Assembly: GCA_037389465.1 (NCBI GenBank)
Contig: JAZARR010000231.1
Coordinates: forward strand, 2,790,001 to 2,854,000
From: Baylisascaris procyonis
Taxonomy: Eukaryota; Nematoda; Chromadorea; Rhabditida; Ascarididae
Reading direction: 5' to 3'
Length of the DNA: 64,000 nucleotides
The notes beneath the pieces are model-generated. The model was not told the origin of the DNA. It was given only the letters and a program-made list of their open reading frames with translations, and ran no database searches. The position numbers and the translations under genes were made by a program. Numbering within the stretch: position 1 is the first letter of the stretch; each line of letters opens with the position of its first letter. Positions 1-64,000 of this stretch are shown here, piece by piece.

Positions 1-1378
1 TTAAAAAAAGAAATTCAAGCAAATTTCGAGGAAACTACAGCGACTTCATCTGAAAAAACGGGAAATTCGAGTAAGTTTGAACAATATTAGAGAAATTTCA
101 TTTAAAAAAACCGGAAAACAGAGTAAATTTCAAGAAAATTTAAGCAAGTGCGTCAAAGAAATCCGAAGTTCGATTAAATTTGAACAAATCTGAAGCAATT
201 CCATTAAAGAAAACGGAAATTCAGGTAAATTTGAACAAAACTATGTCGGTTTCTTTAAAAAAAGACTGGAAGTTCAAGTGAATTTGAACAATATTGGAGC
301 AATTTCATGTTAAGAAACCTGAAATTCAAGTAAATTTCGAGAAAACTATAGCGATCATCTGAAAAAAACAGGAAATTCGAGTATTTTGAACAATATTTTA
401 GAAATTCCAGCTTTAAAAAACGGAATTTCGAGAAAATTTCAACAAAGTGTTAGCCATTCTATTTAAAAAGCCGGAAATTCAGGTAACTTGAAGGAAACCA
501 AAGCGATTGCTTCTGAAGAAACGGGGAATTGAAGTAAACTTGAACAATATCAGAGCAATTTCATTTTAAAAAACCGAAGATTCAGGCGAATTTGAAGAAA
601 GCTAAAGCGGTTTCATGTGAAAAAACCGGAAATTTATGTAAGTTTCAACTAAATTTAAGCAGTTCCATTAAAAAAAAGAGAGAAGTTCGGGTAAATTTGA
701 ACGAAACAGAGGCAACTCCGTTGAGAAAAAGGGAATACAGGTAAATTTGAACAAAATTATGTCGGTTTCTTTTGAAAAAACTGGAAATACAAGTAAATTT
801 CAACAATATTCGAGCAATTGATTTTAAAAAACCGGAAATTCAAATAAACTTCAACGAAGCTAAAGCGATTTCTTCGGAAAAACGGGAAATTGAAGTAAAT
901 TTTGACAAAAATTTAAGCAATTTCATCCAAATAACGGGAAATTCAGGTAAATTTGAACAAAATTAATCGATTTCCTTTTAAAAAACTGGAAACACAGGTA
1001 AGTTTGAAGAAAACTAAAGCAATTTCATCTCAAAAATCCGGAAATTGAAGTGAACTGAAAGAAAATTAAAGCAGTTCCATTCAAAAAACCGGAAAATCAA
1101 GTAAATTTGAACAAAATTAAAGCGTGTTCACTTTAAAAAACCAGAAATCCACTTAAGTTTAAACCAAATTAAAGCAATTCCACTTAAAAACTGAAAATCG
1201 GGAATAAAACTAAGGCGATTTCGTTTTAAGGAATTGGAAACTCAAGTAAATTTGGATAAAATGAGAGCGATTTCGTTTGAGAAACCGGAAATTCAAAAAA
1301 AAAAAGTTTTAACAAAAATAAAGCACTTTCATTCAAGAAGCCGAAAATTCAAGTAAATTTATACAAAATTGGATTTTT
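1..1378 (+). repeat. Degenerate 51-53 bp satellite, direct orientation
   Basis: About 26 imperfect tandem monomers read left to right. Each contains a recognisable core of CCGGAAATTCAAGTAAATTT, then GAACAAAATTAAAGCAATTTC, then an A-rich stretch that leads into the next CCGG. Core starts near 61, 112, 163, 214 and 267 show spacings of 51-53 bp. Divergence between neighbouring monomers is high, so the array is old. The 51 bp period equals 17 codons, so short stretches (772-966) translate into a 17-residue repeat, but stops and frame changes elsewhere argue against a protein. The array runs off the left edge. It lies upstream of the first visible SLC4 exon and is therefore probably intronic. Confidence 0.85.
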
Positions 1379-1379
1379 T

Positions 1380-1487
1380 CAAGACCGGTTTTTCAAAACG
1401 AGGTTCCTCTAATTCTGTTTAGATTTACTTGAATTTCCGGTTTCTACATGAAATTGCTTTAATTTTGTTCCAATTTACTCGAACTTT
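1380..1487 (-). repeat. Inverted satellite monomers closing the array
   Basis: The stretch holds TTTACTTGAATTTCCGGTTT at about 1422-1442 and a second matching segment up to 1487. These are reverse complements of the monomer core found at 1-1378. About two monomers are therefore inverted relative to the rest, placing two arms of the same satellite face to face around 1379. Confidence 0.82.
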
Positions 1488-1522
1488 AAGATGAATAGCG
1501 TTAAACTCCTATGCATTTTCAG

Positions 1523-1595
1523 AGAGCAACGTTTAACTGCAATAATTGCACATATTCTTATCGGCCTTTCGGTGTTTCTAACACCTCTTATTAAA
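1523..1595 (+). CDS. SLC4 exon a (EQR motif and GLSVF membrane segment)
   Basis: The acceptor TTTTCAG ends at 1522 and the donor GTAAGT starts at 1596. The first base, A, completes a split codon that would read AGA or CGA (Arg), giving the family's REQR. The 24 full codons read EQRLTAIIAHILI then GLSVFLTPLIK, a hydrophobic membrane segment. The exon ends in phase 0. Confidence 0.87.
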
Positions 1596-4500
1596 GTAAG
1601 TTTTATTTAGAGTGGATCTTGAAAAGCATTGGCCGCAAATCAATACTGATTAGAGATAACAATTCTGATTGCGCTATCGACTCTAGTTGACCTACTTTTC
1701 TTCGCATATTTCGACGAAATTAGCGCAAATTTTGATTCTATTCTTCCGAAAGTTATTTCGCAATTTACGTTGCTCATACATAGATTAGCAATATCTTATA
1801 TATTTTCGTCTACTAAGATTAGTGAAAAAGCAGAAAGAAATAAATTTTGATTGTTAAGTAACTAAACAAAACTTCAATTACATTTATCTAAAACTACATC
1901 GGCATATGACTATTTCGCTTAATTCAATGCAACAGAACGCATCAAGTAAATGAATAATTTTCCGGAATTTTTAGTCGAATTTTAATTTCCACACAAGTAT
2001 TTTAGCTTGAAAAATTTAAAACAAATTATAAAAAAAAGGAAGAATTAGAAACTATGAGATTTTCCTATAATGAATTAGAACTTAAATATCGATCGATGAG
2101 ATGATATAGATAAACAAGAGAACTAATAATCGATCGATGAGATGATACAGGGAAACAAGAGAACTTTTCCAAAAAATTATGCTTTTTGAAATTTTTTAAA
2201 TTCCTGAAATTTTTCAAGTTCCACGAAAAATTTAAATCATAATCCCAGCATATATATTCGCGCATAATAAAATGCTAGAGAAAAGAACCGGCCCATTGAC
2301 TACTTGATAGCGATAGCAAAGATTCTTACCTGACCACTAGCACAATCTCCTTTTCATATCATCTGCGGGAATATTCCATAAATTTATTGTTGTTGTGTTG
2401 GATGCTATACGATAAACGTGAATTGAGTTGGTGCCGCTACCGGTTCTCATTGGTGTCTTCCTTTATATGGGTGTCGTATCGATGCTTGGTCTACAATTTG
2501 TTCAACGTATTTCAATGCTTTTCATGCCTATTAAACATCAGGTGTACTTTATCAATCTTTTCGCAATTTCTAAAATTTCATAACTTTGTGACTCTTGAGT
2601 TGAAATTTTGCGAACAAATAAGCACATATATGCTTACCTATACATGGACATAACTTTTCCCTATGCTGTTGAAAAAAATTACAATGCATAGAAAAGTGAA
2701 TCACAAATAACTTAACGACTGAAATATTTTCGTTAAGTCGAAGTATATCAAAACAAGTAGAAAAACGTATTAGAGGGTCTTTGCGTCCCACCCATTTGGC
2801 TATAAATTACTATCCAGAAGTCAAATATGCACAATAATGTCCTCAATATTTTGGCCGATTCGGCCACTTTCACGAACCATTTAAAAATATTCGCTTTCTA
2901 TGACGGAATCGTTATAAAATGACACAAATTTCACAACATCAATGGCAGCGCTATTCATTTTCTAATATATTGGAGTACATTTAAATAAATTAAAATTAAC
3001 TAATTGAACAATGGTTTCATTAACGAATTATATGTTCGTCATTTTGCTAAAAATTATTCAACGAATACAAAGTGGGGGTTATATTGCAAGAGGTATACAG
3101 TAAACTCAATGTAACGCATTTTGCTTTAAATGCTTGATTGTCTAAGAAACGCTCAGAAAAAAGAAACGCTATTGACGTGAAAGTATGCGTATTGCAGCCC
3201 GATTACACATGGTTAAGGATGGTTCGTATGAAGCGAGTTCATTTATTCACTTTTCTACAGATCCTCAGTATAGTAGGCCTCTTCATCGTCAAATATACTA
3301 AGTTTATATCGATGATGTTCCCGCTTATGGTAAATTTCACTTGAGAAATTTTTCATTCATATATAGGTAAAGAAAAGTATAAATATTCATCCCGCTTAAG
3401 GAAAAAATTTGCTTAAAAAAAGAGTATTAATTTATGCAAAAGAACGATATTATTGTTTACCATATTATTTGCAAAGATTAGATTTCTACGACAACTGCAA
3501 AGATTCAAGTAAATGAAAACCCTACTCCTAAAGCTTACGCTCAATACCGTACTAAGTCGAATACAACGAGTTTAATGAAAATAGAATTAAGCTTTTTTAG
3601 TAAAATAAAGATAAACCTAGTTATATTGATAATAATTTACAAGGATCCCTATAATATGAAGCATTTCTGAGATCATTCCTGTCCTATCAAAACATATAAA
3701 CTTATAAGGTAGAACTCTTAGTACCTATATAATTTATTAATACTGTTTTACGCAAATATATTCACCAAAAAATCTCAATAAAATATGAAATTACATAATT
3801 TCAGCTTGTGTTTATGGTGATTCTTCGAATGTTTGCTCTTGAAAAGATTTTCACAAAACAAGAATTAACAGCCTTAGACGATATTGTGCCTTCGTTCCGT
3901 TCTGTTGTTAGTGCAGGAAAACGATCCAAAGAAGGTTGGTAAATTTTTACCTGGATTAATCCAAAAAAAGTGCTCAAAAGAAGGCACATCATCATCAGTG
4001 AAATAATGGCATTGATATTTTCTGATATTATATAAATTCTTATATTGGGTTTCCTTTTAAACGAAAACTTATGCATACAATTCACCATGCTAATAAAAAA
4101 TTTTGCGCTCACTTTAATGCTTCTACGCTTATTCAGCACTTTTATAGATAAGCTATAGTTGTTATAAACAAGTGGTTATGCAAATATGTAGAATGAGGAT
4201 ATTTGGATATTAATTTAGTGAATGAATATTAAATATATGGACTATAAATTCAATAACAAGCTAGAAGCTATTTTCTACAATAACTATAGAACGCAAACTA
4301 TAGCGCAACCATCGGTACAACAGAAAAAACATTTTTATATTATGCCATTGCTGTTAGATGTACTAAAGAGTCTTGCTACAATAATAGATCAGTACTTAGC
4401 ATAAATTCCTATAATACACTCGCCTATCACAATCATATTTGGCGTTTCTGTGTGCGGAAATAGAGTCAAAAAGTTAAGAACTATTGTGTCATGCGATGAT

Positions 4501-5191
4501 GCAGTAAAAAAAAAACTAATGGTGTCACATTTCTAATCGATAACAATGAGGAGGCTTGCAAAAAAAGAAAATTACTCTATCGCATTCTGGTCATCGAAAC
4601 AAAGGCATAGAGATAAAGAAAGCGGAAAAAGAATCTAGAAATGAAAGAGAGAAAAATGCGTTTTTTTTTTTCTTCTCGCAATAAGACAACTGAATCTCCA
4701 TGGAAAAAAAATGTTGAAACATTATAAAAATGCTAATAAATTGAGCTTTGTTCTATAAAATGGAATCTATTTGATGTTTAAATTAAAAAGTTATTGTAAA
4801 TATGCTGCTGATAAGCTTCTAAACGATTCTCTTATATAGTTAATTGCTAAACGTTATCATATCTTTCCTATAAACTCAAAAAAAAGTTGTTAAACTAGTA
4901 AAAAGGGAAAATATTAACGTTTCATTGACATCACTAAAGCTAACTTATACCATTTATGTCATCTCTGCTCTTGTAAGGCTTTAAGGAACAACTCTACGAT
5001 ACTTTAAGCAAATCTACTCATCTCATCCCTCCCTCCCTCTCCCCTCCCTACATTCGCACATCGCAATTCCCTCAATATTAGGGAAAAAATGCGTAATATA
5101 CTCTTTTACAGGAGAAACGAGAGAGGAAGAATTGGAGACGTTAAATAAATTAGAAGACGGACGAAAAAAGAACCTCAACGGGAATCACTAA
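1523..5191 (+). CDS. SLC4-family bicarbonate/anion exchanger, 3' part (five exons)
   Basis: Spliced gene whose product would move bicarbonate, with chloride or sodium, across the plasma membrane. The joined exons reproduce the C-terminal end of the SLC4 transmembrane domain in order: EQRLTAII, GLSVFLTPLIK, PVLIGVFLYMGVVSM, FMPIKHQ-PDYTWLR, KRVHLFTFLQ, MMFPLM, EKIFTKQELTALDDIVP. In known SLC4 proteins the same string reads roughly EQR..G, GLSVF..P.LK, PVL.GVFLYMG, MP.KHQPD, VHLFT..Q, FP.M, F..QEL..LD...P. Frame is kept across every junction and the sites obey GT-AG. Upstream exons lie left of the window, so this is a 3' fragment of the gene, not evidence of a broken gene. C. elegans members are called abts; I cannot assign the subtype (chloride exchanger or sodium-coupled). 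Confidence 0.88.
1596..2427 (+). other. Intron between SLC4 exons a and b
   Basis: An 832 bp AT-rich intron from donor GTAAGT to an AG at 2426-2427 within AATTGAG. That acceptor is weaker than the other three, but it is the position that joins LIK to LVPLPVL in frame, and an in-frame TGA at 2419 lies just outside it. It contains a 41 bp duplication at 2088-2169. I see no other gene in it. Confidence 0.7.
2088..2169 (+). repeat. 41 bp tandem duplication, two copies
   Basis: Two adjacent copies (2088-2128 and 2129-2169) both begin ATCGATCGATGAGATGATA and both contain AAACAAGAGAACT. They differ at only a few positions, indicating a fairly recent local duplication inside the intron. Confidence 0.85.
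2428..2541 (+). CDS. SLC4 exon b (PVLIGVFLYMG to KHQ)
   Basis: Thirty-eight codons starting LVPLPVLIGVFLYMG and ending RISMLFMPIKHQ. This is the most diagnostic exon of the gene: the PVL.GVFLYMG helix and the MP.KHQ loop are hallmarks of SLC4 transporters. The donor GTGTAC follows at 2542. An 88-codon open frame over the same bases is one base out of register and is a shadow. Confidence 0.9.
2542..3197 (+). other. Intron between SLC4 exons b and c
   Basis: A 656 bp intron, donor GTGTAC and acceptor TTGCAG at 3192-3197, phase 0. AT-rich, with no repeat or embedded gene visible. Confidence 0.8.
3198..3329 (+). CDS. SLC4 exon c (PDYTWLR, RVHLFT, FPLM)
   Basis: Forty-four codons: PDYTWLRMVRMKRVHLFT, then the hydrophobic FLQILSIVGLFIV, then the segment ending MMFPLM. 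It matches the family pattern HQPD..LR.V...RVHLFT..Q...L...K......FP.M. The donor GTAAAT begins at 3330. The exon starts and ends in phase 0. Confidence 0.9.
3330..3804 (+). other. Intron between SLC4 exons c and d
   Basis: A 475 bp AT-rich intron, donor GTAAAT and acceptor AATTTCAG ending at 3804. Nothing else is recognisable in it. Confidence 0.8.
3805..3934 (+). CDS. SLC4 exon d (last membrane segment and LDD motif)
   Basis: Begins LVFMVILRMFALEKIFTKQE and continues LTALDDIVPSF, matching the end of the SLC4 membrane domain (..VR....IF...EL..LDD..P). A basic tail, SAGKRSKE, follows. The 3' edge has two readings. A phase-1 donor after GAAG at 3934 joins perfectly to the acidic exon at 5112. 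Without splicing, the frame runs into a TAA at 3940-3942 after GW. The 112-codon minus-strand frame over 3801-4139 is a shadow of this exon. Confidence 0.82.
3935..5111 (+). other. Probable last SLC4 intron
   Basis: A 1,177 bp AT-rich interval between the candidate donor GTTGGT and the acceptor CTTTTACAG ending at 5111. It contains a C-rich tract with quadruplex potential at 5027-5048. Short open frames such as 4222-4404 show no family resemblance. If exon d instead ends at the TAA at 3940, this interval is 3' flanking DNA. Confidence 0.5.
5027..5048 (-). other. G-quadruplex motif (five G-tracts on minus strand)
   Basis: The plus strand carries five C-runs of three or four bases separated by 1, 1, 3 and 1 bases. 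The complementary strand is thus a textbook intramolecular quadruplex candidate with short loops. It stands out strongly in an otherwise AT-rich interval and sits about 60 bp before the last acceptor. In the plus-strand transcript it would form a pyrimidine tract. Confidence 0.8.
5112..5191 (+). CDS. Probable terminal SLC4 exon (acidic/basic tail)
   Basis: The acceptor CTTTTACAG ends at 5111. Two bases complete a Gly codon with the last base of exon d, then the frame reads ETREEELETLNKLEDGRKK, NLNGNH and a TAA at 5189-5191. A charged, glutamate-rich cytoplasmic tail after LDD..P is typical of SLC4 proteins. The phase match, strong acceptor and nearby AATAAA support it. The tail sequence itself is not conserved enough to prove it. 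Confidence 0.55.
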
Positions 5192-5295
5192 TAAATGTTC
5201 ATGTCTGTGATTGTAAATTTGATGTGATATCAAATATTATTATAATTATTACGCTAGAAACATATCATTACTATTATTCTTACTATTACAATAAA
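5190..5295 (+). terminator. Polyadenylation signals after the SLC4 stop
   Basis: AATAAA occurs at 5190-5195, overlapping the stop codon, and again at 5290-5295. The second is better placed for a short 3' untranslated region. Mature 3' ends cannot be fixed from sequence alone. Confidence 0.45.
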
Positions 5296-5670
5296 CACTT
5301 TCACAGTTGTGATTGCCCAAATAAAACTCAAAGGAATGTACTCCTATCAATAGTCTCCTCTCAAAGCAGTAAAAAATTTGTAACTAAAAAACTGTATTAT
5401 GCAATCAAGAGGTATTATACAATTGACAGCAGTAATGATCTGATGGGTCGACCGTTCGATCGTATTGATCGATAGAAATAAAGGGCGTTATGTTCCAATA
5501 TGATTCTCAATGAGGGGCAACGAATAGCATAGAGATAAAAATAACTAGAAGTAAAAAAAGTTAATTATAGAAGGAAATCGACTAAAAAAGAGCAAAATGT
5601 AACTAATAACAGACAGAACTAAAAAAAAGATCATTTAAAAAAATACAAACATTCCATCGATTCAAAGCAG

Positions 5671-5792
5671 GCGAGTTTCTATGTGCCGAATATCCAAAAT
5701 TATCACCTAATAAAAGAACAAAGAAGGCTACTGAAATCGATCTTTCACGCGCGCTATTGGGATCAGAAACGAACGATACTCGGAAAAGATAG
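5671..5792 (+). CDS. Coding-like stretch, possible alternative terminal exon
   Basis: After a possible acceptor AAAGCAG ending at 5670, a frame reads EFLCAEYPKLSPNKRTKKAT, then EIDLSRALLGSETNDTRKR, and stops at TAG 5790-5792. Residue composition looks like a hydrophilic tail, and the acceptor phase would fit the donor at 3934, so it could be an alternative SLC4 last exon. No motif is recognised, and chance openness in this short interval is quite possible. A minus-strand frame at 5603-5818 overlaps it and is less protein-like. Confidence 0.2.
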
Positions 5793-5945
5793 CAACATAA
5801 ACGAAAGAAGATGACCAAGGGGGAAGGTCTAGCAGAAGCGTCTTTTTACCTCAAGTGAAAACACATAACGATGTCAACCTCTAGGTCTGTATGTCGTGTC
5901 TATACATCTACCTATTTAGCACCATTGTTAAGTTCCGTCACCAAC

Positions 5946-5961
5946 CTTAGTACGTACTAAG
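5946..5961. other. Perfect 16 bp palindrome
   Basis: CTTAGTACGTACTAAG is its own reverse complement. Its arms end in TTAG/CTAA, echoing the telomere hexamer. No binding protein can be named. Confidence 0.7.
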
Positions 5962-6144
5962 AGTGCTAGAAATTCACCATCAATCAGTGATAGCATTCCA
6001 TTAACATATATGCCCTCAAAATTTTTCATTTTTCGACGACAATGTAATAATATTTCGGATCACTAAACCACATACAACACAAAATCGCCTCCCAACTTCC
6101 TCTCTCCCGGGGCACTTTTTGGAGAATTTCTTTTTGAATTGAAC

Positions 6145-6161
6145 AACGATCTCGGATCGTT
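6145..6161. other. Inverted repeat next to the array boundary
   Basis: AACGATC, a 3 bp loop (TCG), then GATCGTT. The perfect 7 bp arms could form a hairpin, ending 12 bp before the first TTACGC hexamer. Confidence 0.65.
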
Positions 6162-6173
6162 AACGAAAGATGG

Positions 6174-6240
6174 TTACGCCTAGACCTAGGCTTAAGGTTA
6201 GGCTTAGGGGGGTAGGCTTAGGCTTAGGCTTAATCTAAGC
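6174..6240 (+). repeat. Irregular junction of unique DNA and array
   Basis: The first hexamers are scrambled: TTACGC, CTAGAC, CTAGGC, TTAAGG, TTAGGC, then a run of six G and TAGGC. Regular repeat starts only after about 6210. Such degeneration is usual at the inner edge of a telomere, where exchange with distal repeats is rare. Confidence 0.7.
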
Positions 6241-8330
6241 TTAGGCTTAGGCTTAGGCATAAACTTAGGCTTAGGCTTAAACTTAGGCTTAGGCTTAGGC
6301 TTAGGCTTAGGCTTAGGCTTAAACTTAGGCTTAGGCTTAAACTTAGGCTCAGGCTTAAACTTAGGCTCAGGCTTAAACTTAGGCTTAGGTTTAAACTTAG
6401 GCTCAAACTTAGGCCTGGGCTTAGGCTTAGGCTTAGGCTCAAACTTAGGCTTAGGCTTACGCTCAAACTTAGGCTTAGGCTTAAACTTAGGCTCAGGCAC
6501 AAACTTAGGCTTAGGCTTAAACTTAGGCTTAGGTTTAAACTTAGGCTTAGGCTTGGGCTTAGGCTTAGTCGAAGCTTAGGCTTAGGCTTAGGCTTAGGCT
6601 TAGGCTTAGGCTTAGGCTTAGGCTTAGGCTTAGCCTTAGGCTTAGGCTTAAACTTAGGCTTAGCCTTAGGCCTAGGCTTAAACTTAGGCTTAAACTTAGG
6701 CTTAGGCTTAGGCTTAAGCTTAGCCTAAGCTTAAGCTTAAGGCTTAAACGTAGGCTTAAACTTAGGCTTAGGCTTAGGCTTAGGCTTAGGCTTAGGCTTA
6801 GGCTTAGGCTTAGGCTTAGGCTTAGGGTTAGGCTTAGGCTTAGGCTTAGGCTTAAACTTATTCTTAAACTTATTCTTAAACTTAGGCTTGGGCTTAGGCT
6901 TGGGCTTAGGCTTAGGCTTAGGCTTAGGCTTAGGCTTAGGCTTAGGCTTAGGCTTAGGCTTAGGCATAGGCTTAGGCTTAGGCTTAGGCTTAGGCTTAGG
7001 CTTAGGCTTAGGCTTAGGCTTAGGCTTAGGCTTAGGCTTAGGCTTAGGCTTAGGCTTAGGCTTAGGCTTAGGCTTAGGCTTAGGCTTAGGCTTAGGCTTA
7101 GGCTTATTCTTAAACTTAGGCTTAGGCTTAGGCTTAGGCTTAAACTTAGTCTTAGGCTTAGGCTTAGGCATAAACTTAGGCTTAGGCTTAAACTTAGGCT
7201 TAGGCTTAGGCTTAGGCTTAGGCTTAGGCTTAAACTTAGGCTTAGGCTTAAACTTAGGCTCAGGCTTAAACTTAGGCTCAGGTTTAAACTTAGGCTTAGG
7301 TTTAAACTTAGGCTCAAACTTAGGCCTGGGCTTAGGCTTAGGCTTAGGCTCAAACTTAGGCTTAGGCTTAGGCTCAAACTTAGGCTTAGGCTTAAACTTA
7401 GGCTCAGGCACAAACTTAGGCTTAGGCTTAAACTTAGGCTTAGGTTTAAATTTAGGCTTAGGCTTGGGCTTAGGCTTAGTCGAAGCTTAGGCTTAGGCTT
7501 AGGCTTAGGCTTAGGCTTAGGCTTAGGCTTAGGCTTAGCCTTAGGCTTAGGCTTAGGCTTAAACTTAGGCTTAGCCTTAGGCCTAGGCTTAAACTTAGGC
7601 TTAAACTTAGGCTTAGGCTTAGGCTTAGGCTTAGCCTAAGCTTAAGCTTAAGGCTTAAACGTAGGCTTAAACTTAGGCTTAGGCTTAGGCTTAGGCTTAG
7701 GCTTAGGCTTAGGCTTAGGCTTAGGCTTAGGCTTAGGCTTAGGCTTAGGCTTAGGCTTAGGCTTAGGCTTATTCTTAAACTTAGGCTTAGGCTTAGGCTT
7801 AGGCTTAAACTTAGTCTTAGGCTTAGGCTTAGGCATAAACTTAGGCTTAGGCTTAAACTTAGGCTTAGGCTTAGGCTTAGGCTTAGGCTTAGGCTTGAAC
7901 TTAGGCTTAGGCTTAAACTTAGGCTCAGGCTTAAACTTAGGCTCAGGCTTAAACTTAGGCTTAGGTTTAAACTTAGGCTCAAACTTAGGCCTGGGCTTAG
8001 GCTTAGGCTTAGGCTCAAACTTAGGCTTAGGCTTAGGCTCAAACTTAGGCTTAGGCTTAAACTTAGGCTCAGGCACAAACTTAGGCTTAGGCTTAAACTT
8101 AGGCTTAGGTTTAAACTTAGGCTTAGGCTTGGGCTTAGGCTTAGTCGAAGCTTAGGCTTAGGCTTAGGCTTAGGCTTAGGCTTAGGCTTAGGCTTAGGCT
8201 TAGGCTTAGCCTTAGGCTTAGGCTTAAACTTAGGCTTAGCCTTAGGCCTAGGCTTAAACTTAGGCTTAAACTTAGGCTTAGGCTTAGGCTTAGGCTTAGC
8301 CTAAGCTTAAGCTTAAGGCTTAAGCTTAAG
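6184..8330 (+). repeat. Innermost block: three units marked by GTCGAAGC
   Basis: The marker GTCGAAGC occurs at 6568, 7479 and 8144, giving spacings of 911 and 665 bp. Each copy is preceded by the same string of TTAAAC, TCAGGC and GGCCTGGGC variants and followed by CCTAAGCTTAAGCTTAAGGC (near 6724, 7635 and 8300). The 246 bp length difference lies mainly in the TTAGGC-rich part, so copies differ by loss or gain of whole repeats. The context CTTGGGCTTAGGCTTAGTCG mirrors the TTAGTCTAAGC cassette of the distal 315 bp units. Confidence 0.85.
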
Positions 8331-11300
8331 GCTTAAACGTAGGCTTAAACTTAGGCTTAGGCTTAGGCTTAGGCTTAGGCTTAGGCTTAGGCTTAGGCTT
8401 AGGCTTAGGCTTAGGCTTAGGCTTAGGCTTAGGCTTAGGGTTAGGCTTAGGCTTAGGCTTAGGCTTAAACTTATTCTTAAACTTATTCTTAAACTTAGGC
8501 TTGGGCTTAGGCTTGGGCTTAGGCTTAGGCTTAGGCTTAGGCTTAGGCTTAGGCTTAGGCTTAGGCTTAGGCTTAGGCTTAGGCTTAGGCTTAGGCTTAG
8601 GCTTAGGCTTAGGCATAGGCTTAGGCATAGGCTTAGGCTTAGGCTTAGGCTTAGGCTCAGGCTTAGGCTTAGGCTTAGGCTTAGGCTTAGGCTTAGGCTT
8701 AGGCTTATTCTTAAACTTAGGCTTAGGCTTAGGCTTAGGCTTAGGCTTAGGCTTAGGCTTAGGCTTAGGCTTAGGCTTAGGCTTAGGCTTAGGCTTAGGC
8801 TTAGGCTTATTCTTAAACTTACGCTTAGGCTTAGGCTTAGGCTTAAACTTAGTCTTAGGCTTAAACTTAGGCTTAGGCTTAGGCTTAGGCTTAGGCTTAG
8901 GCTTAGGCTTAGGCTTAGGCTTAGGCTTAGGCTTATTCTTAAACTTAGGCTTAGGCTTAGGCTTAGGCTTAGGCTTAGGCTTAGGCTTAGGCTTAGGCTT
9001 AGGCTTAGGCTTAGGCTTAGGCTTAGGCTTAGGCTTAGGCTTATTCTTAAACTTAGGCTTAGGCTTAGGCTTAGGCTTAAACTTAGTCTTAGGCTTAAAC
9101 TTAGGCTTAGGCTTGGGCTTAGGCTTAGGCTTAGGCTTAGGCTTAGGCTTAGGCTTAGGCTTAGGCTTATTCTTAAACTTAGGCTTAGGCTTAGGCTTAG
9201 GCTTAGGCTTAGGCTTATTCTTAAACTTAGGCTTAGGCTTAGGCCTAGGCTTAGGCCTAGGCTTAGGCTTAGGCTTAGGCTTAGGCTTAGGCTTAGGCTT
9301 AGGCTTAGGCTTAGGCTTAAACTTATTCTTAAACTTATTCTTAAACTTAGGCTTGGGCTTAGGCTTGGGCTTAGGCTTAGGCTTAGGCTTAGGCTTAGGC
9401 TTAGGCTTAGGCTTAGGCTCAGGCTTAGGCTTAGGCTTAGGCTTAGGCTTAGGCTTAGGCTTAGGCTTAGCCTTAGGCTTAGGCTTAGGCTTAGGCTTAG
9501 GCTTAGGCTTATTCTTAAACTTAGGCTTAGGTTTAGGCTTAGGCTTAGGCTTAGGCTTAGGCTTAGGCTTAGGCTTAGGCTTAGGCTTATTCTTAAACTT
9601 AGGCTTAGGCTTAGGCCTAGGCCTAGGCTTAGGCTTAGGCTTAGGCTTAGGCTTAGGCTTAGGCTTAGGCTTAGGCTTAGGCTTAGGCTTAGGCTTAGGC
9701 TTAGGCTTATGCTTAGGCTTAGGCTTAGGCTTAGGCTTAGGCTTAGGCTTAAGCTTAGGCTTAGGCTTAGGCTTAGGCTTAGGCTTAAACTTATTCTTAA
9801 ACTTATTCTTAAACTTAGGCTTGGGCTTAGGCTTGGGCTTAGGCTTAGGCTTGGGCTTAGGCTTAGGCTTAGGCTTAGGCTTAAACTTATTCTTAAACTT
9901 ATTCTTAAACTTAGGCTTGGGCTTAGGCTTGGGCTTAGGCTTAGGCTTAGGCTTAGGCTTATTCTTAAACTTAGGCTTAGGCTTAGGCTTAGGCTTATTC
10001 TTAAACTTAGGCTTAGGCTTAGGCTTAGGCTTAGGCTTAGGCTTAGGCTTGGGCTTAGGCTTAGGCTTAGGCTTAGGCTTAGGCTTAGGCTTAGGCTTAA
10101 ACTTAGGCTTAGGCTTAGGCTTAGGCTTAGGCTTATTCTTAAACTTAGGCTTACGCTTAAACTTATTCTTAAACTTAGGCTTGGGCTTAGGCTTGGGCTT
10201 AGGCTTAGGCTTATGCTTAGGCTAAGGCTTAGGCTTAGGCTTAGGCTTAGGCTTAGGCTTAGGCTTAGGCTTAGGCTTAGGCTTAGGCTTAGGCTTAGGC
10301 TTAGGCTTAGGCTTAGGCTTATTCTTAAACTTAGGCTTAGGTTTAGGCTTAGGCTTAGGCTTAGGCTTAGGCTTAGGCTTAGGCTTAGGCTTAGGCTTAT
10401 TCTTAAACTTAGGCTTAGGCTTAGGCTTAGGCTTAGGCTTATCCTTAAACTTAGGCTTAGGCTTAGGCCTAGGCTTAGGCTTAGGCTTAGGCTTAGGCTT
10501 AGGCTTAGGCTTAGGCTTACGCTTAAACTTATTCTTAAACTTAGGCTTGGGCTTAGGCTTGGGCTTAGGCTTAGGCTTAGGCTTAGGCTTAGGCTTAGGC
10601 TAAGGGTTAGGCTTAGGCTTAGGCTTAGGCTTAGGCTTAGGCTTAGGCTTAGGCTTAGGCTTAGGGCTTAGGCTTAGGCTTAGGCTTAGGCTTAGGCTTA
10701 GGCTTAGGCTTAGGCTTAGGCTTAGGCTTAGGCTTAGGCTTAGGCTTAGGCTTATTCTTAAACTTAGGCTTAGGCTTAGGCTTAGGCTTAGGCTTAGGCT
10801 TAGGCTTAGGCTTAGGCTTAGGCTTATTCTTAAACTTAGGCTTAGGCTTAGGCTTAGGCTTAGGCTTAGGCTTAGGCTTGGGCTTGGGCTTAGGCTTAGG
10901 CTTAGGCTTAGGCTTAGGCTTAGGCTTAGGCTTAGGCTTAGGCTTAGGCTTATTCTTAAACCTACGCTTAGGCTTAGGCTTAGGCTTAGGCTTAGGCTTA
11001 GGCTTGGGATTAAGCTTAGGCTTAGGCTTAGGCTTAGGCTTAGGCTTAGGCTTAGGCTTAGGCTTAGGCTTAGGCTTAGGCTTAGGCTTAGGCTTAGGCT
11101 TAGGCTTAGGCTTAGGCTTAAGCTTAGGCTTAGGCTTAGGCTTAGGCTTAGGCTTAGGCTTATTCTTAAACTTAGGCTTAGGTTTAGGCTTAGGCTTAGG
11201 CTTAGGCTTAGGCTTAGGCTTAGGCTTAGGCTTAGGCTTATTCTTAAACTTAGGCTTAGGCTTAGGCCTAGGCCTAGGCTTAGGCTTAGGCTTAGGCTTA

Positions 11301-14300
11301 GGCTTAGGCTTAGGCTTAGGCTTAGGGTTAGGCTTATGCTTAGGCTTAGGCTTAGGCTTAGGCTTAGGCTTAGGCTTAGGCTTAGGCTTAGGCTTAGGCT
11401 TAAACTTATTCTTAAACTTATTCTTAAACTTAGGCTTGGGCTTAGGCTTGGGCTTAGGCTTAGGCTTGGGCTTAGGCTTAGGCTTAGGCTTAGGCTTAGG
11501 CTTAGGCTTAGGCTTATTCTTAAACTTAGGCTTAGGCTTAGGCTTAGGCTTAGGCTTATTCTTAAAGTTAGGCTTAGGCTTAGGCTTAGGCTTAGGCTTG
11601 GGCTTAGGCTTAGGCTTAGGCTTAGGCTTAGGCTTAGGCTTAGGCTTAAACTTAGGCTTAGGCTTAGGCTTAGGCTTAGGCTTATTCTTAAACTTAGGCT
11701 TACGCTTAAACTTATTCTTAAACTTATGCTTGGGCTTAGGCTTGGGCTTAGGCTTAGGCTTATGCTTATGCTAAGGCTTAGGCTTAGGCTTGGGCTTAGG
11801 CTTAGGCTTAGGCTTAGGGCTTAGGCTTAGGCTTAGGCTTAGGCTTAGGCTTAGGCTTAGGCTTAGGCTTAGGCTTAGGCTTATTCTTAAACTTAGGCTT
11901 AGGCTTAGGCTTAGGCTTAGGCTTAGGCTTAGGCTTATCCTTAAACTTAGGCTTAGGCTTAGGCCTAGGCTTAGGCTTAGGTTTAGGCTTAGGCTTAGGC
12001 TTAGGCTTAGGCTTAGGCTTAGGCTTAGGCTTAGGCTTAGGCTTAGGCTAAGGCTTAGGCTTAGGCTTAGGCTTAGGCTTAGGCTTAGGCTTAGGCTTAG
12101 GCTTAGGCTTAGGCTTAGGCTTAGGGTTAGGCTTAGGCTTAAACTTATTCTTAAACTTAGGCTTGCGCTTAGGCTTGGGCTTAGGCTTAGGCTTAGGCAT
12201 AGGCTTAGGCTTAGGCTAAGGCTTAGGCTTAGGCTTAGGCTTAGGCTTAGGCTTAGGCTTAGGCTTAGGCTTAGGCTTAGGCTTAGGCTTAGGCTTAGGC
12301 TTAGGCTTAGGCTTAGGCTTAGGCTTAGGCTTAGGCTTAGGCTTAGGCTTAGGCTTAGGCTTAGGCTTAGGCTTAGGCTTAGGCTTAGGCTTAGGCTTAG
12401 GCTTAGGCTTAGGCTTATTCTTAAACTTAGGCTTAGGCTTAGGCTTAGGCTTAGGCTTAGGCTTAGGCTTAGGCTTAGGCTTAGGCTTAGGCTTATTCTT
12501 AAACTTAGGCTTAGGCTTAGGCTTAGGCTTAGGCTTAGGCTTAGGCTTAGGCTTAGGCTTGGGCTTAGGCTTAGGCTTAGGCTTAGGCTTAGGCTTAGGC
12601 TTAGGCTTAGGCTTAGGCTTAGGCTTAGGCTTAAACTTAGGCTTATGCTTAGGCTTAGGCTTAGCCTTAGGCTTATTCTTAAACTTAGGCTTAGGCTTAG
12701 GCTTAGGCTTAGGCTTAGGCTTAGGCTAAGGCTTAGGCTTAGGCTTAGGCTTAGGCTTAGGCTTATGCTTAGGCTTAGGCTTAGGCTTAGGCTTAGGCTT
12801 AGGCTTAAACTTATTCTTAAACTTAGGCTTGGGTTTAGGCTTGGGCTTAGGCTTAGGCTTAGGCTTAGGCTTAGGCTTAGGCTTAGGCTTAGGCTTAGGC
12901 TTAGGCTTAGGCTTAGGCTTAGGCTTAGGCTTAGGCTTAGGCTTAGGCTTAGGCTTAGGCTTAGGCTTAGGCTCAGGCTTAGGCTTAGGCTTAGGCTTAG
13001 GCTTAGGCTTAGGCTTAGGCTTAGGCTTAGGCTTAGGCTTAGGCTTAGGCTTAGGCTTAGGCTTAGGCTTAGGCTTAGGCTTAGGCTTAGGCTTATTCTT
13101 AAACTTAGGCTTAGGCTTGGGCTTAGGCTTATTCTTAAACTTAGGCTTAGGCTTAGGCTTATTCTTAAACTTAGGCTTAGGCTTAGGCTTAGGCTTAGGC
13201 TTAGGCTTAGGCTTGGGCTTAGGCTTAGGCTTAGGCTTAGGCTTAGGCTTATTCTTAAACTTAGGCTTAGGCTTGGGCTTAGGCTTAGGCTTAGGCTTAG
13301 GCTTAGGCTTAGGCTTAGGCTTAGGCTTAGGCTTAGGCCTAGCGCTTAGGCTTAGGCTTAGGCTTAGGCTTAGGCTTAGGCTTAGGCTTAGGCTTAGGCT
13401 TAGGCTTAGGCTTATTCTTAAACTTAGGCTTAGGCTTAGGCTTAGGCTTAGGCTTAGGCTTAGGCTTATTCTTAAACTTAGGCTTAGGCTTAGGCTTAGG
13501 CTTAGGCTTAGGCTTAGGCTTAGGCTTAGGGCTTAGGCTTAGGCTTAGCCTTAGGCTTAGGCTTAGGCTTAGGCTTAAACCTACGCTTAAACTTATACTT
13601 AGGCTTAGGCTTAGGCTTAGGCTTGGGCTTAGGCCTAAACTTAGGCTTATGCTTAGGCTTGGGCTTAGGCTTAGGCCTAAACTTAGGCTTATGCTTAAAC
13701 TTAGGCTTAGGCTTAGGCTTAGGGCTTAGGCTTAGGCTTAGGCTTAGGCTTAGGCTTAGGCTTAGGCTTAGGTTTAGGCTTAGGCTTAGGCTTAGGCTTA
13801 GGCTTAGCCTTATTCTTAAACTTAGGCTTAGGCTTAGGCTTAGGCTTAGGCTTAGGCTTAGGCTTAGGCTTAGGCTTATTCTTAAACTTAGGCTTAGGCT
13901 TAGGCTTAGGCTTAGGCTTAGGCTTAGGCTTATTCTTAAACTTAGGCTTAGGCTTGGGCTTAGGCTTATTCTTAAACTTAGGCTTAGGCTTAGGCTTATT
14001 CTTAAACTTAGGCTTAGGCTTAGGCTTAGGCTTAGGCTTAGGCTTAGGCTTGGGCTTAGGCTTAGGCTTAGGCTTAGGCTAAGGCTTAGGCTTAGGCTTA
14101 GGCTTAGGCTTAGGCTTAGGCTTAGGCTTAAACTTAGGCTTAGGCTTAGGCTTAGGCTTAAACTTAGGCTTAGGCTTAGGCTTAAACCTACGCTTAAACT
14201 TATACTTAGGCTTAGGCTTAGGCTTAGGCTTGGGCTTAGGCCTAAACTTAGGCTTATGCTTAGGCTTGGGCTTAGGCTTAGGCATAAACTTAGGCTTATG

Positions 14301-15540
14301 CTTAAACTTAGCTTAGGCTTAGGCTTAAACTTACGCTTAAACTTAGGCTTAGGCTTAGGCTTAGGCTTATTCTTAAACTTAGGCTTAGGCTTAGGCTTAT
14401 TCTTAAACTTAGGCTTAGGCTTAGGCTTAGGCTTAGGCTTAGGCTTAGGCTTGGGCTTAGGCTTAGGCTTAGGCTAAGGCTTAGGCTTAGGCTTAGGCTT
14501 AGGCTTAGGCTTAGGCTTAGGCTTAGGCTTAGGCTTAGGCTTAGGCTTAGGCTTAGGCTTAGGCTTAGGCTTAGGCTTAGGCTTAGGCTTAGCTTAGGCT
14601 TAGGCTTAGGCTTAGGCTTAGGCTTAGGCTTAGCGCTTAGGCTTAGGCTTAGGCTTAGGCTTAGGCTTAGGCTTAGGCTTAGGCTTAGGCTTAGGCTTAA
14701 GCTTAGGCTTAGGCTTAGGCTTAGGCTTAGGCTCATTCTTAAACTTAGGCTTAGGCTTAGGCTTAGGCTTAGGCTTATTCTTAAACTTAGGCTTAGGCTT
14801 AGGCTTAGGCTTAGGCTTAGGCTTAGGCTTAGGCTTGGGCTTAGGCTTAGGGCTTAGGCTTAGGCTTAGCCTTAGGCTTAGGCTTAAACTTAGGCTTGGG
14901 CTTAGGCTTAGGCCTAAACTTAGGCTTATGCTTAAACTTAGGCTTAGGCTTAGGCTTAGGGCTTAGGCTTAGGCTTAGGCTTAGGCTTAGGCTTAGGCTT
15001 ATTCTTAAACTTAGGCTTAGGCTTAGGCTTAGGCTTAGGCTTAGGCTTAGGCTTAGGCTTATTCTTAAACTTAGGCTTAGGCTTAGGCTTAGGCTTAGGC
15101 TTAGGCTTAGGCTTATTCTTAAACTTAGGCTTAGGCTTAGGCTTAGGCTTAGGCTGAGGCTTAGGCTTATTCTTAAACTTAGGCTTAGGCTTAGGCTTAG
15201 GCTTAGGCTTAGGCTTAGGCTTAGGCTTAGGCTTATTCTTAAACTTAGGCTTAGGTTTGGGCTTAGGCTTAGGCTTAGGCTTAGGCTTAGGCTTAGGCTA
15301 AGGCTTAGGCTTAGGCTTAGGCTTAGGCTTAGGCTTAGGCTTAGGCTTAGGCTTAAACTTAGGCTTAGGCTTAGGCTTGGCTTAAACTTAGGCTTAGGCT
15401 TAGGCTTAAACCTACGCTTAAACTTATACTTAGGCTTAGGCTTAGGCTTAGGCTTGGGCTTAGGCCTAAACTTAGGCTTATGCTTAGGCTTGGGCTTAGG
15501 CTTAGGCCTAAACTTAGGCTTATGCTTAAACTTAGCTTAG
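8331..15540 (+). repeat. Block rich in TTATTC-TTAAAC dimers
   Basis: Long TTAGGC runs alternate with TTATTC-TTAAAC dimers and with a longer string TTAAAC-TTATTC-TTAAAC-TTATTC-TTAAAC (for example 9307-9347, 9787-9815 and 11401-11430) that is usually followed by two TTGGGC hexamers. Internal copying is visible: the pattern from 9709 recurs from 11336, an offset of 1,627 bp. Related strings reappear near 19.8-22.4 kb and 44.3-46.7 kb. Confidence 0.75.
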
Positions 15541-15637
15541 GCTTAGGCTTAAACTTACGCTTAAACTTAGGCTTAGGCTTAGGCTTAAACTTAGGCTTAG
15601 GTCCAAACTTAGGCTCATTCTTGGGCTTAGGCTTAGT

Positions 15638-15665
15638 CTAAGCTTATGCATAGGCCTAGGCTTAG
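15638..15665. repeat. Near-palindromic cassette (first of 33 copies)
   Basis: A 28 bp element starting CTAAGCTTATGCAT and ending AGGCCTAGGCTTAG matches its own reverse complement at 22 of 28 positions. It contains the six-base palindromes AAGCTT, ATGCAT, AGGCCT and CCTAGG. Copies with their ATG at single sites are 15646, 24256, 32606, 40168, 48666, 53860 and 55581. The rest lie in the 315 bp arrays and at 62560 and 62930. The last three single copies read ATGGAT and lose ATGCAT. Confidence 0.85.
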
Positions 15666-17744
15666 GCTTAAACTTAGACTTAAACATAGGCTTAGGCTTA
15701 AACTTAGGCTTAGGCTTAGGCTTAAACTTAGGCTTAGCCTTAAGCTTAGGCTTAGGCTTAGGCTTAGGCTTAGGCTTAGGCTTAGGCTTAGGCTTATTCT
15801 TAAACTTAGGCTTAGGCTTAGGCTTAGGCTTAGGCTTAGGCTTAGGCTTATTCTTAAACTTAGGCTTAGGCTTAGGCTTAGGCTTAGGCTTAGGGCTTAG
15901 GCTTAGGCTTAGCCTTAGGCTTAGGCTTAAACTTAGGCATAGGCTTAGGCTTAGGCTTAAACTTAGGCTTAGGCTTAGGCTTAAACCTACGCTTAAACTT
16001 ATACTTAGGCTTAGGCTTAGGCTTAGGCTTGGGCTTAGGCCTAAACTTAGGCTTATGCTTAGGCTTGGGCTTAGGCTTAGGCCTAAACTTAGGCTTATGC
16101 TTAAACTTAGGCTTAGGCTTAGGCTTAGGCTTAGGCTTAGGCTTAGGCTTAGGCTTAGGCTTAGGCTTAGGCTTAGGCTTATTCTTAAACTTAGGCTTAG
16201 GCTTAGGCTTAGGCTTAGGCTTAGGCTTAGGCTTAGGCTTAGGCTTATTCTTAAACTTAGGCTTAGACTTAGGCTTAGGCTTAGGCTTAGGCTTAGGCTT
16301 AGGCTTAGGCTTAGGCTCAGGCTTAGGCTTAGGCTTAGGCTTAGGCTTATTCTTAAACTTAGGCTTAGGCTTGGGCTTAGGCTTATTCTTAAACTTAGGC
16401 TTAGGCTTAGGCTTATTCTTAAACTTAGGCTTAGGCTTAGGCTTAGGCTTAGGCTTGGGCTTAGGCTTAGGCTTAGGCTTAGGCTAAGGCTTAGGCTTAG
16501 GCTTAGGCTTAGGCTTAGGCTTAGGCTCAGGCTTAGGCTTAAACTTAGGCTCAGGCTTAGGCTTAGGCTTAAACTTAGGCTTAGGCTTAAACCTACGCTT
16601 AAACTTATACTTAGGCTTAGGCTTGGGCTTAGGCCTAAACTTAGGCTTATGCTTAGGCTTGGGCTTAGGCTTAGGCCTAAACTTAGGCTTATGCTTAAAC
16701 TTAGCTTAGGCTTAGGCTTAAACTTACGCTTAAACTTAGGCTTAGGCTTAGGCTTAGGCTTAGGCTTAGGCTTAGGCTTAGGGCTTAGGCTTAGGCTTAG
16801 CCTTAGGCTTAGGCTTAAACTTAGGCTTAGGCTTAGGCTTAGGCTTAAACTTAGGCTTAGGCTTAGGCTTAAACCTACGCTTAAACTTATACTTAGGCTT
16901 AGGCTTAGGCTTAGGCTTGGGCTTAGGCCTAAACTTAGGCTTATGCTTAGGCTTGGGCTTAGGCTTAGGCCTAAACTTAGGCTTATGCTTAAACTTAGGC
17001 TTAGGCTTAGGCTTAGGCTTAGGCTTAGGCTTAGGCTTAGGCTTAGGCTTAGGCTTAGGCTTAGGCTTAGGCTTAGGCTTAGGCTTAGGCTTATTCTTAA
17101 ACTTAGGCTTAGGCTTAGGCTTAGGCTTAGGCTTAGGCTTAGGCTTAGGCTTAGGCTTATTCTTAAACTTAGGCTTAGACTTAGGCTTAGGCTTAGGCTT
17201 AGGCTTAGGCTTAGGCTTAGGCTTAGGCTCAGGCTTAGGCTTAGGCTTAGGCTTAGGCTTATTCTTAAACTTAGGCTTAGGCTTGGGCTTAGGCTTATTC
17301 TTAAACTTAGGCTTAGGCTTAGGCTTATTCTTATACTTAGGCTTAGGCTTAGGCTTAGGCTTAGGCTTGGGCTTAGGCTTAGGCTTAGGCTTAGGCTAAG
17401 GCTTAGGCTTAGGCTTAGGCTTAGGCTTAGGCTTAGGCTCAGGCTTAGGCTTAAACTTAGGCTTAGGCTTAGGCTTAGGCTTAAACTTAGGCTTAGGCTT
17501 AGGCTTAAACCTACGCTTAAACTTATACTTAGGCTTAGGCTTAGGCTTAGGCTTGGGCTTAGGCCTAAACTTAGGCTTATGCTTAGGCTTGGGCTTAGGC
17601 TTAGGCCTAAACTTAGGCTTATGCTTAAACTTAGCTTAGGCTTAGGCTTAAACTTACGCTTAAACTTAGGCTTAGGCTTAGGCTTAAACTTAGGGTTAGG
17701 TCCAAACTTAGGCTCATTCTTGGCCTTAGGCTTAGTCTAAGCTT

Positions 17745-18689
17745 ATGCATAGGCCTAGGCTTAGGCTTAAACTTAGACTTAAACATAGCTTAGGCTTAAA
17801 CTTAGGCTTAGGCTTAGGCTTAAACTTAGGCTTAGCCTTAAGCTTAGGCTTAGGCTTAGGCTTAGGCTTGGGCTTAGGCCTAAACTTAGGCTTATGCTTA
17901 GGCTTGGGCTTAGGCTTAGGCCTAAACTTAGGCTTATGCTTAAACTTAGCTTAGGCTTAGGCTTAAACTTACGCTTAAACTTAGGCTTAGGCTTAGGCTT
18001 CAACTTAGGCTTAGGTCCAAACTTAGGCTCATTCTTGGGCTTAGGCTTAGTCTAAGCTTATGCATAGGCCTAGGCTTAGGCTTAAACTTAGACTTAAACA
18101 TAGCTTAGGCTTAAACTTAGGCTTAGGCTTAGGCTTAAACCTACGCTTAAACTTATACTTAGGCTTAGGCTTAGGCTTAGGCTTGGGCTTAGGCCTAAAC
18201 TTAGGCTTATGCTTAGGCTTGGGCTTAGGCTTAGGCCTAAACTTAGGCTTATGCTTAAACTTAGCTTAGGCTTAGGCTTAAACTTACGCTTAAACTTAGG
18301 CTTAGGCTTAGGCTTAAACTTAGGCTTAGGTCCAAACTTAGGCTCATTCTTGGGCTTAGGCTTAGTCTAAGCTTATGCATAGGCCTAGGCTTAGGCTTAA
18401 ACTTAGACTTAAACATAGGCTTAGGCTTAAACTTAGGCTTAGGCTTAGGCTTAAACTTAGGCTTAGCCTTAAGCTTAGGCTTAGGCTTAGGCTTAGGCTT
18501 AGGCTTAGGCTTAGGCTTAGGCTTATTCTTAAACTTAGGCTTAGGCTTAGGCTTAGGCTTAGGCTTAGGCTTAGGCTTATTCTTAAACTTAGGCTTAGGC
18601 TTAGGCTTAGGCTTAGGCTTAGGCTTAGGCTTAGGCTTAGCCTTAGGCTTAGGCTTAAACTTAGGCTTAGGCTTAGGCTTAGGCTTAAA
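17745..18689 (+). repeat. 315 bp unit array 1 (starts 17745, 18060, 18375)
   Basis: Three cassette starts (ATGCATAGGCCTAGG) are spaced exactly 315 bp apart. Each unit carries, in order, the cassette, TTAGAC-TTAAAC, paired GGCCTAAAC/TTATGC segments, a 5-mer TTAGC, TTACGC, then GGTCCAAAC and TCATTC before TTAGTCTAAGC. The unit before the first start carries GGGTTAGGTCC and TTGGCC. Confidence 0.92.
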
Positions 18690-21600
18690 CTTAGGCTTAG
18701 GCTTAGGCTTAAACCTACGCTTAAACTTATACTTAGGCTTAGGCTTAGGCTTAGGCTTGGGCTTAGGCCTAAACTTAGGCTTATGCTTGGGCTTGGGCTT
18801 AGGCTTAGGCCTAAACTTAGGCTTATGCTTAAACTTAGGCTTAGGCTTAGGCTTAGGCTTAGGCTTAGGCTTAGGCTTAGGCTTAGGCTTAGGCTTATTC
18901 TTAAACTTAGGCTTAGGCTTAGGCTTAGGCTTAGGCTTAGGCTTAGGCTTAGGCTTAGGCTTAGGCTTAGGCTTAGGCTTAGGCTTAGGCTTAGGCTTAT
19001 TCTTAAACTTAGGCTTAGACTTAGGCTTAGGCTTAGGCTTAGGCTTAGGCTTAGGCTTAGGCTTAGGCTCAGGCTTAGGCTTAGGCTTAGGCTTAGGCTT
19101 AGGCTTAGGCTTATTCTTAAACTTAGGCTTAGGCTTGGGCTTAGGCTTATTCTTAAACTTAGGCTTAGGCTTAGGCTTATTCTTAAACTTAGGCTTAGGC
19201 TTAGGCTTAGGCTTAGGCTTGGGCTTAGGCTTAGGCTTAGGCTTAGGCTAAGGCTTAGGCTTAGGCTTAGGCTTAGGCTTAGGCTTAGGCTCAGGCTTAG
19301 GCTTAAACTTAGGCTTAGGCTTAGGCTTAGGCTTAAACTTAGGCTTAGGCTTAGGCTTAAACCTACGCTTAAACTTATACTTAGGCTTAGGCTTAGGCTT
19401 AGGCTTGGGCTTAGGCCTAAACTTAGGCTTATGCTTAGGCTTGGGCTTAGGCTTAGGCCTAAACTTAGGCTTATGCTTAAACTTAGCTTAGGCTTAGGCT
19501 TAAACTTACGCTTAAACTTAGGCTTAGGCTTAGGCTTAGGCTTAGGCTTAGGCTTAGGCTTAGGGCTTAGGCTTAGGCTTAGCCTTAGGCTTAGGCTTAA
19601 ACTTAGGCTTAGGCTTAGGCTTAGGCTTAAACTTAGGCTTAGGCTTAGGCTTAAACCTACGCTTAAACTTATACTTAGGCTTAGGCTTAGGCTTAGGCTT
19701 GGGCTTAGGCCTAAACTTAGGCTTATGCTTAGGCTTGGGCTTAGGCTTAGGCCTGAACTTAAGCTTATGCTTAAACTTAGGCTTAGGCTTAGGCTTAGGC
19801 TTAGGCTTGGGCTTAGGCTTAGGCTTAGGCTTAGGCTTAGGCTTAGGCTTAGGCTTAGGCTTAGGCTTAGGCTTAGGCTTATTCTTAAACCTACGCTTAG
19901 GCTTAGGCTTAGGCTTAGGCTTAGGCTTAGGCTTGGGCTTAAGCTTAGGCTTAGGCTTAGGCTTAGGCTTAGGCTTAGGCTTAGGCTTAGGCTTAGGCTT
20001 AGGCTTAGGCTTAGGCTTAGGCTTAGGCTTAGGCTTAAGCTTAGGCTTAGGCTTAGGCTTAGGCTTAGGCTTAGGCTTATTCTTAAACTTAGGCTTAGGT
20101 TTAGGCTTAGGCTTAGGCTTAGGCTTAGGCTTAGGCTTAGGCTTAGGCTTAGGCTTATTCTTAAACTTAGGCTTAGGCTTAGGCCTAGGCCTAGGCTTAG
20201 GCTTAGGCTTAGGCTTAGGCTTAGGCTTAGGGTTAGGCTTATGCTTAGGCTTAGGCTTAGGCTTAGGCTTAGGCTTAGGCTTAGGCTCAGGCTTAGGCTT
20301 AGGCTTAGGCTTAGGCTTAAACTTATTCTTAAACTTATTCTTAAACTTAGGCTTGGGCTTAGGCTTGGGCTTAGGCTTAGGCTTGGGCTTAGGCTTAGGC
20401 TTAGGCTTAGGCTTAGGCTTAGGCTTAGGCTTATTCTTAAACTTAGGCTTAGGCTTAGGCTTAGGCTTAGGCTTAGGCTTATTCTTAAAGTTAGGCTTAG
20501 GCTTAGGCTTAGGCTTAGGCTTGGGCTTAGGCTTAGGCTTAGGCTTAGGCTTAGGCTTAGGCTTAGGCTTAAACTTAGGCTTAGGCTTAGGCTTAGGCTT
20601 AGGCTTATTCTTAAACTTAGGCTTACGCTTAAACTTATTCTTAAACTTATGCTTGGGCTTAGGCTTGGGCTTAGGCTTAGGCTTATGCTTATGCTAAGGC
20701 TTAGGCTTAGGCTTAGGCTTAGGCTTAGGCTTAGGCTTAGGCTTAGGCTTAGGCTTAGGCTTAGGCTTAGGCTTAGGCTTAGGCTTAGGCTTAGGCTTAG
20801 GCTTATTCTTAAACTTAGGCTTAGGCTTAGGCTTAGGCTTAGGCTTAGGCTTAGGCTTATCCTTAAACTTAGGCTTAGGCTTAGGCCTAGGCTTAGGCTT
20901 AGGTTTAGGCTTAGGCTTAGGCTTAGGCTTAGGCTTAGGCTTAGGCTTAGGCTTAGGCTTAGGCTTATTCTTAAACTTAGGCTTAGGCTTAGGCTTAGGC
21001 TTAGGCTTAGGCTTAGGCTTAGGCTTATTCTTAAACTTAGGCTTAGGCTTAGGCTTAGGCTTAGGCTTAGGGTTATTGTTAAACTTAGGCTTAGGCTTAG
21101 GCTTAGGCTTAGGCTTAGGCTTAGGCTAAGGCTTAGGCTTAGGCTTAGGCTTAGGCTTAGGCTTAGGCTTAGGCTTAGGCTTAGGCTTAGGCTAAGGCTT
21201 AGGCTTAGGCTTAGGCTTAGGCTTAGGCTTAGGCTTAGGCTTAGGCTTAGGCTTAGGCTTAGGCTTAGGGTTAGGCTTAGGCTTAAACTTATTCTTAAAC
21301 TTAGGCTTGCGCTTAGGCTTGGGCTTAGGCTTAGGCTTAGGCTTAGGCTTAGGCTTAGGCTAAGGCTTAGGCTTAGGCTTAGGCTTAGGCTTAGGCTTAG
21401 GCTTAGGCTTAGGCTTAGGCTTAGGCTTAGGCTTAGGCTTAGGCTTAGGCTTAGGCTTAGGCTTAGGCTTAGGCTTAGGCTTAGGCTTAGGCTTAGGCTT
21501 AGGCTTAGGCTTAGGCTTAGGCTTAGGCTTAGGCTTAGGCTTATTCTTAGGCTTAGGCTTATTCTTAAACTTAGGCTTAGGCTTAGGCTTAGGCTTAGGC

Positions 21601-24600
21601 TTAGGCTTAGGCTTAGGCTTAGGCTTAGGCTTAGGCTTATTCTTAAACTTAGGCTTAGGCTTAGGCTTAGGCTTAGGCTTAGGCTTAGGCTTAGGCTTAG
21701 GCTTGGGCTTAGGCTTAGGCTTAGGCTTAGGCTTAGGCTTAGGCTTAGGCTTAGGCTTAGGCTTATTCTTAAACCTACGCTTAGGCTTAGGCTTAGGCTT
21801 AGGCTTAGGCTTAGGCTTGGGCTTAAGCTTAGGCTTAGGCTTAGGCTTAGGCTTAGGCTTAGGCTTAGGCTTAAACTTAGGCTTAGGCTTAGGCTTAGGC
21901 TTAGCCTTAGGCTTATTCTTAAACTTAGGCTTAGGCTTAGGCTTAGGCTTAGGCTTAGGCTTAGGCTAAGGCTTAGGCTTAGGCTTAGGCTTAGGCTTAG
22001 GCTTATGCTTAGGCTTAGGCTTAGGCTTAGGCTTAGGCTTAGGCTTAAACTTATTCTTAAACTTAGGCTTGGGTTTAGGCTTAGGCTTAGGCTTAGGCTT
22101 AGGCTTAGGCTTAGGCTTAGGCTTAGGCTTAGGCTTAGGCTTAGGCTTAGGCTTAGGCTTAGGCTTAGGCTTAGGCTTAGGCTTAGGCTTAGGCTTAGGC
22201 TTAGGCTTAGGCTTAGGCTTAGGCTTAGGCTTAGGCTTAGGCTTAGGCTTAGGCTTAGGCTTAGGCTTAGGCTTAGGCTTAGGCTTAGGCTTAGGCTTAG
22301 GCTTATTCTTAAACTTAGGCTTAGGCTTGGGCTTAGGCTTATTCTTAAACTTAGGCTTAGGCTTAGGCTTATTCTTAAACTTAGGCTTAGGCTTAGGCTT
22401 AGGCTTAGGCTTAGGCTTAGGCTTGGGCTTAGGCTTAGGCTTAGGCTTAGGCTTAGGCTTATTCTTAAACTTAGGCTTAGGCTTAGGCTTAGGCTTAGGC
22501 TTAGGCTTAGGCTTAGGCTTAGGCTTAGGCTTAGGCTTAGGCTTAGGCTTAGGCTTAGGCTTAGGCTTAGGCTTAAACTTTGGCTTAGGCTTAGGCTTAG
22601 GCTTAGGCTTAGGCTTAGGCTTATTCTTAAACTTAGGCTTAGGCTTAGGCTTAGGCTTAGGCTTAGGCTTAGGCTTAGGCTTAGGCTTAGGCTTAGGCTT
22701 AGGCTTAGGCTTAGGCTTAAACTTAGGCTTAGGCTTAGGCTTAAACCTACGCTTAAACTTATACTTAGGCTTAGGCTTAGGCTTAGGCTTGGGCTTAGGC
22801 CTAAACTTAGGCTTATGCTTAGGCTTGGGCTTAGGCTTAGGCATAAACTTAGGCTTATGCTTAAACTTAGCTTAGGCTTAGGCTTAAACTTACGCTTAAA
22901 CTTAGGCTTAGGCTTAGGCTTAGGCTTATTCTTAAACTTAGGCTTAGGCTTAGGCTTATTCTTAAACTTAGGCTTAGGCTTAGGCTTAGGCTTAGGCTTA
23001 GGCTTAGGCTTGGGCTTAGGCTTAGGCTTAGGCTTAGGCTAAGGCTTAGGCTTAGGCTTAGGCTTAGGCTTAGGCTTAGGCTTAGGCTTAGGCTTAGGCT
23101 TAGGCTTAGGCTTAGGCTTAGGCTTAGGCTTAGGCTTAGGCTTAGGCTTAGGCTTAGCGCTTAGCGCTTAGGCTTAGGCTTAGGCTTAGGCTTAGGCTTA
23201 GGCTTAGCGCTTAGGCTTAGGCTTAGGCTTAGGCTTAGGCTTAGGCTTAGGCTTAGGCTTAGGCTTAGGCTTAAGCTTAGGCTTAGGCTTAGGCTTAGGC
23301 TCATTCTTAAACTTAGGCTTAGGCTTAGGCTTAGGCTTAGGCTTATTCTTAAACTTAGGCTTAGGCTTAGGCTTAGGCTTAGGCTTAGGCTTAGGCTTAG
23401 GCTTGGGCTTAGGCTTAGGGCTTAGGCTTAGGCTTAGCCTTAGGCTTAGGCTTAAACTTAGGCTTAGGCTTAGGCTTAGGCTTCAACTTAGGCTTAGGCT
23501 TAGGCTTAAACCTACGCTTAAACTTATACTTAGGCTTAGGCTTAGGCTTAGGCTTGGGCTTAGGCCTAAACTTAGGCTTATGCTTAGGCTTGGGCTTAGG
23601 CTTAGGCCTAAACTTAGGCTTATGCTTAAACTTAGGCTTAGGCTTAGGCTTAGGCTTAGGCTTAGGCTTAGGCTTAGGCTTAGGCTTAGGCTTAGGCTTA
23701 GGCTTAGGCTTAGGCTTAGGCTTATTCTTAAACTTAGGCTTAGGCTTAGGCTTAGGCTTAGGCTGAGGCTTAGGCTTATTCTTAAACTTAGGCTTAGGCT
23801 TAGGCTTAGGCTTAGGCTTAGGCTTAGGCTTAGGCTTAGGCTTATTCTTAAACTTAGGCTTAGGTTTGGGCTTAGGCTTAGGCTTAGGCTTAGGCTTAGG
23901 CTTAGGCTAAGGCTTAGGCTTAGGCTTAGGCTTAGGCTTAGGCTTAGGCTTAGGCTTAGGCTTAAACTTAGGCTTAGGCTTAGGCTTAGGCTTAAACTTA
24001 GGCTTAGGCTTAGGCTTAAACCTACGCTTAAACTTATACTTAGGCTTAGGCTTAGGCTTAGGCTTGGGCTTAGGCCTAAACTTAGGCTTATGCTTAGGCT
24101 TGGGCTTAGGCTTAGGCCTAAACTTAGGCTTATGCTTAAACTTAGCTTAGGCTTAGGCTTAAACTTACGCTTAAACTTAGGCTTAGGCTTAGGCTTAAAC
24201 TTAGGCTTAGGTCCAAACTTAGGCTCATTCTTGGGCTTAGGCTTAGTCTAAGCTTATGCATAGGCCTAGGCTTAGGCTTAAACTTAGACTTAAACATAGG
24301 CTTAGGCTTAAACTTAGGCTTAGGCTTAGGCTTAAACTTAGGCTTAGCCTTAAGCTTAGGCTTAGGCTTAGGCTTAGGCTTGGGCTTAGGCTTAGGCTTA
24401 GGCTTATTCTTAAACTTAGGCTTAGGCTTAGGCTTAGGCTTAGGCTTAGGCTTAGGCTTATTCTTAAACTTAGGCTTAGGCTTAGGCTTAGGCTTAGGCT
24501 TAGGCTTAGGCTTAGGGCTTAGGCTTAGGCTTAGCCTTAGGCTTAGGCTTAAACTTAGGCTTAGGCTTAGGCTTAGGCTTAAACTTAGGCTTAGGCTTAG

Positions 24601-24650
24601 GCTTAAACCTACGCTTAAACTTATACTTAGGCTTAGGCTTAGACTTAGGC

Positions 24651-27600
24651 TTGGGCTTAGGCCTAAACTTAGGCTTATGCTTAGGCTTGGGCTTAGGCTT
24701 AGGCCTAAACTTAGGCTTATGCTTAAACTTAGGCTTAGGCTTAGGCTTAGGCTTAGGCTTAGGCTTAGGCTTAGGCTTAGGCTTAGGCTTAGGCTTAGGC
24801 TTAGGCTTAGGCTTATTCTTAAACTTAGGCTTAGGCTTAGGCTTAGGCTTAGGCTTAGGCTTAGGCTTAGGCTTAGGCTTATTCTTAAACTTAGGCTTAG
24901 ACTTAGGCTTAGGCTTAGGCTTAGGCTTAGGCTTAGGCTTAGGCTTAGGCTCAGGCTTAGGCTTAGGCTTAGGCTTAGGCTTATTCTTAAACTTAGGCTT
25001 AGGCTTGGGCTTAGGCTTATTCTTAAACTTAGGCTTAGGCTTAGGCTTATTCTTAAACTTAGGCTTAGGCTTAGGCTTAGGCTTAGGCTTGGGCTTAGGC
25101 TTAGGCTTAGGCTTAGGCTAAGGCTTAGGCTTAGGCTTAGGCTTAGGCTTAGGCTTAGGCTCAGGCTTAGGCTTAAACTTAGGCTCAGGCTTAGGCTTAG
25201 GCTTAAACTTAGGCTTAGGCTTAGGCTTAAACCTACGCTTAAACTTATACTTAGGCTTAGGCTTAGGCTTAGGCTTGGGCTTAGGCCTAAACTTAGGCTT
25301 ATGCTTAGGCTTGGGCTTAGGCTTAGGCCTAAACTTAGGCTTATGCTTAAACTTAGCTTAGGCTTAGGCTTAAACTTACGCTTAAACTTAGGCTTAGGCT
25401 TAGGCTTAGGCTTAGGCTTAGGCTTAGGCTTAGGGCTTAGGCTTAGGCTTAGCCTTAGGCTTAGGCTTAAACTTAGGCTTAGGCTTAGGCTTAGGCTTAA
25501 ACTTAGGCTTAGGCTTAGGCTTAAACCTACGCTTAAACTTATACTTAGGCTTAGGCTTAGGCTTAGGCTTAGGCTCAGGCTTAGGCTTAAACTTAGGCTC
25601 AGGCTTAGGCTTAGGCTTAAACTTAGGCTTAGGCTTAGGCTTAAACCTACGCTTAAACTTATACTTAGGCTTAGGCTTAGGCTTAGGCTTGGGCTTAGGC
25701 CTAAACTTAGGCTTATGCTTAGGCTTAGGCTTAGGCTTAGGCCTAAACTTAGGCTTATGCTTAAACTTAGCTTAGGCTTAGGCTTAAACTTACGCTTAAA
25801 CTTAGGCTTAGGCTTAGGCTTAGGCTTAGGCTTAGGCTTAGGCTTAGGCTTAGGGCTTAGGCTTAGGCTTAGCCTTAGGCTTAGGCTTAAACTTAGGCTT
25901 AGGCTTAGGCTTAGGCTTAAACTTAGGCTTAGGCTTAGGCTTAAACCTACGCTTAAACTTATACTTAGGCTTAGGCTTAGGCTTAGGCTTGGGCTTAGGC
26001 CTAAACTTAGGCTTATGCTTAGGCTTGGGCTTAGGCTTAGGCCTAAACTTAGGCTTATGCTTAAACTTAGGCTTAGGCTTAGGCTTAGGCTTAGGCTTAG
26101 GCTTAGGCTTAGGCTTAGGCTTAGGCTTAGGCTTAGGCTTAGGCTTAGGCTTAGGCTTATTCTTAAACTTAGGCTTAAGGTTAGGCTTAGGCTTAGGCTT
26201 AGGCTTAGGCTTAGGCTTAGGCTTATTCTTAAACTTAGGCTTAGACTTAGGCTTAGGCTTAGGCTTAGGCTTAGGCTTAGGCTTAGGCTTAGGCTCAGGC
26301 TTAGGCTTAGGCTTAGGCTTAGGCTTATTCTTAAACTTAGGCTTAGGCTTAGGCTTATTCTTAAACTTAGGCTTAGGCTTAGGCTTAGGCTTAGGCTTGG
26401 GCTTAGGCTTAGGCTTAGGCTTAGGCTAAGGCTTAGGCTTAGGCTTAGGCTTAGGCTTAGGCTTAAACTTAGGCTTAGGCTTAGGCTTAAACCTACGCTT
26501 AAACTTATACTTAGGCTTAGGCTTAGGCTTAGGCTTAGGCTCAGGCTTAGGCTTAAACTTAGGCTCAGGCTTAGGCTTAGGCTTAAACTTAGGCTTAGGC
26601 TTAGGCTTAAACCTACGCTTAAACTTATACTTAGGCTTAGGCTTAGGCTTAGGCTTGGGCTTAGGCCTAAACTTAGGCTTATGCTTAGGCTTGGGCTTAG
26701 GCTTAGGCCTAAACTTAGGCTTATGCTTAAACTTAGCTTAGGCTTAGGCTTAAACTTACGCTTAAACTTAGGCTTAGGCTTAGGCTTAGGCTTAGGCTTA
26801 GGCTTAGGCTTAGGGCTTAGGCTTAGGCTTAGCCTTAGGCTTAGGCTTAAACTTAGGCTTAGGCTTAGGCTTAGGCTTAAACTTAGGCTTAGGCTTAGGC
26901 TTAAACCTACGCTTAAACTTATACTTAGGCTTAGGCTTAGGCTTAGGCTTGGGCTTAGGCCTAAACTTAGGCTTATGCTTAGGTTTGGGCTTAGGCTTAG
27001 GCCTAAACTTAGGCTTATGCTTAAACTTAGGCTTAGGCTTAGGCTTAGGCTTAGGCTTAGGCTTAGGCTTAGGCTTAGGCTTAGGCTTAGGCTTAGGCTT
27101 AGGCTTAGGCTTATTCTTAAACTTAGGCTTAGGCTTAGGCTTAGGCTTAGGCTTAGGCTTAGGCTTAGGCTTAGGCTTATTCTTAAACTTAGGCTTAGAC
27201 TTAGGCTTAGGCTTAGGCTTAGGCTTAGGCTTAGGCTTAGGCTTAGGCTCAGGCTTAGGCTTAGGCTTAGGCTTAGGCTTATTCTTAAACTTAGGCTTAG
27301 GCTTGGGCTTAGGCTTATTCTTAAACTTAGGCTTAGGCTTAGGCTTATTCTTAAACTTAGGCTTAGGCTTAGGCTTAGGCTTAGGCTTGGGCTTAGGCTT
27401 AGGCTTAGGCTTAGGCTAAGGCTTAGGCTTAGGCTTAGGCTTAGGCTTAGGCTTAGGCTCAGGCTTAGGCTTAAACTTAGGCTCAGGCTTAGGCTTAGGC
27501 TTAAACTTAGGCTTAGGCTTAGGCTTAAACCTACGCTTAAACTTATACTTAGGCTTAGGCTTAGGCTTAGGCTTGGGCTTAGGCCTAAACTTAGGCTTAT

Positions 27601-29300
27601 GCTTAGGCTTGGGCTTAGGCTTAGGCCTAAACTTAGGCTTATGCTTAAACTTAGCTTAGGCTTAGGCTTAAACTTACGCTTAAACTTAGGCTTAGGCTTA
27701 GGCTTAGGCTTAGGCTTAGGCTTAGGCTTAGGCTTAGGGCTTAGGCTTAGGCTTAGCCTTAGGCTTAGGCTTAAACTTAGGCTTAGGCTTAGGCTTAGGC
27801 TTAAACTTAGGCTTAGGCTTAGGCTTAAACCTACGCTTAAACTTATACTTAGGCTTAGGCTTAGGCTTAGGCTTAGGCTCAGGCTTAGGCTTAAACTTAG
27901 GCTCAGGCTTAGGCTTAGGCTTAAACTTAGGCTTAGGCTTAGGCTTAAACCTACGCTTAAACTTATACTTAGGCTTAGGCTTAGGCTTAGGCTTGGGCTT
28001 AGGCCTAAACTTAGGCTTATGCTTAGGCTTGGGCTTAGGCTTAGGCCTAAACTTAGGCTTATGCTTAAACTTAGCTTAGGCTTAGGCTTAAACTTACGCT
28101 TAAACTTAGGCTTAGGCTTAGGCTTAGGCTTAGGCTTAGGCTTAGGCTTAGGCTTAGGCTTAGGCTTAGCCTTAGGCTTAGGCTTAAACTTAGGCTTAGG
28201 CTTAGGCTTAGGCTTAAACTTAGGCTTAGGCTTAGGCTTAAACCTACGCTTAAACTTATACTTAGGCTTAGGCTTAGGCTTAGGCTTGGGCTTAGGCCTA
28301 AACTTAGGCTTATGCTTAGGCTTGGGCTTAGGCTTAGGCCTAAACTTAGGCTTATGCTTAAACTTAGGCTTAGGCTTAGGCTTAGGCTTAGGCTTAGGCT
28401 TAGGCTTAGGCTTAGGCTTAGGCTTAGGCTTAGGCTTAGGCTTAGGCTTAGGCTTAGGCTTATTCTTAAACTTAGGCTTAGGCTTAGGCTTAGGCTTAGG
28501 CTTAGGCTTAGGCTTAGGCTTAGGCTTATTCTTAAACTTAGGCTTAGACTTAGGCTTAGGCTTAGGCTTAGGCTTAGGCTTAGGCTTAGGCTTAGGCTTA
28601 GGCTTAGGCTTAGGCTTAGGCTTAGGCTTAGGCTTAGGCTTATTCTTAAACTTAGGCTTAGGCTTGGGCTTAGGCTTATTCTTAAACTTAGGCTTAGGCT
28701 TAGGCTTATTCTTAAACTTAGGCTTAGGCTTAGGCTTAGGCTTAGGCTTAGGCTTAGGCTTAGGCTTAGGCTTAGGCTAAGGCTTAGGCTTAGGCTTAGG
28801 CTTAGGCTTAGGCTTAAACTTAGGCTTAGGCTTAGGCTTAAACCTACGCTTAAACTTATACTTAGGCTTAGGCTTAGGCTTAGGCTTAGGCTCAGGCTTA
28901 GGCTTAAACTTAGGCTCAGGCTTAGGCTTAGGCTTAAACTTAGGCTTAGGCTTAGGCTTAAACCTACGCTTAAACTTATACTTAGGCTTAGGCTTAGGCT
29001 TAGGCTTGGGCTTAGGCCTAAACTTAGGCTTATGCTTAGGCTTAGGCTTAGGCTTAGGCCTAAACTTAGGCTTATGCTTAAACTTAGCTTAGGCTTAGGC
29101 TTAAACTTACGCTTAAACTTAGGCTTAGGCTTAGGCTTAGGCTTAGGCTTAGGCTTAGGCTTAGGGCTTAGGCTTAGGCTTAGCCTTAGGCTTAGGCTTA
29201 AAGTTAGGCTTAGGCTTAGGCTTAGGCTTAAACTTAGGCTTAGGCTTAGGCTTAAACCTACGCTTAAACTTATACTTAGGCTTAGGCTTAGGCTTAGGCT
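24651..29300 (+). repeat. ~2.3 kb tandem duplication
   Basis: The anchor TTGGGCTTAGGCCTAAAC starts at 24651, 25989, 26949, 28286 and 29300. The alternating spacings 1338, 960, 1337 and 1014 bp show a two-part unit of about 2.3 kb present twice. The 54 bp difference between the short spacings equals nine hexamers. Confidence 0.8.
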
Positions 29301-30128
29301 TGGGCTTAGGCCTAAACTTAGGCTTATGCTTAGGCTTGGGCTTAGGCTTAGGCCTAAACTTAGGCTTATGCTTAAACTTAGGCTTAGGCTTAGGCTTAGG
29401 GCTTAGGCTTAGGCTTAGGCTTAGGCTTAGGCTTAGGCTTAGGCTTAGGCTTAGGCTTAGGCTTAGGCTTAGGCTTATTCTTAAACTTAGGCTTAGGCTT
29501 AGGCTTAGGCTTAGGCTTAGGCTTAGGCTTAGGCTTAGGCTTATTCTTAAACTTAGGCTTAGACTTAGGCTTAGGCTTAGGCTTAGGCTTAGGCTTAGGC
29601 TTAGGCTTAGGCTCAGGCTTAGGCTTAGGCTTAGGCTTAGGCTTATTCTTAAACTTAGGCTTAGGCTTGGGCTTAGGCTTATTCTTAAACTTAGGCTTAG
29701 GCTTAGGCTTATTCTTAAACTTAGGCTTAGGCTTAGGCTTAGGCTTAGGCTTGGGCTTAGGCTTAGGCTTAGGCTTAGGCTAAGGCTTAGGCTTAGGCTT
29801 AGGCTTAGGCTTAGGCTTAGGCTCAGGCTTAGGCTTAAACTTAGGCTTAGGCTTAGGCTTAGGCTTAAACTTAGGCTTAGGCTTAGGCTTAAACCTACGC
29901 TTAAACTTATACTTAGGCTTAGGCTTAGGCTTAGGCTTGGGCTTAGGCCTAAACTTAGGCTTATGCTTAGGCTTGGGCTTAGGCTTAGGCCTAAACTTAG
30001 GCTTATGCTTAAACTTAGCTTAGGCTTAGGCTTAAACTTACGCTTAAACTTAGGCTTAGGCTTAGGCTTAAACTTAGGGTTAGGTCCAAACTTAGGCTCA
30101 TTCTTGGCCTTAGGCTTAGTCTAAGCTT

Positions 30129-31704
30129 ATGCATAGGCCTAGGCTTAGGCTTAAACTTAGACTTAAACATAGCTTAGGCTTAAACTTAGGCTTAGGCTTA
30201 GGCTTAAACTTAGGCTTAGCCTTAAGCTTAGGCTTAGGCTTAGGCTTAGGCTTGGGCTTAGGCCTAAACTTAGGCTTATGCTTAGGCTTGGGCTTAGGCT
30301 TAGGCCTAAACTTAGGCTTATGCTTAAACTTAGCTTAGGCTTAGGCTTAAACTTACGCTTAAACTTAGGCTTAGGCTTAGGCTTCAACTTAGGCTTAGGT
30401 CCAAACTTAGGCTCATTCTTGGGCTTAGGCTTAGTCTAAGCTTATGCATAGGCCTAGGCTTAGGCTTAAACTTAGACTTAAACATAGCTTAGGCTTAAAC
30501 TTAGGCTTAGGCTTAGGCTTAAACCTACGCTTAAACTTATACTTAGGCTTAGGCTTAGGCTTAGGCTTGGGCTTAGGCCTAAACTTAGGCTTATGCTTAG
30601 GCTTGGGCTTAGGCTTAGGCCTAAACTTAGGCTTATGCTTAAACTTAGCTTAGGCTTAGGCTTAAACTTACGCTTAAACTTAGGCTTAGGCTTAGGCTTA
30701 AACTTAGGCTTAGGTCCAAACTTAGGCTCATTCTTGGGCTTAGGCTTAGTCTAAGCTTATGCATAGGCCTAGGCTTAGGCTTAAACTTAGACTTAAACAT
30801 AGGCTTAGGCTTAAACTTAGGCTTAGGCTTAGGCTTAAACTTAGGCTTAGCCTTAAGCTTAGGCTTAGGCCTAGGCTTAGGCTTGGGCTTAGGCCTAAAC
30901 TTAGGCTTATGCTTAGGCTTGGGCTTAGGCTTAGGCCTAAACTTAGGCTTATGCTTAAACTTAGCTTAGGCTTAGGCTTAAACTTACGCTTAAACTTAGG
31001 CTTAGGCTTAGGCTTCAACTTAGGCTTAGGTCCAAACTTAGGCTCATTCTTGGGCTTAGGCTTAGTCTAAGCTTATGCATAGGCCTAGGCTTAGGCTTAA
31101 ACTTAGACTTAAACATAGCTTAGGCTTAAACTTAGGCTTAGGCTTAGGCTTAAACCTACGCTTACACTTATACTTAGGCTTAGGCTTAGGCTTAGGCTTG
31201 GGCTTAGGCCTAAACTTAGGCTTATGCTTAGGCTTGGGCTTAGGCTTAGGCCTAAACTTAGGCTTATGCTTAAACTTAGCTTAGGCTTAGGCTTAAACTT
31301 ACGCTTAAACTTAGGCTTAGGCTTAGGCTTAAACTTAGGCTTAGGTCCAAACTTAGGCTCATTCTTGGGCTTAGGCTTAGTCTAAGCTTATGCATAGGCC
31401 TAGGCTTAGGCTTAAACTTAGACTTAAACATAGGCTTAGGCTTAAACTTAGGCTTAGGCTTAGGCTTAAACTTAGGCTTAGCCTTAAGCTTAGGCTTAGG
31501 CTTAGGCTTAGGCTTAGGCTTAGGCTTAGGCTTAGGCTTATTCTTAAACTTAGGCTTAGGCTTAGGCTTAGGCTTAGGCTTAGGCTTAGGCTTATTCTTA
31601 AACTTAGGCTTAGGCTTAGGCTTAGGCTTAGGCTTAGGCTTAGGCTTAGGCTTAGGCTTAGGCTTAGGCTTAGGCTTAGCCTTAGGCTTAGGCTTAAACT
31701 TAGG
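30129..31704 (+). repeat. 315 bp unit array 2 (five starts)
   Basis: Cassette starts at 30129, 30444, 30759, 31075 and 31390, spacings 315, 315, 316 and 315 bp. The third unit has an extra CCTAGG variant and the fourth has TTACAC in place of TTAAAC; both changes recur in array 4. Confidence 0.92.
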
Positions 31705-34700
31705 CTTAGGCTTAGGCTTAGGCTTAAACTTAGGCTTAGGCTTAGGCTTAAACCTACGCTTAAACTTATACTTAGGCTTAGGCTTAGGCTTAGGCTTGGG
31801 CTTAGGCCTAAACTTAGGCTTATGCTTAGGCTTGGGCTTAGGCTTAGGCTTAGGCTTCAACTTAGGCTTAGGCTTAGGCTTAGGCTTAGGCTTAGGCTTA
31901 GGCTTAGGCTTAGGCTTAGGCTTATTCTTAAACTTAGGCTTAGGCTTAGGCTTAGGCTTAGGCTTAGGCTTAGGCTTAGGCTTAGGCTTAGGCTTAGGCT
32001 TAGGCTTAGGCTTAGGCTTATTCTTAAACTTAGGCTTAGGCTTAGGCTTAGGCTTAGGCTTAGGCTTAGGCTTATTCTTAAACTTAGGCTTAGGCTTAGG
32101 CTTAGGCTTAGGCTGAGGCTTAGGCTTATTCTTAAACTTAGGCTTAGGCTTAGGCTTAGGCTTAGGCTTAGGCTTAGGCTTAGGCTTAGGCTTATTCTTA
32201 AACTTAGGCTTAGGTTTGGGCTTAGGCTTAGGCTTAGGCTTAGGCTTAGGCTTAGGCTAAGGCTTAGGCTTAGGCTTAGGCTTAGGCTTAGGCTTAGGCT
32301 TAGGCTTAGGCTTAAACTTAGGCTTAGGCTTAGGCTTAGGCTTAAACTTAGGCTTAGGCTTAGGCTTAAACCTACGCTTAAACTTATACTTAGGCTTAGG
32401 CTTAGGCTTAGGCTTGGGCTTAGGCCTAAACTTAGGCTTATGCTTAGGCTTGGGCTTAGGCTTAGGCCTAAACTTAGGCTTATGCTTAAACTTAGCTTAG
32501 GCTTAGGCTTAAACTTACGCTTAAACTTAGGCTTAGGCTTAGGCTTAAACTTAGGCTTAGGTCCAAACTTAGGCTCATTCTTGGGCTTAGGCTTAGTCTA
32601 AGCTTATGCATAGGCCTAGGCTTAGGCTTAAACTTAGACTTAAACATAGGCTTAGGCTTAAACTTAGGCTTAGGCTTAGGCTTAAACTTAGGCTTAGCCT
32701 TAAGCTTAGGCTTAGGCTTAGGCTTAGGCTTAGGCTTAGGCTTAGGCTTAGGCTTATTCTTAAACTTAGGCTTAGGCTTAGGCTTAGGCTTAGGCTTAGG
32801 CTTAGGCTTATTCTTAAACTTAGGCTTAGGCTTAGGCTTAGGCTTAGGCTTAGGCTTAGGCTTAGGCTTAGGCTTAGCCTCAGGCTTAGGCTTAAACTTA
32901 GGCTTAGGCTTAGGCTTAGGCTTAAACTTAGGCTTAGGCTTAGGCTTAAACCTACGCTTAAACTTATACTTAGGCTTAGGCTTAGGCTTAGGCTTGGGCT
33001 TAGGCCTAAACTTAGGCTTATGCTTAGGCTTGGGCTTAGGCTTAGGCCTAAACTTAGGCTTATGCTTAAACTTAGGCTTAGGCTTAGGCTTAGGCTTAGG
33101 CTTAGGCTTAGGCTTAGGCTTAGGCTTAGGCTTAGGCTTAGGCTTAGGCTTAGGCTTATTCTTAAACTTAGGCTTAGGCTTAGGCTTAGGCTTAGGCTTA
33201 GGCTTAGGCTTAGGCTTAGGCTTATTCTTAAACTTAGGCTTAGACTTAGGCTTAGGCTTAGGCTTAGGCTTAGGCTTAGGCTTAGGCTTAGGCTCAGGCT
33301 TAGGCTTAGGCTTAGGCTTAGGCTTATTCTTAAACTTAGGCTTAGGCTTGGGCTTAGGCTTATTCTTAAACTTAGGCTTAGGCTTAGGCTTATTCTTAAA
33401 CTTAGGCTTAGGCTTAGGCTTAGGCTTAGGCTTGGGCTTAGGCTTAGGCTTAGGCTTAGGCTAAGGCTTAGGCTTAGGCTTAGGCTTAGGCTTAGGCTTA
33501 GGCTCAGGCTTAGGCTTAAACTTAGGCTCAGGCTTAGGCTTAGGCTTAAACTTAGGCTTAGGCTTAGGCTTAAACCTACGCTTAAACTTATACTTAGGCT
33601 TAGGCTTGGGCTTAGGCCTAAACTTAGGCTTATGCTTAGGCTTGGGCTTAGGCTTAGGCCTAAACTTAGGCTTATGCTTAAACTTAGCTTAGGCTTAGGC
33701 TTAAACTTACGCTTAAACTTAGGCTTAGGCTTAGGCTTAGGCTTAGGCTTAGGCTTAGGCTTAGGGCTTAGGCTTAGGCTTAGCCTTAGGCTTAGGCTTA
33801 AACTTAGGCTTAGGCTTAGGCTTAGGCTTAAACTTAGGCTTAGGCTTAGGCTTAAACCTACGCTTAAACTTATACTTAGGCTTAGGCTTAGGCTTAGGCT
33901 TGGGCTTAGGCCTAAACTTAGGCTTATGCTTAGGCTTGGGCTTAGGCTTAGGCCTAAACTTAGGCTTATGCTTAAACTTAGGCTTAGGCTTAGGCTTAGG
34001 CTTAGGCTTAGGCTTAGGCTTAGGCTTAGGCTTAGGCTTAGGCTTAGGCTTAGGCTTAGGCTTAGGCTTAGGCTTATTCTTAAACTTAGGCTTAGGCTTA
34101 GGCTTAGGCTTAGGCTTAGGCTTAGGCTTAGGCTTAGGCTTATTCTTAAACTTAGGCTTAGACTTAGGCTTAGGCTTAGGCTTAGGCTTAGGCTTAGGCT
34201 TAGGCTTAGGCTCAGGCTTAGGCTTAGGCTTAGGCTTAGGCTTATTCTTAAACTTAGGCTTAGGCTTGGGCTTAGGCTTATTCTTAAACTTAGGCTTAGG
34301 CTTAGGCTTATTCTTAAACTTAGGCTTAGGCTTAGGCTTAGGCTTAGGCTTGGGCTTAGGCTTAGGCTTAGGCTTAGGCTAAGGCTTAGGCTTAGGCTTA
34401 GGCTTAGGCTTAGGCTTAGGCTCAGGCTTAGGCTTAAACTTAGGCTTAGGCTTAGGCTTAGGCTTAAACTTAGGCTTAGGCTTAGGCTTAAACCTACGCT
34501 TAAACTTATACTTAGGCTTAGGCTTAGGCTTAGGCTTGGGCTTAGGCCTAAACTTAGGCTTATGCTTAGGCTTGGGCTTAGGCTTAGGCCTAAGCTTAGG
34601 CTTATGCTTAAACTTAGCTTAGGCTTAGGCTTAAACTTACGCTTAAACTTAGGCTTAGGCTTAGGCTTAAACTTAGGGTTAGGTCCAAACTTAGGCTCAT

Positions 34701-34727
34701 TCTTGGCCTTAGGCTTAGTCTAAGCTT

Positions 34728-35672
34728 ATGCATAGGCCTAGGCTTAGGCTTAAACTTAGACTTAAACATAGCTTAGGCTTAAACTTAGGCTTAGGCTTAG
34801 GCTTAAACTTAGGCTTAGCCTTAAGCTTAGGCTTAGGCTTAGGCTTAGGCTTGGGCTTAGGCCTAAACTTAGGCTTATGCTTAGGCTTGGGCTTAGGCTT
34901 AGGCCTAAACTTAGGCTTATGCTTAAACTTAGCTTAGGCTTAGGCTTAAACTTACGCTTAAACTTAGGCTTAGGCTTAGGCTTCAACTTAGGCTTAGGTC
35001 CAAACTTAGGCTCATTCTTGGGCTTAGGCTTAGTCTAAGCTTATGCATAGGCCTAGGCTTAGGCTTAAACTTAGACTTAAACATAGCTTAGGCTTAAACT
35101 TAGGCTTAGGCTTAGGCTTAAACCTACGCTTAAACTTATACTTAGGCTTAGGCTTAGGCTTAGGCTTGGGCTTAGGCCTAAACTTAGGCTTATGCTTAGG
35201 CTTGGGCTTAGGCTTAGGCCTAAACTTAGGCTTATGCTTAAACTTAGCTTAGGCTTAGGCTTAAACTTACGCTTAAACTTAGGCTTAGGCTTAGGCTTAA
35301 ACTTAGGCTTAGGTCCAAACTTAGGCTCATTCTTGGGCTTAGGCTTAGTCTAAGCTTATGCATAGGCCTAGGCTTAGGCTTAAACTTAGACTTAAACATA
35401 GGCTTAGGCTTAAACTTAGGCTTAGGCTTAGGCTTAAACTTAGGCTTAGCCTTAAGCTTAGGCTTAGGCTTAGGCTTAGGCTTAGGCTTAGGCTTAGGCT
35501 TAGGCTTATTCTTAAACTTAGGCTTAGGCTTAGGCTTAGGCTTAGGCTTAGGCTTAGGCTTATTCTTAAACTTAGGCTTAGGCTTAGGCTTAGGCTTAGG
35601 CTTAGGGCTTAGGCTTAGGCTTAGCCTTAGGCTTAGGCTTAAACTTAGGCTTAGGCTTAGGCTTAGGCTTAA
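34728..35672 (+). repeat. 315 bp unit array 3 (three starts)
   Basis: Cassette starts at 34728, 35043 and 35358, with the same layout as array 1. Confidence 0.9.
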
Positions 35673-37690
35673 ACTTAGGCTTAGGCTTAGGCTTAAACCT
35701 ACGCTTAAACTTATACTTAGGCTTAGGCTTAGGCTTAGGCTTGGGCTTAGGCCTAAACTTAGGCTTATGCTTGGGCTTGGGCTTAGGCTTAGGCCTAAAC
35801 TTAGGCTTATGCTTAAACTTAGGCTTAGGCTTAGGCTTAGGCTTAGGCTTAGGCTTAGGCTTAGGCTTAGGCTTAGGCTTATTCTTAAACTTAGGCTTAG
35901 GCTTAGGCTTAGGCTTAGGCTTAGGCTTAGGCTTAGGCTTAGGCTTAGGCTTAGGCTTAGGCTTAGGCTTAGGCTTATTCTTAAACTTAGGCTTAGACTT
36001 AGGCTTAGGCTTAGGCTTAGGCTTAGGCTTAGGCTTAGGCTTAGGCTCAGGCTTAGGCTTAGGCTTAGGCTTAGGCTTAGGCTTAGGCTTATTCTTAAAC
36101 TTAGGCTTAGGCTTGGGCTTAGGCTTATTCTTAAACTTAGGCTTAGGCTTAGGCTTATTCTTAAACTTAGGCTTAGGCTTAGGCTTAGGCTTAGGCTTAG
36201 GCTTAGGCTTAGGCTAAGGCTTAGGCTTAGGCTTAGGCTTAGGCTTAGGCTTAGGCTCAGGCTTAGGCTTAAACTTAGGCTTAGGCTTAGGCTTAGGCTT
36301 AAACTTAGGCTTAGGCTTAGGCTTAAACCTACGCTTAAACTTATACTTAGGCTTAGGCTTAGGCTTAGGCTTGGGCTTAGGCCTAAACTTAGGCTTATGC
36401 TTAGGCTTGGGCTTAGGCTTAGGCCTAAACTTAGGCTTATGCTTAAACTTAGCTTAGGCTTAGGCTTAAACTTACGCTTAAACTTAGGCTTAGGCTTAGG
36501 CTTAGGCTTAGGCTTAGGCTTAGGCTTAGGGCTTAGGCTTAGGCTTAGCCTTAGGCTTAGGCTTAAACTTAGGCTTAGGCTTAGGCTTAGGCTTAAACTT
36601 AGGCTTAGGCTTAGGCTTAAACCTACGCTTAAACTTATACTTAGGCTTAGGCTTAGGCTTAGGCTTGGGCTTAGGCCTAAACTTAGGCTTATGCTTAGGC
36701 TTGGGCTTAGGCTTAGGCCTGAACTTAAGCTTATGCTTAAACTTAGGCTTAGGCTTAGGCTTAGGCTTAGGCTTGGGCTTAGGCTTAGGCTTAGGCTTAG
36801 GCTTAGGCTTAGGCTTAGGCTTAGGCTTAGGCTTAGGCTTATTCTTAAACCTACGCTTAGGCTTAGGCTTAGGCTTAGGCTTAGGCTTAGGCTTGGGCTT
36901 AAGCTTAGGCTTAGGCTTAGGCTTAGGCTTAGGCTTAGGCTTAGGCTTAGGCTTAGGCTTAGGCTTAGGCTTAGGCTTAGGCTTAGGCTTAGGCTTAAGC
37001 TTAGGCTTAGGCTTAGGCTTAGGCTTAGGCTTAGGCTTATTCTTAAACTTAGGCTTAGGTTTAGGCTTAGGCTTAGGCTTAGGCTTAGGCTTAGGCTTAG
37101 GCTTATTCTTAAACTTAGGCTTAGACTTAGGCTTAGGCTTAGGCTTAGGCTTAGGCTTAGGCTTAGGCTTAGGCTCAGGCTTAGGCTTAGGCTTAGGCTT
37201 AGGCTTATTCTTAAACTTAGGCTTAGGCTTGGGCTTAGGCTTATTCTTAAACTTAGGCTTAGGCTTAGGCTTATTCTTAAACTTAGGCTTAGGCTTAGGC
37301 TTAGGCTTAGGCTTGGGCTTAGGCTTAGGCTTAGGCTTAGGCTAAGGCTTAGGCTTAGGCTTAGGCTTAGGCTTAGGCTTAGGCTCAGGCTTAGGCTTAA
37401 ACTTAGGCTTAGGCTTAGGCTTAGGCTTAAACTTAGGCTTAGGCTTAGGCTTAAACCTACGCTTAAACTTATACTTAGGCTTAGGCTTAGGCTTAGGCTT
37501 GGGCTTAGGCCTAAACTTAGGCTTATGCTTAGGCTTGGGCTTAGGCTTAGGCCTAAACTTAGGCTTATGCTTAAACTTAGCTTAGGCTTAGGCTTAAACT
37601 TACGCTTAAACTTAGGCTTAGGCTTAGGCTTAAACTTAGGGTTAGGTCCAAACTTAGGCTCATTCTTGGCCTTAGGCTTAGTCTAAGCTT

Positions 37691-39266
37691 ATGCATAGGC
37701 CTAGGCTTAGGCTTAAACTTAGACTTAAACATAGCTTAGGCTTAAACTTAGGCTTAGGCTTAGGCTTAAACTTAGGCTTAGCCTTAAGCTTAGGCTTAGG
37801 CTTAGGCTTAGGCTTGGGCTTAGGCCTAAACTTAGGCTTATGCTTAGGCTTGGGCTTAGGCTTAGGCCTAAACTTAGGCTTATGCTTAAACTTAGCTTAG
37901 GCTTAGGCTTAAACTTACGCTTAAACTTAGGCTTAGGCTTAGGCTTCAACTTAGGCTTAGGTCCAAACTTAGGCTCATTCTTGGGCTTAGGCTTAGTCTA
38001 AGCTTATGCATAGGCCTAGGCTTAGGCTTAAACTTAGACTTAAACATAGCTTAGGCTTAAACTTAGGCTTAGGCTTAGGCTTAAACCTACGCTTAAACTT
38101 ATACTTAGGCTTAGGCTTAGGCTTAGGCTTGGGCTTAGGCCTAAACTTAGGCTTATGCTTAGGCTTGGGCTTAGGCTTAGGCCTAAACTTAGGCTTATGC
38201 TTAAACTTAGCTTAGGCTTAGGCTTAAACTTACGCTTAAACTTAGGCTTAGGCTTAGGCTTAAACTTAGGCTTAGGTCCAAACTTAGGCTCATTCTTGGG
38301 CTTAGGCTTAGTCTAAGCTTATGCATAGGCCTAGGCTTAGGCTTAAACTTAGACTTAAACATAGGCTTAGGCTTAAACTTAGGCTTAGGCTTAGGCTTAA
38401 ACTTAGGCTTAGCCTTAAGCTTAGGCTTAGGCCTAGGCTTAGGCTTGGGCTTAGGCCTAAACTTAGGCTTATGCTTAGGCTTGGGCTTAGGCTTAGGCCT
38501 AAACTTAGGCTTATGCTTAAACTTAGCTTAGGCTTAGGCTTAAACTTACGCTTAAACTTAGGCTTAGGCTTAGGCTTCAACTTAGGCTTAGGTCCAAACT
38601 TAGGCTCATTCTTGGGCTTAGGCTTAGTCTAAGCTTATGCATAGGCCTAGGCTTAGGCTTAAACTTAGACTTAAACATAGCTTAGGCTTAAACTTAGGCT
38701 TAGGCTTAGGCTTAAACCTACGCTTACACTTATACTTAGGCTTAGGCTTAGGCTTAGGCTTGGGCTTAGGCCTAAACTTAGGCTTATGCTTAGGCTTGGG
38801 CTTAGGCTTAGGCCTAAACTTAGGCTTATGCTTAAACTTAGCTTAGGCTTAGGCTTAAACTTACGCTTAAACTTAGGCTTAGGCTTAGGCTTAAACTTAG
38901 GCTTAGGTCCAAACTTAGGCTCATTCTTGGGCTTAGGCTTAGTCTAAGCTTATGCATAGGCCTAGGCTTAGGCTTAAACTTAGACTTAAACATAGGCTTA
39001 GGCTTAAACTTAGGCTTAGGCTTAGGCTTAAACTTAGGCTTAGCCTTAAGCTTAGGCTTAGGCTTAGGCTTAGGCTTAGGCTTAGGCTTAGGCTTAGGCT
39101 TATTCTTAAACTTAGGCTTAGGCTTAGGCTTAGGCTTAGGCTTAGGCTTAGGCTTATTCTTAAACTTAGGCTTAGGCTTAGGCTTAGGCTTAGGCTTAGG
39201 CTTAGGCTTAGGCTTAGGCTTAGGCTTAGGCTTAGGCTTAGCCTTAGGCTTAGGCTTAAACTTAGG
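37691..39266 (+). repeat. 315 bp unit array 4 (five starts)
   Basis: Cassette starts at 37691, 38006, 38321, 38637 and 38952. It is the duplicate of array 2 at 7,562 bp, including the private TTACAC. Confidence 0.92.
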
Positions 39267-42200
39267 CTTAGGCTTAGGCTTAGGCTTAAACTTAGGCTTA
39301 GGCTTAGGCTTAAACCTACGCTTAAACTTATACTTAGGCTTAGGCTTAGGCTTAGGCTTGGGCTTAGGCCTAAACTTAGGCTTATGCTTAGGCTTGGGCT
39401 TAGGCTTAGGCTTAGGCTTCAACTTAGGCTTAGGCTTAGGCTTAGGCTTAGGCTTAGGCTTAGGCTTAGGCTTAGGCTTAGGCTTATTCTTAAACTTAGG
39501 CTTAGGCTTAGGCTTAGGCTTAGGCTTAGGCTTAGGCTTAGGCTTAGGCTTAGGCTTAGGCTTAGGCTTAGGCTTAGGCTTATTCTTAAACTTAGGCTTA
39601 GGCTTAGGCTTAGGCTTAGGCTTAGGCTTAGGCTTATTCTTAAACTTAGGCTTAGGCTTAGGCTTAGGCTTAGGCTGAGGCTTAGGCTTATTCTTAAACT
39701 TAGGCTTAGGCTTAGGCTTAGGCTTAGGCTTAGGCTTAGGCTTAGGCTTAGGCTTATTCTTAAACTTAGGCTTAGGTTTGGGCTTAGGCTTAGGCTTAGG
39801 CTTAGGCTTAGGCTTAGGCTAAGGCTTAGGCTTAGGCTTAGGCTTAGGCTTAGGCTTAGGCTTAGGCTTAGGCTTAAACTTAGGCTTAGGCTTAGGCTTA
39901 GGCTTAAACTTAGGCTTAGGCTTAGGCTTAAACCTACGCTTAAACTTATACTTAGGCTTAGGCTTAGGCTTAGGCTTGGGCTTAGGCCTAAACTTAGGCT
40001 TATGCTTAGGCTTGGGCTTAGGCTTAGGCCTAAACTTAGGCTTATGCTTAAACTTAGCTTAGGCTTAGGCTTAAACTTACGCTTAAACTTAGGCTTAGGC
40101 TTAGGCTTAAACTTAGGCTTAGGTCCAAACTTAGGCTCATTCTTGGGCTTAGGCTTAGTCTAAGCTTATGCATAGGCCTAGGCTTAGGCTTAAACTTAGA
40201 CTTAAACATAGGCTTAGGCTTAAACTTAGGCTTAGGCTTAGGCTTAAACTTAGGCTTAGCCTTAAGCTTAGGCTTAGGCTTAGGCTTAGGCTTAGGCTTA
40301 GGCTTAGGCTTAGGCTTATTCTTAAACTTAGGCTTAGGCTTAGGCTTAGGCTTAGGCTTAGGCTTAGGCTTATTCTTAAACTTAGGCTTAGGCTTAGGCT
40401 TAGGCTTAGGCTTAGGCTTAGGGCTTAGGCTTAGGCTTAGCCTCAGGCTTAGGCTTAAACTTAGGCTTAGGCTTAGGCTTAGGCTTAAACTTAGGCTTAG
40501 GCTTAGGCTTAAACCTACGCTTAAACTTATACTTAGGCTTAGGCTTAGGCTTAGGCTTGGGCTTAGGCCTAAACTTAGGCTTATGCTTAGGCTTGGGCTT
40601 AGGCTTAGGCCTAAACTTAGGCTTATGCTTAAACTTAGGCTTAGGCTTAGGCTTAGGCTTAGGCTTAGGCTTAGGCTTAGGCTTAGGCTTAGGCTTAGGC
40701 TTAGGCTTAGGCTTAGGCTTATTCTTAAACTTAGGCTTAGGCTTAGGCTTAGGCTTAGGCTTAGGCTTAGGCTTAGGCTTAGGCTTATTCTTAAACTTAG
40801 GCTTAGACTTAGGCTTAGGCTTAGGCTTAGGCTTAGGCTTAGGCTTAGGCTTAGGCTCAGGCTTAGGCTTAGGCTTAGGCTTAGGCTTATTCTTAAACTT
40901 AGGCTTAGGCTTGGGCTTAGGCTTATTCTTAAACTTAGGCTTAGGCTTAGGCTTATTCTTAAACTTAGGCTTAGGCTTAGGCTTAGGCTTAGGCTTGGGC
41001 TTAGGCTTAGGCTTAGGCTTAGGCTAAGGCTTAGGCTTAGGCTTAGGCTTAGGCTTAGGCTTAGGCTCAGGCTTAGGCTTAAACTTAGGCTCAGGCTTAG
41101 GCTTAGGCTTAAACTTAGGCTTAGGCTTAGGCTTAAACCTACGCTTAAACTTATACTTAGGCTTAGGCTTGGGCTTAGGCCTAAACTTAGGCTTATGCTT
41201 AGGCTTGGGCTTAGGCTTAGGCCTAAACTTAGGCTTATGCTTAAACTTAGCTTAGGCTTAGGCTTAAACTTACGCTTAAACTTAGGCTTAGGCTTAGGCT
41301 TAGGCTTAGGCTTAGGCTTAGGCTTAGGCTTAGGCTTAGGCTTAGCCTTAGGCTTAGGCTTAAACTTAGGCTTAGGCTTAGGCTTAGGCTTAAACTTAGG
41401 CTTAGGCTTAGGCTTAAACCTACGCTTAAACTTATACTTAGGCTTAGGCTTAGGCTTAGGCTTGGGCTTAGGCCTAAACTTAGGCTTATGCTTAGGCTTG
41501 GGCTTAGGCTTAGGCCTAAACTTAGGCTTATGCTTAAACTTAGGCTTAGGCTTAGGCTTAGGCTTAGGCTTAGGCTTAGGCTTAGGCTTAGGCTTAGGCT
41601 TAGGCTTAGGCTTAGGCTTAGGCTTAGGCTTAGGCTTATTCTTAAACTTAGGCTTAGGCTTAGGCTTAGGCTTAGGCTTAGGCTTAGGCTTAGGCTTAGG
41701 CTTATTCTTAAACTTAGGCTTAGACTTAGGCTTAGGCTTAGGCTTAGGCTTAGGCTTAGGCTTAGGCTTAGGCTCAGGCTTAGGCTTAGGCTTAGGCTTA
41801 GGCTTATTCTTAAACTTAGGCTTAGGCTTGGGCTTAGGCTTATTCTTAAACTTAGGCTTAGGCTTAGGCTTATTCTTAAACTTAGGCTTAGGCTTAGGCT
41901 TAGGCTTAGGCTTGGGCTTAGGCTTAGGCTTAGGCTTAGGCTAAGGCTTAGGCTTAGGCTTAGGCTTAGGCTTAGGCTTAGGCTCAGGCTTAGGCTTAAA
42001 CTTAGGCTTAGGCTTAGGCTTAGGCTTAAACTTAGGCTTAGGCTTAGGCTTAAACCTACGCTTAAACTTATACTTAGGCTTAGGCTTAGGCTTAGGCTTG
42101 GGCTTAGGCCTAAACTTAGGCTTATGCTTAGGCTTGGGCTTAGGTTTAGGCCTAAGCTTAGGCTTATGCTTAAACTTAGCTTAGGCTTAGGCTTAAACTT

Positions 42201-42289
42201 ACGCTTAAACTTAGGCTTAGGCTTAGGCTTAAACTTAGGGTTAGGTCCAAACTTAGGCTCATTCTTGGCCTTAGGCTTAGTCTAAGCTT

Positions 42290-43234
42290 ATGCATAGGCC
42301 TAGGCTTAGGCTTAAACTTAGACTTAAACATAGCTTAGGCTTAAACTTAGGCTTAGGCTTAGGCTTAAACTTAGGCTTAGCCTTAAGCTTAGGCTTAGGC
42401 TTAGGCTTAGGCTTGGGCTTAGGCCTAAACTTAGGCTTATGCTTAGGCTTGGGCTTAGGCTTAGGCCTAAACTTAGGCTTATGCTTAAACTTAGCTTAGG
42501 CTTAGGCTTAAACTTACGCTTAAACTTAGGCTTAGGCTTAGGCTTCAACTTAGGCTTAGGTCCAAACTTAGGCTCATTCTTGGGCTTAGGCTTAGTCTAA
42601 GCTTATGCATAGGCCTAGGCTTAGGCTTAAACTTAGACTTAAACATAGCTTAGGCTTAAACTTAGGCTTAGGCTTAGGCTTAAACCTACGCTTAAACTTA
42701 TACTTAGGCTTAGGCTTAGGCTTAGGCTTGGGCTTAGGCCTAAACTTAGGCTTATGCTTAGGCTTGGGCTTAGGCTTAGGCCTAAACTTAGGCTTATGCT
42801 TAAACTTAGCTTAGGCTTAGGCTTAAACTTACGCTTAAACTTAGGCTTAGGCTTAGGCTTAAACTTAGGCTTAGGTCCAAACTTAGGCTCATTCTTGGGC
42901 TTAGGCTTAGTCTAAGCTTATGCATAGGCCTAGGCTTAGGCTTAAACTTAGACTTAAACATAGGCTTAGGCTTAAACTTAGGCTTAGGCTTAGGCTTAAA
43001 CTTAGGCTTAGCCTTAAGCTTAGGCTTAGGCTTAGGCTTAGGCTTAGGCTTAGGCTTAGGCTTAGGCTTATTCTTAAACTTAGGCTTAGGCTTAGGCTTA
43101 GGCTTAGGCTTAGGCTTAGGCTTATTCTTAAACTTAGGCTTAGGCTTAGGCTTAGGCTTAGGCTTAGGCTTAGGCTTAGGCTTAGCCTTAGGCTTAGGCT
43201 TAAACTTAGGCTTAGGCTTAGGCTTAGGCTTAAA
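42290..43234 (+). repeat. 315 bp unit array 5 (three starts)
   Basis: Cassette starts at 42290, 42605 and 42920; duplicate of array 3 at 7,562 bp and of array 1 at 24,545 bp. Confidence 0.9.
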
Positions 43235-45748
43235 CTTAGGCTTAGGCTTAGGCTTAAACCTACGCTTAAACTTATACTTAGGCTTAGGCTTAGGCTTAGG
43301 CTTGGGCTTAGGCCTAAACTTAGGCTTATGCTTGGCTTGGGCTTAGGCTTAGGCCTAAACTTAGGCTTATGCTTAAACTTAGGCTTAGGCTTAGGCTTAG
43401 GCTTAGGCTTAGGCTTAGGCTTAGGCTTAGGCTTAGGCTTATTCTTAAACTTAGGCTTAGGCTTAGGCTTAGGCTTAGGCTTAGGCTTAGGCTTAGGCTT
43501 AGGCTTAGGCTTAGGCTTAGGCTTAGGCTTAGGCTTATTCTTAAACTTAGGCTTAGACTTAGGCTTAGGCTTAGGCTTAGGCTTAGGCTTAGGCTTAGGC
43601 TTAGGCTCAGGCTTAGGCTTAGGCTTAGGCTTAGGCTTAGGCTTAGGCTTATTCTTAAACTTAGGCTTAGGCTTGGGCTTAGGCTTATTCTTAAACTTAG
43701 GCTTAGGCTTAGGCTTATTCTTAAACTTAGGCTTAGGCTTAGGCTTAGGCTTAGGCTTAGGCTTAGGCTTAGGCTAAGGCTTAGGCTTAGGCTTAGGCTT
43801 AGGCTTAGGCTTAGGCTCAGGCTTAGGCTTAAACTTAGGCTTAGGCTTAGGCTTAGGCTTAAACTTAGGCTTAGGCTTAGGCTTAAACCTACGCTTAAAC
43901 TTATACTTAGGCTTAGGCTTAGGCTTAGGCTTGGGCTTAGGCCTAAACTTAGGCTTATGCTTAGGCTTGGGCTTAGGCTTAGGCCTAAACTTAGGCTTAT
44001 GCTTAAACTTAGCTTAGGCTTAGGCTTAAACTTACGCTTAAACTTAGGCTTAGGCTTAGGCTTAGGCTTAGGCTTAGGCTTAGGCTTAGGGCTTAGGCTT
44101 AGGCTTAGCCTTAGGCTTAGGCTTAAACTTAGGCTTAGGCTTAGGCTTAGGCTTAAACTTAGGCTTAGGCTTAGGCTTAAACCTACGCTTAAACTTATAC
44201 TTAGGCTTAGGCTTAGGCTTAGGCTTGGGCTTAGGCCTAAACTTAGGCTTATGCTTAGGCTTGGGCTTAGGCTTAGGCCTGAACTTAAGCTTATGCTTAA
44301 ACTTAGGCTTAGGCTTAGGCTTAGGCTTAGGCTTGGGCTTAGGCTTAGGCTTAGGCTTAGGCTTAGGCTTAGGCTTAGGCTTAGGCTTAGGCTTAGGCTT
44401 ATTCTTAAACCTACGCTTAGGCTTAGGCTTAGGCTTAGGCTTAGGCTTAGGCTTGGGCTTAAGCTTAGGCTTAGGCTTAGGCTTAGGCTTAGGCTTAGGC
44501 TTAGGCTTAGGCTTAGGCTTAGGCTTAGGCTTAGGCTTAGGCTTAGGCTTAGGCTTAAGCTTAGGCTTAGGCTTAGGCTTAGGCTTAGGCTTAGGCTTAT
44601 TCTTAAACTTAGGCTTAGGTTTAGGCTTAGGCTTAGGCTTAGGCTTAGGCTTAGGCTTAGGCTTAGGCTTAGGCTTATTCTTAAACTTAGGCTTAGGCTT
44701 AGGCCTAGGCCTAGGCTTAGGCTTAGGCTTAGGCTTAGGCTTAGGCTTAGGGTTAGGCTTATGCTTAGGCTTAGGCTTAGGCTTAGGCTTAGGCTTAGGC
44801 TTAGGCTTAGGCTTAGGCTTAGGCTTAGGCTTAGGCTTAGGCTTAAACTTATTCTTAAACTTATTCTTAAACTTAGGCTTGGGCTTAGGCTTGGGCTTAG
44901 GCTTAGGCTTGGGCTTAGGCTTAGGCTTAGGCTTAGGCTTAGGCTTAGGCTTATTCTTAAAGTTAGGCTTAGGCTTAGGCTTAGGCTTAGGCTTGGGCTT
45001 AGGCTTAGGCTTAGGCTTAGGCTTAGGCTTAGGCTTAGGCTTAAACTTAGGCTTAGGCTTAGGCTTAGGCTTAGGCTTATTCTTAAACTTAGGCTTACGC
45101 TTAAACTTATTCTTAAACTTATGCTTGGGCTTAGGCTTGGGCTTAGGCTTAGGCTTATGCTTATGCTAAGGCTTAGGCTTAGGCTTAGGCTTAGGCTTAG
45201 GCTTAGGCTTAGGCTTAGGCTTATTCTTAAACTTAGGCTTAGGCTTAGGCTTAGGCTTAGGCTTAGGCTTAGGCTTATCCTTAAACTTAGGCTTAGGCTT
45301 AGGCCTAGGCTTAGGCTTAGGTTTAGGCTTAGGCTTAGGCTTAGGCTTAGGCTTAGGCTTAGGCTTAGGCTTAGGCTTAGGCTTAGGCTTAGGCTTAGGC
45401 TTATTCTTAAACTTAGGCTTAGGCTTAGGCTTAGGCTTAGGCTTAGGCTTAGGCTTAGGCTTATTCTTAAACTTAGGCTTAGGCTTAGGCTTAGGCTTAG
45501 GCTTAGGGTTATTGTTAAACTTAGGCTTAGGCTTAGGCTTAGGCTTAGGCTTAGGCTTAGGCTAAGGCTTAGGCTTAGGCTTAGGCTTAGGCTTAGGCTT
45601 AGGCTTAGGCTTAGGCTTAGGCTAAGGCTTAGGCTTAGGCTTAGGCTTAGGCTTAGGCTTAGGCTTAGGCTTAGGCTTAGGCTTAGGCTTAGGGTTAGGC
45701 TTAGGCTTAAACTTATTCTTAAACTTAGGCTTGCGCTTAGGCTTGGGC

Positions 45749-46126
45749 TTAGGCTTAGGCTTAGGCTTAGGCTTAGGCTTAGGCTTAGGCTTAGGCTTAG
45801 GCTTAGGCTTAGGCTTAGGCTTAGGCTTAGGCTTAGGCTTAGGCTTAGGCTTAGGCTTAGGCTTAGGCTTAGGCTTAGGCTTAGGCTTAGGCTTAGGCTT
45901 AGGCTTAGGCTTAGGCTTAGGCTTAGGCTTAGGCTTAGGCTTAGGCTTAGGCTTAGGCTTAGGCTTAGGCTTAGGCTTAGGCTTAGGCTTAGGCTTAGGC
46001 TTAGGCTTAGGCTTAGGCTTAGGCTTAGGCTTAGGCTTAGGCTTAGGCTTAGGCTTAGGCTTAGGCTTAGGCTTAGGCTTAGGCTTAGGCTTAGGCTTAG
46101 GCTTAGGCTTAGGCTTAGGCTTAGGC
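45749..46126 (+). repeat. Pure (TTAGGC)63 run
   Basis: 378 bp of unbroken TTAGGC between a TTGGGC and a TTATTC hexamer. It is one of the two longest perfect runs I noticed. Confidence 0.88.
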
Positions 46127-49100
46127 TTATTCTTAAACTTAGGCTTAGGCTTAGGCTTAGGCTTAGGCTTAGGCTTAGGCTTAGGCTTAGGCTTAGGCTT
46201 AGGCTTATTCTTAAACTTAGGCTTAGGCTTAGGCTTAGGCTTAGGCTTAGGCTTAGGCTTAGGCTTAGGCTTGGGCTTAGGCTTAGGCTTAGGCTTAGGC
46301 TTAGGCTTAGGCTTAGGCTTAGGCTTAGGCTTATTCTTAAACCTACGCTTAGGCTTAGGCTTAGGCTTAGGCTTAGGCTTAGGCTTAGGCTTAGGCTTAG
46401 GCTTAGGCTTAGGCTTAGGCTTATTCTTAGGCTTAGGCTTATTCTTAAACTTAGGCTTAGGCTTAGGCTTAGGCTTAGGCTTAGGCTTAGGCTTAGGCTT
46501 AGGCTTAGGCTTAGGCTTAGGCTTAGGCTTAGGCTTAGGCTTAGGCTTAGGCTTAGGCTTAGGCTTAGGCTTAGGCTTAGGCTTAGGCTTAGGCTTAGGC
46601 TTAGGCTTAGGCTTAGGCTTAGGCTTAGGCTTAGGCTTAGGCTTAGGCTTATTCTTAAACTTAGGCTTAGGCTTGGGCTTAGGCTTATTCTTAAACTTAG
46701 GCTTAGGCTTAGGCTTATTCTTAAACTTAGGCTTAGGCTTAGGCTTAGGCTTAGGCTTAGGCTTAGGCTTGGGCTTAGGCTTAGGCTTAGGCTTAGGCTT
46801 AGGCTTATTCTTAAACTTAGGCTTAGGCTTGGGCTTAGGCTTAGGCTTAGGCTTAGGCTTAGGCTTAGGCTTAGGCTTAGGCTTAGGCTTAGGCTTAGGC
46901 TTAGGCTTAGGCTTAGGCTTAGGCTTAGGCTTAGGCTTAGGCTTAGGCTTAGGCTTAGGCTTAGGCTTAGGCTTATTCTTAAACTTTGGCTTAGGCTTAG
47001 GCTTAGGCTTAGGCTTAGGCTTAGGCTTATTCTTAAACTTAGGCTTAGGCTTAGGCTTAGGCTTAGGCTTAGGCTTAGGCTTAGGCTTAGGCTTAGGCTT
47101 AGGCTTAGGCTTAGGCTTAGGCTTAGGCTTAGGCTTAAACTTAGGCTTAGGCTTAGGCTTAAACCTACGCTTAAACTTATACTTAGGCTTAGGCTTAGGC
47201 TTAGGCTTGGGCTTAGGCCTAAACTTAGGCTTATGCTTAGGCTTGGGCTTAGGCTTAGGCATAAACTTAGGCTTATGCTTAAACTTAGCTTAGGCTTAGG
47301 CTTAAACTTACGCTTAAACTTAGGCTTAGGCTTAGGCTTAGGCTTATTCTTAAACTTAGGCTTAGGCTTAGGCTTATTCTTAAACTTAGGCTTAGGCTTA
47401 GGCTTAGGCTTAGGCTTAGGCTTAGGCTTGGGCTTAGGCTTAGGCTTAGGCTTAGGCTAAGGCTTAGGCTTAGGCTTAGGCTTAGGCTTAGGCTTAGGCT
47501 TAGGCTTAGGCTTAGGCTTAGGCTTAGGCTTAGGCTTAGGCTTAGGCTTAGGCTTAGGCTTAGGCTTAGGCTTAGGCTTAGGCTTAGGCTTAGGCTTAGG
47601 CTTAGGCTTAGGCTTAGCGCTTAGGCTTAGGCTTAGGCTTAGGCTTAGGCTTAGGCTTAGGCTTAGGCTTAGGCTTAGGCTTAAGCTTAGGCTTAGGCTT
47701 AGGCTTAGGCTCATTCTTAAACTTAGGCTTAGGCTTAGGCTTAGGCTTAGGCTTATTCTTAAGCTTAGGCTTAGGCTTAGGCTTAGGCTTAGGCTTAGGC
47801 TTAGGCTTAGGCTTGGGCTTAGGCTTAGGGCTTAGGCTTAGGCTTAGCCTTAGGCTTAGGCTTAAACTTAGGCTTAGGCTTAGGCTTAGGCTTCAACTTA
47901 GGCTTAGGCTTAGGCTTAAACCTACGCTTAAACTTATACTTAGGCTTAGGCTTAGGCTTAGGCTTGGGCTTAGGCCTAAACTTAGGCTTATGCTTAGGCT
48001 TGGGCTTAGGCTTAGGCCTAAACTTAGGCTTATGCTTAAACTTAGGCTTAGGCTTAGGCTTAGGCTTAGGCTTAGGCTTAGGCTTAGGCTTAGGCTTAGG
48101 CTTAGGCTTAGGCTTAGGCTTAGGCTTAGGCTTATTCTTAAACTTAGGCTTAGGCTTAGGCTTAGGCTTAGGCTGAGGCTTAGGCTTATTCTTAAACTTA
48201 GGCTTAGGCTTAGGCTTAGGCTTAGGCTTAGGCTTAGGCTTAGGCTTAGGCTTATTCTTAAACTTAGGCTTAGGTTTGGGCTTAGGCTTAGGCTTAGGCT
48301 TAGGCTTAGGCTTAGGCTAAGGCTTAGGCTTAGGCTTAGGCTTAGGCTTAGGCTTAGGCTTAGGCTTAGGCTTAAACTTAGGCTTAGGCTTAGGCTTAGG
48401 CTTAAACTTAGGCTTAGGCTTAGGCTTAAACCTACGCTTAAACTTATACTTAGGCTTAGGCTTAGGCTTAGGCTTGGGCTTAGGCCTAAACTTAGGCTTA
48501 TGCTTAGGCTTGGGCTTAGGCTTAGGCCTAAACTTAGGCTTATGCTTAAACTTAGCTTAGGCTTAGGCTTAAACTTACGCTTAAACTTAGGCTTAGGCTT
48601 AGGCTTAAACTTAGGCTTAGGTCCAAACTTAGGCTCATTCTTGGGCTTAGGCTTAGTCTAAGCTTATGGATAGGCCTAGGCTTAGGCTTAAACTTAGAAT
48701 TAAACATAGGCTTAGGCTTAAACTTAGGCTTAGGCTTAGGCTTAAACTTAGGCTTAGCCTTAAGCTTAGGCTTAGGCTTAGGCTTAGGCTTGGGCTTAGG
48801 CTTAGGCTTAGGCTTATTCTTAAACTTAGGCTTAGGCTTAGGCTTAGGCTTAGGCTTAGGCTTAGGCTTATTCTTAAACTTAGGCTTAGGCTTAGGCTTA
48901 GGCTTAGGCTTATGCTTAGGCTTAGGGCTTAGGCTTAGGCTTAGCCTTAGGCTTAGGCTTAAACTTAGGCTTAGGCTTAGGCTTAGGCTTAAACTTAGGC
49001 GTAGGCTTAGGCTTAAACCTACGCTTAAACTTATACTTAGGCTTAGGCTTAGACTTAGGCTTGGGCTTAGGCCTAAACTTAGGCTTATGCTTAGGCTTGG

Positions 49101-50915
49101 GCTTAGGCTTAGGCCTAAACTTAGGCTTATGCTTAAACTTAGGCTTAGGCTTAGGCTTAGGGCTTAGGCTTAGGCTTAGGCTTAGGCTTAGGCTTAGGCT
49201 TAGGCTTAGGCTTAGGCTTAGGCTTATTCTTAAACTTAGGCTTAGGCTTAGGCTTAGGCTTAGGCTTAGGCTTAGGCTTATTCTTAAACTTAGGCTTAGA
49301 CTTAGGCTTAGGCTTAGGCTTAGGCTTAAACTTAGGCTTAGGCTTAGGCTTAAACCTACGCTTAAACTTATACTTAGGCTTAGGCTTAGGCTTAGGCTTG
49401 GGCTTAGGCCTAAACTTAGGCTTATGCTTAGGCTTGGGCTTAGGCTTAGGCCTGAACTTAAGCTTATGCTTAAACTTAGGCTTAGGCTTAGGCTTAGGCT
49501 TAGGCTTGGGCTTAGGCTTAGGCTTAGGCTTAGGCTTAGGCTTAGGCTTAGGCTTAGGCTTAGGCTTAGGCTTATTCTTAAACCTACGCTTAGGCTTAGG
49601 CTTAGGCTTAGGCTTAGGCTTAGGCTTGGGCTTAAGCTTAGGCTTAGGCTTAGGCTTAGGCTTAGGCTTAGGCTTAGGCTTAGGCTTAGGCTTAGGCTTA
49701 GGCTTAGGCTTAGGCTTAGGCTTAGGCTTAAGCTTAGGCTTAGGCTTAGGCTTAGGCTTAGGCTTAGGCTTATTCTTAAACTTAGGCTTAGGTTTAGGCT
49801 TAGGCTTAGGCTTAGGCTTAGGCTTAGGCTTAGGCTTAGGCTTAGGCTTATTCTTAAACTTAGGCTTAGGCTTAGGCCTAGGCCTAGGCTTAGGCTTAGG
49901 CTTAGGCTTAGGCTTAGGCTTAGGGTTAGGCTTATGCTTAGGCTTAGGCTTAGGCTTAGGCTTAGGCTTAGGCTTAGGCTTAGGCTTAGGCTTAGGCTTA
50001 GGCTTAGGCTTAAACTTATTCTTAAACTTATTCTTAAACTTAGGCTTGGGCTTAGGCTTGGGCTTAGGCTTAGGCTTGGGCTTAGGCTTAGGCTTAGGCT
50101 TAGGCTTAGGCTTAGGCTTATTCTTAAAGTTAGGCTTAGGCTTAGGCTTAGGCTTAGGCTTGGGCTTAGGCTTAGGCTTAGGCTTAGGCTTAGGCTTAGG
50201 CTTAGGCTTAAACTTAGGCTTAGGCTTAGGCTTAGGCTTAGGCTTATTCTTAAACTTAGGCTTACGCTTAAACTTATTCTTAAACTTATGCTTGGGCTTA
50301 GGCTTGGGCTTAGGCTTAGGCTTATGCTTATGCTAAGGCTTAGGCTTAGGCTTAGGCTTAGGCTTAGGCTTAGGCTTAGGCTTAGGCTTATTCTTAAACT
50401 TAGGCTTAGGCTTAGGCTTAGGCTTAGGCTTAGGCTTAGGCTTATCCTTAAACTTAGGCTTAGGCTTAGGCCTAGGCTTAGGCTTAGGTTTAGGCTTAGG
50501 CTTAGGCTTAGGCTTAGGCTTAGGCTTAGGCTTAGGCTTAGGCTTAGGCTTAGGCTTAGGCTTAGGCTTATTCTTAAACTTAGGCTTAGGCTTAGGCTTA
50601 GGCTTAGGCTTAGGCTTAGGCTTAGGCTTATTCTTAAACTTAGGCTTAGGCTTAGGCTTAGGCTTAGGCTTAGGGTTATTGTTAAACTTAGGCTTAGGCT
50701 TAGGCTTAGGCTTAGGCTTAGGCTTAGGCTAAGGCTTAGGCTTAGGCTTAGGCTTAGGCTTAGGCTTAGGCTTAGGCTTAGGCTTAGGCTAAGGCTTAGG
50801 CTTAGGCTTAGGCTTAGGCTTAGGCTTAGGCTTAGGCTTAGGCTTAGGCTTAGGCTTAGGGTTAGGCTTAGGCTTAAACTTATTCTTAAACTTAGGCTTG
50901 CGCTTAGGCTTGGGC

Positions 50916-51311
50916 TTAGGCTTAGGCTTAGGCTTAGGCTTAGGCTTAGGCTTAGGCTTAGGCTTAGGCTTAGGCTTAGGCTTAGGCTTAGGCTTAGGCT
51001 TAGGCTTAGGCTTAGGCTTAGGCTTAGGCTTAGGCTTAGGCTTAGGCTTAGGCTTAGGCTTAGGCTTAGGCTTAGGCTTAGGCTTAGGCTTAGGCTTAGG
51101 CTTAGGCTTAGGCTTAGGCTTAGGCTTAGGCTTAGGCTTAGGCTTAGGCTTAGGCTTAGGCTTAGGCTTAGGCTTAGGCTTAGGCTTAGGCTTAGGCTTA
51201 GGCTTAGGCTTAGGCTTAGGCTTAGGCTTAGGCTTAGGCTTAGGCTTAGGCTTAGGCTTAGGCTTAGGCTTAGGCTTAGGCTTAGGCTTAGGCTTAGGCT
51301 TAGGCTTAGGC
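50916..51311 (+). repeat. Pure (TTAGGC)66 run
   Basis: 396 bp of unbroken TTAGGC, the counterpart of the 63-copy run in the 5.2 kb duplication. It is three hexamers longer, showing whole-repeat change after duplication. Confidence 0.88.
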
Positions 51312-53859
51312 TTATTCTTAAACTTAGGCTTAGGCTTAGGCTTAGGCTTAGGCTTAGGCTTAGGCTTAGGCTTAGGCTTAGGCTTAGGCTTATTCTTAAA
51401 CTTAGGCTTAGGCTTAGGCTTAGGCTTAGGCTTAGGCTTAGGCTTAGGCTTAGGCTTGGGCTTAGGCTTAGGCTTAGGCTTAGGCTTAGGCTTAGGCTTA
51501 GGCTTAGGCTTAGGCTTATTCTTAAACCTACGCTTAGGCTTAGGCTTAGGCTTAGGCTTAGGCTTAGGCTTAGGCTTAGGCTTAGGCTTAGGCTTAGGCT
51601 TAGGCTTATTCTTAGGCTTAGGCTTATTCTTAAACTTAGGCTTAGGCTTAGGCTTAGGCTTAGGCTTAGGCTTAGGCTTAGGCTTAGGCTTAGGCTTAGG
51701 CTTAGGCTTAGGCTTAGGCTTAGGCTTAGGCTTAGGCTTAGGCTTAGGCTTAGGCTTAGGCTTAGGCTTAGGCTTAGGCTTAGGCTTAGGCTTAGGCTTA
51801 GGCTTAGGCTTAGGCTTAGGCTTAGGCTTAGGCTTATTCTTAAACTTAGGCTTAGGCTTGGGCTTAGGCTTATTCTTAAACTTAGGCTTAGGCTTAGGCT
51901 TATTCTTAAACTTAGGCTTAGGCTTAGGCTTAGGCTTAGGCTTAGGCTTAGGCTTGGGCTTAGGCTTAGGCTTAGGCTTAGGCTTAGGCTTATTCTTAAA
52001 CTTAGGCTTAGGCTTGGGCTTAGGCTTAGGCTTAGGCTTAGGCTTAGGCTTAGGCTTAGGCTTAGGCTTAGGCTTAGGCTTAGCGCTTAGGCTTAGGCTT
52101 AGGCTTAGGCTTAGGCTTAGGCTTAGGCTTAGGCTTAGGCTTAGGCTTAGGCTTAGGCTTATTCTTAAACTTTGGCTTAGGCTTAGGCTTAGGCTTAGGC
52201 TTAGGCTTAGGCTTATTCTTAAACTTAGGCTTAGGCTTAGGCTTAGGCTTAGGCTTAGGCTTAGGCTTAGGCTTAGGCTTAGGCTTAGGGCTTAGGCTTA
52301 GGCTTAGGCTTAGGCTTAGGCTTAAACTTAGGCTTAGGCTTAGGCTTAAACCTACGCTTAAACTTATACTTAGGCTTAGGCTTAGGCTTAGGCTTGGGCT
52401 TAGGCCTAAACTTAGGCTTATGCTTAGGCTTGGGCTTAGGCTTAGGCATAAACTTAGGCTTATGCTTAAACTTAGCTTAGGCTTAGGCTTAAACTTACGC
52501 TTAAACTTAGGCTTAGGCTTAGGCTTAGGCTTATTCTTAAACTTAGGCTTAGGCTTAGGCTTATTCTTAAACTTAGGCTTAGGCTTAGGCTTAGGCTTAG
52601 GCTTAGGCTTAGGCTTGGGCTTAGGCTTAGGCTTAGGCTTAGGCTAAGGCTTAGGCTTAGGCTTAGGCTTAGGCTTAGGCTTAGGCTTAGGCTTAGGCTT
52701 AGGCTTAGGCTTAGGCTTAGGCTTAGGCTTAGGCTTAGGCTTAGGCTTAGGCTTAGGCTTAGGCTTAGCGCTTAGGCTTAGGCTTAGGCTTAGGCTTAGG
52801 CTTAGGCTTAGCGCTTAGGCTTAGGCTTAGGCTTAGGCTTAGGCTTAGGCTTAGGCTTAGGCTTAGGCTTAGGCTTAAGCTTAGGCTTAGGCTTAGGCTT
52901 AGGCTCATTCTTAAACTTAGGCTTAGGCTTAGGCTTAGGCTTAGGCTTATTCTTAAGCTTAGGCTTAGGCTTAGGCTTAGGCTTAGGCTTAGGCTTAGGC
53001 TTAGGCTTGGGCTTAGGCTTAGGGCTTAGGCTTAGGCTTAGCCTTAGGCTTAGGCTTAAACTTAGGCTTAGGCTTAGGCTTAGGCTTCAACTTAGGCTTA
53101 GGCTTAGGCTTAAACCTACGCTTAAACTTATACTTAGGCTTAGGCTTAGGCTTAGGCTTGGGCTTAGGCCTAAACTTAGGCTTATGCTTAGGCTTGGGCT
53201 TAGGCTTAGGCCTAAACTTAGGCTTATGCTTAAACTTAGGCTTAGGCTTAGGCTTAGGCTTAGGCTTAGGCTTAGGCTTAGGCTTAGGCTTAGGCTTAGG
53301 CTTAGGCTTAGGCTTAGGCTTAGGCTTATTCTTAAACTTAGGCTTAGGCTTAGGCTTAGGCTTAGGCTGAGGCTTAGGCTTATTCTTAAACTTAGGCTTA
53401 GGCTTAGGCTTAGGCTTAGGCTTAGGCTTAGGCTTAGGCTTAGGCTTATTCTTAAACTTAGGCTTAGGTTTGGGCTTAGGCTTAGGCTTAGGCTTAGGCT
53501 TAGGCTTAGGCTAAGGCTTAGGCTTAGGCTTAGGCTTAGGCTTAGGCTTAGGCTTAGGCTTAGGCTTAAACTTAGGCTTAGGCTTAGGCTTAGGCTTAAA
53601 CTTAGGCTTAGGCTTAGGCTTAAACCTACGCTTAAACTTATACTTAGGCTTAGGCTTAGGCTTAGGCTTGGGCTTAGGCCTAAACTTAGGCTTATGCTTA
53701 GGCTTGGGCTTAGGCTTAGGCCTAAACTTAGGCTTATGCTTAAACTTAGCTTAGGCTTAGGCTTAAACTTACGCTTAAACTTAGGCTTAGGCTTAGGCTT
53801 AAACTTAGGCTTAGGTCCAAACTTAGGCTCATTCTTGGGCTTAGGCTTAGTCTAAGCTT

Positions 53860-56800
53860 ATGGATAGGCCTAGGCTTAGGCTTAAACTTAGAATTAAACA
53901 TAGGCTTAGGCTTAAACTTAGGCTTAGGCTTAGGCTTAAACTTAGGCTTAGCCTTAAGCTTAGGCTTAGGCTTAGGCTTAGGCTTGGGCTTAGGCTTAGG
54001 CTTAGGCTTATTCTTAAACTTAGGCTTAGGCTTAGGCTTAGGCTTAGGCTTAGGCTTAGGCTTATTCTTAAACTTAGGCTTAGGCTTAGGCTTAGGCTTA
54101 GGCTTATGCTTAGGCTTAGGCTTAGGCTTAGGCTTAGCCTTAGGCTTAGGCTTAAACTTAGGCTTAGGCTTAGGCTTAGGCTTAAACTTAGGCGTAGGCT
54201 TAGGCTTAAACCTACGCTTAAACTTATACTTAGGCTTAGGCTTAGACTTAGGCTTGGGCTTAGGCCTAAACTTAGGCTTATGCTTAGGCTTGGGCTTAGG
54301 CTTAGGCCTAAACTTAGGCTTATGCTTAAACTTAGGCTTAGGCTTAGGCTTAGGCTTAGGCTTAGGCTTAGGCTTAGGCTTAGGCTTAGGCTTAGGCTTA
54401 GGCTTAGGCTTAGGCTTATTCTTAAACTTAGGCTTAGGCTTAGGCTTAGGCTTAGGCTTAGGCTTAGGCTTAGGCTTAGGCTTATTCTTAAACTTAGGCT
54501 TAGACTTAGGCTTAGGCTTAGGCTTAGGCTTAGGCTTAGGCTTAGGCTTAGGCTCAGGCTTAGGCTTAGGCTTAGGCTTAGGCTTATTCTTAAACTTAGG
54601 CTTAGGCTTGGGCTTAGGCTTATTCTTAAACTTAGGCTTAGGCTTAGGCTTATTCTTAAACTTAGGCTTAGGCTTAGGCTTAGGCTTAGGCTTGGGCTTA
54701 GGCTTAGGCTTAGGCTTAGGCTAAGGCTTAGGCTTAGGCTTAGGCTTAGGCTTAGGCTTAGGCTCAGGCTTAGGCTTAAACTTAGGCTCAGGCTTAGGCT
54801 TAGGCTTAAACTTAGGCTTAGGCTTAGGCTTAAACCTACGCTTAAACTTATACTTAGGCTTAGGCTTAGGCTTAGGCTTGGGCTTAGGCCTAAACTTAGG
54901 CTTATGCTTAGGCTTGGGCTTAGGCTTAGGCCTAAACTTAGGCTTATGCTTAAACTTAGGCTTAGGCTTAGGCTTAGGGCTTAGGCTTAGGCTTAGGCTT
55001 AGGCTTAGGCTTAGGCTTAGGCTTAGGCTTAGGCTTAGGCTTAGGCTTATTCTTAAACTTAGGCTTAGGCTTAGGCTTAGGCTTAGGCTGAGGCTTAGGC
55101 TTATTCTTAAACTTAGGCTTAGGCTTAGGCTTAGGCTTAGGCTTAGGCTTAGGCTTAGGCTTAGGCTTATTCTTAAACTTAGGCTTAGGTTTGGGCTTAG
55201 GCTTAGGCTTAGGCTTAGGCTTAGGCTTAGGCTAAGGCTTAGGCTTAGGCTTAGGCTTAGGCTTAGGCTTAGGCTTAGGCTTAGGCTTAAACTTAGGCTT
55301 AGGCTTAGGCTTAGGCTTAAACTTAGGCTTAGGCTTAGGCTTAAACCTACGCTTAAACTTATACTTAGGCTTAGGCTTAGGCTTAGGCTTGGGCTTAGGC
55401 CTAAACTTAGGCTTATGCTTAGGCTTGGGCTTAGGCTTAGGCCTAAACTTAGGCTTATGCTTAAACTTAGCTTAGGCTTAGGCTTAAACTTACGCTTAAA
55501 CTTAGGCTTAGGCTTAGGCTTAAACTTAGGCTTAGGTCCAAGCTTAGGCTCATTCTTGGGCTTAGGCTTAGTCTAAGCTTATGGATAGGCCTAGGCTTAG
55601 GCTTAAACTTAGAATTAAACATAGGCTTAGGCTTAAACTTAGGCTTAGGCTTAGGCTTAAACTTAGGCTTAGCCTTAAGCTTAGGCTTAGGCTTAGGCTT
55701 AGGCTTGGGCTTAGGCTTAGGCTTAGGCTTATTCTTAAACTTAGGCTTAGGCTTAGGCTTAGGCTTAGGCTTAGGCTTAGGCTTATTCTTAAACTTAGGC
55801 TTAGGCTTAGGCTTAGGCTTAGGCTTATGCTTAGGCTTAGGGCTTAGGCTTAGGCTTAGCCTTAGGCTTAGGCTTAAACTTAGGCTTAGGCTTAGGCTTA
55901 GGCTTAAACTTAGGCTTAGGCTTAGGCTTAAACCTACGCTTAAACTTATACTTAGGCTTAGGCTTAGACTTAGGCTTGGGCTTAGGCCTAAACTTAGGCT
56001 TATGCTTAGGCTTGGGCTTAGGCTTAGGCCTAAACTTAGGCTTATGCTTAAACTTAGGCTTAGGCTTAGGCTTAGGGCTTAGGCTTAGGCTTAGGCTTAG
56101 GCTTAGGCTTAGGCTTAGGCTTAGGCTTAGGCTTAGGCTTATTCTTAAACTTAGGCTTAGGCTTAGGCTTAGGCTTAGGCTTAGGCTTAGGCTTAGGCTT
56201 AGGCTTATTCTTAAACTTAGGCTTAGACTTAGGCTTAGGCTTAGGCTTAGGCTTAGGCTTAGGCTTAGGCTTAGGCTCAGGCTTAGGCTTAGGCTTAGGC
56301 TTAGGCTTATTCTTAAACTTAGGCTTAGGCTTGGGCTTAGGCTTATTCTTAAACTTAGGCTTAGGCTTAGGCTTATTCTTAAACTTAGGCTTAGGCTTAG
56401 GCTTAGGCTTAGGCTTGGGCTTAGGCTTAGGCTTAGGCTTAGGCTAAGGCTTAGGCTTAGGCTTAGGCTTAGGCTTAGGCTTAGGCTCAGGCTTAGGCTT
56501 AAACTTAGGCTCAGGCTTAGGCTTAGGCTTAAACTTAGGCTTAGGCTTAGGCTTAAACCTACGCTTAAACTTATACTTAGGCTTAGGCTTAGGCTTAGGC
56601 TTGGGCTTAGGCCTAAACTTAGGCTTATGCTTAGGCTTGGGCTTAGGCTTAGGCCTAAACTTAGGCTTATGCTTAAACTTAGCTTAGGCTTAGGCTTAAA
56701 CTTACGCTTAAACTTAGGCTTAGGCTTAGGCTTAGGCTTAGGCTTAGGCTTAGGCTTAGGGCTTAGGCTTAGGCTTAGCCTTAGGCTTAGGCTTAAACTT

Positions 56801-57300
56801 AGGCTTAGGCTTAGGCTTAGGCTTAAACTTAGGCTTAGGCTTAGGCTTAAACCTACGCTTAAACTTATACTTAGGCTTAGGCTTAGGCTTAGGCTTAGGC
56901 TCAGGCTTAGGCTTAAACTTAGGCTCAGGCTTAGGCTTAGGCTTAAACTTAGGCTTAGGCTTAGGCTTAAACCTACGCTTAAACTTATACTTAGGCTTAG
57001 GCTTAGGCTTAGGCTTGGGCTTAGGCCTAAACTTAGGCTTATGCTTAGGCTTGGGCTTAGGCTTAGGCCTAAACTTAGGCTTATGCTTAAACTTAGCTTA
57101 GGCTTAGGCTTAAACTTACGCTTAAACTTAGGCTTAGGCTTAGGCTTAGGCTTAGGCTTAGGCTTAGGCTTAGGGCTTAGGCTTAGGCTTAGCCTTAGGC
57201 TTAGGCTTAAACTTAGGCTTAGGCTTAGGCTTAGGCTTAAACTTAGGCTTAGGCTTAGGCTTAAACCTACGCTTAAACTTATACTTAGGCTTAGGCTTAG
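53860..57300 (+). repeat. ~1.72 kb tandem duplication
   Basis: The ATGGAT cassette at 53860 recurs at 55581, and the TTAGGCTTAGACTTAGGCTT site at about 54,240 recurs about 1,722 bp later. The second copy carries the same private cassette changes. The block then continues into units matching 26.9-31.8 kb. Confidence 0.75.
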
Positions 57301-60300
57301 GCTTAGGCTTGGGCTTAGGCCTAAACTTAGGCTTATGCTTAGGCTTGGGCTTAGGCTTAGGCCTAAACTTAGGCTTATGCTTAAACTTAGGCTTAGGCTT
57401 AGGCTTAGGGCTTAGGCTTAGGCTTAGGCTTAGGCTTAGGCTTAGGCTTAGGCTTAGGCTTAGGCTTAGGCTTAGGCTTAGGCTTATTCTTAAACTTAGG
57501 CTTAGGCTTAGGCTTAGGCTTAGGCTTAGGCTTAGGCTTAGGCTTAGGCTTATTCTTAAACTTAGGCTTAGACTTAGGCTTAGGCTTAGGCTTAGGCTTA
57601 GGCTTAGGCTTAGGCTTAGGCTTAGGCTCAGGCTTAGGCTTAGGCTTAGGCTTAGGCTTATTCTTAAACTTAGGCTTAGGCTTGGGCTTAGGCTTATTCT
57701 TAAACTTAGGCTTAGGCTTAGGCTTATTCTTAAACTTAGGCTTAGGCTTAGGCTTAGGCTTAGGCTTGGGCTTAGGCTTAGGCTTAGGCTTAGGCTAAGG
57801 CTTAGGCTTAGGCTTAGGCTTAGGCTTAGGCTTAAACTTAGGCTTAGGCTTAGGCTTAAACCTACGCTTAAACTTATACTTAGGCTTAGGCTTAGGCTTA
57901 GGCTTAGGCTCAGGCTTAGGCTTAAACTTAGGCTCAGGCTTAGGCTTAGGCTTAAACTTAGGCTTAGGCTTAGGCTTAAACCTACGCTTAAACTTATACT
58001 TAGGCTTAGGCTTAGGCTTAGGCTTGGGCTTAGGCCTAAACTTAGGCTTATGCTTAGGCTTGGGCTTAGGCTTAGGCCTAAACTTAGGCTTATGCTTAAA
58101 CTTAGCTTAGGCTTAGGCTTAAACTTACGCTTAAACTTAGGCTTAGGCTTAGGCTTAGGCTTAGGCTTAGGCTTAGGCTTAGGGCTTAGGCTTAGGCTTA
58201 GCCTTAGGCTTAGGCTTAAACTTAGGCTTAGGCTTAGGCTTAGGCTTAAACTTAGGCTTAGGCTTAGGCTTAAACCTACGCTTAAACTTATACTTAGGCT
58301 TAGGCTTAGGCTTAGGCTTGGGCTTAGGCCTAAACTTAGGCTTATGCTTAGGCTTGGGCTTAGGCTTAGGCCTAAACTTAGGCTTATGCTTAAACTTAGG
58401 CTTAGGCTTAGGCTTAGGCTTAGGCTTAGGCTTAGGCTTAGGCTTAGGCTTAGGCTTAGGCTTAGGCTTAGGCTTAGGCTTAGGCTTAGGCTTATTCTTA
58501 AACTTAGGCTTAGGCTTAGGCTTAGGCTTAGGCTTAGGCTTAGGCTTAGGCTTAGGCTTATTCTTAAACTTAGGCTTAGACTTAGGCTTAGGCTTAGGCT
58601 TAGGCTTAGGCTTAGGCTTAGGCTTAGGCTCAGGCTTAGGCTTAGGCTTAGGCTTAGGCTTATTCTTAAACTTAGGCTTAGGCTTGGGCTTAGGCTTATT
58701 CTTAAACTTAGGCTTAGGCTTAGGCTTATTCTTAAACTTAGGCTTAGGCTTAGGCTTAGGCTTAGGCTTGGGCTTAGGCTTAGGCTTAGGCTTAGGCTAA
58801 GGCTTAGGCTTAGGCTTAGGCTTAGGCTTAGGCTTAGGCTCAGGCTTAGGCTTAAACTTAGGCTTAGGCTTAGGCTTAGGCTTAAACTTAGGCTTAGGCT
58901 TAGGCTTAAACCTACGCTTAAACTTATACTTAGGCTTAGGCTTAGGCTTAGGCTTGGGCTTAGGCCTAAACTTAGGCTTATGCTTAGGCTTGGGCTTAGG
59001 CTTAGGCCTAAACTTAGGCTTATGCTTAAACTTAGCTTAGGCTTAGGCTTAAACTTACGCTTAAACTTAGGCTTAGGCTTAGGCTTAAACTTAGGGTTAG
59101 GTCCAAACTTAGGCTCATTCTTGGCCTTAGGCTTAGTCTAAGCTTATGCATAGGCCTAGGCTTAGGCTTAAACTTAGACTTAAACATAGCTTAGGCTTAA
59201 ACTTAGGCTTAGGCTTAGGCTTAAACTTAGGCTTAGCCTTAAGCTTAGGCTTAGGCTTAGGCTTAGGCTTGGGCTTAGGCCTAAACTTAGGCTTATGCTT
59301 AGGCTTGGGCTTAGGCTTAGGCCTAAACTTAGGCTTATGCTTAAACTTAGCTTAGGCTTAGGCTTAAACTTACGCTTAAACTTAGGCTTAGGCTTAGGCT
59401 TCAACTTAGGCTTAGGTCCAAACTTAGGCTCATTCTTGGGCTTAGGCTTAGTCTAAGCTTATGCATAGGCCTAGGCTTAGGCTTAAACTTAGACTTAAAC
59501 ATAGCTTAGGCTTAAACTTAGGCTTAGGCTTAGGCTTAAACCTACGCTTAAACTTATACTTAGGCTTAGGCTTAGGCTTAGGCTTGGGCTTAGGCCTAAA
59601 CTTAGGCTTATGCTTAGGCTTGGGCTTAGGCTTAGGCCTAAACTTAGGCTTATGCTTAAACTTAGCTTAGGCTTAGGCTTAAACTTACGCTTAAACTTAG
59701 GCTTAGGCTTAGGCTTAAACTTAGGCTTAGGTCCAAACTTAGGCTCATTCTTGGGCTTAGGCTTAGTCTAAGCTTATGCATAGGCCTAGGCTTAGGCTTA
59801 AACTTAGACTTAAACATAGGCTTAGGCTTAAACTTAGGCTTAGGCTTAGGCTTAAACTTAGGCTTAGCCTTAAGCTTAGGCTTAGGCTTAGGCTTAGGCT
59901 TGGGCTTAGGCCTAAACTTAGGCTTATGCTTAGGCTTGGGCTTAGGCTTAGGCCTAAACTTAGGCTTATGCTTAAACTTAGCTTAGGCTTAGGCTTAAAC
60001 TTACGCTTAAACTTAGGCTTAGGCTTAGGCTTCAACTTAGGCTTAGGTCCAAACTTAGGCTCATTCTTGGGCTTAGGCTTAGTCTAAGCTTATGCATAGG
60101 CCTAGGCTTAGGCTTAAACTTAGACTTAAACATAGCTTAGGCTTAAACTTAGGCTTAGGCTTAGGCTTAAACCTACGCTTATACTTATACTTAGGCTTAG
60201 GCTTAGGCTTAGGCTTGGGCTTAGGCCTAAACTTAGGCTTATGCTTAGGCTTGGGCTTAGGCTTAGGCCTAAACTTAGGCTTATGCTTAAACTTAGCTTA

Positions 60301-60813
60301 GGCTTAGGCTTAAACTTACGCTTAAACTTAGGCTTAGGCTTAGGCTTAAACTTAGGCTTAGGTCCAAACTTAGGCTCATTCTTGGGCTTAGGCTTAGTCT
60401 AAGCTTATGCATAGGCCTAGGCTTAGGCTTAAACTTAGACTTAAACATAGGCTTAGGCTTAAACTTAGGCTTAGGCTTAGGCTTAAACTTAGGCTTAGCC
60501 TTAAGCTTAGGCTTAGGCTTAGGCTTAGGCTTAGGCTTAGGCTTAGGCTTAGGCTTATTCTTAAACTTAGGCTTAGGCTTAGGCTTAGGCTTAGGCTTAG
60601 GCTTAGGCTTATTCTTAAACTTAGGCTTAGGCTTAGGCTTAGGCTTAGGCTTAGGCTTAGGCTTAGGCTTAGGCTTAGGCTTAGGCTTAGGCTTAGCCTT
60701 AGGCTTAGGCTTAAACTTAGGCTTAGGCTTAGGCTTAGGCTTAAACTTAGGCTTAGGCTTAGGCTTAAACCTACGCTTAAACTTATACTTAGGCTTAGGC
60801 TTAGGCTTAGGCT
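56000..60813 (+). repeat. Copy of the ~27-31.8 kb segment
   Basis: Anchors 30129, 30444, 30759, 31075, 31390 and 31796 recur exactly 29,017 bp later at 59146, 59461, 59776, 60092, 60407 and 60813. Anchors 29300 and 26949 recur at offsets 29,018 and 29,027. The near-constant offset implies a recent event. The patterns part after 60,813. Confidence 0.87.
59146..60721 (+). repeat. 315 bp unit array 6 (five starts)
   Basis: Cassette starts at 59146, 59461, 59776, 60092 and 60407, spacings 315, 315, 316 and 315 bp. The fourth unit reads TTATAC where array 2 has TTACAC. Confidence 0.92.
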
Positions 60814-62559
60814 TGGGCTTAGGCCTAAACTTAGGCTTATGCTTAGGCTTGGGCTTAGGCTTAGGCCTAAACTTAGGCTTATGCTTAAACTTAGGCTTAG
60901 GCTTAGGCTTAGGGCTTAGGCTTAGGCTTAGGCTTAGGCTTAGGCTTAGGCTTATTCTTAAACTTAGGCTTAGGCTTAGGCTTAGGCTTAGGCTTAGGCT
61001 TAGGCTTAGGCTTAGGCTTAGGCTTAGGCTTAGGCTTAGGCTTAGGCTTATTCTTAAACTTAGGCTTAGACTTAGGCTTAGGCTTAGGCTTAGGCTTAGG
61101 CTTAGGCTTAGGCTTAGGCTCAGGCTTAGGCTTAGGCTTAGGCTTAGGCTTAGGCTTAGGCTTATTCTTAAACTTAGGCTTAGGCTTGGGCTTAGGCTTA
61201 TTCTTAAACTTAGGCTTAGGCTTAGGCTTATTCTTAAACTTAGGCTTAGGCTTAGGCTTAGGCTTAGGCTTGGGCTTAGGCTTAGGCTTAGGCTTAGGCT
61301 AAGGCTTAGGCTTAGGTTTAGGCTTAGGCTTAGGCTTAGGCTCAGGCTTAGGCTTAAACTTAGGCTTAGGCTTAGGCTTAGGCTTAAACTTAGGCTTAGG
61401 CTTAGGCTTAAACCTACGCTTAAACTTATACTTAGGCTTAGGCTTAGGCTTAGGCTTGGGCTTAGGCCTAAACTTAGGCTTATGCTTAGGCTTGGGCTTA
61501 GGCTTAGGCCTAAACTTAGGCTTATGCTTAAACTTAGCTTAGGCTTAGGCTTAAACTTACGCTTAAACTTAGGCTTAGGCTTAGGCTTAGGCTTAGGCTT
61601 AGGCTTAGGCTTAGGGCTTAGGCTTAGGCTTAGCCTTAGGCTTAGGCTTAAACTTAGGCTTAGGCTTAGGCTTAGGCTTAAACTTAGGCTTAGGCTTAGG
61701 CTTAAACCTACGCTTAAACTTATACTTAGGCTTAGGCTTAGGCTTAGGCTTGGGCTTAGGCCTAAACTTAGGCTTATGCTTAGGCTTGGGCTTAGGCTTA
61801 GGCCTGAACTTAGGCTTATGCTTAAACTTAGGCTTAGGCTTAGGCTTAGGCTTAGGCTTAGGCTTAGGCTTAGGCTTAGGCTTAGGCTTAGGCTTAGGCT
61901 TAGGCTTAGGCTTATTCTTAAACTTAGGCTTAGGCTTAGGCTTAGGCTTAGGCTTAGGCTTAGGCTTAGGCTTAGGCTTATTCTTAAACTTAGGCTTAGA
62001 CTTAGGCTTAGGCTTAGGCTTAGGCTTAGGCTTAGGCTTAGGCTCAGGCTTAGGCTTAGGCTTAGGCTTAGGCTTATTCTTAAACTTAGGCTTAGGCTTG
62101 GGCTTAGGCTTATTCTTAAACTTAGGCTTAGGCTTAGGCTTATTCTTAAAATTAGGCTTAGGCTTAGGCTTAGGCTTAGGCTTGGGCTTAGGCTTAGGCT
62201 TAGGCTTAGGCTAAGGCTTAGGCTTAGGCTTAGGCTTAGGCTTAGGCTTAGGCTCAGGCTTAGGCTTAAACTTAGGCTTAGGCTTAGGCTTAGGCTTAAA
62301 CTTAGGTTTAGGCTTAGGCTTAAACCTACGCTTAAACTTATACTTAGGCTTAGGCTTAGGCTTAGGCTTGGGCTTAGGCCTAAACTTAGGCTTATGCTTA
62401 GGCTTGGGCTTAGGCTTAGGCCTAAACTTAGGCTTATGCTTAAACTTAGCTTAGGCTTAGGCTTAAACTTACGCTTAAACTTAGGCTTAGGCTTAGGCTT
62501 AAACTTAGGGTTAGGTCCAAACTTAGGCTCATTCTTGGGCTTAGGCTTAGTCTAAGCTT
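60813..62559 (+). repeat. Two units of about 0.9 kb
   Basis: The anchor TTGGGCTTAGGCCTAAAC starts at 60813 and 61750, a spacing of 937 bp. Comparable 0.89-0.94 kb spacings occur at 16029/16917, 18757/19699, 32994/33900, 35741/36665 and 40557/41462, which defines the second level of the hierarchy. Confidence 0.75.
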
Positions 62560-62929
62560 ATGCATAGACCTAGGCTTAGGCTTAAACTTAGACTTAAACA
62601 TAGCTTAGGCTTAAACTTAGGCTTAGGCTTAGGCTTAAACTTAGGCTTAGCCTTAAGCTTAGGCTTAGGTTCAAACTTTGGCTTAGGCTTGGGCTTAGGC
62701 TTAGGCTTAGGCTTAGCCTTAGGCTTAGGATTAAGCTTAAACTTAGGCTTAAACTTAGGCATAGCCTTTGGCTTAGGCTTAAACTTAGGCTTAAACATAG
62801 GCTTAGGCTTAAACTTAGGCATAGGCTTAGGCTTAAACTTAGGCTTAAACTTAGGCTTGGGCTTAGGCTTAAACTTAGGCTTAGGTCCAAACTTGGGCTC
62901 ATTCTTGGGCTTATCCTTAGTCTAAGCTT
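62560..62929 (+). repeat. Most divergent cassette unit (370 bp)
   Basis: Cassette starts at 62560 and 62930 flank a unit of 370 bp rather than 315 bp. It has many variants rare elsewhere: GGTTCAAACTTTGGC, GGATTAAGC, repeated GGCATAGGC, CCTTTGGC, CTTGGGCTCATTC and TTATCC before TTAGTCTAAGC. The first cassette reads ATAGACCTAGG instead of ATAGGCCTAGG. Confidence 0.8.
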
Positions 62930-64000
62930 ATGCATAGGCCTAGGCTTAGGCTTAAACTTAGACTTAAACATAGGCTTAGGCTTAAACTTAGGCTTAGGCT
63001 TAGGCTTAAACTTAGGCTTAGCCTTAAGCTTAGGCTTAGGCTTAGGCTTAGGCTTAGGCTTAGGCTTAGGCTTAGGCTTATTCTTAAACTTAGGCTTAGG
63101 CTTAGGCTTAGGCTTAGGCTTAGGCTTAGGCTTATTCTTAAACTTAGGCTTAGGCTTAGGCTTAGGCTTAGGCTTAGGCTTAGGCTTAGGCTTAGGGCTT
63201 AGGCTTAGGCTTAGCCTTAGGCTTGGGCTTAAACTTAGGCTTAGGCTTAGGCTTAGGCTTAAACTTAGGCTTAGGCTTAGGCTTAAACCTACGCTTAAAC
63301 TTATACTTAGGCTTAGGCTTAGGCTTAGGCTTGGGCTTAGGCCTAAACTTAGGCTTATGCTTAGGCTTGGGCTTAGGCTTAGGCCTAAACTTAGGCTTAT
63401 GCTTAAACTTAGGCTTAGGCTTAGGCTTAGGCTTAGGCTTAGGCTTAGGCTTAGGCTTAGGCTTAGGCTTAGGCTTAGGCTTAGGCTTATTCTTAAACTT
63501 AGGCTTAGGCTTAGGCTTAGGCTTAGGCTTAGGCTTAGGCTTAGGCTTAGGCTTATTCTTAAACTTAGGCTTAGACTTAGGCTTAGGCTTAGGCTTAGGC
63601 TTAGGCTTAGGCTTAGGCTTAGGCTCAGGCTTAGGCTTAGGCTTAGGCTTAGGCTTATTCTTAAACTTAGGCTTAGGCTTGGGCTTAGGCTTATTCTTAA
63701 ACTTAGGCTTAGGCTTAGGCTTATTCTTAAACTTAGGCTTAGGCTTAGGCTTAGGCTTAGGCTTGGGCTTAGGCTTAGGCTTAGGCTTAGGCTAAGGCTT
63801 AGGCTTAGGCTTAGGCTTAGACTTAGGCTTAGGCTCAGGCTTAGGCTTAAACTTAGGCTTAGGCTTAGGCTTAGGCTTAAACTTAGGCTTAGGCTTAGGC
63901 TTAAACCTACGCTTAAACTTATACTTAGGCTTAGGCTTAGGCTTAGGCTTGGGCTTAGGCCTAAACTTAGGCTTATGCTTAGGCTTGGGCTTAGGCTTAG

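What the first reader, a model, noticed from the sequence alone, without database searches (positions are those of the whole stretch)
6174..64000. A telomere-type array of at least 57.8 kb built as a multi-level higher-order repeat
The sequence shows only TTAGGC-family hexamers in one orientation, organised at levels of 6 bp, 12 bp, 315 bp, ~0.9 kb, ~1.7-2.3 kb, 5.2 kb, 7.56 kb and 9 kb. Telomeres in well-studied nematodes are a few kilobases of mostly pure TTAGGC. Higher-order repeat of this depth is known from centromeric satellites, not from telomere repeat. It may be a distinct class of chromosome-end structure, an internal relic array, or a structural element such as a heterochromatic knob.
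Basis: partly seen in the sequence, partly recalled or inferred. Interest (0 to 1): 0.9.

Follow-up and report, generated by a model that had tools for sequence, protein, structure and literature searches.

The report
Buried telomere repeat grown into satellite
In a roundworm that looks related to Ascaris, a 60-kilobase block of telomere-like repeat lies half a megabase inside a contig, not at its end, and has been rebuilt by repeated local duplication; most similar blocks located elsewhere point toward the nearer end of their contig, as buried old chromosome ends would.

Summary
The array is real: one orientation, TTAGGC-type, strongly repeated at larger scales (144 of 284 sampled 315-bp windows have a perfect non-overlapping copy; 0 of 284 in each of 12 nulls). 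It starts at 6174 and fades out about 1.95 kb past the window, so it is about 59.8 kb. It is not a chromosome end: the contig continues 528 kb and ends in a separate, nearly pure telomere, under 5 kb as assembled. It is an interstitial telomeric array. The higher order is a mosaic of nested, often two-copy duplications; the 7.56-kb pair has 1 mismatch in 7,559 aligned bases. It is not a regular centromere-type HOR. A marker 36-mer occurs only here (80 of 80). Arrays on C170, C195 and C198, read in part, have other variants. Of 11 loci with resolvable position, 9 point to the nearer contig end; 6 of 6 within 2 Mb of a telomere read on the same contig point to it. A small sister array and flank copies show an old local tandem duplication. 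Best reading: an internalised telomere-type seed amplified by unequal exchange. Known kind (ITS), new variant. Whether arrays mark ancient ends or DNA-elimination boundaries is open.

The parts
6174..64000 (+). Interstitial TTAGGC-type array, G-strand reading to the right; continues about 1,950 bases past the window (to C229 about 2,855,950)
6174..9000 (+). More diverged left edge (best ungapped 315-bp copy often 86-95%, with a local 911-bp duplication reaching 99%)
13564..63925 (+). Span holding 80 copies of a private 36-base marker (TAGGCTTAGGCTTAAACCTACGCTTAAACTTATACT); 80 of 80 genome-wide hits lie here
17528..18104 (+). One of nine listed pockets with exact copies 315 bp apart (others: 29912-30488, 30872-31119, 34511-35087, 37474-38050, 38434-38681, 42073-42649, 58929-59505, 59875-60136)
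29499..37060 (+). First copy of a 7.56-kb tandem duplication
   Evidence: 7,558 matches, 1 mismatch, 5 gaps totalling 49 columns
37061..44665 (+). Second copy of the 7.56-kb tandem duplication
44769..48926 (+). First copy of a second, about 5.2-kb tandem duplication (exact runs of 1,361 and 1,351 bases; end points approximate)
49936..54120 (+). Second copy of the 5.2-kb duplication (end points approximate)
5485..6142 (+). Flank segment F1, ending 31 bases before the array; diverged copy (71-74%) at C229 2,861,230-2,862,232, right of the array
1..1371 (.). Right part of a separate AT-rich satellite (C229 2,780,906-2,791,371) that switches strand near C229 2,789,899
   Evidence: window 1-1400 read

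Best explanation
This is a large interstitial telomeric sequence (ITS). A telomere-type seed came to lie inside the chromosome with its G-strand pointing to the nearer end. The likeliest source is an old chromosome end later overgrown by distal DNA; insertion at a healed break is the alternative. The seed then behaved as an ordinary satellite: point mutation gave variants (TTAAAC, TTGGGC, TTATTC and others), and unequal exchange, slippage or gene conversion copied blocks of variant hexamers, giving 315-bp pockets, 0.9-2.3-kb blocks and recent 5.2- and 7.56-kb tandem duplications, with homogenised core and diverged edges. The locus also went through an older tandem duplication that left a 3.3-kb sister array 20 kb to the left. 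SHOWN by sequence (as assembled): interstitial position, single orientation, nested near-identical copies, diverged edges, private marker, duplicated flanks. INFERRED: the amplification mechanism, the buried-telomere origin (about 0.5), and absence of present telomere function. The elimination-boundary and TALT-like readings below are not exclusive of this one.
For: Contig continues 528 kb and ends in a separate telomere: 41 TTAGGC in the last 250 bases, none in a 48-base sample 5 kb inward. Terminal repeat read at C8 (1.57 kb) is 98.5% TTAGGC, against 67% of six-base units here. Core windows have perfect copies at distances of about 2-45 kb; edges are lower, the last 20 windows averaging 0.83. 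Null tests. Marker private to the array, 80 of 80; the C195 array has its own marker, 18 of 18; 0 shared informative 36-mers among five arrays compared (C195, C170 and C198 read only in part). Right-edge sequence J was found only twice in the genome, beside the two C229 arrays (91% and 81%), and flank F1 has one diverged copy, on C229. Outward orientation: 9 of 11 loci point to the nearer contig end; 6 of 6 within 2 Mb of a telomere read on the same contig point to it (ends).
Against: No reads and no second assembly: false duplication of the 7.56-kb block is possible, since its copies differ by one mismatch and a few gaps. Assembled telomeres may be cut short. Orientation counts are small and come from three variant patterns, one with its list cut at 100 of 175 places; loci on C69, C70, C80, C88 and C211 were located by exact pattern hits and not read (C88 by a single hit). 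Two loci (C80, C195) do not fit the outward rule. Several contig ends near arrays are not telomeric in my samples (C69, C70 and C198 left, C177 right), so the contig end is not always a chromosome end. About 370 kb of C229 between 3,014,000 and the end were not read apart from small samples. Outward repeats alone do not prove a former end.
Confidence: 0.72

Rival explanations
1. Programmed-elimination boundary: in this ascarid-like worm the arrays sit where somatic cells break the chromosome; an outward-pointing telomere seed would cap the retained fragment and the distal part would be germline-only.
For: [quoted passage not shown] Most located arrays lie toward contig ends and point outward.
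Against: Ascaris break regions are reported to share no common motif. No coverage, embryo or soma/germline data here. A TBL1-like exon (a housekeeping-type gene by recall) lies about 6 kb distal to the array; a germline-only segment would delete it from the soma unless another copy exists.
Confidence: 0.1
2. TALT-like template: a block of ordinary DNA between two telomere-type tracts of the same orientation, made by recombination-based (ALT) repair of chromosome ends, as in Caenorhabditis elegans.
For: Architecture matches: small array, about 19-kb block, main array, same orientation; C. elegans TALT1 is unique sequence flanked by two same-orientation ITS (PMC4595603, passages seen; PMC9066243, whole text read).
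Against: The edge segment J was found only twice genome-wide, both internal; none at a chromosome end. A partial telomerase-domain hit suggests telomerase is present.
Confidence: 0.12
3. Assembly artefact: a short interstitial or terminal array expanded, or joined to unrelated sequence, by the assembler.
For: Near-identical 7.56-kb and 5.2-kb copies are the kind of repeat that assemblers duplicate or collapse. C150 ends inside such an array, and on C147 and C155 the last hits lie within 3-11 kb of the contig end.
Against: Both edges decay gradually into flanks; flank copies J and F tie the array to both sides of one locus; the private marker argues against mixing with other arrays.
Confidence: 0.08
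4. Carried by a transposable element that spreads telomere repeats.
For: The same sequence J follows both C229 arrays.
Against: No third copy of J was found; the duplication also includes flank F.
Confidence: 0.02

Closest known systems
Large heterochromatic interstitial telomeric sequences (het-ITS) of vertebrates, e.g. Chinese hamster
   Same: Large internal blocks of telomere-type repeat, sometimes longer than genuine telomeres, proposed to amplify by unequal crossing-over, conversion, slippage or rolling circle (PMC6410037, passages seen)
   Different: Those lie mainly in (peri)centromeric regions; here arm positions in a nematode (Ascaris chromosomes are holocentric, PMC8065839, passage seen), mostly toward contig ends; chromatin state unknown
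Subtelomeric ITS (yeast, human)
   Same: Blocks of degenerate telomere-like repeat inside the chromosome near its end (PMC6410037, passage seen)
   Different: Size and higher-order organisation of those were not shown in the passage; here about 60 kb, 528 kb from the contig end
Higher-order repeats of variant telomere units at Arabidopsis thaliana chromosome ends
   Same: Variant telomere units organised into higher-order repeats by local homogenisation (PMC11406999, abstract and passages seen)
   Different: Those adjoin the terminal telomere and the examples shown are blocks of a few units; here interstitial, with copied blocks up to 7.56 kb
TALT / new subtelomere arrays of C. elegans
   Same: DNA block flanked by same-orientation TTAGGC tracts; units duplicated by recombination (PMC9066243 whole text; PMC4595603 passages)
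   Different: TALT units are copied to chromosome ends; no terminal copy of J found here
Alpha-satellite-type higher-order repeats (human centromeres)
   Same: Nested repeats with large units more alike than neighbouring monomers (recalled; search listing only)
   Different: No single HOR unit tiles this array; mosaic of two- to few-copy duplications

Membership tests
Functional terminal telomere | Lies at the chromosome end | tested here: not met
   528 kb of further contig, then a separate telomere
Functional terminal telomere | Nearly pure telomerase-made repeat | tested here: not met
   67% TTAGGC units here against 98.5% in 1.57 kb at the C8 end
Interstitial telomeric sequence (ITS) | Telomere-type tandem repeat at a non-terminal site | tested here: met
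Heterochromatic ITS (het-ITS) | Large block, longer than the telomere | tested here: met
   About 59.8 kb against under 5 kb, as assembled, at the same contig's end
Heterochromatic ITS (het-ITS) | Lies in (peri)centromeric heterochromatin | not testable with these tools
   No cytology or chromatin data
Fusion ITS | Head-to-head junction of two telomeres | tested here: not met
   GCCTAAGCCTAA 0 times in the array
Higher-order-repeat satellite | Large copies more alike than chance arrangement of the same units gives | tested here: met
Higher-order-repeat satellite | One HOR unit repeated head to tail through the array | tested here: not met
   Mosaic of many spacings
TALT (template for ALT) | DNA block flanked by two ITS of one orientation | tested here: met
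TALT (template for ALT) | Copies of the block at chromosome ends | tested here: inconclusive
   J found twice, both internal, F1 only on C229; the rest of the block was not searched genome-wide
Programmed-DNA-elimination break region | Somatic telomere addition at the site | not testable with these tools
   No reads or soma/germline pair

The most novel reading that the evidence does not exclude
Chromosome arms of this worm may each carry a private telomere-derived higher-order array, set some 0.05-1.8 Mb from the end and pointing outward.
Probability: 0.1. Interest if true: 0.85.

Novelty: new variant of a known kind. Interest (0 to 1): 0.5.

Why it matters
ITS are described as found in most vertebrates and some plants (PMC6410037, passage), and C. 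elegans has 1,229 degenerate ITS tracts (PMC9071541, passage). Here one very large ITS of an ascarid-like worm can be read base by base, with traces of its turnover and siblings on other contigs. If the outward orientation holds, it gives a testable link to chromosome-end history in the nematode family where programmed DNA elimination was discovered (PMC13370393, passage).

Tried and rejected
Whole-array autocorrelation was uninformative beyond short distances, probably because small indels break register; replaced by k-mer and ungapped-window tests. BLAST of array windows timed out. A mobile-element carrier was considered after two arrays proved to share an edge sequence; dropped after (two copies found). 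A chromosome-fusion scar was rejected for lack of a head-to-head junction. Open frames across the arrays (e.g. 313 aa LRLRLR...) are by-products of a repeat with few stops and not genes. Parascaris identity was considered through its TTGCA pentamer satellite (recalled): 101 hits of a 30-mer (42 + 59), not decisive. Rfam on the window: no match. Two neighbouring open frames: no Pfam match. Species not settled: SDHB exons are 151 of 159 identical to PDB 3vr8_B (Ascaris suum by recall), against at most 89% among the best 120 proteins listed from the large protein search, which show no Ascaris entry by name.

Full report
Position. The window is C229:2,790,001-2,854,000 of a 272.8-Mb, 293-contig genome; C229 is 3,384,475 bp. 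TTAGGC is absent from window 1-6,000 and dense from 6,174 on. In the adjoining locus L010 it fades out near window coordinate 65,950; scripts took 6174-66030 as the array. It is thus about 59.8 kb. The next 158 kb (to C229 3,014,000) hold no further array by count; the remaining 370 kb were not read apart from small samples. The last 250 bases of C229 hold 41 TTAGGC in the outward direction, while a 48-base sample 5 kb inward is unrelated. The contig end is a short separate telomere, as assembled, 528 kb away.

Composition. 9,867 of 10,035 units are six bases long; 6,613 are TTAGGC, 1,076 TTAAAC, then TTGGGC, TTATTC, TTATGC. The C8 end is 98.5% TTAGGC (1.57 kb read) and a sample 10 kb inward is unrelated. 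No inverted telomere tract occurs in the array.

Higher order. Spacings between successive copies of informative 60-mers peak at 315, 631, 294, 1216, 630 and 5194; among all pairs 7562 leads. For 315-bp windows stepped by 105, 489 of 568 have a non-overlapping ungapped copy of 95% or more, against 0 of 142 sampled in a unit shuffle. With more controls, sampled every 210 bases, 248 of 284 real windows reach 95% and 144 of 284 are perfect; three unit shuffles and nine Markov chains of order 1-3 give 0-35 and 0. Longest exact repeat: 3,362 against 143-274 bases in four nulls. The raw count of repeated 60-mers alone does not separate the array from the order-2 and order-3 nulls. The core is homogenised, the edges diverged, as unequal exchange predicts. 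The 7.56-kb level is one tandem duplication (7,558 matches, 1 mismatch, 5 gaps of 49 columns in all); the 5.2-kb level is another (4,158 matches, 0 mismatches, 5 gaps of 1,031 columns in all; my end points were approximate). So the structure is a mosaic and not one HOR unit tiled through the array.

Local history. A second array of about 3.3 kb, same orientation, lies at C229 about 2,773,200-2,776,500. Both arrays are followed on the right by the same segment J (91% over the first 253 bases, 81% farther on), found nowhere else by the genome search (that search scores only best candidates and skips very common words). The 0.66 kb just left of the main array (F1) has a diverged copy (71-74%) about 5 kb right of it. 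The order array-J-F1-array-J-F2 indicates an old tandem duplication with one break at the array's left edge. An exon matching TBL1XR1 (E 1e-11) lies about 6 kb right of the array.

Genome-wide. (TTAGGC)4 has 108,209 forward and 192,439 reverse hits, telomeres included; 2,691 are in this array. Three variant patterns located other arrays. TTAAAC-type: 19 hits, 13 on C229 and 6 on C170, C195 and C198. TTAAGC-type: 175 hits, 100 listed, on C69, C70, C80, C147, C153, C155, C170 and C177. TTGGGC-type: 19 hits on C70, C88 and C211. Parts of the C195, C170 and C198 arrays were read and small samples bound them: C170 about 21-26 kb, C195 about 26-40 kb, C198 3-25 kb. Markers are private: 80 of 80 and, for C195, 18 of 18. 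Five arrays compared share no informative 36-mer; only the two on C229 were read whole.

Orientation. Left out: C153 (103-kb contig whose hit spacing matches C155, so probably the same locus) and C147, C150 and C155 (array at or near the contig end). Of the other 11 loci, 9 point to the nearer contig end: C69, C70 twice, C88, C170, C177, C198, C211, C229; against: C80, C195. On C147, C150 and C155 the array points to the other end, which is a telomere (3 of 3). One-sided sign tests: 0.033 (9 of 11) and 0.0065 (12 of 14); 6 of 6 gives 1 in 64. The loci are a pattern-found sample and partly unread, so this is suggestive and no more.

Contig ends sampled. Outward repeat: C8 both, C78 both, C110 both (left end interrupted), C82, C88, C89, C147, C150, C155, C177 and C211 left, C170, C186, C195 and C229 right. 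Not telomeric: C69, C70, C80, C169, C170, C186, C195, C198, C228 and C229 left, C89, C177, C198 and C228 right. C150 right carries inward repeat. None of 18 contigs under 250 kb sampled at the first base, nor C153, was telomeric, nor were the right ends of four of the 18.

Organism. A nematode close to ascarids: SDHB exons 151 of 159 identical to PDB 3vr8_B (Ascaris suum by recall). GC of 180 kb sampled outside the arrays is 34%. One partial telomerase RNA-binding-domain hit exists (C89, E 3.6e-4, positions 91-129 of 133). Species not settled.

Literature. For each paper the call and the extent seen are given where it is cited. Searches for TTAGGC with higher-order, interstitial, satellite/elimination and Ascaris/internal telomere, for Parascaris/germline chromosome, and for ascarid/interstitial listed no paper whose title or abstract start describes a large higher-order interstitial TTAGGC array; the library is open-access only, so this is no proof of absence. 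Simmons et al. 2024 on Parascaris chromosomes is recalled and was not seen.

Verdict. The array is an interstitial telomere-derived satellite, a new variant of a known kind. The outward orientation of its siblings is the part worth following.

Noticed in passing
C229 2,780,906-2,791,371 (L026 and window 1-1371): AT-rich degenerate satellite about 10.5 kb long that flips strand near 2,789,899, left of the array.
   Followed up: partly
C229 2,975,354-2,979,367 (L022): Long tandem repeat open on the minus strand (PYHAPSHFLVMLALLSCDRYLPIFPLF repeated); probably another satellite.
   Followed up: no
C150 1,830,001-1,849,146: 1.85-Mb contig with a telomere at the left and, at its right end, repeat in the orientation that is wrong for a telomere; a sample 19 kb inward is also array, so it seems to stop inside an interstitial array.
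   Followed up: partly
C153 71,113-88,160 and C155 571,114-594,741: Near-identical spacing of telomere-variant hits (1,708/11,111 against 1,711/11,121) suggests two haplotype copies of one array in the assembly.
   Followed up: no
C195 left end (L091): Contig begins in sequence that looks like 5S rRNA by eye (recall), so probably broken in a 5S array.
   Followed up: no
C186 774,596-779,300 and C89 1,945,508-1,945,802: Small stretches of the pentamer TTGCA, a Parascaris germline satellite unit by recall.
   Followed up: no
L010 8330-8480 (minus strand): Exon matching TBL1XR1 about 6 kb right of the array.
   Followed up: yes
C8, C78, C110: Contigs of 3.4-5.8 Mb with outward telomere repeat at both ends: apparently complete small chromosomes, possibly somatic forms.
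   Followed up: partly
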